A DNA stretch of 46,939 bases from Deltaproteobacteria bacterium (GTDB lineage Bacteria; Desulfobacterota; GWC2-55-46; DRME01), in contig DRME01000048.1 in assembly GCA_011375175.1 (NCBI GenBank), positions 1-46,939 of the forward strand, read 5' to 3'. How positions within the stretch are numbered: the stretch's first letter is position 1; the number at the start of each line of letters is the position of its first letter. Below, piece after piece: positions 1 through 46,939 of this stretch. Under the pieces are notes generated by a model. That model did no database searches. It was given only the letters and a program-made list of their open reading frames with translations, and was not told the origin of the DNA. The position numbers and the translations under genes are program-made.

Positions 1-153
1 ACCCCCTTCAAAGACTTTTAATTCCCTGCGGTTCATCCCGATTTTGCTTGCAAAATCGGGATGAACCGCAGGGCGTTAAAAGTTTTTGGAGGGAGTCTGA
101 GGGAACCTTTTTACAAAAAGGTTCCCTCAGTGCAATAAATCAGAGTTTCCCTA
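1..153. repeat. Modular palindromic element, copy R1 (cut by window edge)
   Basis: This copy is truncated on the left by the window boundary and lies in reverse orientation. Positions 24-73 form a perfect 24-bp inverted repeat with a 2-nt loop; its arm starts CCCTGCGG. Positions 97-130 form a second perfect 16-bp hairpin with arm CTGAGGGAACCTTTTT. The right terminus (AAATCAGAGTTTCC) recurs, inverted, at the other end of complete copies. It ends 17 bases before the GAF gene start. Confidence 0.93.
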
Positions 154-170
154 ACACGATGAGGTAACCG

Positions 171-884
171 ATGGATTCCATTATCAGGTGCAGACAGTGC
201 GGCAGCCAGATGGAGCACGAGCGTATCGACGACTTCAAGGTCAAGTTCTACTGCAAGTGCGGCTTCTCCGAGTTCAGGCCCGCCCCGGGAACGAGCAAGG
301 TCGTGAACCCCCACTACTCCAGGGACAGCCTCCTGCCGCTCAAGTTCGACCACATGGGCAGATTCGTCGTCGAGGTGGAGCGGGCCGACCGCGAACAGCT
401 CGAGCTCATCACCATAGACGAGATAAGCATGCTCGCCTCGTCGGACTACGACCTCGACGAGGTGCTGAAGAAAGTGGCCGAGAAGACGGCCCGCAGGCTC
501 GGCATGGACATCTGCTCCATATACCTCTGGGACGGCGAACACCTCGTGCTCCGCGGCACCTACGGCCTCGCCCAAGAGGCGGTGGGCAAGGCGAGGCTAA
601 AACCGGGAGAGGGCATAACCGGCACGGCCGTGCTCGAAAAGAAACCCCAGCTCGTGGCCGACGTCTCCAGGGACCCCCGCTACCACTACTTCCCGGAGAC
701 CAGGGAGGAGCAGTACAGGATCAAGACCATGTACAGCTACCCCATATTCTCGGGCGACGAGCCCTACGGCGTGCTCAACGTCCAGACCGTCGAGACGAGA
801 AGGCTCAAAGACGACGAGCTCGGCTTCGTGGCCATCGTGGCCAACCTCATCCTCGGCGCCGTCAAGATGAGAAAGAAGGGTTGA
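171..884 (+). CDS. Zinc-ribbon plus GAF domain sensor protein
   Basis: This 237-residue protein starts with a short zinc-ribbon-like segment with cysteines at 7, 10, 28 and 30. A GAF domain follows at roughly residues 80-232, seen in the helix rich in KKVAEKTARRLG, the GEGITGTAV turn and the YPIFSGDEPYGVLNVQ strand. The GAF part resembles the N-terminal GAF of PtsP-type and other signalling proteins. No output domain is fused, so it may act as a cytoplasmic small-molecule sensor with a separate partner. The start is supported by GAGGT at 161-165. It lies directly downstream of palindromic element R1, which could contribute to its 5' leader. The ligand is unknown. Confidence 0.85.
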   Translation: MDSIIRCRQCGSQMEHERIDDFKVKFYCKCGFSEFRPAPGTSKVVNPHYSRDSLLPLKFDHMGRFVVEVERADREQLELITIDEISMLASSDYDLDEVLKKVAEKTARRLGMDICSIYLWDGEHLVLRGTYGLAQEAVGKARLKPGEGITGTAVLEKKPQLVADVSRDPRYHYFPETREEQYRIKTMYSYPIFSGDEPYGVLNVQTVETRRLKDDELGFVAIVANLILGAVKMRKKG

Positions 885-925
885 GGCGCGGCGACGCCTT
901 TTCCCTTTTCTCCGCCGCCCCCGGA

Positions 926-934
926 TGGTATAAT
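926..934 (+). promoter_or_regulatory. Extended -10 promoter for the lipoprotein gene
   Basis: TGGTATAAT at 926-934 is a perfect -10 hexamer with the TG extension. No good -35 box is visible about 17 bases upstream, as is typical of extended -10 promoters. Transcription would start near 941, about 35 bases before the ATG at 976. Confidence 0.6.
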
Positions 935-975
935 CACTGGAATTCGTATTCAACGAGGAGGAAAGGACCGCAGTC

Positions 976-1590
976 ATGAGATTCAGATACCTTGTCGCAG
1001 CAGCAATCACCATCGCGCTCGCCGCCTCGGCCTGCACGAGCGAGAAGGCCAGGGAGGCCGCCGTCGAAGAGGAGACCGTCTCCGGCACGGCGTCCATGGA
1101 GGGCCTGCCCGAGGGGCATCCCTCCATAGACACGAGCGTCGACCCCGGCGCCGCTTCGTTCATGAAGCAGGCCGGAAAGGACGGCAGCGTCTCCCACTCG
1201 GGGCTGAGGACCCAGAAGCAAGTGCGGGTATCGGACGAGATAAAGGCCAAGTGGAAGGAAGTGACGCTCGAGGTCTTCGACACGAGCGACAGCACCAAGG
1301 CGGTGAGCAAGTTCCGCATCGGCTCGAAGACCAAGATCGACGGCGGCGAGCTCGTCGTCGAGGCCTTCGTCCCCGACTACTCCATCTACGACGACCACAT
1401 AGGGTCCAAGTCGGCGGAGCTCGTAAACCCGGCCGTGCTCGTCGAGCTCTTCGAGGACGGAAAGAGCGTGGCCAAGGGGTGGGTCTTCAACAAGTACCCG
1501 GAATTCAACTCCTTCAAGCACGATAAACTGCGCATCTCGCTCGTAGCTCCCGGCGGCGAACGCCAGCAGCGGCAGGAAGCTTCCGAATAG
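976..1590 (+). CDS. Small lipoprotein, DUF2155-like
   Basis: A 204-residue exported lipoprotein. The N-terminus has a signal peptide ending in the lipobox ASAC, with the modified cysteine near residue 19. An acidic linker follows, then a compact domain (about residues 85-195) with the pattern of an outer strand, a basic GSKTKIDGG turn and a GWVFNKYPEFNSF segment. I recall a similar pattern in DUF2155 proteins of deltaproteobacteria, but the assignment is tentative. It would be anchored in the inner or outer membrane on the periplasmic side. The start is supported by GAGGAGG at 956-962, and it has its own promoter upstream. The hairpin after the stop suggests a single-gene transcript. Function is not known. 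Confidence 0.75.
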   Translation: MRFRYLVAAAITIALAASACTSEKAREAAVEEETVSGTASMEGLPEGHPSIDTSVDPGAASFMKQAGKDGSVSHSGLRTQKQVRVSDEIKAKWKEVTLEVFDTSDSTKAVSKFRIGSKTKIDGGELVVEAFVPDYSIYDDHIGSKSAELVNPAVLVELFEDGKSVAKGWVFNKYPEFNSFKHDKLRISLVAPGGERQQRQEASE

Positions 1591-1594
1591 TCGC

Positions 1595-1634
1595 CGGGGA
1601 GGGCGGGGCCTTGCGGTCCCCGCCCTCCTCCCCC
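1595..1634 (+). terminator. GC-rich hairpin after the lipoprotein gene
   Basis: A strong stem pairs GGGGAGGGCGGGG (1596-1608) with the complementary C-rich arm ending near 1634, with one bulge. The tail is C-rich rather than T-rich, so the terminator call rests on stem strength and position just after the stop. Confidence 0.5.
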
Positions 1635-1666
1635 TTCAGAAAGACACTCCCGCGGCAAAACTTCTA

Positions 1667-1695
1667 TTGCCTTCCGGCGCCGAACGTGTTATGCT
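1667..1695 (+). promoter_or_regulatory. Sigma70-type promoter of tRNA-Ser
   Basis: TTGCCT (1667-1672) and TATGCT (1690-1695) are separated by 17 bases. The expected transcription start, about 1702, is one base from the mature tRNA 5' end. The primary transcript may therefore have almost no leader. Confidence 0.5.
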
Positions 1696-1702
1696 CTCCG
1701 GC

Positions 1703-1793
1703 GGAGAGATGCCCGAGTGGACGAAGGGGGCTGACTCGAAATCAGTTGTGCCGTTACGCGGCACCGGGGGTTCGAATCCCCCTCTCTCCGCCA
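1703..1793 (+). tRNA. tRNA-Ser (anticodon CGA), CCA encoded
   Basis: The acceptor arm GGAGAGA (1703-1709) pairs with TCTCTCC (1783-1789). The anticodon loop CTCGAAA gives anticodon CGA, reading UCG. A long variable arm (around GTGCCG and CGGCAC) marks a class II serine tRNA. The T arm contains GGTTCGAATCC, and CCA is encoded at 1791-1793. Confidence 0.96.
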
Positions 1794-1822
1794 CCTCCGC
1801 AGATGGGGGCCGTCCGACTGTA

Positions 1823-1843
1823 AAAGGCCGGGCGGCCTTTTTT
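1823..1843 (+). terminator. Rho-independent terminator of tRNA-Ser
   Basis: AAAGGCC (1823-1829), loop GGGC and GGCCTTT (1834-1840) form a stable hairpin that runs into a T tract ending at 1843. Confidence 0.85.
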
Positions 1844-1905
1844 GTGGATACAGGTCGGATACCCCTCTCTCAGCCACTATCCCGTACATGGGGCCGTCCG
1901 GTTCA

Positions 1906-1926
1906 AAAGGCCGGGCGGCCTTTCTT
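1906..1926 (+). terminator. Second copy of the tRNA-Ser terminator
   Basis: AAAGGCC, GGGC loop and GGCCTTT are identical in stem to the first terminator, followed by CTT. It also lies just downstream of the stop of the minus-strand gene at 1953. Because the stem is symmetrical, it could end transcription from both sides. Confidence 0.65.
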
Positions 1927-1952
1927 GTCGATGCAAGGCGGCTACCCCTCTC

Positions 1953-2951
1953 TCAGTCTTCCCCTTCCGCTTTGAGGGTGTGGAAGGTGAGAACCACGTC
2001 CCGCAGTTCGCGCCGCCCGTCGAGCCGCAGTCGCAGCAGAAAGGGTCTGCGGCCCTCGACGAGGTTGAAGCGCAGGTCGTAGTACTCCACCTCGTAGCCC
2101 TCCCCCCTGCGGAAGGCGCGCACGATGGGATGGCGCGCGAAGCGGAGGTAGACCCCCGCCACGTCGAGAGAGCGGACCCCGGCCATGAGGCTGCGGAACT
2201 CCCCCTCGTCCATGCCGCTGAAACCCTCTTTTCCGAACCTCTCGACCGCCGCCGTCCCCCGCGCCTCGTCCACCTTGACCTGCAGGAACTCGTCGCCGCC
2301 GTCGAAGAAGACCGACCACCTGAAGGGGGAGAGCGGCATGGGCACGGCGTCGAGAAGCTCGGCCTCCACGCCCCGGTCGTCGAGTGCCGCCGCCGCTGCG
2401 GCCATGGCCGCCTCCTTCACCGAGTGGACAAAGACGAGGTAAGAGACGGCGAGCGCTACGAAGAGGGCGGCGGCGCGAGGGCCGGCCCGCCGGCCCGCCC
2501 AGATGCCCGCGACGATTACGGCCGTAAGGATGGGATCGATTATGAAGACCAGGTCGAGGGCGTAGCGCCGCCCGCTAAGGGGATAGAGCAGTTCGGTGCC
2601 GTAAGAGGTGATTACGTCGAGGGCCATGTGGGTGTAGTAGCCCGTGAAGGCGAGCGCCGTGACGGAGGCCAGCGAGGGGACGGCCGCGGAGCCGGGAGGG
2701 AGCCTTGCAAGGAGGAAGCGGGCGGTCAGGGCGTACAGCGGCACGACGACGAGGCTTCCGGCAAGGGAGTGGGTGAAGCCGCGGTGGTACTTGAGGTAGG
2801 CCAGCGGCCCGGCGAAACGCAACGTCAGGTAGTCGATGTCGGGAAGCTCGGCGGCCACGGCCGTTACGATGAGAGCCGCCCGTCCCGCCCGCGCGCCGAG
2901 GGCCGTCCTCGACCAGAGGACGCCCGAAAGGATATGGGTCACCGGATCCAT
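1953..2951 (-). CDS. Membrane-bound metal-dependent hydrolase family protein (YdjM/DUF457-like)
   Basis: A 332-residue protein beginning MDPVTHILSG, with PDIDYL at about 37-42 and HRGFTHS at about 56-62. These are the signature metal-binding histidines and aspartates of the YdjM/DUF457 family of predicted inner-membrane metal-dependent hydrolases. Several hydrophobic segments between residues 25 and 180 fit a multi-pass membrane protein. The C-terminal third is soluble and lacks a recognisable domain. The family's substrate is poorly known. The start is unambiguous because the family begins right at this methionine. The gene is followed by the bidirectional tRNA-Ser terminators and preceded by the long TPR gene in the same direction. 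Confidence 0.85.
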   Translation of the reverse strand: MDPVTHILSGVLWSRTALGARAGRAALIVTAVAAELPDIDYLTLRFAGPLAYLKYHRGFTHSLAGSLVVVPLYALTARFLLARLPPGSAAVPSLASVTALAFTGYYTHMALDVITSYGTELLYPLSGRRYALDLVFIIDPILTAVIVAGIWAGRRAGPRAAALFVALAVSYLVFVHSVKEAAMAAAAAALDDRGVEAELLDAVPMPLSPFRWSVFFDGGDEFLQVKVDEARGTAAVERFGKEGFSGMDEGEFRSLMAGVRSLDVAGVYLRFARHPIVRAFRRGEGYEVEYYDLRFNLVEGRRPFLLRLRLDGRRELRDVVLTFHTLKAEGED

Positions 2952-3018
2952 GACTCAACCCGGCCGCCGGCGCAAGCGTTCCCCGGGGCCGCCGCGCCGC
3001 AGGGCCGCCCATACCGCT

Positions 3019-5655
3019 TCAAGGCTCGGCGCCCGACAGTCTCGCCGCCCGGTCGGAGAGAGAGGGGTCGCGCCCGCCCTCTATCACTATGCCGAGCAGC
3101 TTGCATCCTTCGTCGCCGCCCTCTTCGCAGTCGGTGATGATATCTTCCAGTATGGCAAGCAGTGTCTTGCACCGCCCCTCCTCTCCCGAGGCGCAGGCCG
3201 AGGCCATCTCTCCCATGACGATGCCGAAGTAGAGGCAGCCCCGCCCCTCGCCCATGACACAGGCCTTGATGTAGTCGTCGTTGGCCCTCTCCATGGCTCC
3301 CTGCCTGTAGTAGGCGTCGCCCCTGCCCAGGTAGGCCGCGGCGCTGGACGGATCGAGGGTGATGGCCTTGGTGAAGTCGCCGATGGCCATGTCGTAGCGG
3401 CCGCTGGCGTAGAAGGCGATGCCGCTGTTGAGGTAGGCGGCTGCGTAGCCCGGCACCAGGCCGATGGCCGTGTTGTAGTCGTCGATGGCGGCCTCGGTGC
3501 GTCCGCTCTTGAAGCGGGCGTAGCCGCGGTGGTTGTATGCGGCGGCCAGCCTCTCGGCCGCCGAGAGGGCCTCTTCGAGCGGCACGGAGCCGGCGTGCCC
3601 GGCGGAGGGCATGTCGAGACCGTCGTCGAGACGCCGCAGGTCGAAGCCGGCGGTGTCGTCGGGGGCCGAATATAGTGCTATGGCCCGGTCGAAATCGGCG
3701 ACCGCCCGGTCGTAGAGGCCCTTGAGGCTCAGGGCAAGCCCCCTGCCGAAGTGGTAGTCCGGGTTGTCCGCGTCCAGTTCCAGGGCCGCCTCGAAGTCCG
3801 CCGCGGCGTCGTCGTAGCGGCCCAGGGCGGTGTGGACCTGGCCGAGCCTTGCAAGGGCCCTGGCGTTGCGCGGGTCGAGTTCGACGGCCCTGCGCAGGTC
3901 GTCCACGGCCTTCTCCATCTCCCCCTTTTTCTGGAGGAGCACGCCACGGTAGTAGTAGGCGTCGGCGGAGGCTGCGTCCAGTTCGATGGCCCGGTCGAAG
4001 TCGGCGAGGGCGTCGTCGTAGCGGCCCAGGCGGGTGTAGGCGTCGCCGCGCGAGCCGTAGGCCGGGGCGAAGCCGGGGTCGGCGGCGATGGCGCGGTCGA
4101 AATCCGAGACGGCCCGTTCGTACTGGCCCCTGAGGCTGAAGATGACGCCGCGGCCGTGGAAGGATAGGGCGTCTGTCCCGTCCAGCTCGATGGCCCTGTT
4201 GTAATCGAGCAGCGCCCGGTCGTAGAAACCGCCGGCCGCCAGGGCCGATCCCCGCAGCGCATAGCCCGATGCGTCGTCGGGCGCGATGAAGACCACGTCT
4301 GTAAAGTCCTCGACCGCGTCGTCGTAGCGGCCCATGCGCATATAGGCCACCCCCCGTGCGCGGAAGGCGCCGCCGTCAGCCCCCTCACCCAGCTCTATGG
4401 CGGTGGTCAGGTCCGCAACGGCCCGCTCGTACCGTTCGGTCTCGAGGAAGAGGAGCCCCCGGCCCAGGTAGCTTTCGGCCCTCCCGCCGTCGAGCTCCAC
4501 GGCCCGGTCATAGCCCTCCAGCGCCCGCTCGTACTCCCCCGCGGCCCGAAGGGCGTCGGCCAGGCCCGCATGGGCCTCGGCCAGCGTCGGCGCGAGCTCC
4601 ACGGCGCGCTCGAGGGCCTCGAGCGCCTCGTCCACGCGCCCCAGGCCGAGAAGCGCCCTGCCCCGGCCAGACCAGGCCGCCCCGGACCCGCCGTCGAGCT
4701 CTATGGCCCGGTCGAAGTCCTCGAGGGCGCGCGCGGCGTCGCCGAGGGCAAGGCGGACCCGCCCTCTCAGCTCGCGGCAGCGGCTGTCCCCGCCGTCGAG
4801 CTCCACGGCCCGGTCGAGGTCATCGAGGGCGTAGTCGGGCTCGCCCGCGCCCAGGTGCGCCGCGCCGCGCAGGACGAGGGCCGCCGCAAGGTCCCCGTCG
4901 AGCTCGATGGCCGCGGTGAGGTCGTCTGCGGCCTGGTAGTAGTCGGCGCCGTCGATGAGGGTGGCGGCCCGCCCCACGTATGGCCAGGCCCAGCGGGGGT
5001 CGAGCTCGATGGCCGTGCCGTAAGCCGCCATCGCCTCGTCGCCGCGGCCGGAGAGGGCCGCCACCAGGGCCTTCTCGAGCCAGAGCGCCGCCTGCAGGCG
5101 CCTTCTCGCCGTCTCGACGGCCTCTATCATCTCGCGCCGGCGCCCGGCGTCGTCCTCGGCCTCGAGCCGCCCGTCGAGCCCGTCGGCGGCCCTGTCGAGC
5201 TCTTCGAAGGCGGAGACCACGGCGCCGTACTCCTCGGCGCGGTAGCCCCGGGCCGCCGCCCTCGCCGCAGCGAGGAAGACGTCCCTGTGAAGACGGACCT
5301 TGAGGACGACGGTGAAGGCGAAGTTGTCGTCGATGATCTCGCGCCTCTTCTCGTCGACCCTGAAGTCGAGGGCCGCCAGGGCGGCGGCCTCGGCCTCGGC
5401 GTCGGTGAGCGCAATGCCGGACGCAGCGGCAAGACGCCCCAGTTCCGGGGCGGCGCGCCTTACGGCCTCGATGCGCGCCTTCCACATGGCCCGGCTCTCG
5501 GCCTCCGAGAGCGTCTCGCCGGCTCCGAGAAGGTGGGAGCTCGTGACGAGCCGCTCGAAGGCGGCGCTGCGCTGCGGCGTGAGAACGACGAGCAAAAAAG
5601 CCGCGGCGGCGGCCGCCACGGCCGCCGCCCCAGGTTTGTCGACCCCCAAGATCAT
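3019..5655 (-). CDS. Very long tetratricopeptide repeat protein, probably exported
   Basis: An 878-residue protein. After an N-terminal hydrophobic stretch (about residues 8-28, ending QRSAA) that looks like a signal peptide or anchor, there is a roughly 170-residue helical region. Then come at least 17 consecutive TPR units with the pattern LG..DEAL.DFDRAIELD, many nearly identical to each other. The last 60 residues carry several cysteines (CVMGEGRGCLYFG, CASGEEGRCKTLL) and resemble Sel1-like tail repeats. The ATG at 5655 is preferred over an upstream in-frame ATG because GGAGGAAGAG precedes it and the hydrophobic segment then sits at the N-terminus. It probably scaffolds protein assemblies in the periplasm; partners are unknown. 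Repeat similarity suggests recent internal duplication. Confidence 0.85.
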   Translation of the reverse strand: MILGVDKPGAAAVAAAAAAFLLVVLTPQRSAAFERLVTSSHLLGAGETLSEAESRAMWKARIEAVRRAAPELGRLAAASGIALTDAEAEAAALAALDFRVDEKRREIIDDNFAFTVVLKVRLHRDVFLAAARAAARGYRAEEYGAVVSAFEELDRAADGLDGRLEAEDDAGRRREMIEAVETARRRLQAALWLEKALVAALSGRGDEAMAAYGTAIELDPRWAWPYVGRAATLIDGADYYQAADDLTAAIELDGDLAAALVLRGAAHLGAGEPDYALDDLDRAVELDGGDSRCRELRGRVRLALGDAARALEDFDRAIELDGGSGAAWSGRGRALLGLGRVDEALEALERAVELAPTLAEAHAGLADALRAAGEYERALEGYDRAVELDGGRAESYLGRGLLFLETERYERAVADLTTAIELGEGADGGAFRARGVAYMRMGRYDDAVEDFTDVVFIAPDDASGYALRGSALAAGGFYDRALLDYNRAIELDGTDALSFHGRGVIFSLRGQYERAVSDFDRAIAADPGFAPAYGSRGDAYTRLGRYDDALADFDRAIELDAASADAYYYRGVLLQKKGEMEKAVDDLRRAVELDPRNARALARLGQVHTALGRYDDAAADFEAALELDADNPDYHFGRGLALSLKGLYDRAVADFDRAIALYSAPDDTAGFDLRRLDDGLDMPSAGHAGSVPLEEALSAAERLAAAYNHRGYARFKSGRTEAAIDDYNTAIGLVPGYAAAYLNSGIAFYASGRYDMAIGDFTKAITLDPSSAAAYLGRGDAYYRQGAMERANDDYIKACVMGEGRGCLYFGIVMGEMASACASGEEGRCKTLLAILEDIITDCEEGGDEGCKLLGIVIEGGRDPSLSDRAARLSGAEP

Positions 5656-5754
5656 CGTCTCTTCCTCCGGGACCGTCTCATACCACCCGCAGCCGCCCGC
5701 AACCGCCCGCGAGCAGGGCCACGGCCCCCGATGGCGCCACGGCACACCGGTCGC

Positions 5755-6378
5755 CTATCTCGCCTTGACCAGGGCCCTCGACGGACCGAGCGGCGAGCTT
5801 ATCTCCACCCCTCCCCTGAGCGTGCCCATCACCTTGCCGTCCACCAGTATCTGCACGCGCCTTATGCGCGGGAAGTTGAGCGTCACGGTGTTCACTATGG
5901 AATAGACTGTCATCCTCTCGTCTGCGGCCCCTTCGCCGCGCTCACCCACGACATGGAAGCTCAGGTCCACGTAGGCCGTGCCGTCCTTTATCCTCAGCTC
6001 AAGCAGCCTCGTGCCCGGGGGCACCGTCCTCGCAAGGCCCGGTGTCCCCGGTCCCTCGAGCAGCAGGGAGAGGGCCTCTTCGACCTGGAAGAAGAGCGGT
6101 CCGTCCTCGATCTCCACCCTCTCGGGCGCAAGCATGGGCCCGTCGCGGCGGGCGAAGAAGAGATCGACCGTCTTTTTCCCGGCCCGGTCCGAAGGGGCGG
6201 GCCCAGGCCGCCTGCCCGCGGCCGCCCGCTCCGGCGCCGTGGCCCCACGCTCAGAGACCGGCCTTTCCGTCCGCGCCCCCTCCTCCATCTCGCCGACGGC
6301 GACGAAGATCGCAAGGCAGACGGCGAAGGCGGCGAACGCCGCCGCGACGGTCGTCCATGGAGACCCCCCTGCCGCCAC
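5755..6378 (-). CDS. GerMN domain membrane protein
   Basis: A 207-residue protein with one N-terminal membrane segment (about residues 9-28), a low-complexity linker, and a C-terminal GerMN domain (about 75-200). The domain is recognisable from LLLEGPGTPGLARTVPPGTR, the YVDLSF strand and the PRIRRVQILVDGK segment. The GTG at 6378 is chosen because GGAGGCTGAGG precedes it and because upstream starts would lie deep inside murI. The murI stop is 5 bases upstream, so the two genes are probably cotranscribed. GerMN domains occur in spore germination proteins and in many non-sporulating bacteria, where they are linked to the cell envelope. That fits the neighbouring peptidoglycan precursor gene. 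Confidence 0.8.
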   Translation of the reverse strand: MAAGGSPWTTVAAAFAAFAVCLAIFVAVGEMEEGARTERPVSERGATAPERAAAGRRPGPAPSDRAGKKTVDLFFARRDGPMLAPERVEIEDGPLFFQVEEALSLLLEGPGTPGLARTVPPGTRLLELRIKDGTAYVDLSFHVVGERGEGAADERMTVYSIVNTVTLNFPRIRRVQILVDGKVMGTLRGGVEISSPLGPSRALVKAR

Positions 6379-6383
6379 GGCCC

Positions 6384-7184
6384 TCAGCCTCCGAGCCTTA
6401 CGAGCTCGGCCCGATGGAGGCCGTCGCCGAAAAAGCGCCTGCCCACCGCAGCGAAGCGCCCCGGAGAGTCGGTGACGAAGAAGCGGCGCTCGGGCTCTCC
6501 CCCCCCGCACACAAGCCCCTTCTCCACGAGCAGGCGCTCCACCTCAAGGGCCGTCGCCTCGGCCGAATCGACGAGCCTCACTTCCGGTCCAGCAACCCGC
6601 CCTATGGTCTCCTTGAGGAGCGGATAGTGGGTACAGCCCAGCACGAGCGTGTCTATGCCGGCCTCCACGAGGGCGGAGAGGTAGAGCCGCGCCGTGAGCT
6701 CGGCCACCTCGTTGCACGTCCATCCCTCCTCGGCGAGAGGGACGAAGAGCGGGCAAGCCCTGCTCACCACCTCGGCGTCGGGCCTGCGGCGCTTTATGGC
6801 CGCCTCGTATGAACCGCTTCGCACGGTCCCCTCCGTGCCGATCACCCCTATGCGTCCCCTTCGCGTAAGCCCCACGGCGCGGGCCGCCCCGGGCTCTATG
6901 ACCCCTATGACGGGCACGTCGAGCATCTCCGAGAGCTCGCCCAGGGCGTAGGCCGAGGCCGTGTTGCAGGCCGCCACCACCACCTTCACGTCGCAGCCGG
7001 CGAGAAAGCGGGCGTTCTCCAGCGAGTAGCGTATGATCGTCTCCGCCGACTTGGTGCCGTAGGGAACCCTCGCCGTATCGCCGAGATAGACGGTGCTCTC
7101 TCCGGGCAGCCTCCGGGCTATGGCCCTCAACACGGTGAGCCCCCCTATGCCCGAGTCGAAGATGCCTATGGGATCGGTTTTCAT
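6384..7184 (-). CDS. murI: Glutamate racemase
   Basis: MurI interconverts L- and D-glutamate, supplying D-Glu for peptidoglycan stem peptides in the cytoplasm. The 266-residue length is normal. The family motifs are intact: GIFDSGIGGLTV near the N-terminus, YLGDTARVPYG at 33-43, the first catalytic cysteine C73 in ACNTAS and the second, C184, in GCTHYP. The downstream GerMN gene follows almost without a gap. A promoter on the minus strand lies so close to the ATG that the leader would be only about 7 bases, and no ribosome binding site is visible (see promoter entry). Confidence 0.97.
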   Translation of the reverse strand: MKTDPIGIFDSGIGGLTVLRAIARRLPGESTVYLGDTARVPYGTKSAETIIRYSLENARFLAGCDVKVVVAACNTASAYALGELSEMLDVPVIGVIEPGAARAVGLTRRGRIGVIGTEGTVRSGSYEAAIKRRRPDAEVVSRACPLFVPLAEEGWTCNEVAELTARLYLSALVEAGIDTLVLGCTHYPLLKETIGRVAGPEVRLVDSAEATALEVERLLVEKGLVCGGGEPERRFFVTDSPGRFAAVGRRFFGDGLHRAELVRLGG

Positions 7185-7197
7185 AAGTTATCAAACC

Positions 7198-7226
7198 AGT
7201 TTAGGTAATGGAACTTTTGTTGTCAA
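7198..7226 (-). promoter_or_regulatory. murI promoter, overlapping a divergent promoter
   Basis: On the minus strand TTGACA (7226-7221) and TAAACT (7203-7198) are 17 bases apart. The predicted start, about 7191, leaves roughly 7 bases before the murI ATG at 7184. Confidence 0.65.
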
Positions 7227-7247
7227 CGAAAAATCTTTTGCTATAAT
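7220..7247 (+). promoter_or_regulatory. Sigma70 promoter for the hemerythrin-like/polX genes
   Basis: TTGTCA (7220-7225) and a perfect TATAAT (7242-7247) are 16 bases apart. The -35 shares bases with the oppositely directed murI -35. Transcription would start near 7254. Confidence 0.8.
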
Positions 7248-7322
7248 ATGGGTGAAACCTGTCCGGCGGAAGACTCTCCCAGCCGCTTGACAACGAGACA
7301 AAGACGGACGATTGACAAGGTA

Positions 7323-7763
7323 ATGGACAAGGCTATGTTCCTGAAGGAACTGATGGAGGAACACACGGAGATAAGGCGGCTTCTGAGGGACCTGGAGACC
7401 GCCGTAACCGACTCCGACTCAATGGACTGCCGTCTCGTCTCGTCCATGCTCGCCGATCTCGAGGGGAAGCTTCTCGACCACGTGGCGCGCGAGGACAGGC
7501 GTTTTTATCCGGAGCTGCGCACCGGCGCCCTCGAGGCGGGCCAGACCGCACTTCTGCCGGCCCTCGATCTCTTCATCAATTCCATGGGGAAGCTTTCGGC
7601 CAGGGCCAGGGAGTTCTTCGATAACTACGGGTCGGCCGTCAGGATCGCAGCCGACCAGGAAGGCTTCAAAAAGGGGTTCATGGGACTCAAGCGCGACATG
7701 CTGGAGAGGATAAAGAGCGAGGAGGGGAGCATCTACGCCATCTACAGGTCCTACTACAGTTGA
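7323..7763 (+). CDS. Hemerythrin-like HHE domain protein
   Basis: A 146-residue four-helix protein. The first helix pair has the hemerythrin pattern EEHTEIRRLL and HVAREDRRFYPEL (H-x3-E). The second half (FINSMGKLSARAREFF and onwards) has no histidine at all, so a full di-iron site cannot be built by the usual ligands. It may be a degenerate or structural HHE protein rather than an oxygen carrier. The ATG at 7323 is chosen because an upstream in-frame ATG at 7248 lies before the predicted transcription start. ATG 7335 is an alternative. Seven bases separate it from polX, implying cotranscription. Confidence 0.75.
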   Translation: MDKAMFLKELMEEHTEIRRLLRDLETAVTDSDSMDCRLVSSMLADLEGKLLDHVAREDRRFYPELRTGALEAGQTALLPALDLFINSMGKLSARAREFFDNYGSAVRIAADQEGFKKGFMGLKRDMLERIKSEEGSIYAIYRSYYS

Positions 7764-7770
7764 GAGTCCC

Positions 7771-9504
7771 ATGGAGAACGCCGAGATCGCGGCCGTCCTG
7801 GCCGACATCGCAGACCTCCTCGAAATAAAGGGCGAGAACGCCTTCCGCGTCCGCTCCTACCGTAACGCCGCACTGGCCATCGACTCCCTGCCGGTCAAGG
7901 TCTCCACCATAGTCGCCGCCGGAGCGCGCCGTCTCGAAGAGATACCGGGCGTGGGCAGGGGCATAGCCGAGAAGATAGTGGAGCTCGTCACCACCGGCGG
8001 GCTCGCCTACCTCGATGCCCTCGAAAGGGAGATACCGAGGGGACTTATCGAGGTGCTGCGCGTCCAGGGCATGGGACCGAAGAAGACGGCCCTCGTCTTC
8101 CGGGAGCTGGGGGTGCGCGGACTGGACGACCTCGAGGCCGCGGCCAGGGCCGGCAAGCTCCGCGCACTGGCCGGCATGGGGGAGAAGACGGAGCAGAAGG
8201 TCCTGCGATCCATCGCCCAGCTGCGCCGCATGAGCGGGCGCCACAGGCTCGCTGTCGTAATGGCCGTGGCCTCCGAGCTCGTCGCCTACCTGCGCGGCTG
8301 CGAGGGCGTGGGGCGGGTCGAGGCGGCGGGAAGCCTGCGGCGCTTGCGCGACACGGTCGGCGACCTCGACGTGCTGGTCTCGGCGCGCCACGGCGAGCCC
8401 CTGATGGAGAGGTTCGTAGCGTGGGAGGCGGTGCGCGAGGTGCTCGCAAAGGGCGCCACCAGGACGTCGGTCATCCTCAGAAACGGACTGCAGGTGGACG
8501 TGAGGGTCGTGGACGACGGCTCCTTCGGCGCGGCGCTCCAGTACTTCACGGGCTCCAAGGCCCATAACGTGGCGCTCAGGGAGCGGGCCGTACGCATGGG
8601 GCTCAAGATCAGCGAGTACGGGGTCTTCGACGCCGGCGACGGACGCAGGATAGCCGGCGCCGACGAGGCGGGGGTCTACGGCGCCGTGGGCCTTCCGTGG
8701 ATACCGCCGGAGCTGCGCGAGAACCTCGGCGAGATAGAGGCCGCAGAAAAGGGGGAGCTCCCGGCGCCGCTCGAGGTCGGCGACATCGCCGGCGATCTCC
8801 ACTGCCACACGACGGCGAGCGACGGTTCGGCAACCATCGAGGAGATGGCCGGCGCGGCCATGGATCTCGGCTACGAGTACCTGGCCGTGACCGACCACTC
8901 GCAGGCCGTCTCCATAGCCCACGGCCTCGATGAAAAGAGGCTCGCAAGACACATGGAGGCCGTCGACGACGTCAACGCCGCCCTCTCCCGCCGCGGCTCT
9001 TCCTTCAAGCTCCTCAAGGGCGCCGAGGTCGATATCCGGGCCGACGGCTCGCTCGACTACGGCCCCGCGGCACTCAAGGGACTCGACTGCGTGGTGGCCG
9101 CCGTACATTCGGCCTTCAACATGCCGGGCCGCGAGATGACGGCGCGGATAGTAAGGGCCCTCTCAACGGGTCTCGTCCACATCCTCGCCCATCCGACGGG
9201 AAGGCTTCTCACAATGCGCGAACCCTACGATCTCGACATGGAAGAGATAACGGCGAGCTGCAGGAAGTACGACGTGGCCCTCGAACTCAACTGCTCGCCC
9301 GAAAGGCTCGACCTCTCGGACACGCACCTGCGGCTGGCGCGCTCCAGGGGCGTGCCGGTGGTCATCTCCACCGACGCCCACGCGCCGCAGCACCTCTCCA
9401 ACATCACCCTGGGAGTCCGCTATGCGCGGCGGGGATGGATCGAGAAAAAACACGTGCTTAACTCAAGAAACCTCAAGCAGTTAATGAAGTTTCTCAGGCG
9501 GTGA
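7771..9504 (+). CDS. polX: DNA polymerase/3'-5' exonuclease PolX
   Basis: A 577-residue family X polymerase fused to a PHP phosphoesterase, the normal bacterial PolX architecture for gap filling in base excision repair. The N-terminal 8-kDa-like region contains helix-hairpin-helix motifs (EIPGVGRGIAEKI at about 52-64, VQGMGPKKTA near 100). The nucleotidyltransferase core has the catalytic GDLDVLV near residue 196 with a later aspartate in LQVDVRVVDD. The PHP domain begins with DLHCHTTASDG near 343 and includes VTDHSQ, HPTGR and STDAHAP metal-binding motifs. All key residues appear present. It follows the hemerythrin-like gene in the same transcript. Confidence 0.95.
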   Translation: MENAEIAAVLADIADLLEIKGENAFRVRSYRNAALAIDSLPVKVSTIVAAGARRLEEIPGVGRGIAEKIVELVTTGGLAYLDALEREIPRGLIEVLRVQGMGPKKTALVFRELGVRGLDDLEAAARAGKLRALAGMGEKTEQKVLRSIAQLRRMSGRHRLAVVMAVASELVAYLRGCEGVGRVEAAGSLRRLRDTVGDLDVLVSARHGEPLMERFVAWEAVREVLAKGATRTSVILRNGLQVDVRVVDDGSFGAALQYFTGSKAHNVALRERAVRMGLKISEYGVFDAGDGRRIAGADEAGVYGAVGLPWIPPELRENLGEIEAAEKGELPAPLEVGDIAGDLHCHTTASDGSATIEEMAGAAMDLGYEYLAVTDHSQAVSIAHGLDEKRLARHMEAVDDVNAALSRRGSSFKLLKGAEVDIRADGSLDYGPAALKGLDCVVAAVHSAFNMPGREMTARIVRALSTGLVHILAHPTGRLLTMREPYDLDMEEITASCRKYDVALELNCSPERLDLSDTHLRLARSRGVPVVISTDAHAPQHLSNITLGVRYARRGWIEKKHVLNSRNLKQLMKFLRR

Positions 9505-9589
9505 ACGCCTCATGGCGGCCGTCCGGCGCAGGCATGGCGACGGACGCCGGGGCGAAGCTCTTTCGCAGAGGAGGTATCTTTTTCAGTCT

Positions 9590-11242
9590 ATGGAAGGCTC
9601 TGCAACCACCTACGTTATAGGTCACAAGAACCCGGACACCGATTCGATAGTCTCGGCCATTGCCCTGGCCGAGCTCAAGCGGGCCACGGGGATGGAGAAC
9701 GTCCATGCCGCCAGGGCGGGCGACATAAATCCTCAGACGGCCTTCGTGCTCGAGTACTTCGGCGTCGAGCCGCCGCGCTACCTGACCGACGTCTACGTGA
9801 AGGCGGGCGATATAATGAACACCGACGTCGTGTCGGTCTGCGAAGGGGCGCCCGTGCTCAAGGTAATGGACCTGATGAGGAGCGAGGGTGTGAGGTTCGT
9901 TCCCGTGCTCGACGGGGCGCGAAGGCCGGTGGGCGCGCTGACGCTTCTGGAGCTTGCCCGCCACTACACATCGAAGTTCGAGGTCGAGGGCTCGCGCCTT
10001 GTGACGACGTCTCTCTCCAACGTGGTCGAGGCGCTGGGGGCAAGGCCGCTTCTCGACTTCCTGGGCCGCGACGAGGTGGTCTTCTCCGTCTACGTGGGCG
10101 CCATGTCGCGCCGCTCCTTCCGGCGGGTGCTCGAGGGCACGGAGCCGTCGAGGTGCATGATAATCGTCGGGGACCGTGAAGGCATACAGATGGAGTCCAT
10201 CGAGCGCGGGGTGGGCGCCCTCATCGTCACCGGCGGGCTCGCCGTCGGCGAGCGGGTGGTCGAGGCGGCCGAGGCCGCCGGGGTGAGCCTGGTGGTCTCG
10301 CCCTACGACACGGCCACCACGGCTCTGCTTGTGCGGCTCAGCACGCCGGCCTCGAGGATATGCTCCTCGCCCATGGAGACGGCGAGACCGGACGAGCTCG
10401 CCCGTGATCTGCGCTTCAGGCTTGCCAGGAGAAGCGGCATAGTCGTGCTCGACGACGAAGGGGCCCTTGCCGGAGTCGTAACCAAGAGCTCTCTTCTGCG
10501 CCCATCGCCCACGAGGCTCATACTGGTGGATCACAACGAGCTCTCCCAGGCGGTGGACGGCGCGGACCCGTCGAACATCGTGGAGGTCGTCGACCATCAC
10601 AGGATCGGAAACTTCAACACCTCCCAGGCCATAACCTTCATATGCGAGCCCGTGGGCTCGACCTCCACGCTGGTGGCCGAGCTGTACAGGCGCAAAGGCG
10701 TAGAGATAGGGAAGGAGACGGCGGGTCTTCTGCTCGGCGGGGTCATGAGCGACACGGTCATGCTCCGCTCGCCGACGACGACGGAGCGCGACCGCCGGAT
10801 AACGGAGTGGCTCGAGGAAGAGTCCGGCCTCGCCCACGAGAAGTTCGGGGCCGAGATATTCGCCGCCACGTCGAGCATAAAGAAGCGGGGAACCCGGGCC
10901 GTGGTCAGGGGGGACCACAAGGTCTTCGAGGCCGCGGGGCGACGCTTCGGCATAGGACAGGTGGAGACCATAGGGTTCGGCGAGTTCCACGACGAGCGAC
11001 AGAGACTGAGAGAAGAGCTCGAAAGGGTGCGAAAGGAGAAGGAGCTTTCCCTCTCGGCCCTGCTCGTAACCGACATCGTCCAGGGGACGTCGCTGCTGCT
11101 CGCCGTGGGCGACAAGGACGTGATCTACAACCTCGACTACCCGAGGCTCGACGACGACCTCTTCGAGCTCAAGGGCATCATCTCCCGCAAGAAGCAGGTG
11201 GTGCCCCACATCATAGGCGTATTCTCGGGCAACACGGCTTGA
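9590..11242 (+). CDS. Manganese-dependent inorganic pyrophosphatase with CBS and DRTGG domains (family II)
   Basis: This 550-residue enzyme hydrolyses pyrophosphate in the cytoplasm. The DHH phosphoesterase half starts with GHKNPDTDSI (residues 11-20). An insertion then carries a CBS motif (about 66-125), a DRTGG-like domain (about 145-255) and a second CBS motif (about 270-305). The DHH half resumes with LVDHNE and VVDHHRIGNF, and a DHHA2 domain completes the protein. In studied CBS-pyrophosphatases adenine nucleotides bind the CBS pair and regulate activity; the DRTGG type can bind diadenosine polyphosphates. The ATG at 9590 sits just before the conserved start. The AGGAGG at about 9569-9574 is rather far upstream (about 15 bases), so initiation may be weak. 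Confidence 0.93.
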   Translation: MEGSATTYVIGHKNPDTDSIVSAIALAELKRATGMENVHAARAGDINPQTAFVLEYFGVEPPRYLTDVYVKAGDIMNTDVVSVCEGAPVLKVMDLMRSEGVRFVPVLDGARRPVGALTLLELARHYTSKFEVEGSRLVTTSLSNVVEALGARPLLDFLGRDEVVFSVYVGAMSRRSFRRVLEGTEPSRCMIIVGDREGIQMESIERGVGALIVTGGLAVGERVVEAAEAAGVSLVVSPYDTATTALLVRLSTPASRICSSPMETARPDELARDLRFRLARRSGIVVLDDEGALAGVVTKSSLLRPSPTRLILVDHNELSQAVDGADPSNIVEVVDHHRIGNFNTSQAITFICEPVGSTSTLVAELYRRKGVEIGKETAGLLLGGVMSDTVMLRSPTTTERDRRITEWLEEESGLAHEKFGAEIFAATSSIKKRGTRAVVRGDHKVFEAAGRRFGIGQVETIGFGEFHDERQRLREELERVRKEKELSLSALLVTDIVQGTSLLLAVGDKDVIYNLDYPRLDDDLFELKGIISRKKQVVPHIIGVFSGNTA

Positions 11243-11466
11243 GGATAGGGATGAATCAAGGGAAGGAAACATGAGTGAATGAATCGGGAGAGAGGAGGCG
11301 GCCGCCCTTGACTATCAATTCCAATGACATGTGCTTACCCTCTTCCAGGCTCTGGGCTGGTGCGTGCCTAAACAGCCCGACAGAGCGAGTGTTCCCGTAG
11401 ATACTTAGCGGAGAAGACATAAGGCTGTCGGTGAGAGAGTAGCTGACTGCTTCGAAGGTTTTTGCT
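11243..11466. other. Gene-poor leader of the atypical block
   Basis: No convincing reading frame is present. Base composition shifts here from GC-rich to mixed. A long-range hairpin is visible: GCTCTGGGCTG (11349-11359) pairs with CAGCC and CAGAGC (11373-11377, 11381-11386) with a 3-base bulge. A weak promoter-like TTGACT lies near 11309. It could encode a structured RNA, but I cannot match it to a known family. Confidence 0.35.
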
Positions 11467-11495
11467 TTGACATGCCAGAGTCGACGGTATATATT
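11467..11495 (+). promoter_or_regulatory. Consensus sigma70 promoter of the RHH-HD-YwgA module
   Basis: TTGACA (11467-11472) and TATATT (11490-11495) are separated by exactly 17 bases. Transcription would start near 11502, about 25 bases before the ATG of the RHH reading frame. Confidence 0.8.
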
Positions 11496-11525
11496 AACCC
11501 AGGTTTCTGTGTGGGAGCGGATGGA

Positions 11526-11742
11526 ATGAGAAAGACCAAGCCGAAAGAGCGCAAAATATACGCGGTGCTACCTTATGACGTGCACCAAAAGCTACGAATG
11601 AAACGTGCCACTCAATGATGTCACTACCCAAGAATACGTGGCAAGATTGATCAAATTGATCAAGGCGGGTGTCGAAGACCTTGCATTGCCGGAAAAAACC
11701 TCGGCCAACAAAGTTGAAATAGAGCAGGCTAAGCATGAGTGA
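11526..11742 (+). pseudogene. Frameshifted ribbon-helix-helix (antitoxin-like) gene
   Basis: Two overlapping short frames together spell an RHH DNA-binding protein of about 70 residues. The first runs from ATG 11526 to the stop at 11616-11618 and contains KIYAVLPYDVHQKLRMKRA, a typical RHH strand and first helix. The second is shifted by one base from about 11605 and continues as LNDVTTQEYVARLIKLI, a typical second helix, ending at 11740-11742. GGAG at 11514-11517 precedes the ATG. The second frame ends 8 bases inside the HD gene, as expected for a translationally coupled operon. This is either a decayed gene, a sequencing error, or a programmed frameshift. In RHH regulators the N-terminal strand contacts DNA. 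Confidence 0.65.
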
Positions 11743-13102
11743 TACAGGAAATCAAGCAACCAGCTTTTGGCCTAAAGTTATCCGCGACCCCATTCATAAC
11801 GTGATAACTTTTGAAAATACAGAAACCGATCAATTGTTGTTTCGTCTTGTTAACTGTCGTGAATTTCAGCGCCTTCGCAGAATTAAACAATTGGGTCTGA
11901 GCGAACTGGTCTTCCCAGGGGCAAATCACAGTCGCTTTGCTCATTCGATTGGAGTGATGCACACAGCCAGACTATTCTTGAATCAAATTGGCAATGCCGG
12001 GTTTACTCTCACTAACGATCAGAAGACCGTTGTCTTAGTATCCGCACTTCTTCATGACATTGGACATGGACCATTCTCCCATGCGTTCGAGAAAATCACG
12101 AGAGACAAGCATGAGCGAAGAACCGAGGAAATCATCGAAGACGATTCCACAGAAATCAACAAAGTATTGAAAGAATTCGATGGCGATTTACCGACACGTG
12201 TTGCTGCGTTTTTTCAAGAGGATCCGACAGGCGAGAACGTCGGAGACATCCCTCCGTTTTTTGTTCACGTTGTAAGTAGCCAGTTCGATGCCGACCGGTG
12301 CGACTATCTTCTTCGTGATAGTCATGCTACTGGTGCAGATTATGGTAAACTCGATCTTAGATGGTTAGTTGACCATTTATATGTTGATGAGACTCATAAT
12401 CGCATATACTTGGGAAGAAAAGCATTCTATGCCACAGAGCAATATATCTTTGCGCGGTACCACATGTACCAAGCAGTATACTTTCACAAAGCGACACGTT
12501 CAGCCGAGGTTATGCTTCGGCTTCTCTTTAGGCGTTACAAAGAGTTGCTTGACGCAGAGGATACACTGGACAAAAAATCCAAGATCGTCGAGGGAGCATC
12601 CCCAGCATTGATTAAGGCTTTTTCTGGAGGGTTGTCTTTATACGATTATTTGTTACTGGATGACCACACCATTACGGAGTTTCTTAAATGTTGCGAGGTC
12701 TGTAGGGATCCTATCATTAAGCGCCTATCAAGCGGTCTCCTTCACCGTCATCTCTATAAGTGCGTTGATGCCACTGGTATTAGCCGCGATAACCCGGATA
12801 AGGTTGCTGAATTCCGCGAGCAAGCTAAAGAGATAGTCCAAAAATACATTGATGCGGTGGACTATGGTCTTGCTTCAGATACTCCTGCGGATACTCCTTA
12901 TAAAGTTTATGATCCGAGTGATGACAATCCTGCAACACAGATTTTTGTTGAAGATGCGCTCGGACAAATAAAATTGATTAACCATTTGTCAGATCAAGTC
13001 AATGCACTGCGAAAAAAGATAACCCAGCTTCGTTATTATTTTCCTGAAAAAGCGAGGACAGAAATACTTGAGCTAACGAAGTCCTGGAAAGGAGGTCACT
13101 AA
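11735..13102 (+). CDS. HD-domain phosphohydrolase, COG1078 (YwfO/dNTPase-like)
   Basis: A 455-residue HD superfamily protein. The N-terminal region has the COG1078 pattern KVIRDPIHN (14-22) and REFQRLRRIKQLG. The metal site H...HD...D is intact: H70 in RFAHSIG, H107-D108 in LLHDIGHGPFSH, and D187 in FDADRCDYLLRDS. Studied relatives (Enterococcus EF1143, and distantly SAMHD1) hydrolyse dNTPs. The C-terminus ends in a charged helical tail. Codon use and base composition are visibly AT-richer than the surrounding chromosome, indicating transfer. The ATG overlaps the end of the RHH frame, and the next gene starts 2 bases after its stop. The function is probably nucleotide hydrolysis in a stress or defence context; this is inference. 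Confidence 0.87.
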   Translation: MSDTGNQATSFWPKVIRDPIHNVITFENTETDQLLFRLVNCREFQRLRRIKQLGLSELVFPGANHSRFAHSIGVMHTARLFLNQIGNAGFTLTNDQKTVVLVSALLHDIGHGPFSHAFEKITRDKHERRTEEIIEDDSTEINKVLKEFDGDLPTRVAAFFQEDPTGENVGDIPPFFVHVVSSQFDADRCDYLLRDSHATGADYGKLDLRWLVDHLYVDETHNRIYLGRKAFYATEQYIFARYHMYQAVYFHKATRSAEVMLRLLFRRYKELLDAEDTLDKKSKIVEGASPALIKAFSGGLSLYDYLLLDDHTITEFLKCCEVCRDPIIKRLSSGLLHRHLYKCVDATGISRDNPDKVAEFREQAKEIVQKYIDAVDYGLASDTPADTPYKVYDPSDDNPATQIFVEDALGQIKLINHLSDQVNALRKKITQLRYYFPEKARTEILELTKSWKGGH

Positions 13103-13104
13103 AC

Positions 13105-13611
13105 ATGAACCCTGAACGGTTTAGGCTGCTGGCAGCCGTCATCGCTGCACATCCCGGGAGGCAGGTCATTGGTAGAACTCGTCTTCAAAAGACGATTAAG
13201 CTTTTGCAGAGGATAGGGCTCCCGACTGACTATGACTATATGCTGCATTTTTATGGCCCATATAGTGACGGCCTTCAGGCAGAAATAGGATTGCTTGAAC
13301 ATCTGGGGCTTGTGGAAGAGAAATCGTGTCTTTCGGCGGACGATAGACCTTACTATGTTATCAAGTCAAAGCCAGAGGCTGCTTTGAAAGAAGTAGAAGA
13401 GAAATTTGGAGACGCAATTAAGCTGATGGCCCAAGCTGACCCTGTAGTTTTAGAACTGGCCGCAACGTATGATGCTTTCCGTGAAGCTGGGATGACACAC
13501 GAACAGGCATTAGCGAACATCCGCCGAAAGAAAGGCGCCAAATGCGAAAATAAGAACGAAGAAAAGGCTCTCGAATTGCTTGAAAAACTGTTACCGAAAA
13601 AAGCGGCTTAA
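13105..13611 (+). CDS. YwgA-like protein, partner of the HD hydrolase
   Basis: A 168-residue soluble protein. The first 90 residues look like a winged helix: RTRLQKTIKLLQRIGLPTDYDYMLHFYGPYS (in two pieces around residues 24-54), then LEHLGLVEEK and a polar hairpin ending YYVIKS. The rest is helical and charged. The pattern FYGPYS after a Q-K-x-x-KLL helix is shared with B. subtilis YwgA and with SocA/antitoxin-like winged-helix proteins. From memory ywgA and ywfO (the HD homologue) are neighbours in B. subtilis, so the pair is conserved across phyla. GGAGG precedes the ATG at 13105. The stop lies in an 11-base sequence that recurs 240 bases downstream. Confidence 0.7.
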   Translation: MNPERFRLLAAVIAAHPGRQVIGRTRLQKTIKLLQRIGLPTDYDYMLHFYGPYSDGLQAEIGLLEHLGLVEEKSCLSADDRPYYVIKSKPEAALKEVEEKFGDAIKLMAQADPVVLELAATYDAFREAGMTHEQALANIRRKKGAKCENKNEEKALELLEKLLPKKAA

Positions 13612-13850
13612 GGCCCAAACCAGCCGAGGGGCTAACTGTCCGGTAGGTGCTTGACTTTTACACCCCTAACGGGGTATCCGCTTAGGCTGCATTCTCGGCC
13701 TCCCTCACCTCCCTTCTTGTTCTTCGGCAGCCCATCGACGAAGGCCTTGTGCGGCGTTATGCCGTTCATGTTCCCACCCTGTTGGGGAACACTCGTTGTT
13801 ATGAAATCCGTCAGCAGTTCCTGAAAGAGCGTCCAAAACAAAGCGGCTTA
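13600..13850. repeat. 11-bp direct repeats bracketing the transposase remnant
   Basis: AAAGCGGCTTA occurs at 13600-13610, overlapping the YwgA-like stop codon, and again at 13840-13850. The two copies are exactly 240 bases apart and enclose the transposase remnant. They may mark a deletion or an insertion junction. Confidence 0.5.
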
Positions 13851-14000
13851 CCGGAACCCTCCCTCCCTCCCTCCCCGTGGCAAACAGGGGCTTCCCTGAC
13901 ACACCCCATTCCCGGAAAGAGGACGGGGCGGTGACGGGCCGCGACGCCGGTGGCCGCTTTGAAGACCGACGACTCCGCGCCGTCCAACAAGCTCATTGTT
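13612..14000. other. Junction between foreign block and native chromosome
   Basis: This stretch holds the transposase remnant (13632-13841) and the second copy of the direct repeat AAAGCGGCTTA (13840-13850). It also holds a CCCT-repeat tract (about 13857-13876). The remaining GC-rich sequence up to the type B repeat has no supported gene. Confidence 0.6.
13632..13841 (-). pseudogene. Truncated IS481/IS3-type transposase C-terminus
   Basis: The minus-strand frame contains FQELLTDFI, then QQGGNMNGITPHKAFVDGLPK. This matches the C-terminal pattern of DDE transposases of the IS481/IS3 group (HQG..MNGRTP..AF.DGLP). The usual YN.ERPH segment between them is garbled, so the region has small deletions. 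The catalytic DDE core is absent. At the downstream edge, TGTCCGG...TTTTACA (about 13637-13662) looks like a terminal inverted repeat. This is a decayed IS end beside the HD module, consistent with that module having arrived by mobile DNA. Confidence 0.55.
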
Positions 14001-14141
14001 TCTTGCCTGCTTGTTCCCTCAAAAAGCAGCCACGGAAGACGGGGCCGCCGGCCGCTTCGTGCCGCTGCGACGCACACAGGCCCGACAAGATTTACAGTTT
14101 TTTCTTTGCTTACTTTCTTTTTTCCCAAAAAAGAAAGTAAG
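14001..14141. repeat. Type B repeat, single unit, with stop-abutting hairpin
   Basis: The unit carries a core containing CAGCCACGG, GACGGGGCC, GGCCGCTTCGTGCC and TTTTTTCTTTG. It ends in a 15-bp hairpin, CTTACTTTCTTTTTT with its complement, at 14109-14141. The hairpin ends exactly one base before the GGDEF gene stop codon (14142-14144 on the minus strand). A two-unit version sits in the same position at 22 kb. Confidence 0.85.
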
Positions 14142-15710
14142 TCAGGAGCAGATGCGGTTGCGGCCGGCTTTCTTGGCGTCGTAAAGGCACATATCGGCCT
14201 GTTTTATGAGCTCCATGGGACTGCGGCCGTCGTCGGGGAAGGTGGCGACACCGCCGCTCACGGTTATGCGGCGGTTGGGCATGCGGTAGGAGGCGATCTC
14301 CTTGAGCAGGCGGTTGGCGAAGGCCACGGCGCCTTTCTTCTCCATGTCGTCGATTATGATGCAGAACTCCTCGCCTCCGAAGCGGCCTACCGTGTCGGTG
14401 CTGCGCACCGTCCTGTTGAGGAGACGGGCGAGGGCCTTGAGGACCTTGTTGCCCTCGAGGTGGCCGTAGGTGTCGTTGTAGGACTTGAAGTGGTCGATGT
14501 CGAGCATGATGATCGAAAAGGAGCGTTCGTTGCGGGAGCATTTCTTCGTCTCCTTGTTGATCTCGTCCATGATGTAGCGGTGATTGTAGAGCCCGGTGAG
14601 GCCGTCGGTTATGCTGAGGCGCCGCATCTCCTCGATGGACTTTACGCGCTCGATGGTGAGGGCCGCGTAGATGGTGAGGAGGGTGAAGAGCGAGATGACC
14701 TCGGCCTTGAAGTCGCGGACCACGAAGTCGTTGACGTAGATGATGCCCACTATGCGTCCCTCGATGGTGAGCGGAGCGGCAAGGAGCGAGCGCACCCCCT
14801 CCTCGAGGAGCACGGGGTTTAAAGCGGGGAACTCGCGCAGGTCTTTTATGATGGTGGGTGAGGTCTGGGTCAGTATCTTGTCGGTAAGCCCTCCGCGTCT
14901 TATGTCCCAGCGGTCGACCTTCTGGAACTCGGCGCTGAAGCCCTTGGACACGACCATCACCATGTTCTCGTTGCGCTCGTCGAAGAGGGCGAGCGAGCCG
15001 GCCGGGGTGGCCGTGAGGCGGGTGGCGTAGTCGATTATGGCGTAGCCCACGTCGTTAAGGCTGTCTATGTTCTCGATGACGAGGCCGAGATGGTACAGGC
15101 TCTCGTGGTCCTTGAGCATGCGCTGGCGCTCTTCCATCCTGCGCTGGCGCTCGTCGACGAGCTGCCAGAGGAGCCGGGCCGAGACACCGCCCATGAGCTC
15201 CGTGTCGGGCCGCTTCATCTTCTTGATGAACTCCCTCACGGAGCTCGAGCCCGTGACGTTCACGATTATGTCGACGTCGGTGGTGACGGCCTCGGCGAGG
15301 TCGTGATAGACGGGGATGCCCAGTTTCCTGGCGATGGGGATACCGCGTGCCATGGGGTTCTCGTCGACGACCCACGAAATCTTTATGGTCGAGTCTTCCT
15401 TGAAGATTTCGAGGATGGCGGACCCGCCCTTGCCGCAGCCGACGATGCCGAGCTTCACGGTGTCGGGCTTGCCGTCCTGCTGGACATCGCTGTCCCGGCC
15501 GTCGATGAGGCCGTAGTAGAGGCCCTTCTCGACGAGCCCGCTTCTGGTGGATGTTCCCATCTTCTCCTTGAGCCCCCTGATGAGCCTTGCGACCCGATAG
15601 GGCGTTTCACCCATGAGACGGGATATCTCGCGGTTGGTCACGCCCGCGTGTATGTACTTGAGTATCTCGTATTCCTGGAGCGAAAGGTGCGGCCTGTTAT
15701 GTTCGTTCAC
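14142..15710 (-). CDS. HTH - Rossmann - GAF - GGDEF fusion, putative diguanylate cyclase
   Basis: A 522-residue protein with an unusual domain order. Residues about 10-55 form a LuxR-type helix-turn-helix (LSLQEYEILKYIHAG, NREISRLMG). About 85-200 form a nucleotide-binding Rossmann-like domain (VKLGIVGCGKGGSAILEIF) resembling NAD-dependent dehydrogenase N-domains. A GAF domain follows (about 235-360) and a GGDEF domain (about 375-520). The active-site loop is GGEEF, and an RSTD inhibitory site lies 5 residues upstream, so it should make and sense c-di-GMP. The GTG at 15710 is chosen because GGAG lies nearby and the HTH then starts close to the N-terminus; an ATG at 15767 is an alternative. 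A type B hairpin directly follows the stop. Confidence 0.85.
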   Translation of the reverse strand: MNEHNRPHLSLQEYEILKYIHAGVTNREISRLMGETPYRVARLIRGLKEKMGTSTRSGLVEKGLYYGLIDGRDSDVQQDGKPDTVKLGIVGCGKGGSAILEIFKEDSTIKISWVVDENPMARGIPIARKLGIPVYHDLAEAVTTDVDIIVNVTGSSSVREFIKKMKRPDTELMGGVSARLLWQLVDERQRRMEERQRMLKDHESLYHLGLVIENIDSLNDVGYAIIDYATRLTATPAGSLALFDERNENMVMVVSKGFSAEFQKVDRWDIRRGGLTDKILTQTSPTIIKDLREFPALNPVLLEEGVRSLLAAPLTIEGRIVGIIYVNDFVVRDFKAEVISLFTLLTIYAALTIERVKSIEEMRRLSITDGLTGLYNHRYIMDEINKETKKCSRNERSFSIIMLDIDHFKSYNDTYGHLEGNKVLKALARLLNRTVRSTDTVGRFGGEEFCIIIDDMEKKGAVAFANRLLKEIASYRMPNRRITVSGGVATFPDDGRSPMELIKQADMCLYDAKKAGRNRICS

Positions 15711-15800
15711 CGATGAACTCCGAGAGGTAGTGAGGGACGGCCTGACTGCGATGACGGGACGTCCCATGCATATCAATGATCTTATCGGCAGAACCGGCAA

Positions 15801-16030
15801 GGGGCTTTAAGGAGCCCGGAGATCGAGGGATGGAGCGAGGGATGCGGGGCCTTGTCCGGCCGCTGTGGGAAAGGCGCGATGAGTTTGGTCGTGATGGGTC
15901 CCGGAACGGCCCTGGGGATCTCTTTCTGTTTCAGCTCGCTCCGGCCTGTGCGGCCCTGTTCCGGACGCACGGCGTTCGGACGCCCCCGGAGAGACCGTCG
16001 CATCGAAGAGGACAAGCGCAGGTACACAGC
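15801..16030. other. Intergenic region with no supported gene
   Basis: This GC-rich spacer lies between the end of the cytochrome gene and the start of the GGDEF gene, both on the minus strand. I see no convincing gene, promoter or RNA in it. Confidence 0.4.
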
Positions 16031-16059
16031 GGCCCTGTCCGCCTGAGGCGGGCAGGGCC
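16031..16059 (-). terminator. Hairpin downstream of the cytochrome gene
   Basis: GGCCCTGTCCGCC (16031-16043) pairs with GGCGGGCAGGGCC (16047-16059) with one mismatch and a 3-base loop, 18 bases after the cytochrome stop. No T tract follows on either strand. Confidence 0.5.
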
Positions 16060-16076
16060 TTCTGCTCGCTAACGCA

Positions 16077-17396
16077 TCACCTGTTGTGGCAGAGCTGACA
16101 ACCCTGGTTGGAGGCGATGGAATTGCCAGACTGGCCGGGCGTGCCGCCGGGCCATGGCTCGCTTATGTAGTCCCACCTGAGGTTGTCGTAGTAGGGTCCT
16201 CCGTGTGCGAAGTGGCACGAGAGGCAGAAGACCTTGTGTCCGTCCGTAAAGTCGTCCATGCCGGAGAATGCCGCGCCCGTCGTATCGGTCGGCAGATAGT
16301 AGGCATTGGCCGAGTAGTACTTGCTCGCCGTCACGGGCAGGGCCTTGCCGGCCTGGATGACGGCCTGGTTGTAGTTGCTCCTGTCGAGCATGGACACGTG
16401 GCAGCCGTTTGCGCAGTTTGCGGCCGCTCCGCGGGGGATCATGGAGTTGACGGCGTGACGCCTGAGGTCGACGTTGGTGCTCCTGTCGAGGTTGGTGGGG
16501 CTTATGGCCTCGTGCCAGTTGTCGTGGCACTGGGCGCACCACCTCGACATGGTGGCCGCCTCCAGGCCGCCGGTGCCGTTGCTGCTGTCGTCGCCGCCTC
16601 CGTAGACGTTGCTGTTGGCGCTGTCGGTTACGGGGTCGCCGGTGAGGGTGCCCCTGTAGACGGGCCATATGACCTGGTTGTCGTTATCCGTCTCGTTGCC
16701 GCCGAAGTAGGAGCCGTTGACGCCGCCCACGTAGCTTTTGTGCTTGTAGAACTCCTTGGAGGTGCCGTTGTAGAACTTGACCCCGCCCTTCTGACCAGCG
16801 CCGATGGCCGTCACCCTGAGGTTCCTGAAGAAGTTTATGGTGGAGGACTGGTCGTTGTCGACGCCGTGGGGGTCGTGGCAGTTGGTGCAGGAGAACTCGG
16901 CTATCGTCTGGTCGCCGCCCGGGGGCAGGACGTTGGTCATGCCCAGCGAGTGGCCGTACCCGAGGGCCTCCTGGTCGCCGGTACCGGGCGAAAGAGCCCA
17001 GGTGTTATCGAGTTCGGGATAGAAATTGCCTCCGGCGCCTATCTTGTTGAAGGGGTCGGTGTCCCACGCCCAGGTGGAGGCGCTTGAGAAGACCTTGGGG
17101 GCCACCACGTTGCGGGGGGCGTGCGCGTTCGACGCCTGGGCGCCGTTGTTGGCGTGACACTGGAGACAGAGCTTGTGTATGTCCTTGCGCGTGGTGACGG
17201 CGCCGCGCAGGAGTATGAGACTTCCGTCGGGGTTTCCGCCTATGGCCGAGTTGCCCTGACTGTTGTGCATGGTATGGCAGGTGCCGCAGGTGAGTCCGCC
17301 GGCACCCTTGTGCACCGCAAAGGACGGAACCGGAGATATGGCAATGAAAATAATGAGGAAGAAAAGAAAGTGGAACGCCGTCGTCTTTCGGGCCAT
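16077..17396 (-). CDS. Secreted multihaem c-type cytochrome (about seven haem sites)
   Basis: A 439-residue periplasmic or outer-surface cytochrome. A signal peptide (FLFFLIIFIAISPVPSFA) precedes the mature chain. Six CxxCH motifs are visible: CGTCH, CLQCH, CTNCH, CAQCH, CLSCH and CQLCH. There is also one CANGCH with a three-residue spacing. The regions between motifs are rich in G, N and D, as in extracellular electron-transfer cytochromes. The first motif (TCGTCHTMH) is of the doubled-CXXCH type. The ATG at 17396 is preferred over 17408 because GGAG lies 6 bases before it. It has its own consensus promoter and a long leader of about 257 bases. Its role is probably electron transfer to external or periplasmic acceptors; no partner oxidoreductase is adjacent. 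Confidence 0.9.
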   Translation of the reverse strand: MARKTTAFHFLFFLIIFIAISPVPSFAVHKGAGGLTCGTCHTMHNSQGNSAIGGNPDGSLILLRGAVTTRKDIHKLCLQCHANNGAQASNAHAPRNVVAPKVFSSASTWAWDTDPFNKIGAGGNFYPELDNTWALSPGTGDQEALGYGHSLGMTNVLPPGGDQTIAEFSCTNCHDPHGVDNDQSSTINFFRNLRVTAIGAGQKGGVKFYNGTSKEFYKHKSYVGGVNGSYFGGNETDNDNQVIWPVYRGTLTGDPVTDSANSNVYGGGDDSSNGTGGLEAATMSRWCAQCHDNWHEAISPTNLDRSTNVDLRRHAVNSMIPRGAAANCANGCHVSMLDRSNYNQAVIQAGKALPVTASKYYSANAYYLPTDTTGAAFSGMDDFTDGHKVFCLSCHFAHGGPYYDNLRWDYISEPWPGGTPGQSGNSIASNQGCQLCHNR

Positions 17397-17653
17397 ACGC
17401 TTCTCCATGATTTCGTTATTTACAGCCCGCGGGCCCGTTTCGAGCCGCCCGGACCGCAAAGACCGCCACCCACGAATCACCACTGTCTCGGCTCTGTCCG
17501 GCCCCCCACAGATGTCAGTCCGCCGGGCCGCCACCCCTTGCGGCGCCCATGCAACGTTACCGCCGCCGTGAGGCCAAGTCCGCAACGGACCGAACCTTTC
17601 TCATCTCTTTCCCATCATAGCCGCCCATGCCGCCGTTCAGGCAACGGACAGGT
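17397..17653 (-). promoter_or_regulatory. Long 5' leader of the cytochrome mRNA
   Basis: From the predicted transcription start to the ATG is about 257 bases of GC-rich sequence with many potential stems. I looked for the c-di-GMP (GEMM) riboswitch core often found before cytochromes in Geobacter and did not see it. Any regulatory role is unproven. Confidence 0.35.
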
Positions 17654-17659
17654 TAATTT

Positions 17660-17688
17660 ATTTTAATTTATTTGTCATCTCCTGTCAA
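17660..17688 (-). promoter_or_regulatory. Consensus sigma70 promoter of the cytochrome gene
   Basis: On the minus strand TTGACA (17688-17683) and TAAAAT (17665-17660) are exactly 17 bases apart. They lie in a locally AT-rich stretch. Transcription would start near 17653. Confidence 0.8.
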
Positions 17689-17753
17689 GGGTGTTGTGTG
17701 AAATTCAGGTGAAAAATCTTCTTATGAAAGGCGGGAAAGGACGGCGGGCCGTT

Positions 17754-17785
17754 GTCCCGGCGGCCTCCGAGAAGACCGCCGGGAC
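17754..17785 (-). terminator. Hairpin downstream of the CsgG-like lipoprotein gene
   Basis: GTCCCGGCGG (17754-17763) and CCGCCGGGAC (17776-17785) form a perfect 10-bp stem about 55 bases after the lipoprotein stop. No T tract follows. Confidence 0.5.
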
Positions 17786-17840
17786 TTGTGGGAGGGGGCC
17801 GCAGCAGGGGGGATGATTCCCCCGACAAGTATAGAGGGGC

Positions 17841-19820
17841 TCACAGGAGGTCCATGATAGCGGCTATCCTCTCTTCTATGGGGGCGGTGTCGAGGCCCTT
17901 CTTCTCGTATACTATCTGGGCGTCGGAGAGCCTCTCGATGGCCTCCTTCAGGTCTCCGGCCTTCTCGTGGCGCTCCGCCTCGGCGAGGTAACGGACCTCG
18001 GGGCTTGCGAGAAGCTCCTTCAGCTCCATGCCGATACGGGCGATGGCCTTTTCCTGGACCTTGCGTATGAGCTCGGTGTCCGAAGGGAGTTCCGCCACCT
18101 TGAGCGGCACCTTGAAGTCTCCGACCTCGACGCCGTCGGTGGACTCCCCGGTGGCCTCCTCCTTCATCTCGACCACGCTGGTGTGGAGGAGCTTGCCCTT
18201 GGTGTCGACGACCCGGTAGCCGACGCTCACAAGCCCCACCTTCTTGAAGAAGACGACCTTGTAGGTGATGTCCTCGAATACCGGCTCTTCCAGGTACTTG
18301 GGGGGCTCGACGGCCTCGGCGTCGAGTTCGCCGGCCTTTTTCTTCTTCTCCCAGTCGAGGTGTTCGGGATTGCGGACCTTCTTCACGCCCGTCTTGACGC
18401 GGACCGTCTTGGTGGTCTCGTGGTGACCGCTCTCCACCTTGTAGTCGAGCACGTCGCCTATCACGAGGTAGTCGGCGCCTGATATCTGGAGGAAGCTCTC
18501 CCTGGCCTTTTCGTTCATCTGGCCGGCCAGCTTGACCTCGTACTCCTTGAGGAGCGACTCGATGGCCTCCCGCTCCACGACCCTCACGTCCGGGCTCAGG
18601 CGGCGGTAGAGATAGAGGGTTATGTTTGACGAGAATATCTTGCCCGCCTCGGGGCTGTAGCCGGGGCTGCGGAAGGGCATGACGGCGAGCCCCTTTATGG
18701 CCCGCTGTTCGAGCTTCTCCCTGAGCGCTTTCATACGGTCGCGCCCGCCCGCGTAGTTGGGGTCTATGTCGACGACGGTCCTCATGTACTGGTAAGCGAG
18801 CCCCACCCTGCCCTTCTCGCTCTCCCCGGCCGCCCTCAGGAACTGCTCGTCGAGGAACCTCGTTATGGCGGCGGCGTCGAACTCTATGGAGGTGCGCCGC
18901 GCAAGGGGGAGGTCCTTGAGGTAGGCGAAGCCCTCCTTGAACTTCAGGTAGGCCCTGTAGCTTCGGCCGAGGGAGATGAGCTCGAGGCCCTCGCCGATGA
19001 GTGTGCGCACGCCCTTCTCCTTTGCGGCGAGTACGAGCGCTCCCACGTCCTCGCTGCCGGGATAGGTCGCCGCGTAGGCGTAGAGCTTGAGGGCCCTGGC
19101 GAAGTCGTTTTTCCCGACCGCCTCGGCGGCGGCGTTTACGTAGTAGGCGAGGTTGTCGCGCTTTTCGGCGTCGGCGAGCTTCCCGGCAAGTCCCTCTCGG
19201 CCGGGCGCCACCTTCTCGACCTCCCTGTAGCGGGCAAGGGCCGTCCTCCAGTCCTCGTCGGCCGCCGCGCGGTCGCCTTCGGCCTCGAGCCCGGCCGCCG
19301 CCTCCGCGCGCAACTGCTCGAGGAAGGCGCCTGCCGCGGGGTCGATGCGCGCGGCCGTCGCCGCCTTCTCCACGGCCTCAACCCTCTTGCCCTCTGCAAG
19401 CAGCCTGCGGGCCTCGGCCTTCACGGCCGTCACACGCTCGATTGCGGCCTTGCGCTCGGCTGCGAGCTTCTCTGAGAGCCCGTCCGCCTCTTTTCCGAAA
19501 CCCCACTCGGCAAGACGGGCCGCCTCCTTCTCAAGCCCTTCTATGACAGGAAGGGGCAGGACGCCGTCAACGCGCCCGCCCTTCATCGCCGACGCCACGC
19601 GCTCGTTCAGGCGGTCGCGAAGAAGTCCCTTCACCTCGTCGAGCCTCCGGCACGCCTTCTCGCCGGGCTTCTCGGCGCACAGTGGCTTGAGCCTCTCGTA
19701 GGCCTCTTCGAGCCCGCCTGCCGAGATCATGCGCTCTGCCTCTTCGAGCCCCTTGTCGTACGAGGTGGCGCAGGCCTGGAGCACGAAGAGAGCCGTCACG
19801 GGAAGGAGCAGTCTTTTCAT
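17841..19820 (-). CDS. Lipoprotein with TPR-like helices and CsgG-type domain
   Basis: A 659-residue lipoprotein. The signal peptide ends in the lipobox LQAC (cysteine near residue 17). Residues 20-370 are helical and TPR-like (ASAMKGG, AEEDWRTALARYREVEK and similar). About 375-620 resemble the CsgG/FlgO group of outer-membrane assembly proteins: KGLAVMPFRSPGYSPEAGKIFSSNI, RVVEREAIESLLKEYEVKLAG, ADYLVIGDVLDYKVE and VGYRVVDTKGKLLHTS. CsgG itself forms a secretion pore for curli, but this protein has no curli genes nearby and may have another envelope role. GGAGG lies 8 bases before the ATG. The gene is followed by a hairpin and preceded by palindromic element R2. Confidence 0.8.
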   Translation of the reverse strand: MKRLLLPVTALFVLQACATSYDKGLEEAERMISAGGLEEAYERLKPLCAEKPGEKACRRLDEVKGLLRDRLNERVASAMKGGRVDGVLPLPVIEGLEKEAARLAEWGFGKEADGLSEKLAAERKAAIERVTAVKAEARRLLAEGKRVEAVEKAATAARIDPAAGAFLEQLRAEAAAGLEAEGDRAAADEDWRTALARYREVEKVAPGREGLAGKLADAEKRDNLAYYVNAAAEAVGKNDFARALKLYAYAATYPGSEDVGALVLAAKEKGVRTLIGEGLELISLGRSYRAYLKFKEGFAYLKDLPLARRTSIEFDAAAITRFLDEQFLRAAGESEKGRVGLAYQYMRTVVDIDPNYAGGRDRMKALREKLEQRAIKGLAVMPFRSPGYSPEAGKIFSSNITLYLYRRLSPDVRVVEREAIESLLKEYEVKLAGQMNEKARESFLQISGADYLVIGDVLDYKVESGHHETTKTVRVKTGVKKVRNPEHLDWEKKKKAGELDAEAVEPPKYLEEPVFEDITYKVVFFKKVGLVSVGYRVVDTKGKLLHTSVVEMKEEATGESTDGVEVGDFKVPLKVAELPSDTELIRKVQEKAIARIGMELKELLASPEVRYLAEAERHEKAGDLKEAIERLSDAQIVYEKKGLDTAPIEERIAAIMDLL

Positions 19821-19890
19821 CTGTAAAACCTCCGGGAGGTTCCGGCCGCAGACCCGCCGCCTCAGTGACGACGGCCCAGGGCGTGGATTT

Positions 19891-20095
19891 GAAACTGAGG
19901 GAACCTTTTCGTAAAAGGGTCACAGACCCCCTTCAAAGACTTTAAATACGAGTTGGTTTCCCCCTGTTTTGCCTGGCAAAACAGGGGGAAACCAACTCGC
20001 GTTAAAAGGTTTTGGAGGGAGTCTGAGGGAACCGGGGGCCTGTGACCCTTATTACGAAAAGGTTCCCTCGGTGCAATAAATCAGAGTTTCCTTAA
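19891..20095. repeat. Modular palindromic element, copy R2
   Basis: This reverse-orientation copy carries the second type of central palindrome: a perfect 25-bp inverted repeat with a single-base centre at 19949-19999 (arm CGAGTTGGTTTCCCCC...). The right hairpin (20022-20069) has an inserted GTGACC-containing segment. The left end is partly deleted. The right terminus AATCAGAGTTTCCTTAA matches other copies. It fills most of the 425-base gap between two minus-strand genes. Confidence 0.92.
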
Positions 20096-20245
20096 GTATC
20101 CCCCTAACTCGAAGAATCCGTCAAGGCGGCGCGACTCAAAGAGGGGCCGGGAGGCTTCACGAGTTGAGCGGACCGGAACTTTCCAGAGAATCTTAGCAGA
20201 GAGGCGGAGCCTTTTCAAGTGCCGCCGCGGCGTGCGGCACGTCTT

Positions 20246-21973
20246 CTACGGCGCCGCCGTCACGCCGCTCACCCTGAAGTTGAAGTCGTAGTTGAGCACG
20301 TCGGACCAGTCGAGCCCCCTCGTGGTGGAGCGCGTATCGTCGGCCGTGCCGTAGGGGTTGCCCGGTATGTAGAACCAGTTCACGATGGCGTCCTCGCTGC
20401 GCCTCGGTATTATCCAGTACCTCCCCGGCCCGAGCAGCGGACGCTCCGAGGGGTCCTTGGCGAAGGTGAAGTCGAACCACTTGTAGCCGCCGTAGTATGA
20501 AACGGTGTCGAGGCTCAGCGGATAGCTTCGCACGCCCTGAAGTCCGGGCTTTCCGCCGTCGTCCTCGACTATGTCGATCCACAGGCTTCCGAGCCGGCCG
20601 CCGAACTTGTGGAGCGCAAGCGAGACCCTGTCGAGCAGGATGGGCTCTTCGATCTCGAAGGCCTGGGCCAGCGAGTGGTCCTTTGTGAGGTACTCGGCCG
20701 TCTCCTTGTCGAGCGTTCTGTATCCCGTCTCCGAGTCCTTGAGCTTCACGTAGAGGTCCAGGAGCGACGGAAAGTCCATGTTGCCGAACTCGACGGGCGT
20801 TCCCGCGGGCCGCTTTGGCCGCTTCACCGCAGGCGGCCTGCGGCGGGGCCGCGGCCTTTCGGCCGGACCGCCGGCGGCGGCCTCGAGCTCGGTGGTCACA
20901 ATGTAGCTATCGGGAGAAGCGGTCCTCTTCTTTAGGCTTATCTCTATCGTGTCGCTCCTGTAGTCGGCCGAGACCTCCTCGCTGAAGGGAGGGAGCACGG
21001 GCGAGGCCCGCCAGGAGTCGTTTATGTCCATGGAGTCCAGTCCCACGGTCTGCTTTATGTGGCGCGGGCTCACGAAGAGGTGACTCTGCTGGGTGTCGTA
21101 GGCGAGCCAGCCGAGGTCCGGGTACCAGACCTCTATCCAGGCGTGGCCCCCCTGCCCTATGCTCTGAACGAGCGAGCCCTTTTCGAGCGGCACCTTCCAT
21201 GTCTTTCCGAGGGAGAGCCCCCCCACCATGCGGGCGGGAACGCCCACGGAGCGCAGGAGCGCCATGGAGAGGTGCGAAAAGTTCTGGCAGTTGCCGTGGC
21301 CCTTGCGCAGCGTCCAGAGGGCGTCGTAGGCCGGTATGGGGGTCTTGTAGCGGATGTTGTCGACCACCCAGTTGAGAAGCGCCATGACGGCGGCCTCCTC
21401 GCTCCCGGCGCCGTCGGTGAGCCTTCGGGCGAGAGCGCCTATCTCTTCGGCATCGCTCTGTACGAGTTTCGTAGGCGCGAGAAAGGTCCTTACATCGGCG
21501 GGGATGCGGGCCGCGTCGAGCGGAAAGGGAGCCGAGCTCGATAGGGGGGCGAGCCCGATGCGAAGCTCCGTCATGAAACGACCGGTCACGCGCACCTCGC
21601 CCTTCACGTCGCGCCAGGTGGCGACGGTGAAGGAGTTGCCGAAACGGTCCGTCTCGGTCTCGACGCTCAGGGGCCTGGGACTGAAGTCGAGCCTGTAGTC
21701 CCCGGTGCGCTGCCTGACGGTGCGGCTGTCGAAGGACGCGGGGTTGGCGAAGCGGAAGACGAGCTTTCTTAGCCCGCCGCCGGGCACGGCGAAGGTGCGC
21801 TCCTGCGTGACCTCCACGGTCGTGCGCATCCCGCCCTCGAGCACGAGCGTGTCGGCCCGCACGGCGGCGGCCAAAAGAAGGACAGCCGCCGCGGCCTCGG
21901 CGAGCCGCCGCGCCGGGGAAACTTTTTGAAAAAAGTTTCCCCGGACCCCTTCAAAAACTTTCAATGCCTCCAC
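20246..21973 (-). CDS. Secreted transglutaminase-like protease-fold protein
   Basis: A protein of about 575 residues with an export signal (AEAAAAVLLLAAAVRA). A beta-rich N-terminal domain precedes a transglutaminase core at about residues 215-330. The triad is visible as the cysteine of GHGNCQNFSHL, the histidine of GGHAWIEVW and the aspartate of LAYDTQQSH. The last 190 residues are beta-rich and may bind ligands (LLDRVSLALHKFGGRLGSLWIDIVEDDGG). Bacterial members cleave or crosslink peptides at the envelope; the substrate here is unknown. The GTG at 21973 is chosen because GGAGG lies 6 bases before it. The codons just after it derive from a palindromic element fragment (R3), so the N-terminus has been built partly from repeat sequence. 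Confidence 0.82.
   Translation of the reverse strand: MEALKVFEGVRGNFFQKVSPARRLAEAAAAVLLLAAAVRADTLVLEGGMRTTVEVTQERTFAVPGGGLRKLVFRFANPASFDSRTVRQRTGDYRLDFSPRPLSVETETDRFGNSFTVATWRDVKGEVRVTGRFMTELRIGLAPLSSSAPFPLDAARIPADVRTFLAPTKLVQSDAEEIGALARRLTDGAGSEEAAVMALLNWVVDNIRYKTPIPAYDALWTLRKGHGNCQNFSHLSMALLRSVGVPARMVGGLSLGKTWKVPLEKGSLVQSIGQGGHAWIEVWYPDLGWLAYDTQQSHLFVSPRHIKQTVGLDSMDINDSWRASPVLPPFSEEVSADYRSDTIEISLKKRTASPDSYIVTTELEAAAGGPAERPRPRRRPPAVKRPKRPAGTPVEFGNMDFPSLLDLYVKLKDSETGYRTLDKETAEYLTKDHSLAQAFEIEEPILLDRVSLALHKFGGRLGSLWIDIVEDDGGKPGLQGVRSYPLSLDTVSYYGGYKWFDFTFAKDPSERPLLGPGRYWIIPRRSEDAIVNWFYIPGNPYGTADDTRSTTRGLDWSDVLNYDFNFRVSGVTAAP
21915..21965. repeat. Palindromic element fragment R3 inside a coding start
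   Basis: A perfect 13-bp hairpin, GGGGAAACTTTTT with its complement, occupies 21915-21942. It is followed by GGACCCCTTCAAAAACTTTCAA, the linker sequence seen in full copies. The fragment lies within the first codons of the transglutaminase reading frame. Confidence 0.8.
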
Positions 21974-22008
21974 CTTCGACCTCCAGAGGAAAAAAACACC
22001 CTTCAACT

Positions 22009-22261
22009 GCCTGCTCTCTTCTTTCCCTCAAGAAAGCAGCCACGGGAGACGGGGACAGCGGCCGCTTCGCGCCACTGCGACGCTCACAAGCCCAACAATA
22101 TCTACACTTTTTTCCTTTGCCTGCTTTCTTCTTTCCCTCAAGAAAGCAGCCACGGGAGACAGGGCCAGCGGCCGCTTCGTGTCACCACGACGCTCACAAG
22201 CCCAACAAGATATACGGTTTTTTCTTTGCTTACTTTCTTTTTTTCCAAAAAAGAAAGTAAG
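22009..22261. repeat. Type B repeat, two tandem units, with stop-abutting hairpin
   Basis: Two tandem units of about 110 bases each begin with a hairpin (CTGCTTTCTT and AAGAAAGCAG flanking CTTTCCCTC in the second unit). Each continues with CAGCCACGGGAGAC, GGCCGCTTCG, ACGCTCACAAGCCCAACAA and a T tract. The array ends in a hairpin (22229-22261, arm CTTACTTTCTTTTTT) that abuts the cyclase stop codon at 22262-22264. The same final hairpin abuts the GGDEF stop at 14.1 kb. Confidence 0.88.
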
Positions 22262-24382
22262 TTATTTGGTGGTTGCCGTGAAGACGCCGTCCCAGTCGGC
22301 GGGAGGCGGTTTTTTCCGGTACTGATCGCAGCGGTCCATGTACAGGAGCGAGGGACCGTCGCCGGGGAAGCGCTCGACGACGGCGGCGAAGGCCTCGCGG
22401 GCGTCGTCGAAGCAGCGGGCGCGGTAGAGCTCGAGGGCCTCGGCGAAGAGGCGGGCGAGCGCCCGCTTGTGCTCGGCTCCGCCGCCGCGGTCCATTAGTT
22501 CATATACGGTACAGGGCCGCGCCTTGCCCTTGACCCGCACGAGGTCGATCTCCCGCGCGAGGAAGCGGTCGTTCACGGCGGCGTGGACGGAGTCGCTTAT
22601 GAGTATGCGGGTGCCGTAGAGCTTGTTCATGCCTTCGAGACGGGAGGCGAGGTTGACGGCATCGCCTATGGCCGTGTAGTCGAACTTGAGCTCGGCGCCC
22701 ATGTTTCCGACGACAGCCTCGCCGCAGTTGACGCCGATGCCGATGTCGAGCTCCGGCAGGCCCTGGCGCTTCCACGCGGCGTTGAGTTCGGCGAGTTTCT
22801 CCACCATGGAGACGGCCGCGTTGCAGGCGCGCAGCTGGTGGTCCTTTACGGGAACGGGGGCGTTGAAGATGGCCATGACGGCGTCACCTATGTACTTGTC
22901 GAGCATGCCTTCCTCGTCGAGTACGATGCGCGTCATGGGGCTGAGGTAGGCGTTGAGCAGGGCGACGAGCTCGTCGGGTTTGAGGCGCTCGGAGAGGGAG
23001 GTGAAGCCCCTGATGTCGGAGAAGAGTACGGTGACGTCGCGCTTTTCTCCGCCGAGCTTGAGTTTTTCCGGGTCCCTGAGTATCTCGCTCAGCAGTTGCG
23101 GCGAGACGTAGGTGGAGAAGGCCCTGCGGATGAAACGGCTCTTGCGCTCGACGACCAGGTTGCGGTACGCCTCGGTGGCGAGGTAGCAGGCGATGAGCGG
23201 GAGCGCCTGGAAGACCATGCTCGTGCGAAGGGAGTAGGTCGAGAAGAGGTGGAAGTTGACGGCCACGACCGCCGCGAAGGCGACGACGAAGAGCGCGAGG
23301 CTTACGGTCGTGTTGGGGGCCCTCGACAGGAGAAGGGCGAAGAGGACCGGCAGGAGCACTATGACGAGGAGGTCGATGAGCACCACGCCGGAGTCGCGCA
23401 CTATGTAGCGGCCCTGGAGGACGTTTCCGGCCACGGTGGCGTGGATCTCGACCCCCGGAAAGACGGGGTCCACGGGCGTGTTCCTTATGTCGTAGACCGC
23501 TTTTTCGGTGACGCCGACGAAGACGAGCCTGTCGGCCAGTTCTTCGGCGCCGACGCGGCCCTCTATGACGTCGACGGCCGAGTAGGTGGTGAAGGCGCCG
23601 CCGGGGCCGTAGAAGTTGAGAGTGAGTGCCCCTTCCTCGTCGAGGGGGGCGACGCGGTCGCCTATGGAGATGGAGTCTATGCCGTAGGGGGCCGTGTGGA
23701 CCACGAGGTCTCCGCCGAGATAGAGGCGCAGGGCCTCGACGGCGAGGGAGGGGTAGACGGCGTCCCTGTAGCGATAGAGGAGGTGTGCCGAGCGGTAGTA
23801 GCCGTCGGCCTGCGCAAGGATGTTGAAGGTTCCGAATCCGGCCGCTCCGGCGGCGACGGCCGGTATGTTGAGCTCGGCGCCGGGGAATCCGATCCACGGC
23901 ACGGCGTCCGTGCCGCCGTCGATGGTCCTTATGTGCCTGACGGCCGAACGGGAAATGAGCTCGAGGGCCTCGGGGGAGGGCTCTTCGGTCGAGTCCTCGC
24001 GGAAGAAGAAGCCCAGCACCACGTTGCCCGCTCCTTCGACGGCCGCGCCGAGTTCGGCGTCGTCTTCCGGGTCGGTGGGCTCGGAAAAGACCATGTCGAA
24101 GGCCGCCACGCGGGCCGGGACGAGCGCCCTGACGAGCTCGGCCGTGACGGTACGGGGCCAGGGCCAGCGCCCGAGTTCGTTTATGCTCCTCTCGTCGACG
24201 GCCACGATGACGACCCGTGCCGGCGGCTCGCTCTCGCCCCGCAGCTTGAAGAAGGCGTCGGCCGCCTCCATGTCGACGGCCGCTATGAAGACGGGCTTGT
24301 ACCAGTAGAAGAAGAGTCCGAAGACGGCTGCCGCGGCGCCTATGGCGGCGAAGGCGGCGGTCTGGGACCCGGCGGCCCTCAC
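22262..24382 (-). CDS. CHASE2 domain adenylate/guanylate cyclase
   Basis: A 706-residue membrane receptor cyclase. A first membrane helix (about 9-30) leads to a periplasmic CHASE2 sensor domain (about 40-320; VVIVAVDERSINELGRWPWPR and FVGVTEKAVYDIRNTP are typical). Membrane helices follow between about 335 and 415, then a class III cyclase domain (about 450-640). The metal-binding aspartates are in LFSDIRGFTSLSER and LDKYIGDAVMAIF. The transition-state pair lies in YTAIGDAVNLASRLE. A short helical tail ends the protein. It should make cAMP in response to an envelope signal. The GTG start overlaps the FecR stop codon (GTGA), so the two are translationally coupled. Confidence 0.94.
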   Translation of the reverse strand: MRAAGSQTAAFAAIGAAAAVFGLFFYWYKPVFIAAVDMEAADAFFKLRGESEPPARVVIVAVDERSINELGRWPWPRTVTAELVRALVPARVAAFDMVFSEPTDPEDDAELGAAVEGAGNVVLGFFFREDSTEEPSPEALELISRSAVRHIRTIDGGTDAVPWIGFPGAELNIPAVAAGAAGFGTFNILAQADGYYRSAHLLYRYRDAVYPSLAVEALRLYLGGDLVVHTAPYGIDSISIGDRVAPLDEEGALTLNFYGPGGAFTTYSAVDVIEGRVGAEELADRLVFVGVTEKAVYDIRNTPVDPVFPGVEIHATVAGNVLQGRYIVRDSGVVLIDLLVIVLLPVLFALLLSRAPNTTVSLALFVVAFAAVVAVNFHLFSTYSLRTSMVFQALPLIACYLATEAYRNLVVERKSRFIRRAFSTYVSPQLLSEILRDPEKLKLGGEKRDVTVLFSDIRGFTSLSERLKPDELVALLNAYLSPMTRIVLDEEGMLDKYIGDAVMAIFNAPVPVKDHQLRACNAAVSMVEKLAELNAAWKRQGLPELDIGIGVNCGEAVVGNMGAELKFDYTAIGDAVNLASRLEGMNKLYGTRILISDSVHAAVNDRFLAREIDLVRVKGKARPCTVYELMDRGGGAEHKRALARLFAEALELYRARCFDDAREAFAAVVERFPGDGPSLLYMDRCDQYRKKPPPADWDGVFTATTK

Positions 24383-25437
24383 CGCTTCTCGAGCTCCCTG
24401 ATGAAGAGTTTTATGGTCTCGCCGTGGCGGCCATCTGGATAGTCCCTCAGGTAGCGCCGGAAGAGTTCGAGCGCCTCGGCGTCGTTGCCTGCATCCATCT
24501 CGATGAGGCCCGCCGAGTAGAGGGCCGTCTCAACGTGGGGAAGCTCGGGGTAGTCGTTGACGACCGTCATGTATTCGGCCATGGCCTTGTCCCTGTCGCC
24601 GAGGTAGCGGGAGTAGACGGTTCCGCGCGCAAGGTGGGCCTCGGCCTTTATGGCGGGCTCGGACGCCATGTCCACGGCTATGCGGAAGACCCGCAGCCCC
24701 CCGTCGTAGCGGCCGCTGTCGGCGAGGTAGTGGCCGTAGTTTATGTTCCACCGGGCCATGATGTCGGCGAGCCTTCCGGCCTGCTCCCACTCAACGGGCG
24801 CGTCCACGTCGGTCACGGCCAGAAGCGTCTCTCTCACCTCGTCGAGGGCCGTGCCGCGCTCCACCTCCACCGGAGTTATGGGGGCGATCCCCCTGGTGTT
24901 CTCCGTCATGGCGCCCCCGGTGAGAACGACGGAGCCGCCGTCGTCGCCGGAGACCTCGACTTCGCCCTCGGTTCCGAAGAGGACGTTGGCGTCGCCTTCG
25001 TTCATGACGACGAAGTCCGTGCCCTTCACGCCGGCCGTGCTCGTTCGGGTGCGCACCCGCACGTCGGAGGTGCCGAAGTAGCCGGCCACGACGGCGCGTA
25101 GCTTGCCCGTGAGGAGCGAAAAGAGCCCGGTGCGCTCCTTCTTCCTCCTGTCCACGACAAAGCGGGTCACCTCGATCTCGCTCGAGTTGCCGACCATGAG
25201 TGTGGAGCCGTCGCCGAACTGCAGCATGACGCGGCCGCGCTCGCCGGTCCTCACCCTGTCGCCCTCGGCCACCGGCGCGCCGCGCTGCGCGGGCCGCCAG
25301 CGCTCGGCGCCGCGTGAAAGAAGCGATACCTCGCCGCTCATGGCCCTAATCTTGCCGACCTCCGCGGCGGCGTGGGCCGCCGCGAGTGTCAACGCCGCCA
25401 AAAGCGGCACAAACACCATCGAGAGCCCCGTCTTCAT
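24379..25437 (-). CDS. FecR domain protein with C-terminal TPR-like repeats
   Basis: A 352-residue exported protein. After a signal peptide (VPLLAALTLAAAHAAA), residues about 28-160 form a FecR domain (GEVSLLSRGAERWRPAQ, LQFGDGSTLMVGNSSEIEV, TSTAGVKGTDFVV). The C-terminal 130 residues hold TPR or YbgF-like helices (ALELFRRYLRDYPDGRHGE). FecR proteins of this exported type commonly sit next to CHASE2 cyclases, as here, and may present a signal to the sensor. The ATG at 25437 overlaps the upstream lipoprotein stop (ATGA), and GGAGGGAG precedes it. An ATG 7 codons upstream is less likely. Confidence 0.9.
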   Translation of the reverse strand: MKTGLSMVFVPLLAALTLAAAHAAAEVGKIRAMSGEVSLLSRGAERWRPAQRGAPVAEGDRVRTGERGRVMLQFGDGSTLMVGNSSEIEVTRFVVDRRKKERTGLFSLLTGKLRAVVAGYFGTSDVRVRTRTSTAGVKGTDFVVMNEGDANVLFGTEGEVEVSGDDGGSVVLTGGAMTENTRGIAPITPVEVERGTALDEVRETLLAVTDVDAPVEWEQAGRLADIMARWNINYGHYLADSGRYDGGLRVFRIAVDMASEPAIKAEAHLARGTVYSRYLGDRDKAMAEYMTVVNDYPELPHVETALYSAGLIEMDAGNDAEALELFRRYLRDYPDGRHGETIKLFIRELEKR

Positions 25438-26090
25438 TCTCCCTCCTTGAGCGTCCACAGCAGTTCGCCGCCCCCCTTGGCCCCGGCGACGATGAGTTTG
25501 AGCGCCGCCGCCCCCTTGCCCGGGATCGGCCCCTCGCCGGCGGGACCGTACCTCGGAAAGCGCACGAGGTAGACAACGCTCCAGGGGTCTATGTAAGGGA
25601 AGAGCTCGGTGAGAAGGGGGTTGCCTCCGTCAAGGCGCCTTATCTCTATCGGCTCCACCCTGGCCGAGCCGTCGTCGAGGTAGAGCCGCCAGATGGAGTC
25701 GCGGCGGTCGAAGTCGTTCCACCTCTCATCGGGCGTGAAGGCCGAGACGAGGAACTCGTTGCTCCTCTCGGCCGCCTCCAGCTCGCGCTGAACCATGACG
25801 GCCTTGAGGTCGTCGTCGAGGAGGAAGCGCCGGGCGTACTCGTCCACGTAGGCCCGCCTGAAGGCCGGGCTCTTGTAGGTGGCGTATATGTAGAGACGCG
25901 ACTCGAGCTCCTCGTATATCTTGCGCCCCTTGGTCCAGGCCGAGAGCGTCTCGAAGTAGGTCGGCTCCCCGCCGCCGCCGAGCGCGGCGCAGCCCGCAAG
26001 CACCGCGGCAAGCAGCGCGGCGGCCGAGCGCCTGCGCAGCGCCGCCGCGGCCGCCTCAGACGACGGGCGGAAAAAAGTTCGCATTGTCAT
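25434..26090 (-). CDS. Lipoprotein of unknown function, first gene of the FecR-cyclase operon
   Basis: A 218-residue lipoprotein: an arginine-rich start, a hydrophobic stretch (AALLAAVLAGC) and a lipobox LAGC with the cysteine near residue 34. The mature part is predominantly helical, then beta strands (DSIWRLYLDDGSARVEPIEI, VVYLVRFPRYGP). I do not recognise a named family. Its stop overlaps the FecR start, and FecR overlaps the cyclase, so the three are one unit. Inference: an envelope sensor whose state reaches the cyclase through FecR. Confidence 0.78.
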   Translation of the reverse strand: MTMRTFFRPSSEAAAAALRRRSAAALLAAVLAGCAALGGGGEPTYFETLSAWTKGRKIYEELESRLYIYATYKSPAFRRAYVDEYARRFLLDDDLKAVMVQRELEAAERSNEFLVSAFTPDERWNDFDRRDSIWRLYLDDGSARVEPIEIRRLDGGNPLLTELFPYIDPWSVVYLVRFPRYGPAGEGPIPGKGAAALKLIVAGAKGGGELLWTLKEGE

Positions 26091-26147
26091 CCCCGTTTCC
26101 CCCTGCGCAAGAAGGGTGTTGCCGGAGCTCTGCCGCCGCAGGGACGC

Positions 26148-27542
26148 CTACTTGAAGAGCGTTAGTTGCGGCGGTCCCGGCTCCATGCATTCGACCGGGT
26201 AGTCACCGGTGAAACATGCGTCGCAAAAACTCGATCCCGCCCCGGCCACGGCGGCGTACATGCCCTCGACACTGAGGTAGCCGAGGGTGTCGGAGGTGAT
26301 GAAGGCGTTGATCTCGTCGATGCTCTTGCGGGCCGCTATGAGCTCGTCGCGCGTGGGCGTGTCTATGCCGTAGTGGCATGAGCAGATGGTGGGAGGCGAG
26401 CTTATGCGCATGTGTATCTCCCTTGCGCCCGCCTCGCGTATCATCTTTATGATCTTGCGGCTCGTCGTCCCGCGCACGATGGAGTCGTCGACGACCACCA
26501 CGCGCTTGCCCCTTATGATGTCGCCTATGGCGTTGAGCTTTATCTTTACGCCGAAGTGGCGTATCGAGTCCTTGGGCTCGATGAAGGTCCTGCCCACGTA
26601 GTGGTTGCGCGTAAGCCCCTTTTCGAAGGGCAGCCCGCTCTGCTCGGCGTAGCCGATGGCGGCGGCCACACCGGAGTCCGGGACGGGCACCACGATGTCG
26701 GCCTCTACCGGGTGTTCGCGGGCCAGCATCCGGCCGAACCGTTTTCTCACGGCGTAGACGTTGGCGCCGAATATGGTGCTGTCGGGCCTTGCGAAGTAGA
26801 TGAACTCGAAGACGCAGGGCGTGTAGCCGGCCCCGGCGAAGGGCTTGAAGGACTTAAGTCCGCTCTCGTTTATGAGCAGCACCTCGCCGGGCTCGATATC
26901 CCTTACGTAGCGGGCCTCGATGAGGTCGAAGGCGCAGGTCTCGGAGGCGACGACCCAGGCGTCCCTGAGCCTGCCCAGCGCAAGGGGTCGGAAGCCGTTG
27001 GGGTCGCGCACGGCGACCAGGTTCTTCTCGGTGAGCACCAGGAGCGAGTACGCCCCCCTCACCTGCTCGAGCGCCGCCGCGAGCCTCTCCACAAGGGTGT
27101 TTTCGCGGCGGGCGGCTATGAGGTGGACTATGACCTCCGTGTCCATGTTGGACTGGAAGATGGAGCCGTAGGCCTCGAGCTCGGCCCTCACGCGCATGGC
27201 GTTCACGAGGTTGCCGTTGTGGGCGATGGCGAGCCCTCCCCTCGAGTACTCGACGACGAAGGGCTGGGCGTTCCTTATGTGCGAATCGCCGGAGGTCGAA
27301 TACCTCACGTGGCCTATGGCCATGGACCCCTTGAGCTCCGAGAGGACGTCGGCCGTGAAGGTGTCGGCCACGAGCCCCATGCCCTTGTGGGAGTGGAGCT
27401 TCTCACCGTCGGAGGAGGCTATGCCGGAGCTCTCCTGCCCCCTGTGCTGGAGGGCGTAGAGCCCCAGGTAGGCGAGGTTGGCCGCCTCCGGGTGTCCGTA
27501 GACGCCGAAGACGCCGCACTCGTCGTGAAACCTGTCGTCCAT
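26148..27542 (-). CDS. purF: Amidophosphoribosyltransferase
   Basis: PurF makes 5-phosphoribosylamine from PRPP and glutamine, the first step of purine synthesis. The ATG at 27542 leaves a short propeptide before the catalytic cysteine at residue 9 ([10 protein letters not shown]), as in self-processing forms. GGGAGG precedes it. The glutaminase domain occupies about 9-235 and the phosphoribosyltransferase domain the rest, with the PRPP loop [12 protein letters not shown]. Cysteines in [14 protein letters not shown] and [11 protein letters not shown] match the [4Fe-4S] ligands of the B. subtilis type enzyme. Length (464) is normal. It lies 67 bases downstream of purL in the same direction. 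Confidence 0.97.
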
Positions 27543-27609
27543 CAACCGGAAACCTCCCATACCCGCCGTCCCGGCAAAGGCCGGTCCGAAGAGAGTGCCT
27601 TGGGCCGCC

Positions 27610-29814
<2,205 letters not shown>

Positions 29815-29965
29815 CGACTCAAAACCCCCGTGCGCCTTCCTCTCCGGTTCTTGCCCCGGCCCTCCTAAAATACATCAAAAAGGCCCGGAGTACAAGAGTC
29901 AAGGAGGCCCGGAGCCGCCCCATCCGGCGAGATTTCCGGCGCAAGGGCATGGTTCCCCCGGAAGA

Positions 29966-30424
29966 TCAGAGCACGCCCCGCTCGGCGAGCATGCGCCGGG
30001 CCTTTCTCAGGACCTCGCGCTCGTCGTCGTAGGAGAGCGCCTCCTCTGCCTCGTCGACGGGGAACCACCGGCACTCGACCACTTCCTCGTCATGGTCGGC
30101 CACGTCGCCCCCCGTATACTCCATGAGGAAGAAGTAGACGATCTTGAGGAAGCGTCTCGTCCCCTCCTCGTCCCTCGCCGAGTAGAAGTAGTGTATGGGA
30201 GCGATCCTGGCCACTATGCGCCCCTCCAGTCCCGCCTCCTCCCTCACCTCCCGGTGGGCCGTGCGGGCGATGTTCTCCCCCTCCTCCACAAGCCCCTTGG
30301 GCAGCGTCCACACCCGGCCGCCCTTGACCGAGACGAGCGCCACCTCCACCCCCCCGCCGGCGCGCCTGAAGACAACGCCTCCGGCCGAAAGCTGCCGCGT
30401 CGTCTTTATCTCCGTCCTCTTCAT
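29966..30424 (-). CDS. Nudix hydrolase
   Basis: A 152-residue Nudix protein. The Nudix box is complete: G at the start of GLVEEGEN, then ARTAHREVREEAG, matching GX5EX7REUXEEXGU. The preceding strands (SAGGVVFRRAGGGVEVALVSV) and the following HYFYSARDEEGTRRFLKIVYFFL fit the diadenosine polyphosphate or bis-5'-nucleosyl phosphatase subgroup, but substrate cannot be assigned. The ATG at 30424 starts right before the domain; upstream in-frame sequence is palindromic element R4. It may be cotranscribed with purL-purF, 151 bases downstream. Confidence 0.88.
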   Translation of the reverse strand: MKRTEIKTTRQLSAGGVVFRRAGGGVEVALVSVKGGRVWTLPKGLVEEGENIARTAHREVREEAGLEGRIVARIAPIHYFYSARDEEGTRRFLKIVYFFLMEYTGGDVADHDEEVVECRWFPVDEAEEALSYDDEREVLRKARRMLAERGVL

Positions 30425-30446
30425 TCCTGCGGAAGCCTCGGCGTAT

Positions 30447-30724
30447 TTAAGGAAGCTCCGATTAATTACCCTGGGGGAAACTTTCTGTAGAAGGGCCATA
30501 GGGCCACGTTTCCCCCAGACCCATCGTATGTTATTCGGATCTTCGGCTGTACCGGGGGGTTCGGGCCGCAAAGGCGTAAAAACCCCGCCTGGCGCGGGCC
30601 GAACCCCCGGTACAGCCTCCCCGAGGCAACCGGCGCGGGCAGGACGCCCCCTTCAATTACGCTGGGGGAACCGTGGGCCATAGCCCCACGGTTCCCTCAG
30701 TGCAACAAATCAGAGTTTCCTTAA
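30447..30724. repeat. Modular palindromic element, copy R4, with GC-rich module
   Basis: The element is bounded by TTAAGGAA (30447-30454) and TTCCTTAA (30717-30724), a perfect 8-bp inverted pair. The pairing extends imperfectly inwards (GCTCCGATT / AATCAGAGT). Its centre is not the CCCTGCGG or CGAGTTGG palindrome. It is a GC-rich inverted repeat with arm GGCTGTACCGG (30545 onwards; right arm ending 30617) around an inner segment at 30565-30598. Outer hairpins CTGGGGGAAAC... and GGGGGAACCGTGGG... flank it. Confidence 0.88.
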
Positions 30725-30743
30725 CATCGCCCCTTTACGGACA

Positions 30744-30823
30744 AGGCGCCGGCCGGGTCGCCCGGTCCGCGCCAGGCGGGGTTCTTTTACGCCTTTGCGG
30801 ACCGGGCGACCCGGCCGGCGCCT
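30744..30823. repeat. GC-rich palindrome R5 sharing the inner segment of R4 and R6
   Basis: A perfect 27-bp inverted repeat (arms 30744-30770 and 30797-30823, arm beginning AGGCGCCGGCCGGG) encloses GCCAGGCGGGGTTC...ACGCCTTT. The inner segment matches that of R4 and R6, but the arms are different. It ends two bases before the stop codon of the radical SAM gene. Confidence 0.9.
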
Positions 30824-30825
30824 GT

Positions 30826-31749
30826 CTACAGGGGTTCCCCGGTGGCGAGCCTGACGATACCCGCCTCCCGTGCCGCCTCGAGCGCGGCCCCGTACTCGTC
30901 GTCCCTTACCGGGCGGTCGAGCGGCGGCCTTTCTTCGGCCATGTAGCACGGTCTGTACTGGTCCATTATGTTGACGTAGCTTCGGGGAGAGACTCTCGAG
31001 GCGACGAACTCCATGACCGCCCTCGTGCCGGCCAACCCTCCGGGCAGGACGAGATGACGGATTATTAGTCCCCGGCGAGCCACGCCGTCGCCGCCGACCT
31101 CGAGGTCGCCGACCTGGCGGTGCATCTCCGCCACCGCCTCCCGTGAACGCTCCACATAGTCCGCCGCACCGGAGAGGCTCAGGGCCGCGGCGTTGTCGCC
31201 GTACTTCAGGTCCGGCATGTATATATCGAATATCCCTTCGAGAAGGCGCAGCGTCTCCACGGACTCGTAGCCGCCGCAGTTGTAGACGAGCGGTATTTCA
31301 AGGCCCAGCTCTACGGCCCTGGGCAGGCTCTCCACTATCCGGTACGTCTGGTGGGTCGGCGTGACGAAGTTTATGTTGTGGCAGCCCCGGCGCTGGAGCG
31401 CGAGCATCATGGAGACGAGGCCCTCGCTCTCGACCTCGTCGCCGTCGCACATATGGCTTATGTCGTAGTTCTGGCAGAAGACACAGCGCAGGTTGCAGCC
31501 CGTCATGAAGATCGCGCCGCTTCCGTAGCGGCCCACGAGGGGCGCTTCCTCGCCGAAGTGGGGGGTGAAGGACGAGACCACGGCCCCCGGGCCCGTGCGG
31601 CAGAGGCCCTTCTCGCCCTCGAGCCTTGCCGCGCCGCAGCGGTGCGGACAGATGCGGCAGCGCCTCACGAGGTCGCGGAGCGCCCGGATGCGCTCGTGGA
31701 GCTCGCCGCTCTCGTAGAGCCCGATATAGGAAGGACGCCGTGCGATCAC
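30826..31749 (-). CDS. PflX-like radical SAM protein (COG1313)
   Basis: A 307-residue radical SAM enzyme. The cluster-binding cysteines are C85, C89 and C92 in TGCNLRCVFCQN. An N-terminal cysteine set (C31, C34, C38, C50) resembles an additional metal site common in this group. The segments DIYMPDLKYGD, HLVLPGGLAGT and YVNIMDQYRPCY point to COG1313/PflX, related to glycyl-radical activating enzymes but without a known substrate. The start is GTG with GGAGGAG upstream. The stop sits two bases from palindrome R5. It follows the DksA-like gene by 37 bases. Confidence 0.87.
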   Translation of the reverse strand: MIARRPSYIGLYESGELHERIRALRDLVRRCRICPHRCGAARLEGEKGLCRTGPGAVVSSFTPHFGEEAPLVGRYGSGAIFMTGCNLRCVFCQNYDISHMCDGDEVESEGLVSMMLALQRRGCHNINFVTPTHQTYRIVESLPRAVELGLEIPLVYNCGGYESVETLRLLEGIFDIYMPDLKYGDNAAALSLSGAADYVERSREAVAEMHRQVGDLEVGGDGVARRGLIIRHLVLPGGLAGTRAVMEFVASRVSPRSYVNIMDQYRPCYMAEERPPLDRPVRDDEYGAALEAAREAGIVRLATGEPL

Positions 31750-31786
31750 CGGGCGGCCGCTCCTCCTCCCGGCCCGCCGCCGCCCC

Positions 31787-32149
31787 TCACGCCCCCTTCT
31801 CCCGCTTGTCCAGGCACTTTACGCAGAGCGTAGCGTAGGGCACGGCCTTGAGCCTCTCCTCCGGTATCTCCTCGCCGCACTCCTCGCATATCCCGTAGGC
31901 CCCCTCGTCGAGCCTCGTTATGGCCGCGTCGAGCTGCTCGAGCTCGCGCCGGCGCGCATCGGCGATGATGAGCCCCGTATCCTCCACAAGGTCCATGAGG
32001 GCCAGCTCCTCGAAGTCATGGGGGTTGTCGAACTGGGCGTTGTACTCCTTGCCCAGCTTCCTGAAGACGTCGTCGCGCAGGTCGTTCCACATGCGGCGCT
32101 TGCGATCCATCAACATCCTTCTGAGCCTGTGCATACGCTTGTCGGCCAT
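31787..32149 (-). CDS. DksA/TraR family zinc-finger protein
   Basis: A 120-residue protein with an N-terminal helical hairpin (about 5-80) and a four-cysteine zinc finger, C88-x2-C91 and C109-x2-C112. This is the DksA/TraR C4 form. Such proteins enter the RNA polymerase secondary channel and modulate initiation, with ppGpp in E. coli. The coiled-coil tip has D62 to D64 acidic residues near the expected position (IIADARRRELEQLDAA), but I cannot confirm the functional tip. GGGAGGG precedes the ATG. The neighbours are queH upstream and the radical SAM gene downstream. Confidence 0.9.
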   Translation of the reverse strand: MADKRMHRLRRMLMDRKRRMWNDLRDDVFRKLGKEYNAQFDNPHDFEELALMDLVEDTGLIIADARRRELEQLDAAITRLDEGAYGICEECGEEIPEERLKAVPYATLCVKCLDKREKGA

Positions 32150-32218
32150 GACACCCTCCCTGAGGCATGGAAGCTCTTCCCGGCGCGGTGGTCACAGTCC
32201 CGGCCGCGGCCCGCGCCC

Positions 32219-32788
32219 TCACTGCGAGCCGGTGATGCCGTATCTCTCGAACCTGCTGTATATGCAGCCGCAGTACTTCTGCCGGTACAGGCCGTACTCC
32301 TTCGACTTCTCCACCCCCTCCCGCCAGCCCTCCCTGAAGTCGCGGTAGAGGAACTCCACGCCGTGGACACGAGCCGCCCTCTCCCCCTCGGCCCTCACGG
32401 CCTCGTGGTCCTGGTAGCGGCTGTAGAGCAGCGAGCTCGTGAAGGCGTCGAAGCCGCGGCTCGAGGCCAGCCGGGCCGTGGCCTCGAGCCGCAGTGCGTA
32501 GCAGCGGCGGCACCTCTCGCCGAAGGGCGGATGGCGGGAGTCGCGGGCATGCGGCCCGACCACCTCGGCCACGAACTCCTCGGGCCTGTACTCCTCGTCG
32601 CAGAGGATGTCGAGCCTCATGAGCATGGCGAGTCTCTTCACCGCGTCGAGCCTGCGGCGGAACTCGCTCTCCGGATGGATGTTGGGATTGTGGAAGTAGC
32701 CCGTCACCTCGGCCTCGCCCTCGAGCATCTTCTTGACGGGGTAGATTGAGCAGGGGCCGCAGCACATATGTACGAGCACGCGTTTCAT
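32219..32788 (-). CDS. queH: Epoxyqueuosine reductase QueH
   Basis: QueH reduces epoxyqueuosine to queuosine in tRNA, as the non-cobalamin alternative to QueG. The 189-residue protein begins with HMCCGPCS (C9, C10, C13). It also has CRRCY (C93, C96) and the C-terminal YRQKYCGC (C173, C175). Together these are the cysteine set of the family, binding a [4Fe-4S] cluster and a second metal. The start ATG is at the very N-terminus of the conserved region. It lies 43 bases after ruvB. Confidence 0.94.
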   Translation of the reverse strand: MKRVLVHMCCGPCSIYPVKKMLEGEAEVTGYFHNPNIHPESEFRRRLDAVKRLAMLMRLDILCDEEYRPEEFVAEVVGPHARDSRHPPFGERCRRCYALRLEATARLASSRGFDAFTSSLLYSRYQDHEAVRAEGERAARVHGVEFLYRDFREGWREGVEKSKEYGLYRQKYCGCIYSRFERYGITGSQ

Positions 32789-32831
32789 GGCGCTTACAGC
32801 CTCTATGGAAAAAAACGGCCTCTCCGGCGCG

Positions 32832-33857
32832 TCAGAAGAGTCTGCCCTGGCCGGGCCCCTGCTCGGGCAGGACCCTCCCGAGGTGGCCGTAGGCGGCCGG
32901 CGTGGCCACCCTGCCCCTGGGCGTGCGCTTTATGAAGCCCTGCTGAAGCAGAAAAGGCTCGTAGAGGTCCTCGATGGCGTCCTTCTCCTCGTGGAGCGAG
33001 GCGGCCAGGCTCTCGACACCGACGGGGCCGCCGCCGAACTTGTCTATTATGGCCAGCATTATGCGCCGGTCCATCTTGTCCAGGCCGAGCGTGTCTATCT
33101 CGAGCATGTTGAGGGCCAGGTCGGCCACCTCGGCCGTTATTACGCCGTCGGCCTTCACCTCGGCGAAATCGCGCACCCGGCGCAGCAGCCTGTTGGCTAT
33201 CCTCGGCGTTCCCCGCGAGCGGCGGGCCACCTCGAGCGCTCCGTCGCGGCTCACCTCGAGACCCAGTATGGAGGCCGACCGCTCCACAATCGTACGAAGC
33301 TCCTCGGCCGAATAGAACTCGAAACGCTGGATGACGCCGAAACGGTCGCGGAGGGGCGAGGAGAGAAGACCCGCCCTCGTCGTGGCGCCTATGAGGGTGA
33401 AACGGGGGAGATCGAGCTTCACCGTCCGGGCCGAGGGACCCTGGCCGATGATTATGTCTATCTGGAAGTCCTCCATCGCCGGGTAGAGTATCTCCTCCAC
33501 CACCGTCGGCAGACGGTGTATCTCGTCGATGAAGAGGACGTCGCCTTCCTCGAGATTCGTCAGTATGGCCGCCAGGTCCCCCGACTTCTCCAGCGCCGGT
33601 CCCGACGTGGCCCGCATCTGCGCCCCCATCTCGTTGGCCGTGATCGACGCAAGCGTCGTCTTGCCAAGCCCTGGAGGACCGTAAAAGAGCACGTGGTCCA
33701 GCGACTCGCCGCGGCCGCGGGCCGCCTCTATGAAGACGCGCAGGTTCTCCTTTATCCGCTCCTGGCCTATGTACTCGTCGAGAAGCCGCGGCCTCAGGGT
33801 GGCGTCGATCTTCTCCTCGCCCTCGAGCCTTGCCGGGTCGGTGTGGCGCTCCCTCAT
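32832..33857 (-). CDS. ruvB: Holliday junction branch migration ATPase RuvB
   Basis: RuvB drives branch migration with RuvA. Walker A is [11 protein letters not shown], Walker B is [10 protein letters not shown], and sensor I is GATTRAG; the C-terminal winged helix ends GLLQ-like ([12 protein letters not shown]). With the ATG at 33857 the length is 341, normal for RuvB. A GTG at 33890 overlapping the ruvA stop (GTGA) would add 11 residues and is the alternative. Gene order ruvC-ruvA-ruvB is the classic arrangement. Confidence 0.97.
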
Positions 33858-33886
33858 GGTATCCGCCTTTCGCGCTCCGCCGCGCT

Positions 33887-34480
33887 TCACGAGGCCAGAA
33901 GCCTCAACGCCTCCTTGAAGAGTCCTTCAAAATCCGCTCCGGGCGCGGCATCCGACGCCTTCTTAACCGCCTTCTCGGCCTGGGCCGCCTTGTAGCCGAG
34001 GTTTACGAGCGCCGAGACCGCATCCACCTCGACCCCCTCGGCCGGAGCCTCCCCGCCCCCGGCGGACTCGGCCCTCAACTCGGCCGCCTTGTCCTTCAGC
34101 TCGAGCACGAGCCTCTCGGCCGTCTTGGCCCCCACCCCAGGTATCCGCCGGAGCCTCTCGGCGTTCCGCGAGGCCAGCGAATCGAGAAAGGCCTCCGTCG
34201 ATATGCCGGAGAGTATGTTTCGCGCAAGCCGCGGCCCCACCCCGCTCACACCGAGAAGCAACTGGAATATGCGCTTCTCCTCGGCGCTCAGGAAACCGTA
34301 GAGCTCTATGCGCTCATCCTTCATGTACGCCTGGGTCTTGAGCGTCACCGTCCCCTCGGGGTCGGGCAGCTCGTAGTAGGTCGAAAGAGGAATGATGACC
34401 TCGTAGCCCACCCCTCCCACGTCGATGACCACCGACTGGGGAGACTTTTCGAGGACCTTTCCGGTAAGAAGGGCGATCAT
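33887..34480 (-). CDS. ruvA: Holliday junction DNA-binding protein RuvA
   Basis: A 197-residue RuvA with three regions: the OB fold ([28 protein letters not shown]), two helix-hairpin-helix motifs ([16 protein letters not shown] and [19 protein letters not shown]), and domain III for RuvB contact (residues 150-197). An acidic pin cannot be judged here. It starts 18 bases after ruvC, and its stop may overlap ruvB. Confidence 0.97.
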
Positions 34481-34498
34481 GGACGGCCGCTTCCCGCT

Positions 34499-35026
34499 TC
34501 AGCCCCGCACGGCCGGAGACGCCGCCCTGCGGCGTCTCTCCGTGCCGGCATGATGGATATGACATATGGCGACGGCCAGCGCGTCGGCCGCGTCGGCCCC
34601 CCGCTTCTCCGCGCACCCCAGCAGCCTCGTCACCATCTTCTGAACCTGACGTTTCGACGCCCCGCCGTAGCCGACCACCGACTGCTTCACAACGCTGGGG
34701 CTGTACTCGAAGACCGGCAGACCGCGCTGGGCGGCGCAAAGGAGAACAACACCCCTTGCGTGCCCGAGCACGAGCGCGCTCCTTACGTTCATCCCGTAAA
34801 AGAGCCCCTCGACCGATACGGCGTCGGGCCGGTGCTCGTCCATCACCACGCCGAGCGACCCCCATATGGAAAAGAGCCGCGCCGGAAGCCCCCCTCCCGG
34901 CTCCGCCGCCCCCGACACGGCGGCCACCGAACCGCTCGCCACGTGAACAAGCACGCCTCCGGGACCGCTCTCGACCACCCCGTAGCCCGTAGACCTGCTC
35001 CCCGGATCCACCCCCAGTACCCTCAC
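34499..35026 (-). CDS. ruvC: Crossover junction endodeoxyribonuclease RuvC
   Basis: A 175-residue resolvase of the RNase H fold. Conserved acidic residues are D7 in VLGVDPGS, the glutamate in SVEGLFYGMN, and the C-terminal HDAAD-like GADAADALAVAICHIHHA. The length is normal. It starts 23 bases after palindromic element R6, so the element occupies the promoter region of the ruv operon. No separate promoter was found between the element and the ATG. Confidence 0.97.
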   Translation of the reverse strand: MRVLGVDPGSRSTGYGVVESGPGGVLVHVASGSVAAVSGAAEPGGGLPARLFSIWGSLGVVMDEHRPDAVSVEGLFYGMNVRSALVLGHARGVVLLCAAQRGLPVFEYSPSVVKQSVVGYGGASKRQVQKMVTRLLGCAEKRGADAADALAVAICHIHHAGTERRRRAASPAVRG

Positions 35027-35048
35027 ATACAGCCCTTACTTTCTTCTT

Positions 35049-35427
35049 GGAAAAGCTCCGATCAATTACCCTGGGGGAAACTTTCTGTAGAAGGGCCTCA
35101 GGCCCACGTTTCCCCCGGACCCATCGTATGTTATTCGGGTCTTCGGCTGTACCGGGGGTTCGGCCCGCGCCAGGCGGGATTTTTTACGCCTTTGCGGACC
35201 GAACCCCCGGCACAGCCTCCCCAGAGGCAACCGCCGCGGGCAGGACGCCCCCTTCAATTACGCTAGGGGAAACTTTCTGTAGAAAGTTTCCCCCAGACCC
35301 CCTTCAAAGACTTTTAATTCCCTGCGGTTTATCCCGATTTTGCAAGCAAAATCGGGATAAACCGCAGGGCGTTAAAAGTTTTTGGAGGGAGTCTGAGGGA
35401 ACCTTTTTACAAAAAGGTTCCCTCAGT
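35049..35427. repeat. Composite palindromic element, copy R6
   Basis: Two modules are joined. The first (35049-35260) is the GC-rich type of R4, with arms GGCTGTACCGGGGG (35145-35163) and its complement (35199-35217). The second is a type-1 element containing a perfect 24-bp palindrome (35320-35369) and the CTGAGGGAACC hairpin (35393-35426). The inner segment at 35164-35198 is the reverse complement of the one in R4. It separates yebC from ruvC. Confidence 0.9.
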
Positions 35428-35431
35428 ACGC

Positions 35432-36184
35432 TCACACGGCCCTGTCCAGCGCCTCCGGCGGTATGTCGAAGTTGGCGTACACGTTCTGTACGTCGTCGAG
35501 GTCTTCGAGGTCGTCGAGCAGGCGCAGCACCTGGTCGGCCGTCTTCCCTTCCACGCGCACCGTGTTCTTCGGTATCATCGAGAGCTCGGCCATCGTATAC
35601 TCCAGCCCCATCTCGTCGAAGGCCTTCTTCACGTCGTGGAAGTCCGACGGCGAGGTGTAGACCTCGAACACACCGTCCTCGTCGTTTCTCACCACGTCGT
35701 CGGCCCCGGCCTCGAGGGCCGCCTCCATGAGACGCTCTTCGGAGACGCTCTCGATATCGAAGGTTATGAGTCCCCTGTGGTCGAACATCCAGGCCACCGA
35801 ACCGCTCTCGCCGAGACGTCCGCCGGCCTTGGAGAAGACGTGGCGCACCTCCGAGGCCGTGCGGTTACGGTTGTCAGTCATGAAGGCCACCAGGACGGCG
35901 ACACCGCCGGGAGCGTACCCCTCGTAGACGCCTTCCTCGTAGTTCACGTCGCCGAGCTCGCCGGCCCCCTTCTTTATGGCCCGCTCTATGTTCTCGCCCG
36001 GCAGGTTCTCCGACTTCGCCCGGTCTATGGCCGCGCGCAGCCTCGGATTGGACGCGGGATCGGACCCTCCCATCTTGGCGGCCACCATGATCTCCTTTAC
36101 GAGCTTGGAGAATATCTTGCCCTTTTTCGCATCGCTGCGGGCCTTCTTGTGCTTTATGTTGGCCCACTTGGAATGTCCGGCCAT
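35432..36184 (-). CDS. yebC: YebC/PmpR family transcriptional regulator
   Basis: A 250-residue YebC protein starting [14 protein letters not shown], the family's invariant N-terminus, which fixes the start at 36184; GGGGAGAG precedes it. Typical segments are [28 protein letters not shown] and the TDNRNRT loop. YebC members bind DNA, and some relieve ribosome stalling at proline stretches. In many bacteria yebC lies upstream of ruvCAB, as here, but with element R6 between. The upstream in-frame extension is palindromic element R7 and is not coding. Confidence 0.95.
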
Positions 36185-36204
36185 TCGGCTCTCTCCCCCC
36201 TGAA

Positions 36205-36426
36205 AAGGAAACTCTGATTTATTGTACTGAGGGAACCTTTTTGTAAAAGGGTCATAGACCCACGGTTCCCTCGGACTCCCTCCAAAAACTTTTAACGCGA
36301 GTTGGTTTCCCCCTGTTTTGCTTGGCAAAACAGGGGGAAACCAACTCGTATTGAAAGTCTTTGAAGGGGGTCTGGGGGAAACTTTCTACAGAAAGTTTCC
36401 CCCAGGGTAATGAGTCGGGGTTTCAC
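36205..36426. repeat. Modular palindromic element, copy R7
   Basis: A forward-orientation copy beginning AAGGAAACTCTGATTT. Its left hairpin holds an inserted GGGTCATAGACCC stem. The centre is the perfect 25-bp palindrome at 36298-36348, with centre TTG rather than CTG. The right hairpin CTGGGGGAAACTTTCT... follows. The right end is diverged (GAGTCGGGGTTTCAC). It lies between the NtrC-family gene and yebC. Confidence 0.92.
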
Positions 36427-36496
36427 GGGATTATATAACACAGGGAGGCGGGATTTGTAAACACGCTTATCGAGGAAGGGACGGAAGGAAGGGCTC

Positions 36497-37873
<1,377 letters not shown>

Positions 37874-38023
37874 CGTACTTCGCCCCGCCGACGCCACATC
37901 CGTGAACCCGCGGCCCCGCGCCGCGACTGCTTCACCCCCTCGTGCGCACCATCCCGCGCGCCGGAGCCGCAGGCCGGAAAACAGCAACAATGCGCACTGA
38001 GGCAAGTATAATTATGATAACTA

Positions 38024-38052
38024 TTTATAATTCATGGCAAGACGTTTGTCAA
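38024..38052 (-). promoter_or_regulatory. Consensus sigma70 promoter of the NtrC-family gene
   Basis: On the minus strand TTGACA (38052-38047) and TATAAA (38029-38024) are 17 bases apart in an AT-rich pocket. Transcription would start near 38017. Confidence 0.75.
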
Positions 38053-38281
38053 TGCCGTTGTTGAGACATTGAGACCGCCCGCTATCGTCTTTGTGATGGG
38101 GGAACCGCTGCCGGTCATGTAAAGAGGGTTTCACCTCCCCCTGCGGCGCAGCGGGGCAGGGAGACGACGGCGGTGGCGCATCGAAACGAAGGACGACGGT
38201 AAAAAGGGGGAGACGGTCCGGCTGCCGCGCCCGACGGGACGGGGAGGACGGGGACGGCGGCGCCGATGCCCGGGGGGAGTT

Positions 38282-38355
38282 TGGCTGGGGGACCAGGATT
38301 CGAACCTGGGTTGACGGGTTCAGAGCCCGTAGTCCTGCCGCTAGACGATCCCCCA
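38282..38355 (-). tRNA. tRNA-Gln (anticodon CTG), CCA encoded
   Basis: On the minus strand the acceptor TGGGGGA pairs with TCCCCCA, the anticodon loop CTCTGAA gives CTG, and the T arm contains GGTTCGAATCC. The discriminator base G and CCA are encoded at 38285-38282. The D arm TCGTCTAGCGGCAGGA is typical of glutamine tRNA. Confidence 0.95.
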
Positions 38356-38390
38356 GCGGTCAGAGTCGGCGTGTTGCGTGAGCGCACTAT

Positions 38391-38419
38391 AGCTTAATTG
38401 GAACGGCCCGGATAGTCAA
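38391..38419 (-). promoter_or_regulatory. Promoter of tRNA-Gln
   Basis: On the minus strand TTGACT (38419-38414) and TAAGCT (38396-38391) are 17 bases apart, about 36 bases before the tRNA 5' end. Confidence 0.5.
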
Positions 38420-38476
38420 GTCTTTTTTCCCGCGGCCCGCTCTGCGGCGCGGCGGCCGGCGAAAGTCTATTGTTGT

Positions 38477-38745
38477 GGAAGCTCTGATTAATTACCCTGA
38501 GGGAACCTTTTTGTAAGAAGGTTCCCTCAGACTCCCTCCAAAAACTTTTAACGCGAGTTGGTTTCCCCCTGTTTTGCCTGGCAAAACAGGGGGAAACCAA
38601 CTCGTATTAAAAGTCTTTGAAGGGGGTCTGGGGGAAACTTTCTACAGAAAGTTTCCCCCAGCGTAATGAAGGGGGTCCGGGGGAAACGTGGGTCTATGGC
38701 CCTTCTACAGAAAGTTTCCCCCGGTGCAATGAATCAGAGTTTCCT
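38477..38745. repeat. Modular palindromic element, copy R8, with duplicated right hairpin
   Basis: A forward copy. It begins GGAAGCTCTGATTAATTACC and has a left hairpin GAGGGAACCTTTTTG..., the perfect 25-bp palindrome at 38554-38604, and a right hairpin CTGGGGGAAACTTTCT. A second version of the right hairpin with an inserted GGGTCTATGGCCC segment follows. It ends GAATCAGAGTTTCC. The two ends form an inverted pair. Confidence 0.92.
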
Positions 38746-38773
38746 TGTAATTTGCCCTCCGTGATGTTAAGAT
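38745..38773 (+). promoter_or_regulatory. Possible lipA promoter whose -35 overlaps the element end
   Basis: TTGTAA (38745-38750) and TAAGAT (38768-38773) are 17 bases apart. The -35 begins in the terminal TTTCCTT of element R8. Both boxes are moderate matches. Confidence 0.4.
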
Positions 38774-38824
38774 CACATCTATTTCAATTCAACGGCTCAA
38801 GGTTCAGCTTGCCGGCACGGCCCC

Positions 38825-39706
38825 ATGACGCGCTCCAGCAATACCGACAGGAAAAGACTCGCCCCCTGGCTCAGGAAGCCGCTGGGGCGCCGCAGCGGCC
38901 TTCACCGCATGAAGGCCATGCTCAGAAGCCGCAACCTCCACACGGTATGTGAGGAGGCGAGGTGCCCCAACATCGGCGAGTGCTTCTCCAAGCCCACGGC
39001 CACGTTCATGATCCTCGGAGACCGCTGCACGAGGAACTGCTCGTTCTGCAGCGTCGAGGGAAGCGGCCGGCCCGCCCCGCCCGACCCCGGCGAGCCGCGG
39101 AACATAGCCGAGGCCGCCCGCGAACTGGGACTCCGGCACGTGGTGGTGACGTCCGTCACGCGCGACGACCTGCCGCTCGGCGGCGCAGAGCAATTCGCCT
39201 TGACAATAAGGGCCTTAAGAGATACGATTCCCGGCATTTTGGTGGAGGTGCTCACCCCCGACTTCGGCGGCGACAGGGCCGCCCTCGACGTGGTGCTCGA
39301 CGAGGGACCCGACATCTTCAACCACAACCTCGAGACGGTCCGCTCCCTCTATCCGCTCGTGAGGCCCCAGGCCGACTACGAAAGATCGCTCCAGGTCCTC
39401 GGCCGGGCCGCGGCGCGCGGGCTCACCGTCAAGTCGGGCATAATGGTGGGCTTCGGCGAGTCGGTCCGGGAGGTCCTGGGCCTCCTCGACGACCTGAAGG
39501 CCGCGGGATGCTCCATGGTGACCATCGGCCAGTACCTGCGCCCCGCGAGGGACAACATCGAGGTGGCACGCTACGTGGAGCCCCGGCTCTTCGAGGAATA
39601 CGGCCGCTACGCCCGGGAGATAGGCATCCATCGCGTCTACTCCGGTCCCTTCGTTCGCAGCTCCTACAACGCCGAAGAGGTGTACGCCGGCGGAGCGCCG
39701 TCGTGA
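38825..39706 (+). CDS. lipA: Lipoyl synthase
   Basis: LipA inserts sulfur at C6 and C8 of the octanoyl chain on lipoyl domains. The 293-residue protein has the auxiliary cluster cysteines C42, C47 and C53 (VCEEARCPNIGEC) and the radical SAM cysteines C68, C72 and C75 (CTRNCSFC). The C-terminal RSSYNA supplies the serine ligand of the auxiliary cluster. Length and start are normal, although no clear ribosome binding site precedes the ATG. It is the first gene of the plus-strand run into alaC, hom and thrC. Confidence 0.97.
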   Translation: MTRSSNTDRKRLAPWLRKPLGRRSGLHRMKAMLRSRNLHTVCEEARCPNIGECFSKPTATFMILGDRCTRNCSFCSVEGSGRPAPPDPGEPRNIAEAARELGLRHVVVTSVTRDDLPLGGAEQFALTIRALRDTIPGILVEVLTPDFGGDRAALDVVLDEGPDIFNHNLETVRSLYPLVRPQADYERSLQVLGRAAARGLTVKSGIMVGFGESVREVLGLLDDLKAAGCSMVTIGQYLRPARDNIEVARYVEPRLFEEYGRYAREIGIHRVYSGPFVRSSYNAEEVYAGGAPS

Positions 39707-39759
39707 GGCGCAAGAGGTTTTCCGGGAATAGAACACTTACGAGGTCACCCCGCACATAA

Positions 39760-40938
39760 ATGGAAGAATTTCATCGCATAAAGAGGCTTCCGCCCTATGT
39801 CTTCAACATCGTAAACGAGCTGAAGATACAAGCGCGCAGAAGAGGTGAGGACATAATCGATCTCGGCATGGGCAACCCCGACCAGCCCACGCCGCCCCAC
39901 ATAGTCGACAAGCTCGTCGAGGCGGCGCGCAACCCGCGAAACCACCGCTACTCGGCCTCGCGCGGCATCTACAAGCTGAGGCTCGCCATAACGGACTGGT
40001 ACAGGCGCCGCTACGACGTGGACCTCGATCCCGAGACCGAGGCGGTCGCCACCATAGGCTCCAAGGACGGGCTCGCCCACCTGGCCCTCGCCGTCATAGG
40101 TCCCGGCGACGTGGTCTTCGTGCCCAACCCGACCTACCCCATACACGCATACTCGGTCGTCATAGCCGGCGGGGACCTGCGCAGCATCCCGCTGTTTCCG
40201 GGCTCGGACTTCTTCGACGAGCTCCAGCGGGCGACGATGGAGATGTGGCCCAGGCCAAAGCTCCTGGTGCTGAACTTCCCCCACAACCCGACGACCGAGG
40301 TCGTCGAGATCGACTTCTTCAGGAAGGTCGTGGACTTCGCAAAGGAACACGAGATGATGGTGATCCACGACCTCGCCTACGCGGACATCGTCTTCGACGG
40401 CTACAGGGCGCCGAGCTTCCTCCAGGTGCCGGGCGCGAAGGACGTGGGCGTGGAGTTCTTCACCCTCTCCAAGAGCTACAACATGCCGGGCTGGCGCGTC
40501 GGGTTCGCCGTGGGAAACCGCAGGATGATAGCGGCCCTCACGAGGATCAAGAGCTACCTCGACTACGGCATGTTCCAGCCCATCCAGATAGCGGCCATCA
40601 TCGCCCTCAACGGCCCCCAGGAGTGTGTGAGCGGCATATGCGAGACCTACAGGTCCCGGCGCGACGCGCTCATCGACAGCTTCGGAAAGGCCGGCTGGGA
40701 GATCGAGAAACCGAGGGCCACCATGTTCGTCTGGGCGAGGATACCGGAGCCGCTGCGCGGCATGGGCTCGCTCGAGTTCTCGAAGCTGCTGCTGGCAAAG
40801 GGGAAGGTGGCCGTCTCGCCGGGCGTGGGCTTCGGAGACCAGGGCGACGAGTTCGTAAGGCTTGCGCTGGTGGAGAACGAGCAGCGCATCAGGCAGGCCG
40901 CCAAGGGAGTGAAGAAGACGCTCGACGGCGTCGGCTGA
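39760..40938 (+). CDS. alaC: AlaC-like alanine/aspartate aminotransferase
   Basis: A 392-residue PLP-dependent class I/II aminotransferase. It begins with [19 protein letters not shown] and has [10 protein letters not shown] at about 37-46. The PLP lysine lies in [15 protein letters not shown] near residue 237, and the phosphate-binding arginine lies in the same motif. Similarity is to AlaC/YfdZ, which makes alanine from pyruvate with glutamate. The position before hom and thrC is common in deltaproteobacteria. A very strong hairpin follows the stop. Confidence 0.88.
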
Positions 40939-40989
40939 GGCGGCGCTTCCCGCTCCGCCTCCACGAGGGCCGAAGCGGGAAGCGCCGCC
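40939..40989 (+). terminator. Strong hairpin after alaC
   Basis: GGCGGCGCTTCCCGCT (40939-40954) pairs perfectly with AGCGGGAAGCGCCGCC (40974-40989). It starts right at the alaC stop, but no T tract follows. It may slow polymerase, stabilise the upstream mRNA end, or terminate partially before hom. Confidence 0.55.
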
Positions 40990-41028
40990 CGGGAAAGAAA
41001 ATACCGGAGGTATCGACGGAAGGCGCTC

Positions 41029-42348
41029 ATGGAGACGATAAACGCGGGTCTCATAGGGTTCGGCACGGTCGGGACCGGGGTCTACAGGGTCCTGACCGAG
41101 AACGCCGACGTTATCGAGAAGAAGCTTGGCTGCAGGCTGAGGCTAAAGAAGATAGCCGACAGGGACGTAGAGAGGGACAGGGGCGTCAAGGTGGACCCGG
41201 CGCTGCTCACCGCCGACCCCTCCGAGGTGATAAACGACCCCGGCATCTCCATCGTCATAGAGCTCATCGGCGGCACCGGCGCGGCGCGGGAGTTCATCGT
41301 CGAGGCGCTGGCCAAGGGCAAGCACGTGGTGACGGCCAACAAGGCGCTGCTCTCCACCCACGGCCGCGAGATATTCGAGACGGCCCGCTCCATGGGGCTC
41401 GACATCGGCTTCGAGGCGAGCGTGGGCGGCGGCATACCGGTCATAAAGGCGCTTCGCGAGGGGCTTGCCGCCAATCACGTAGAGAGCATCTGCGGCATCA
41501 TAAACGGTACGGCCAATTACATACTGAGCCGCATGACGAGCGACGGCGGCCGCTTCGAGGACGTGCTCGCCGAGGCCCAGGCCAGGGGATACGCCGAGGC
41601 CGACCCCACCTACGACGTGGAGGGGATCGACACGGCCCACAAGCTCGCAATCCTCATCAACATCGCCTACGGCACCTACGTGGAGCTCGACTCCATATAC
41701 ACCGAGGGCATATCGCGCATAACGCCGCTGGACATAGCGTTCGCCGCCGAGTTCGGCTACAGGGTCAAGCTCCTGGCCATAGCGAAGAGCGAGGACGGGG
41801 AGATCGAGGCGAGGGTCCATCCCACGATGATACCGGCGACCCATCCGCTCGCCTCGGTGGACGGCGCCTTCAACGCCGTCCACATAGAGGGCGACGCCGT
41901 GGGCCCGGTCATGCTCTACGGCCTCGGCGCGGGCATGATGCCCACGGCGAGCGCCGTCGTCGCCGACGTGGTGGACATCGCAAGGAACATGAGAAACGGC
42001 GTCGGCCGGCGCCTCGAGCCGCTGTCGTACATGCACGGAGCCGTGAGGGAGGCGGCCGTAAGGCCCATGGACGAGCTCGACATACCGTGGTATCTGCGCT
42101 TCTCGGCGCTGGACCGCCCCGGCGTGCTCTCCCGCATAGCGGGCGTGCTCGGCGCGCACAACATAAGCATCTCCTCGGTCATACAGAAGGGCCGCCAGGC
42201 TGGAGAGGCCGTGCCGCTCGTCATACTGACCCACCACGCAAAGGAACGGCAGATGCGGGCCGCCCTCGCCGAGATAGAGACGCTCGACGTGGTGCGCGAC
42301 AGGCCGGCATATATCAGGATAGAGGAGAACCTCGGTGCATCTCGATAG
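41029..42348 (+). CDS. hom: Homoserine dehydrogenase
   Basis: This 439-residue enzyme reduces aspartate semialdehyde to homoserine with NAD(P)H. The Rossmann motif GFGTVGTGVYR is at about 10-20. The catalytic segment contains GGGIPVIKALREGLAAN and the INGTANYILSRM signature. The C-terminal ACT domain (about 355-430; LDRPGVLSRIAGVLGAHNISISSVIQ) allows threonine feedback. GGAAGG lies before the ATG. Its last 14 bases overlap the thrC start, indicating coupled translation. Confidence 0.97.
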   Translation: METINAGLIGFGTVGTGVYRVLTENADVIEKKLGCRLRLKKIADRDVERDRGVKVDPALLTADPSEVINDPGISIVIELIGGTGAAREFIVEALAKGKHVVTANKALLSTHGREIFETARSMGLDIGFEASVGGGIPVIKALREGLAANHVESICGIINGTANYILSRMTSDGGRFEDVLAEAQARGYAEADPTYDVEGIDTAHKLAILINIAYGTYVELDSIYTEGISRITPLDIAFAAEFGYRVKLLAIAKSEDGEIEARVHPTMIPATHPLASVDGAFNAVHIEGDAVGPVMLYGLGAGMMPTASAVVADVVDIARNMRNGVGRRLEPLSYMHGAVREAAVRPMDELDIPWYLRFSALDRPGVLSRIAGVLGAHNISISSVIQKGRQAGEAVPLVILTHHAKERQMRAALAEIETLDVVRDRPAYIRIEENLGASR

Positions 42349-43405
42349 GAAAGGCGTCTGGGAAGGCGTAATCAGGGAGTTCAGGGGCTTTCTGCCCGAC
42401 ATATCGGACGAGGCGGTGGTGACGCTGCGCGAGGGCAACACGCCGCTTGTGGAGTCCCACAACCTGGGGGACATGGTCGGCGACATAAGGCTGCTCTTCA
42501 AGTACGAGGGCCTCAACCCCACGGGCTCGTTCAAGGACCGGGGCATGACCCTGGCCGTCTCCATGGCGAGGCAGGCGGGCTCGGAGGCCGTCATCTGCGC
42601 CTCCACGGGCAACACCTCGGCCTCGGCCGCCGCCTACGCCGCCAAGGCGGGCATGAGGGCCTACGTGCTCGTCCCAGAGGGGAGGATCGCCGTGGGAAAG
42701 CTCTCGCAGGCCATGATCCACGGGGCCGTGGTAATGGAGGTGAGCGGGAGCTTCGACGACGCCCTCGACATCGTGAAGGAGATAACGCGCAGCCACCCGG
42801 TCACCATGGTCAACTCGCTCAACCCCTACAGGATAGAAGGGCAGAAGACGGCGGCCTTCGAGGTCTGCGAGCACCTGGGACACCCCCCCACCTTCCACTT
42901 CCTCCCCGTGGGCAACGCCGGCAACATAACGGCCTACTGGAAGGGCTACAGGGAGTACAGGGACAAGGACATCACATCGAGCCTGCCCAAGATGATGGGC
43001 TTCCAGGCCGAGGGCGCGGCCCCCATAGTGCTGGGGCACGTGGTCGAGGACCCGCAGACCATCGCCACGGCCATACGCATAGGCAATCCGGCGAGCTGGA
43101 AAGAGGCCGAGGCGGCGAGGGACGAGTCGGGAGGGATCATCGACATGGTGAGCGACGAACAGATCATCGAGGCCTACAGGCTGCTCGCATCGCGCGAGGG
43201 CATCTTCTGCGAGCCCGCCTCGGCGGCGAGCCTTGCGGGACTAATCAAGCTCAAGAAGGAAGGCGTGGTGAGCGACGGCGACACCGTGGTCTGCACCCTC
43301 ACGGGCCACGGCCTCAAGGACCCGGCCACGGCCATCGACTCGGCGGTGAAGCCGGTAAAGGTCTCGCCCAGCGCCGACGAGGTCCTCAGGGTCATGGGGT
43401 TCTGA
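42335..43405 (+). CDS. thrC: Threonine synthase
   Basis: ThrC converts O-phosphohomoserine to threonine with PLP. The 356-residue protein has the PLP lysine in NPTGSFKDRGM (K near residue 68), the CASTGNTSASAAAYAAKAG phosphate-site stretch and the GNAGNITAYWKGY segment. It starts with GTG inside the end of hom. Its stop codon TGA is part of the left hairpin of palindromic element R9. The pathway step between Hom and ThrC, homoserine kinase, is not encoded by a ThrB gene here; the ApgM-like gene downstream may supply it. Confidence 0.96.
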   Translation: MHLDRKGVWEGVIREFRGFLPDISDEAVVTLREGNTPLVESHNLGDMVGDIRLLFKYEGLNPTGSFKDRGMTLAVSMARQAGSEAVICASTGNTSASAAAYAAKAGMRAYVLVPEGRIAVGKLSQAMIHGAVVMEVSGSFDDALDIVKEITRSHPVTMVNSLNPYRIEGQKTAAFEVCEHLGHPPTFHFLPVGNAGNITAYWKGYREYRDKDITSSLPKMMGFQAEGAAPIVLGHVVEDPQTIATAIRIGNPASWKEAEAARDESGGIIDMVSDEQIIEAYRLLASREGIFCEPASAASLAGLIKLKKEGVVSDGDTVVCTLTGHGLKDPATAIDSAVKPVKVSPSADEVLRVMGF

Positions 43406-43604
43406 GGGAACCTTTTTGTAAAAAGGTTCCCTCAGACTCCCTCCAAAAACTTTTAACGCGAGTTGGTTTCCCCCTGTTTTGCCTGGCAAAACAGGGGGAA
43501 ACCAACTCGTATTAAAAGTCTTTGAAGGGGGTCTGGGGGAAGCGTGGGCCTATGGCCCTTCTACAGAAAGTTTCCCCCAGGTAAGTAATGAATCAGAGCT
43601 TCCT
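43402..43604. repeat. Modular palindromic element, copy R9, within the threonine operon
   Basis: A forward copy starting with hairpin CTGAGGGAACCTTTTTG at the thrC stop. It contains the perfect 25-bp palindrome at 43459-43509 and a right hairpin with the GGGCCTATGGCCC insert. It ends GAATCAGAGCTTCC. The outer left terminus is missing, replaced by the thrC coding end. It separates thrC from the ApgM-family gene. Confidence 0.93.
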
Positions 43605-43628
43605 TATAAGGATGGAAAATACAGAGAG

Positions 43629-44837
43629 ATGAAGTACGTGATACTGATAGGCGACGGCATGGCCGACGAGCCGCTCGAAGCGCTGGGCGGCAGGACGGTC
43701 CTCGAATACGCCGAGACGCCCAACATGGACGCCGTGGCCTCGTCCGGGAGACTGGGGCTCTTCAGATCCGTGCCCGGGGGCTTTCCGCCGGGTAGCGACG
43801 TGGCCAACATGAGTATCCTCGGCTACAGTCCGGCCCGCTACTACACGGGCCGGGCCCCGCTCGAGGCGGCGAGCATCGGGGTAAGGCTCGGCCCCTCGGA
43901 CACGGCCCTGCGCTGCAACCTCGTGAGTCTCGGGGAAGGTCCCGGCGGGACGGTCATGAAGGACTACAGCGCGGGCCACATAACGACCGACGAGGCCGAT
44001 TCACTCATAAAGAGCCTCGACCGCGCCCTCGGCGCCGGCGCCGCGGGACCGTTCCGCTTCCACAGGGGCAAGTCCTACCGCCACCTCGTCGTCTGGCTCG
44101 ACGGCCCCGTCGACTTCGAGACCACCCCGCCCCACGACATAACGGGCCGTCCCGTGGAGGGGCACCTGCCCGGCGGCGAGGGGGCGGACGAGCTCCGCTC
44201 GCTCATGGAGCGGTCCCGCGAGGTGCTGCGCGACCACCCGGTCAACAGGGAACGCCGCGCAAGGGGCCTCGCTACGGCCGACTCCATCTGGCTCTGGGGC
44301 CAGGGCCGGGCCCCGAGGTTTCCCACGATGAAGGAGCTCTTCGGCGTCGACGGCTCGATCATCTCGGCCGTGGACCTCATGAACGGTCTCGGCGTCTACG
44401 CCGGACTCGAGGTCATAGACGTGCCCGGCGCCACGGGCTACATAGACACCGACTACTCGGCCAAGGCCCGCTACGCCCTCGAAAGCCTCGAGGAGCGCGA
44501 CTTCGTGTGCGTCCACGTGGAGGCCCCCGACGAGGCGGGCCACAACGGCTCTCTCGACGACAAGCTGCGCGCCGTCGAGGACTTCGACGGCCTCGTCGTC
44601 GGAGCGGTGCGCGAGGGCCTTCGCCGGTTCGGCGCCTTCAGGCTGCTCGTCATAACCGACCACCCCACACCGGTGAGGCTGCGCACCCACACCTCCGATC
44701 CCGTGCCCTTCGCCCTGTGCGGGGACGGCTCGCCGGCCGGCTCGGCGGCGCGCCGCTTCTGCGAAAGGGACGCCGCCGCCACGGGTGTCGTCGAAACGGA
44801 CTGCGAGGACTTCGCGCGGCGGTTCTTCGGGGGCTGA
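43629..44837 (+). CDS. ApgM-family protein, probable homoserine kinase of the TIGR02535 type
   Basis: A 402-residue member of the alkaline phosphatase superfamily, related to archaeal-type cofactor-independent phosphoglycerate mutase. It starts MKYVILIGDGMADEP, with the metal-binding aspartate at 9. PPGSDVANMSILGY carries the phospho-serine, and later HVEAPDEAGHNG and ITDHPTP carry further metal ligands. TIGR02535 is defined as a proposed homoserine kinase, and genes of this type beside hom and thrC fill the ThrB gap in several bacteria. Sequence and context here both fit that role; phosphoglycerate mutase is the alternative. The ATG at 43629 starts the conserved core. Upstream in-frame sequence is element R9 and not part of the protein. 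Confidence 0.8.
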   Translation: MKYVILIGDGMADEPLEALGGRTVLEYAETPNMDAVASSGRLGLFRSVPGGFPPGSDVANMSILGYSPARYYTGRAPLEAASIGVRLGPSDTALRCNLVSLGEGPGGTVMKDYSAGHITTDEADSLIKSLDRALGAGAAGPFRFHRGKSYRHLVVWLDGPVDFETTPPHDITGRPVEGHLPGGEGADELRSLMERSREVLRDHPVNRERRARGLATADSIWLWGQGRAPRFPTMKELFGVDGSIISAVDLMNGLGVYAGLEVIDVPGATGYIDTDYSAKARYALESLEERDFVCVHVEAPDEAGHNGSLDDKLRAVEDFDGLVVGAVREGLRRFGAFRLLVITDHPTPVRLRTHTSDPVPFALCGDGSPAGSAARRFCERDAAATGVVETDCEDFARRFFGG

Positions 44838-44923
44838 CGGCCCTGCGGGCTGGCGGCCCTGCGGGGCTTGCGCCCCCTCCTCCCCTCTCCGCCTCCATCG
44901 CGGTGAGCGCGGACTTCCGCCTC
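44838..44923. other. Convergent intergenic region with a small hairpin
   Basis: This gap lies between two genes pointing at each other. A short stem GGGGC, loop TTGC, GCCCC lies at 44863-44876, and CGGCCCTGCGG is directly repeated. It may act as a weak bidirectional terminator. Confidence 0.4.
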
Positions 44924-45442
44924 TCAGCGGCCCGATGAGGCCCACAGTCCCAGCCCCGCGCTGCGCGCCCCGCTCTCGACGGCGGCGTAGCGGCCGGCCC
45001 GTTCGAGCCCGCAGGGCGGTATGACGAGCGTGCGCGCAAGGCCGCGGCCGAGCAGCTCGGCGCCCACGTCGAGACCGTCGACAGAGACCCAGCCCAGAAG
45101 CCTTCCGTACTTGTCCCGCGGCTCGTCGCGGCAGACTTGGACGAGCACCTCGCCGCGCCCCACGAGCTCGATGTTGGCGCGTCTTGCCGCGTTGCAGAAG
45201 GGCTCGTCCCGCTCCGGCGTGTCTATGCCCACGTAGCGGAGCCTGCGGCCGTCATCGAGCTCCACCGTGTCGCCGTCGATGACCCATGCCACCCTGGCCG
45301 TGAAGACGTAAGGCGGCGGTTCCGTCCCGCCCCCCGGCCCGCCGCCCCTCCAAAACCCGGCGAAGACGGCCAGGGCGGCGACCGAGACCGTAAGAAGCGA
45401 CCTCAGAGCGCGCCGTCGCGCCGGCAAAACCGGACCGGCCAC
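44924..45442 (-). CDS. Staphylococcal nuclease-like (SNase) thermonuclease
   Basis: A 172-residue nuclease with an N-terminal membrane segment (about 13-30) and an SNase OB-fold domain (about 46-165). Active-site features are RVAWVIDGDTVEL, RYVGIDTPERDEP and RDKYGRLLGWV, containing the expected arginines and acidic residues. It would act outside the cytoplasmic membrane, degrading DNA or RNA with calcium. The start codon is GTG, only 4 bases after the HAMP gene stop, so the two are cotranscribed. Confidence 0.85.
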   Translation of the reverse strand: MAGPVLPARRRALRSLLTVSVAALAVFAGFWRGGGPGGGTEPPPYVFTARVAWVIDGDTVELDDGRRLRYVGIDTPERDEPFCNAARRANIELVGRGEVLVQVCRDEPRDKYGRLLGWVSVDGLDVGAELLGRGLARTLVIPPCGLERAGRYAAVESGARSAGLGLWASSGR

Positions 45443-45446
45443 GGCC

Positions 45447-45998
45447 CTACCACTTCTCCCTGAAGCGGTGGATCATCTCCTGTATCTCGCTCACCTCTCT
45501 TTTCAGGCACTCCATATCGCAGTCCTTCCTGGCGAGCTCCCTTTGCAGCATGGCAAGCCTCGCGGCCAGCGCGCCGTGCAGCTCGTTGAAGGAGCGGCTC
45601 ATCTCTTCGGCCTGCTCGATGAAGGCATTGAGATTGCTCACGAAGTTGCGCACATGGATGTCGTCCCTGCCGCGCACATGAAGCCGCCTCGTAAGTTCTC
45701 CCGAGCTTATGAGCCTCATCTCGTACTCGAGCCGCTTGAAGGGCCCTATGAGCCTGTGGGAGAAGAAGACGGCCAGGAAGACGACGATGGCCATGTAGCC
45801 GAGGATGAGGAATATCCCCAGGGCCGGAGTCTGGACCCCGTAGTAGGCGGCCAGGGCGCGGGAGAGCGACTGGAGGAAGATGGCCCCCAGCATGGCCATT
45901 ATGACGAGCAGCGCGATGGTGAGCTGCAGTTCCCTGGAGACGAAGAAACGCTGCCGTACGCTCTTTTTCCTCTTTTCCGGTCCCTTTTCAGCGCTCAT
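45447..45998 (-). CDS. Two-TM HAMP domain protein
   Basis: A 183-residue protein with a positively charged start, two membrane helices (about 27-47 and 58-80), a HAMP-like linker (HRLIGPFKRLEYEMRLISSGELTRRLHVRGRDD) and a C-terminal coiled coil. There is no kinase, methyl-accepting or cyclase output domain. It resembles short HAMP proteins of deltaproteobacteria of unknown role that may pair with separate signalling partners. The ATG at 45998 is chosen over one 39 codons upstream because the upstream part looks non-coding. Confidence 0.78.
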   Translation of the reverse strand: MSAEKGPEKRKKSVRQRFFVSRELQLTIALLVIMAMLGAIFLQSLSRALAAYYGVQTPALGIFLILGYMAIVVFLAVFFSHRLIGPFKRLEYEMRLISSGELTRRLHVRGRDDIHVRNFVSNLNAFIEQAEEMSRSFNELHGALAARLAMLQRELARKDCDMECLKREVSEIQEMIHRFREKW

Positions 45999-46217
45999 GA
46001 CCACCCGTCCCGCAACATCCCCCCTCCTTCGACTATAAAGCCTCGACGGCCTCTTGTCAAGGCGCCCTGCGCCGAGGCGAAACACCTTGACTCTCGCCAT
46101 CGATGCATCTATCATACAAGAGGCAGGGACCGGGAGAGAGGCTTAACAGGGGCCGCCGAGGCTCCATTCCATCGTGCCGCACGACCGGGGGCGGCATCCC
46201 AGAGGAGCTTCCGTCTC

Positions 46218-46418
46218 ATGAAAGAGAAGATCGTGAGGATAGGGGATAAGAAGGAAGGCGTGGCGCTGCCCGAGGACTACCTGCGCTTCCTCGAGCTCAT
46301 CCCCGGCGCCGAGGTGGAGATAAGGCTCGACAAGAAGAGGCGCGTCATCGAGATAAGCCCCACGGGGACCGAGGACTTCCTCGAGCACTTCAAGGACTCC
46401 ATGGAATCTATGGCATGA
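46218..46418 (+). CDS. Small AbrB/MazE-like swapped-hairpin protein
   Basis: A 66-residue protein: KIVRIGDKKEGVALPEDYLRFL and IPGAEVEIRLDKKRRVIEISP form the looped-hinge beta pattern of AbrB/SpoVT/MazE DNA-binding proteins. A short acidic helix follows at the C-terminus. AGAGGAG at 46201-46207 precedes the ATG. Its stop overlaps the cupin start (ATGA). It may regulate its own operon. No toxin of a known family follows, so it need not be an antitoxin. Confidence 0.72.
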   Translation: MKEKIVRIGDKKEGVALPEDYLRFLELIPGAEVEIRLDKKRRVIEISPTGTEDFLEHFKDSMESMA

Positions 46419-46756
46419 AGATCTACAAGCTGCCCCAGCTCACCGAGGCATCGAGTGACGACATCTGCCGCCTGGCCGCCGACAAACTGGGGGCCTCGGC
46501 CCTCTACCTGCTCTACGGCAGGCTCCACCCTGGAGGCCCGCCGCATACCCTGGCCCCGGGCAAGGGCCGCGAAGAGATATTCTACCTCGTGAAAGGGACG
46601 ATAAGCCTCCAGACCGGCAAGGGCTCCTTCCCCATAAACGCCGGCGAATGCTTCCACATGGGCGAAGACGACTCGATGAGCATAGACAACCGCAGCGACG
46701 AAGAAGCCGTCTTCATCATATGCGGCGCCGCCACCGATGCCGGAAGTCCTGATTAA
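46415..46756 (+). CDS. Cupin domain protein
   Basis: A 113-residue single-domain cupin. Two conserved motifs are visible: PGGPPHTLAPGKGREEIFYLVKG (first motif, with histidine and glutamate metal ligands) and NAGECFHMGEDDSMSIDNRSDEE (second motif, with a histidine). Such proteins bind a metal and often sense or modify small molecules. It overlaps the AbrB-like gene and is coupled to it. The last codons and stop (AGTCCTGATTAA) come from the left terminus of palindromic element R10, so the ancestral C-terminus may have been altered by the element's arrival. Confidence 0.85.
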   Translation: MKIYKLPQLTEASSDDICRLAADKLGASALYLLYGRLHPGGPPHTLAPGKGREEIFYLVKGTISLQTGKGSFPINAGECFHMGEDDSMSIDNRSDEEAVFIICGAATDAGSPD

Positions 46757-46939
46757 TTACACTGAGGGAACCTTTTTGTAAAAAGGTTCCCTCAGACTCC
46801 CTCCAAAAACTTTTAACGCCCTGCGGATTATCCCGATTTTGCAAGCAAAATCGGGATAATCCGCAGGGAATTAAAAGTCTTTGAAGGGGGTCTGGGGGAA
46901 ACGTGGGCCTATGGCCCTTCTACAGAAAGTTTCCCCCAG
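46742..46939. repeat. Modular palindromic element, copy R10 (cut by window edge)
   Basis: A forward copy that begins GGAAGTCCTGATTAATTACAC and supplies the cupin stop codon. It holds the hairpin CTGAGGGAACCTTTTTG..., the perfect 24-bp palindrome at 46819-46868 (arm CCCTGCGGATTATCCCG) and the right hairpin with GGGCCTATGGCCC inserted. The window ends inside it. Confidence 0.93.

What the first reader, a model, noticed from the sequence alone, without database searches (positions are those of the whole stretch)
1..46939. A modular family of palindromic elements with interchangeable central palindromes
At least nine full or partial copies (R1-R4, R6-R10) share the same outer parts: inverted termini (GGAARCTCTGATT / AATCAGAGTTTCC), a left hairpin (CTGAGGGAACC arm) and a right hairpin (CTGGGGGAAAC arm). 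In the middle, at the same position between TTTTAA-type linkers, copies carry one of two unrelated perfect palindromes. One is CCCTGCGG-type (R1, R6, R10) and the other CGAGTTGG-type (R2, R7-R9). R4 and the first half of R6 carry a third, GC-rich module. Inverted ends suggest a non-autonomous mobile element. Swapping of the central cassette suggests either recombination among copies or insertion of a smaller palindromic unit into a host element. I do not recognise the family.
Basis: seen in the sequence. Interest (0 to 1): 0.85.

Follow-up and report, generated by a model that had tools for sequence, protein, structure and literature searches.

The report
Flipping triplex palindromes behind bacterial genes
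A bacterium carries hundreds of copies of a nested palindrome that spreads like a small transposon, tends to sit just behind genes in its relatives, keeps flipping and swapping its inner parts, and is built from two copies of a DNA motif that looks able to fold into a three-stranded helix.

Summary
The window has about ten copies; the genome has 576 half-unit tags (both half types), so roughly 250-300 elements. Each is a nested inverted repeat: ~20-bp termini, an inverted pair of diverged 52-nt half-modules (hairpin plus tail), and an exchangeable central palindrome. In this genome it behaves as a MITE: 23 of 46 copies have exact 4-bp target duplications (shuffles: mean 2.9, maximum 10). The half-module is the new part. 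Its tail mirrors the hairpin arm and covaries with it, the signature of an intrastrand triplex (PIT/TM element), here switching from a purine to a pyrimidine third strand and unlike the published E. coli motif. It recurs patchily in other families of the phylum and in MAGs titled Nitrospinota and Ruminococcus, alone or paired, often within ~30 nt of a stop codon. In one related genus the element sits at orthologous sites: the core is inverted between species in 6 of 11 scorable groups, and one site holds three different interiors. Swapping is therefore directly seen. No RAYT/REP link was found and no transposase was identified (three families searched). Triplex formation and function are inferred, not shown.

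The parts
1..150 (-). R1: element cut by the contig start; central palindrome CCCTGCGG type, L half-module (79-130), terminal repeat ending at 150
19895..20091 (+). R2: CGAGTTGG-type copy without a left terminus; right terminus 20079-20091
21915..21961 (-). R3: single half-module without partner
30451..30720 (+). R4: copy with third (GC-rich) central module, flanked by TTAA on both sides (30447-30450, 30721-30724)
35051..35240 (+). R5: truncated copy of the same third type; its module loop is inverted relative to R4 although its flanks have the same orientation
35266..35426 (-). R6: inverted pair of half-modules around a CCCTGCGG-type palindrome, without the usual termini
36207..36425 (+). R7: full copy, CGAGTTGG type; left terminus 36207-36219, L half 36227-36292, central palindrome 36298-36348, R half 36354-36404, right terminus degenerate
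38477..38744 (+). R8: full copy, CGAGTTGG type, with an extra half-module (38667-38722); TTGT duplicated at 38473-38476 and 38745-38748
   Evidence: counted as L009
43402..43603 (+). R9: CGAGTTGG-type copy without left terminus; predicted gene 42335-43405 takes its stop codon from the element's first bases
46742..46939 (+). R10: CCCTGCGG-type copy cut by the contig end

Best explanation
The thing is a nested palindromic element in three layers. The outer layer is a MITE frame: ~20-bp terminal inverted repeats moved, at least in the past, by a DDE-type transposase that cut a 4-bp T/A-rich target (shown: termini and target duplications; inferred: the transposase). The middle layer is an inverted pair of 52-nt half-modules; each is a hairpin plus a tail that mirrors the hairpin arm, so that the single strand carrying the G-rich tail could fold back into an intrastrand triple helix (shown: three-strand covariation; inferred: triplex formation). 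In other lineages the half-module exists without this frame, often alone, mostly with its hairpin towards a gene's end and within ~30 nt of the stop codon. The inner layer is a central hairpin whose two arms change together. Because each layer is an inverted repeat that folds when DNA is single-stranded, template switching or recombination between arms inverts whatever lies between them, rewrites one arm from the other and lets interiors be replaced (shown: inversions, loop flips, replaced interiors at orthologous loci; inferred: the molecular route). Survival just after stop codons would explain its intergenic position. Whether the half-module also ends or protects transcripts is open.
For: Target duplication: 4-bp exact direct repeats in 23 of 46 elements (one element counted twice, once with and once without), shuffle mean 2.91, max 10 of 2000; 3-bp and 5-bp repeats 1 each; 17 of the 23 non-palindromic. 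Half-module homology: L and R halves align as one family. Mirror covariation: tail-to-arm mirror identity 0.922 over 111 unique halves versus 0.798 mean and 0.829 max with tails shuffled 1000 times; within L type 0.877 vs max 0.861; within R type 0.956 vs max 0.939; register shifted by 1 to 3: 0.26-0.60. The changing pairs are coordinated: G/G 63 and A/A 44 of 111; G/G 73 and A/A 35; C/C 59 and T/T 50; the triads are G.G:C, A.A:T, T.A:T, C.G:C. Inversion: 6 of 11 orthologous groups with scorable orientation hold the core in opposite orientations between the same flanks. Loop flips: GGAAGCT vs AGCTTCC at an otherwise nearly identical locus, and R4 vs R5 in the window. Replaced interior at one locus. 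Position: 59 distinct loci of one genus, 20 ++, 19 --, 14 convergent, 1 divergent, 4 inside a predicted ORF, 1 unclear (four duplicate loci removed); single half-modules face a gene's 3' end in 22 of 25 and 12 of 17.
Against: No transposase was found: PF01609 is absent from the own genome and present in 1 of 39 order genomes; PF13751 likewise; PF01797 absent from the own genome; other families were not searched. Triplex formation was not measured; in E. coli, TM triplexes form in vitro but were not seen in vivo, and the motif was reported without promoter or terminator activity (PMC4666352). The mirror register (12 position pairs, leaving out one tail base and two arm bases) was chosen after seeing the sequences, and the shuffles are not corrected for relatedness; the L/R split may be few events. 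The half-module is patchy: 24 of 297 phylum genomes, 4 of these in the order itself, and no match in the three genomes listed as same class. G.T wobbles in the hairpin show no excess on the gene-sense strand (14, against 26 on the other), so RNA-level selection is not supported. Half of the copies (23 of 46) have no exact target duplication. Some inversions could be assembly errors in short-read MAGs.
Confidence: 0.62

Rival explanations
1. The half-module is an RNA-level gene-end signal (terminator or 3'-end protector); paired copies are bidirectional terminators, and the triplex-like symmetry matters in RNA or not at all.
For: Single half-modules sit with the hairpin towards the gene's 3' end, median 24 and 20 nt after the stop codon, in 22 of 25 and 12 of 17 cases; halves in pairs do so in 9 of 12 and 7 of 11; elements are almost absent between divergent genes (1 of 59 distinct loci).
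Against: On the gene-sense strand 110 of 111 unique units have no T run longer than 3 in the 10 nt after the hairpin; hairpin wobbles do not favour the gene-sense RNA; E. coli PIT/TM elements were reported without terminator activity (PMC4666352). A signal of this kind does not explain mirror covariation.
Confidence: 0.22
2. A plain selfish MITE family: fold-back symmetry arises only because palindromes correct themselves, with no role for a triplex.
For: Terminal repeats, 4-bp target duplications, high copy number; arms changing together can come from quasipalindrome correction.
Against: The half-module recurs without these termini in distant families and in MAGs titled as other phyla. Mirror symmetry between tail and arm is not a product of duplication or palindrome correction, and it covaries.
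Confidence: 0.15
3. REP/REPIN element mobilised by a RAYT (Y1 tyrosine transposase).
For: Inverted pair of hairpin units, intergenic, many copies; Y1_Tnp genes exist in 20 of 39 order genomes.
Against: No Y1_Tnp in the own genome; none of the 20 Y1 loci examined carries a half-module nearby; the copies have 4-bp target duplications.
Confidence: 0.02
4. A programmed invertible switch flipped by a dedicated site-specific recombinase.
For: Core orientation differs at 6 of 11 orthologous groups.
Against: Inversion occurs at several nested levels, including palindrome loops and the third module, and comes with arm changes and deletions, which suggests unprogrammed arm-to-arm events; no recombinase was sought.
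Confidence: 0.05
5. Assembly artefact.
For: The genome is a 138-contig MAG and contigs end inside copies.
Against: Copies occur inside contigs and in single-contig genomes of relatives (G009, G308), with locus-specific flanks and target duplications.
Confidence: 0.02

Closest known systems
PIT / TM_ECO intrastrand triplex elements of E. coli, ITxF database (Holder et al. 2015, PMC4666352; read: abstract, sections 15, 16 and 18, first part of section 20, passages; the Hoyne and Maher papers are known to me only through it)
   Same: Hairpin plus a third strand that mirrors the purine arm; repeated; intergenic; some copies in closely spaced inverted pairs that always combine two types (A and B), like L and R here; linked to local rearrangement.
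   Different: Other sequence; third strand lies 5' of the hairpin and continues into a pyrimidine part (alternate-strand geometry); hairpin mostly faces gene 3' ends at short distance, whereas TM_ECO was found more often upstream of ORFs without strand or distance trend; here carried inside a MITE frame, whereas TM_ECO was not found with transposons, phages or plasmids.
Bacterial MITEs
   Same: Short, non-coding, terminal inverted repeats, target duplication, high copy number.
   Different: No parent transposase found; interior is a module that also exists outside the frame; one locus holds different interiors between the same outer stems.
REP / BIME / REPIN elements with RAYT
   Same: Intergenic hairpin units in inverted pairs.
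   Different: Other tag, hairpins point outwards and tails inwards, no RAYT link found, 4-bp target duplication.
IS5-family-derived MITEs (recalled: ends starting GG, YTAR targets)
   Same: Ends GGAARCTCTGATT and target sites such as TTAA, TTAG, CTAA.
   Different: No DDE_Tnp_1 (PF01609) gene in 38 of 39 genomes searched, the own genome included; the likeness rests on memory.

Membership tests
PIT/TM intrastrand triplex element | Hairpin with an adjacent third strand that mirrors one arm, short loops | tested here: met
   Mirror identity 0.922 vs 0.829 max shuffled; triads G.G:C and A.A:T, then T.A:T and C.G:C
PIT/TM intrastrand triplex element | TM_ECO consensus 5'-CCCTCNCCCN3-6GGGNGAGGGN3GGGNGAGGG-3' | tested here: not met
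   Half-module consensus AAAGTCTTTGAAGGGGGTTTGGGGGAAACTTTCTACAGAAAGNTTCCCCCAA differs in sequence and in strand order; compared by eye with the published pattern
PIT/TM intrastrand triplex element | Triplex forms in vitro (CD, NMR) | not testable with these tools
   needs oligonucleotides
MITE | Terminal inverted repeats | tested here: met
MITE | Target site duplication of fixed length | tested here: met
   4 bp in 23 of 46, shuffle max 10
MITE | Related autonomous element with matching ends | tested here: inconclusive
   PF01609, PF13751 and PF01797 absent from the own genome; a 3.9-kb terminus-to-terminus stretch (L166) holds no transposase among five ORFs scanned; other families not searched, and a MAG may lack it
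REP/REPIN with RAYT | Y1 transposase gene flanked by the repeat | tested here: not met
   0 of 20 Y1 loci examined, of 34 places listed; none in the own genome
REP/REPIN with RAYT | GTAG or CGTC tag at the unit's end | tested here: not met
   The unit starts AAAGT; the tag definition comes from the title and abstract start of PMC3733652 in a search listing
Intrinsic transcription terminator | GC-rich hairpin followed at once by a run of U | tested here: not met
   110 of 111 unique units have no T run longer than 3 in the 10 nt after the hairpin on the gene-sense strand
Known RNA family | Rfam match at the gathering score | tested here: not met
   Only two tRNAs in the window; sub-threshold matches only in six related loci

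The most novel reading that the evidence does not exclude
A conserved gene-end DNA element that has kept an alternate-strand triple-helix code (hairpin arm, its complement and a mirror third strand changing together) in genomes titled as several phyla, sits at a short distance behind stop codons, and in one order was captured by a MITE frame and turned into a flip-prone nested palindrome. As far as my searches show, it would be the first evolutionary (covariation) evidence that intrastrand triplex formation itself is under selection in bacteria.
Probability: 0.33. Interest if true: 0.86.

Novelty: new variant of a known kind. Interest (0 to 1): 0.66.

Why it matters
Bacterial intrastrand triplex repeats have been known in E. 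coli for years without a function or, in the paper I read, a sign that the triplex itself is selected. Here the third strand changes together with the hairpin in a repeat family found in several lineages, which makes the triplex testable: break the mirror without breaking the hairpin. The same family gives natural pairs of related genomes in which the element has flipped, swapped interiors or is missing, so the instability attributed to such motifs can be read event by event. The place behind stop codons gives a concrete function to test.

Tried and rejected
RAYT/REP origin: Y1_Tnp searched in 39 genomes; 20 of the 34 places listed were examined and none has a half-module nearby. IS1182-type (PF13751) and DDE_Tnp_1 (PF01609) parents: each in 1 of 39 genomes, never in the own genome. 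Two longer stretches between termini of the own genome (C63, C55; L165, L166) were fetched as possible parent elements: both hold further copies; five ORFs of L166 were scanned and the only Pfam match was a queuosine synthesis gene; ORFs of L165 were listed but not scanned. Plasmids: no match. Viral contigs: no exact match to a 29-base core. Rfam: no family at threshold; sub-threshold matches to miRNA models, a snoRNA and Dictyoglomi-1 (36 bits, gathering 150) were put down to long perfect hairpins. attC-like, HDV-like and hammerhead-like readings of the modules were considered from memory and dropped. RNA-level selection was tested through wobble direction and not supported. A first fuzzy-pattern anchoring of element ends gave wrong ends and was discarded. 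Literature: six searches listed no description of this sequence family; passage searches in two repeat surveys found no Desulfovibrio, Geobacter or triplex entry (PMC2267715) and no triplex, Nitrospin or Ruminococc entry, one Desulfo- table line (PMC12306157); the library lacks most subscription papers. My recollection that Desulfovibrio genomes carry similar hairpins comes from no call.
Full report
Observation. The window is contig C48 of a 2.49-Mb, 138-contig genome that is 98.6% complete. Direct and inverted repeat searches, a terminus search and a print-out of the sequence confirm the copies and their parts. The 13-base terminus occurs 117 times exactly in the genome and never in the backward control. 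A tag across tail and hairpin start (TTTGRAGGGGGTCTGGGGG, up to 2 mismatches, which takes in both half-module types) occurs 295 + 281 times; the backward control gives 92 + 77. In the window and the stretches fetched from this genome, all 183 tag matches and all 72 backward matches lie in half-module hits, so the high control reflects the unit's own mirror symmetry (the stretches were fetched because they hold copies). So about 250-300 elements. Among sampled copies 53 carry CGAGTTGG-type palindromes, 33 CCCTGCGG-type and 2 are unassigned (77 of 88 perfect over 24-bp arms; one of the 33 is a mislabelled CGA-type), and 20 third-type modules were seen. Variants change both arms together (CGAGTTGG, CGACTTGG, CGAGGTGG; CCCTGCGG followed by ATCATCCC, ATCACCCC, TTCATCCC, TTTATCCC). 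A full copy folds as single-stranded DNA into a four-way junction with z = -13.1.

Mobility in this genome. Of 46 elements with both termini (one counted twice through two possible left ends), 23 have identical 4-bp flanks, against a shuffle mean of 2.91 and a maximum of 10 in 2000; for 2, 3, 5 and 6 bp the counts are 4, 1, 1 and 0 (shuffle means 2.17, 1.42, 0.13, 0.02); 17 of the 23 are not self-complementary, so they are not an extension of the terminal repeat. The commonest left flanks are TTAA (7), TTAG (5) and CTAA (4). The parent transposase was not found: PF01797, PF13751 and PF01609 are absent from the own genome, and the last two occur in only 1 of 39 order genomes. Other transposase families were not searched.

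Two half-modules. Aligning the right half with the reverse complement of the left half shows that they are diverged copies of one 52-nt unit, tail AAAGTCTTTGAAGGGGG, spacer, hairpin GGGGGAAACTTTC..GAAAGTTTCCCCC. In each unit the tail, read backwards, matches the 5' arm of its hairpin: GGGGGAA in the purine part and, after a step in which I left out one tail base and two arm bases, TTTCT in the pyrimidine part. I chose this register from the sequences. I aligned 826 hits, kept 279 with at most one gap and three inserted bases, and reduced them to 111 unique units (20 own, 79 from the order, 7 distant, 3 Nitrospinota-titled, 2 Ruminococcus-titled). Mirror identity over the 12 position pairs is 0.922; with tails reassigned at random it averages 0.798 and never exceeds 0.829 in 1000 trials; within the L type 0.877 against a maximum of 0.861, within the R type 0.956 against 0.939; moving the register by 1 to 3 gives 0.26 to 0.60; the three Nitrospinota-titled units score 0.833, the other groups 0.916 to 0.958. 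Positions that vary do so together, as G/G or A/A and C/C or T/T; one purine position does not (tail 11: A/A 59 and G/A 51) and another does so only in part (tail 12: A/A 87, A/G 21, G/G 3). The implied triads are G.G:C and A.A:T where the 5' arm is purine and T.A:T and C.G:C where the 3' arm is purine, and both strand-direction rules for triple helices (recalled) are satisfied. This is the signature of an intrastrand triplex that switches strands. The sequences are related, so these shuffles are not a calibrated test.

Distribution. With the whole element as query, 23 of 39 order genomes match, mostly over the half-modules only. A covariance model of the half-module matches 24 of 297 genomes of the phylum at E up to 1e-4 under strict filters: 4 in the order and 20 in other families, and none of the three listed genomes of the same class, so the spread is patchy. 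In some families the same inverted pair encloses one or two unrelated hairpins (L269, L270, L272-L274, L279). In others the unit stands alone: all 28 scored half-modules in the f48 loci and all 17 in the Ruminococcus-titled loci had no partner within 260 nt. Genome searches by handle gave 72 and 27 matches in two f48 genomes, 34, 13 and 41 in three Ruminococcus-titled MAGs (all named Hm464), and 4, 6 and 34 in three Nitrospinota- or Nitrospinales-titled MAGs; some units are matched on both strands, so these exceed the number of units. A pattern scan of the species-genome collection found 84 stretches, 68 of them in records titled Deltaproteobacteria, 5 Ruminococcus, 3 Nitrospinota/Nitrospinales, 1 Burkholderiaceae, 7 unnamed bacteria. 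Mis-binning of the Ruminococcus-titled hits is possible but would have to recur in three MAGs.

Place in the genome. In one related genus (G009, G015, G022, G027, G035) 68 loci were fetched; 63 were long enough to score, 4 of them duplicates, leaving 59 distinct loci (some with only part of the element): 39 lie between co-directional genes, 14 between convergent genes, 1 between divergent genes, 4 inside predicted ORFs and 1 unclear; flanks are 89% coding; gene calls come from a simple script of mine. Where the unit is single, its hairpin faces a gene's 3' end in 22 of 25 (f48) and 12 of 17 (Ruminococcus-titled) cases, at a median of 24 and 20 nt from the stop codon; the tail side faces 3' ends in 16 of 26 and 7 of 16. 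For units in pairs the hairpin figures are 9 of 12 (Nitrospinota-titled, median 8 nt) and 7 of 11 (f24, median 12 nt; 14 of its 15 units are paired), and for f71/f30 2 of 3. This differs from E. coli TM_ECO, reported as more often upstream of ORFs without distance or strand trend (PMC4666352 section 18).

Exchange and inversion. Eighteen orthologous groups with synteny on both sides were found in that genus; four one-sided pairs were left out. In 11 the orientation of the core is scorable in two or more species, and in 6 of these it is inverted between the same flanks; I checked the printed sequences of all six. The central hairpin often keeps the frame TTCCTGAG-NNN-ACCCCC while the middle bases differ between orthologs and are compensated. 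At one nearly identical locus only the loop differs within the element, as the reverse complement; in the window, R4 and R5 have the same outer sequence but the third module's loop is inverted. Inner hairpin arms can be replaced by ~75-nt hairpin cassettes, X in the left half (13 of 13 copies) and Y in the right half (6 of 6), present in one ortholog and absent in another. At the locus of L188, G009 has the pair of half-modules, G015 and G027 have only the outer stem with a short middle, G035 has a different repeat with a GTACGCC hairpin between the same outer stems, and G022, G020 and G026 show none of these there. The outer stem CAGGSTGCTGAAAA (up to 2 mismatches) matches 408 times in G009 against 28 for the control; of 20 stem loci fetched, 18 bear that other repeat (98-133 bp as delimited by my script), one a 250-bp element and one gave no pair.

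Reading. Nested inverted repeats that fold when single-stranded would be inverted and rewritten by arm-to-arm template switching or recombination at each level; this accounts for core flips, loop flips, paired arm changes and interior exchange together. It is an inference from products, not an observed process. Transposition explains the spread in this genome. What keeps the half-module so constant between lineages is not settled; a gene-end role and selection on the triplex are the leading ideas. RNA-level selection has no support from wobble direction, and a canonical intrinsic terminator is unlikely, since 110 of 111 units have no T run longer than 3 in the 10 nt behind the hairpin on the gene-sense strand.

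Comparison. The closest described elements are the PIT/TM triplex repeats; the paper reports 23 copies in E. coli MG1655, five inverted A+B pairs, triplex formation in vitro but not in vivo, no promoter or terminator activity in an earlier study, and local instability (PMC4666352). The present family differs in sequence, in its strand-switching third strand, in position relative to genes and in being carried by a MITE frame. Six literature searches listed no paper on this family.

Noticed in passing
L195, L207, L211, L213, L215, L216, L222, L223, L228, L229, L231, L235, L241 (X); L226, L228, L229, L231, L235, L241 (Y): Two ~75-nt imperfect hairpin cassettes replace the inner arm of the left (X) or right (Y) half-module at matching positions; origin and structure unknown.
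   Followed up: partly
L366-L385 (G009): An abundant 98-133 bp repeat with the same outer stem (CAGGCTGCTGAAAAA) and a central GGCGTAC..GTACGCC hairpin, seen in 18 of 20 stem loci; it stands in place of the triplex pair at one orthologous locus.
   Followed up: partly
L092, L107, L123, L130, L133: Copies in two related MAGs carry unrelated 50-80 nt A/T-rich loops inside a perfect central hairpin, as if each had captured a different sequence.
   Followed up: no
L232 and L139 central region (same locus): An insertion of about 140 bp with hairpins, which I recall as IS200/IS605-like ends, lies inside the central palindrome.
   Followed up: no
order of the own genome, 39 genomes: DDE_Tnp_1 (PF01609) transposases are absent from 38 of 39 genomes although MITE-like repeats are abundant.
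   Followed up: no
L094 and L115: A near-identical copy occurs in a contig titled Burkholderiaceae (BURC) and in one titled BACT1 (accession prefixes CAJPFZ and CAJPGC); looks like mis-binning.
   Followed up: no
window 3019-5745: Predicted protein with many repeats at 102-nt spacing (34 codons), probably a TPR protein.
   Followed up: no
window 14023-14142, 22033-22152, 22143-22262: Three copies of a 120-nt direct repeat, 70% and 88% like the reference copy, not examined.
   Followed up: no

Follow-up and report, generated by a model that had tools for sequence, protein, structure and literature searches.

The window analyzed here, a stretch of 46,939 nucleotides, contains a gene for an HD-domain hydrolase followed by a gene for a small YwgA-like protein. 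The original prediction was that these genes, preceded by an RHH regulator, form a transferred module that may serve defence or nucleotide control. The question raised by this locus is which of these genes belong together, and whether they are a controlled defence effector, a regulated enzyme balancing nucleotide pools, or the remnant of a past transfer.

Gene organization and origin of the locus

The following features were found in the region of interest:

11467..11495, + strand: sigma-70-type promoter-like site TTGACA-17-TATATT (consensus match only)
11526..11738, + strand: remnant of an RHH-like regulator gene with a frameshift near 11611, outside the conserved unit
11735..13102, + strand: HD-domain protein gene, intact ORF of 455 aa; EF1143/SAMHD1-type dNTPase and probable effector
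13105..13611, + strand: partner gene, intact ORF of 168 aa; stand-alone DarG C-terminal-type (YwgA-like) domain and probable direct inhibitor of the HD protein

The HD and partner frames are indeed coupled: only 2 bases separate the HD stop codon from the partner start, and a good ribosome-binding site (AAGGAGGT) lies in the 3' end of the HD gene, just before this start. The third coupled frame of the original prediction is a broken gene. The RHH-like frame starting at 11526 (MRKTKPKERKIYAVLPYDVHQKLRMKRAT...) has only 30 codons before a stop, and the sequence that would naturally continue it (NDVTTQEYVARLIKLIKAGV...) is found in a different frame, ending at 11739; thus, either the gene is frameshifted or there is an assembly error. 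In the nearest relative of the locus (L066), the RHH stretch upstream of the pair is degraded, and nothing similar occurs upstream of the pairs in L067-L070. We therefore rejected the RHH regulator as a working third component and do not consider it part of the unit. An IS remnant supposed to adjoin the module also remained unproven: both candidate stretches, 13632-13841 (- strand) and 11243-11525, are single-copy in the genome, and the former had no Pfam match.

The predicted promoter is located upstream of the HD/partner pair and matches the consensus at 11 of 12 positions. It is suggestive only, because the region has 4 promoter-like sites of any quality versus 3.1 expected, a number not above chance. 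An Rfam search of the interval for RNA elements yielded no matches. The distinct base composition was confirmed. The G+C content of the pair is 45% versus 65% in the rest of the window, and this 20-point gap is among the largest observed; however, the pair was G+C-poorer than its flanks in all 33 HD-partner loci, Bacillaceae included. Thus, the low G+C content is partly intrinsic and, taken alone, is weak evidence of transfer.

The proposal that the module was transferred is supported by its relatives. The window pair is most closely related to one from a MAG of Candidatus Zixiibacteriota (L066), with identities of 77% for the HD protein and 72% for the partner. The next-nearest HD relatives are from Planctomycetes (47–56% identity), and significant full-domain HD matches in 97 relatives of the window's genome were at most 43% identical. 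In the phylogenetic tree, the window HD protein and those of Zixiibacteriota and Planctomycetes formed a group (support 97) that did not include the paired HD proteins from the window's own phylum. Copies of the pair were also present in IMG/VR. The window copy is, thus, a stand-alone, horizontally acquired representative whose nearest kin are in another phylum.

The HD protein and its partner

Residues 14–439 of the HD protein align with the EF1143 dNTPase (PDB 2o6i, E=1e-62) and residues 13–284 with SAMHD1. In the alignment of paired relatives, four metal ligands (H70, H107, D108, D187) and the catalytic histidine (H126) are invariant, in agreement with the prediction of a COG1078 enzyme that keeps all its metal ligands. 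Judged by family (homology over the full catalytic protein) and by its H..HD..D ligands and catalytic His, the protein is a full-length EF1143/SAMHD1-type dNTPase and is predicted to hydrolyze dNTPs. It is not a member of the anti-phage dGTPase family NF041026 of NCBIfam, scoring 16.2 bits versus a curated cut-off of 400. EF1143 forms a homotetramer, is activated by dGTP and depletes dNTPs, and was described as a regulator of the dNTP pool (PMC8177086).

It could be argued that the window has kept only a decaying remnant of a transferred pair, devoid of function, while the family is functional elsewhere. This would be consistent with the broken RHH gene, with an in-frame stop in the HD gene of the sister copy L066 and with the lack of adjoining defence genes. 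However, both window genes are intact and all ligands are kept. In addition, the dN/dS ratio of the HD gene since its split from L066 was ~0.10 (with dS near saturation), which indicates that this gene has been under purifying selection. We consider such a remnant improbable.

A Pfam search with the window partner itself gave no significant matches. However, the DarG model of PADLOC matched it in the C-terminal part (E=1.5e-7, profile positions 161–318 only), and the same model matched all 30 proteins of the partner-family alignment. When a profile of partner relatives was compared with PDB, DarG of the M. tuberculosis DarTG complex was found (7yk3_B, E=4e-4). An AlphaFold2 model of the partner (pLDDT 93) also had DarG (7yk3) as its best PDB structure match, with probability 1.00 and TM 0.59, albeit with a Foldseek E of only 0.012. 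Several PadR-like winged-helix regulators ranked below DarG among the structure matches. For the partner, a stand-alone domain of the DarG C-terminal type is a more accurate description than the predicted generic winged-helix protein. The partner signature is G-[RK]-T-x-x-Q-K ... Y-G-P-[YF]-S ... L-E-x-x-A-T. Sequence and predicted fold, taken together, indicate homology of the partner to the C-terminal domain with which DarG binds DarT, the relationship being a distant one (identity of the family to DarG ~20%). An N-terminal macrodomain is absent from the 168-aa protein, so the partner is not itself a DarG. Previous work on EPEC DarG showed that its C-terminal domain has no hydrolase activity, yet alone binds and sequesters DarT and neutralises its toxicity (PMC7003065).

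The predicted similarity to YwgA was also correct, as the partner belongs to the same family as the ywfO-ywgA type partners of Bacillaceae. Two other assignments were discarded. The Panacea/SocA domain (PF13274) did not match the window partner and matched only one of its 30 relatives, weakly (7.5e-5), and an overall acidic DNA mimic is inconsistent with a net charge near zero (-7 to +4).

Conservation and genomic settings of the pair

The partner gene follows the HD gene in all five nearest HD relatives, and the pairing was detected in 13 of 80 genome loci and 11 of 34 IMG/VR loci. Pairs occur in Zixiibacteriota, Planctomycetes, Bacillaceae, Brevibacillus, a Thermoanaerobacterales MAG, the window's own phylum and IMG/VR contigs. 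When 395 genomes of this phylum were searched with the partner only, 9 stand-alone partner genes were found, 7 of which directly adjoin an HD gene. The exceptions were L044, in which the partner-family gene overlaps a gene for a HigB-2-like toxin (L044:2344-3151), and L049, in which no evident toxin partner is located beside it. The HigB-2-like protein is a third kind of toxin next to this inhibitor-like domain.

The HD protein and its partner co-diverge. Their distances were strongly correlated (Mantel r=0.92, with none of 2000 permutations as high), and the correlation was 0.72 when only HD pairs differing by more than 50% were compared. Mapped onto the HD phylogeny, pairing can be explained by 5 changes of state, versus 12.3 in shuffles. 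The HD and YwgA-like genes are, thus, a conserved unit, as had been suspected.

As a test that could have refuted the original prediction, the distribution of this unit gave a mixed picture. On the one hand, it is conserved and mobile in many phyla; on the other, in Bacillaceae and Brevibacillus it has the ywfO-ywgA arrangement (e.g., Priestia L064, Geobacillus L135), and the Bacillaceae pair is located in an ordinary chromosomal-type neighbourhood that looks like core genome. In Lactobacillales, Listeria and Paenibacillus, no partner was found next to the HD gene, and EF1143-type enzymes of enterococci, streptococci and lactobacilli occur without an adjacent partner, so an unpaired HD enzyme is not always lethal. 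Searches of viral contigs and plasmids with the partner sequence gave no matches because the partner diverges fast, whereas the HD query did find pairs. As a conserved, coupled two-gene unit with a mobile distribution, the pair resembles type II toxin-antitoxin systems, although in Bacillaceae it appears to belong to the core genome.

HD genes were also seen in other contexts. In alphaproteobacterial plasmids (L062, L063, L065), a conserved operon consists of genes for a radical SAM protein, a 3'-5' exonuclease, an AAA ATPase and an HD protein, with no YwgA-like partner; it is possibly a separate system. Several Listeria, Enterococcus and Staphylococcus phage records (OR846587, OR848192 and similar) contain what appears to be the housekeeping HD gene of the host, probably due to host DNA in these records.

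The link with defence proved wider than originally supposed, as it extends into Hma and BREX operons of relatives. The pair is flanked by the genes for the helicase HmaA and methylase HmaB in five Hma operons (L042, L047, L070, L215, L220), and by those for BrxC-PglY and PglXI in one BREX operon (L045); in these six relatives, helicase, methylase and ATPase genes are present in the same operon. The HD protein of L070, a Pirellulales MAG, belongs to the same clade as that of the window, and those of L042, L047, L215 and L220 form part of another clade, which suggests that the pair was recruited into Hma operons at least twice. In the window, the pair stands alone: no defence genes and no helicase, methylase or ATPase genes were found beside it. 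It is also not part of a resident Hma system, as the window's genome had no HmaB match at E<=1e-40.

Ten further Hma loci (L214-L223) were retrieved by HmaB similarity alone. The HmaA-HmaB slot was readable in nine of them; in L217 it was beyond the contig end. Two slots carry the HD-partner pair (L215, L220) and one carries a complete DarT-DarG pair (L214:4763-6508), whose DarT matches PDB 7omu (E=1e-17). Single slots were occupied by a Schlafen/AlbA-like protein (L221:4757-6430), a DUF4062 plus a Schlafen-like protein (L218:9377-10843), a TPR protein (L219:9831-12173) and another protein (L216), and two were empty (L222, L223). These contents suggest that the slot mostly carries effectors, and it looks like a cargo slot. 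The HD-partner and DarT-DarG pairs occupy the same position, and their second genes are homologous. Downstream of HmaB, the DarT-DarG locus also encodes a 297-aa protein with a partner-like domain (L214:9821-10711), which has the length of PADLOC PDC-M19A.

Possibly, the pair has a housekeeping role: the HD protein would be a normal, regulated dNTPase that keeps nucleotide pools in balance under allosteric tuning by the partner, and the occurrence of the pair in defence operons would be incidental or secondary. The stability of ywfO-ywgA-type pairs in Bacillaceae and Brevibacillus, the strong purifying selection and the description of EF1143 as a dGTP-activated pool regulator (PMC8177086) are all compatible with this idea. 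However, it does not readily account for the patchy distribution outside Bacillaceae and Brevibacillus, the six loci between core genes of Hma/BREX operons, the IMG/VR copies and the replacement of the pair by DarT-DarG in the same slot. We regard this explanation as rather unlikely, if worth keeping in mind.

Alternatively, the partner might sense or activate rather than inhibit; it could, for instance, be of the winged-helix type and turn on the HD protein upon binding to DNA or a phage product. PadR-like regulators are among its structure matches, and the existence of partnerless HD proteins implies that constant inhibition is not essential. However, the closest relative of the partner by both sequence and structure is an inhibitory domain, and other members of its family accompany DarT and a HigB-like toxin, which argues for neutralisation. 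An activating role is quite unlikely.

Possible function and relation to known systems

Since the pair recurs across phyla and viral contigs, often inside anti-phage operons, its probable role is that of a controlled defence module that stops growth. In a more specific form, for which we see close to an even chance, the HD protein would act as effector and be inhibited directly by the partner, the two together forming an auxiliary anti-phage module. This reading is based on homology, catalytic residues, coupling, pairing, co-divergence, position in defence operons and slot exchange with DarT-DarG. The partnerless HD enzymes of Lactobacillales, the core-genome-type pairs of Bacillaceae, the lone setting of the window copy and the distant relationship to DarG speak against it. 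From these observations we infer the following scheme. The HD protein, acting as a dNTP triphosphohydrolase, would drain dNTPs and thereby stop DNA synthesis. The partner, made from the same message, would bind the HD protein directly and keep it inactive, much as DarT is held by the C-terminal domain of DarG. Infection by a phage would lift this block, dNTPs would fall and phage replication would fail. In Hma and BREX operons, the pair may back up the restriction-like core as a second-line effector.

Somewhat more tentatively, the YwgA/DarG C-terminal domain might be a general and exchangeable inhibitor of unrelated toxins (the ADP-ribosyltransferase DarT, the HD dNTPase and a HigB-like RNase), with HD-YwgA pairs representing a new, dNTP-depleting toxin-antitoxin type among the cargo of BREX-related defence operons and ywfO-ywgA of B. 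subtilis a domesticated form. Bacterial SAMHD1-like enzymes have so far been treated mainly as nucleotide housekeepers. If the proposed function is correct, such enzymes would also be regulated defence effectors, among the exchangeable effectors of Hma/BREX operons; ywgA would gain a function, and one inhibitor domain would have been reused on unrelated toxins.

In the literature searched, the HD-partner pair is not described as a defence module. Nor was a function reported there for the ywfO-ywgA pair, YwgA being mentioned only in passing and YwfO in general genome studies. In the pairs of Priestia (L064) and Geobacillus (L135), too, a related partner gene comes after a gene for an HD dNTPase, but these pairs differ from the window pair in their core-genome setting and in sequence (identity ~25% for the partner and ~35% for the HD protein). 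EF1143 of Enterococcus faecalis shares family and ligands with the window protein over a whole-protein alignment, whereas enterococci have no adjacent partner gene. Human SAMHD1 belongs to the same family, has the same metal ligands and differs by its SAM domain.

The Panacea/SocA domain has a K-QK...YGP pattern that we take to be similar to that of the partner; the window partner differs in not matching PF13274. Panacea (DUF4065) is common to antitoxins of many different toxins (PMC8832971) and is, thus, a precedent for one antitoxin domain serving many toxins. Hma, a DUF499-centred, BREX-related system, was defined as a three-gene system in the PADLOC paper (PMC8565338). Unlike the window copy, related pairs are located among the core genes of Hma and BREX operons. 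Auxiliary nuclease effectors were catalogued in a 2026 survey on BREX and related systems, the main text of which makes no mention of an HD-domain, dNTP, DarG or YwgA component (PMC12839542).

Another parallel is with DarTG. In both systems, a toxin gene is followed by an inhibitor gene (in the window, candidates for these roles), the partner being homologous to the toxin-binding domain of DarG, and both kinds of pair occur in the HmaA-HmaB slot. The candidate toxin of the window is, however, an HD dNTPase rather than an ADP-ribosyltransferase, and its partner lacks a macrodomain.
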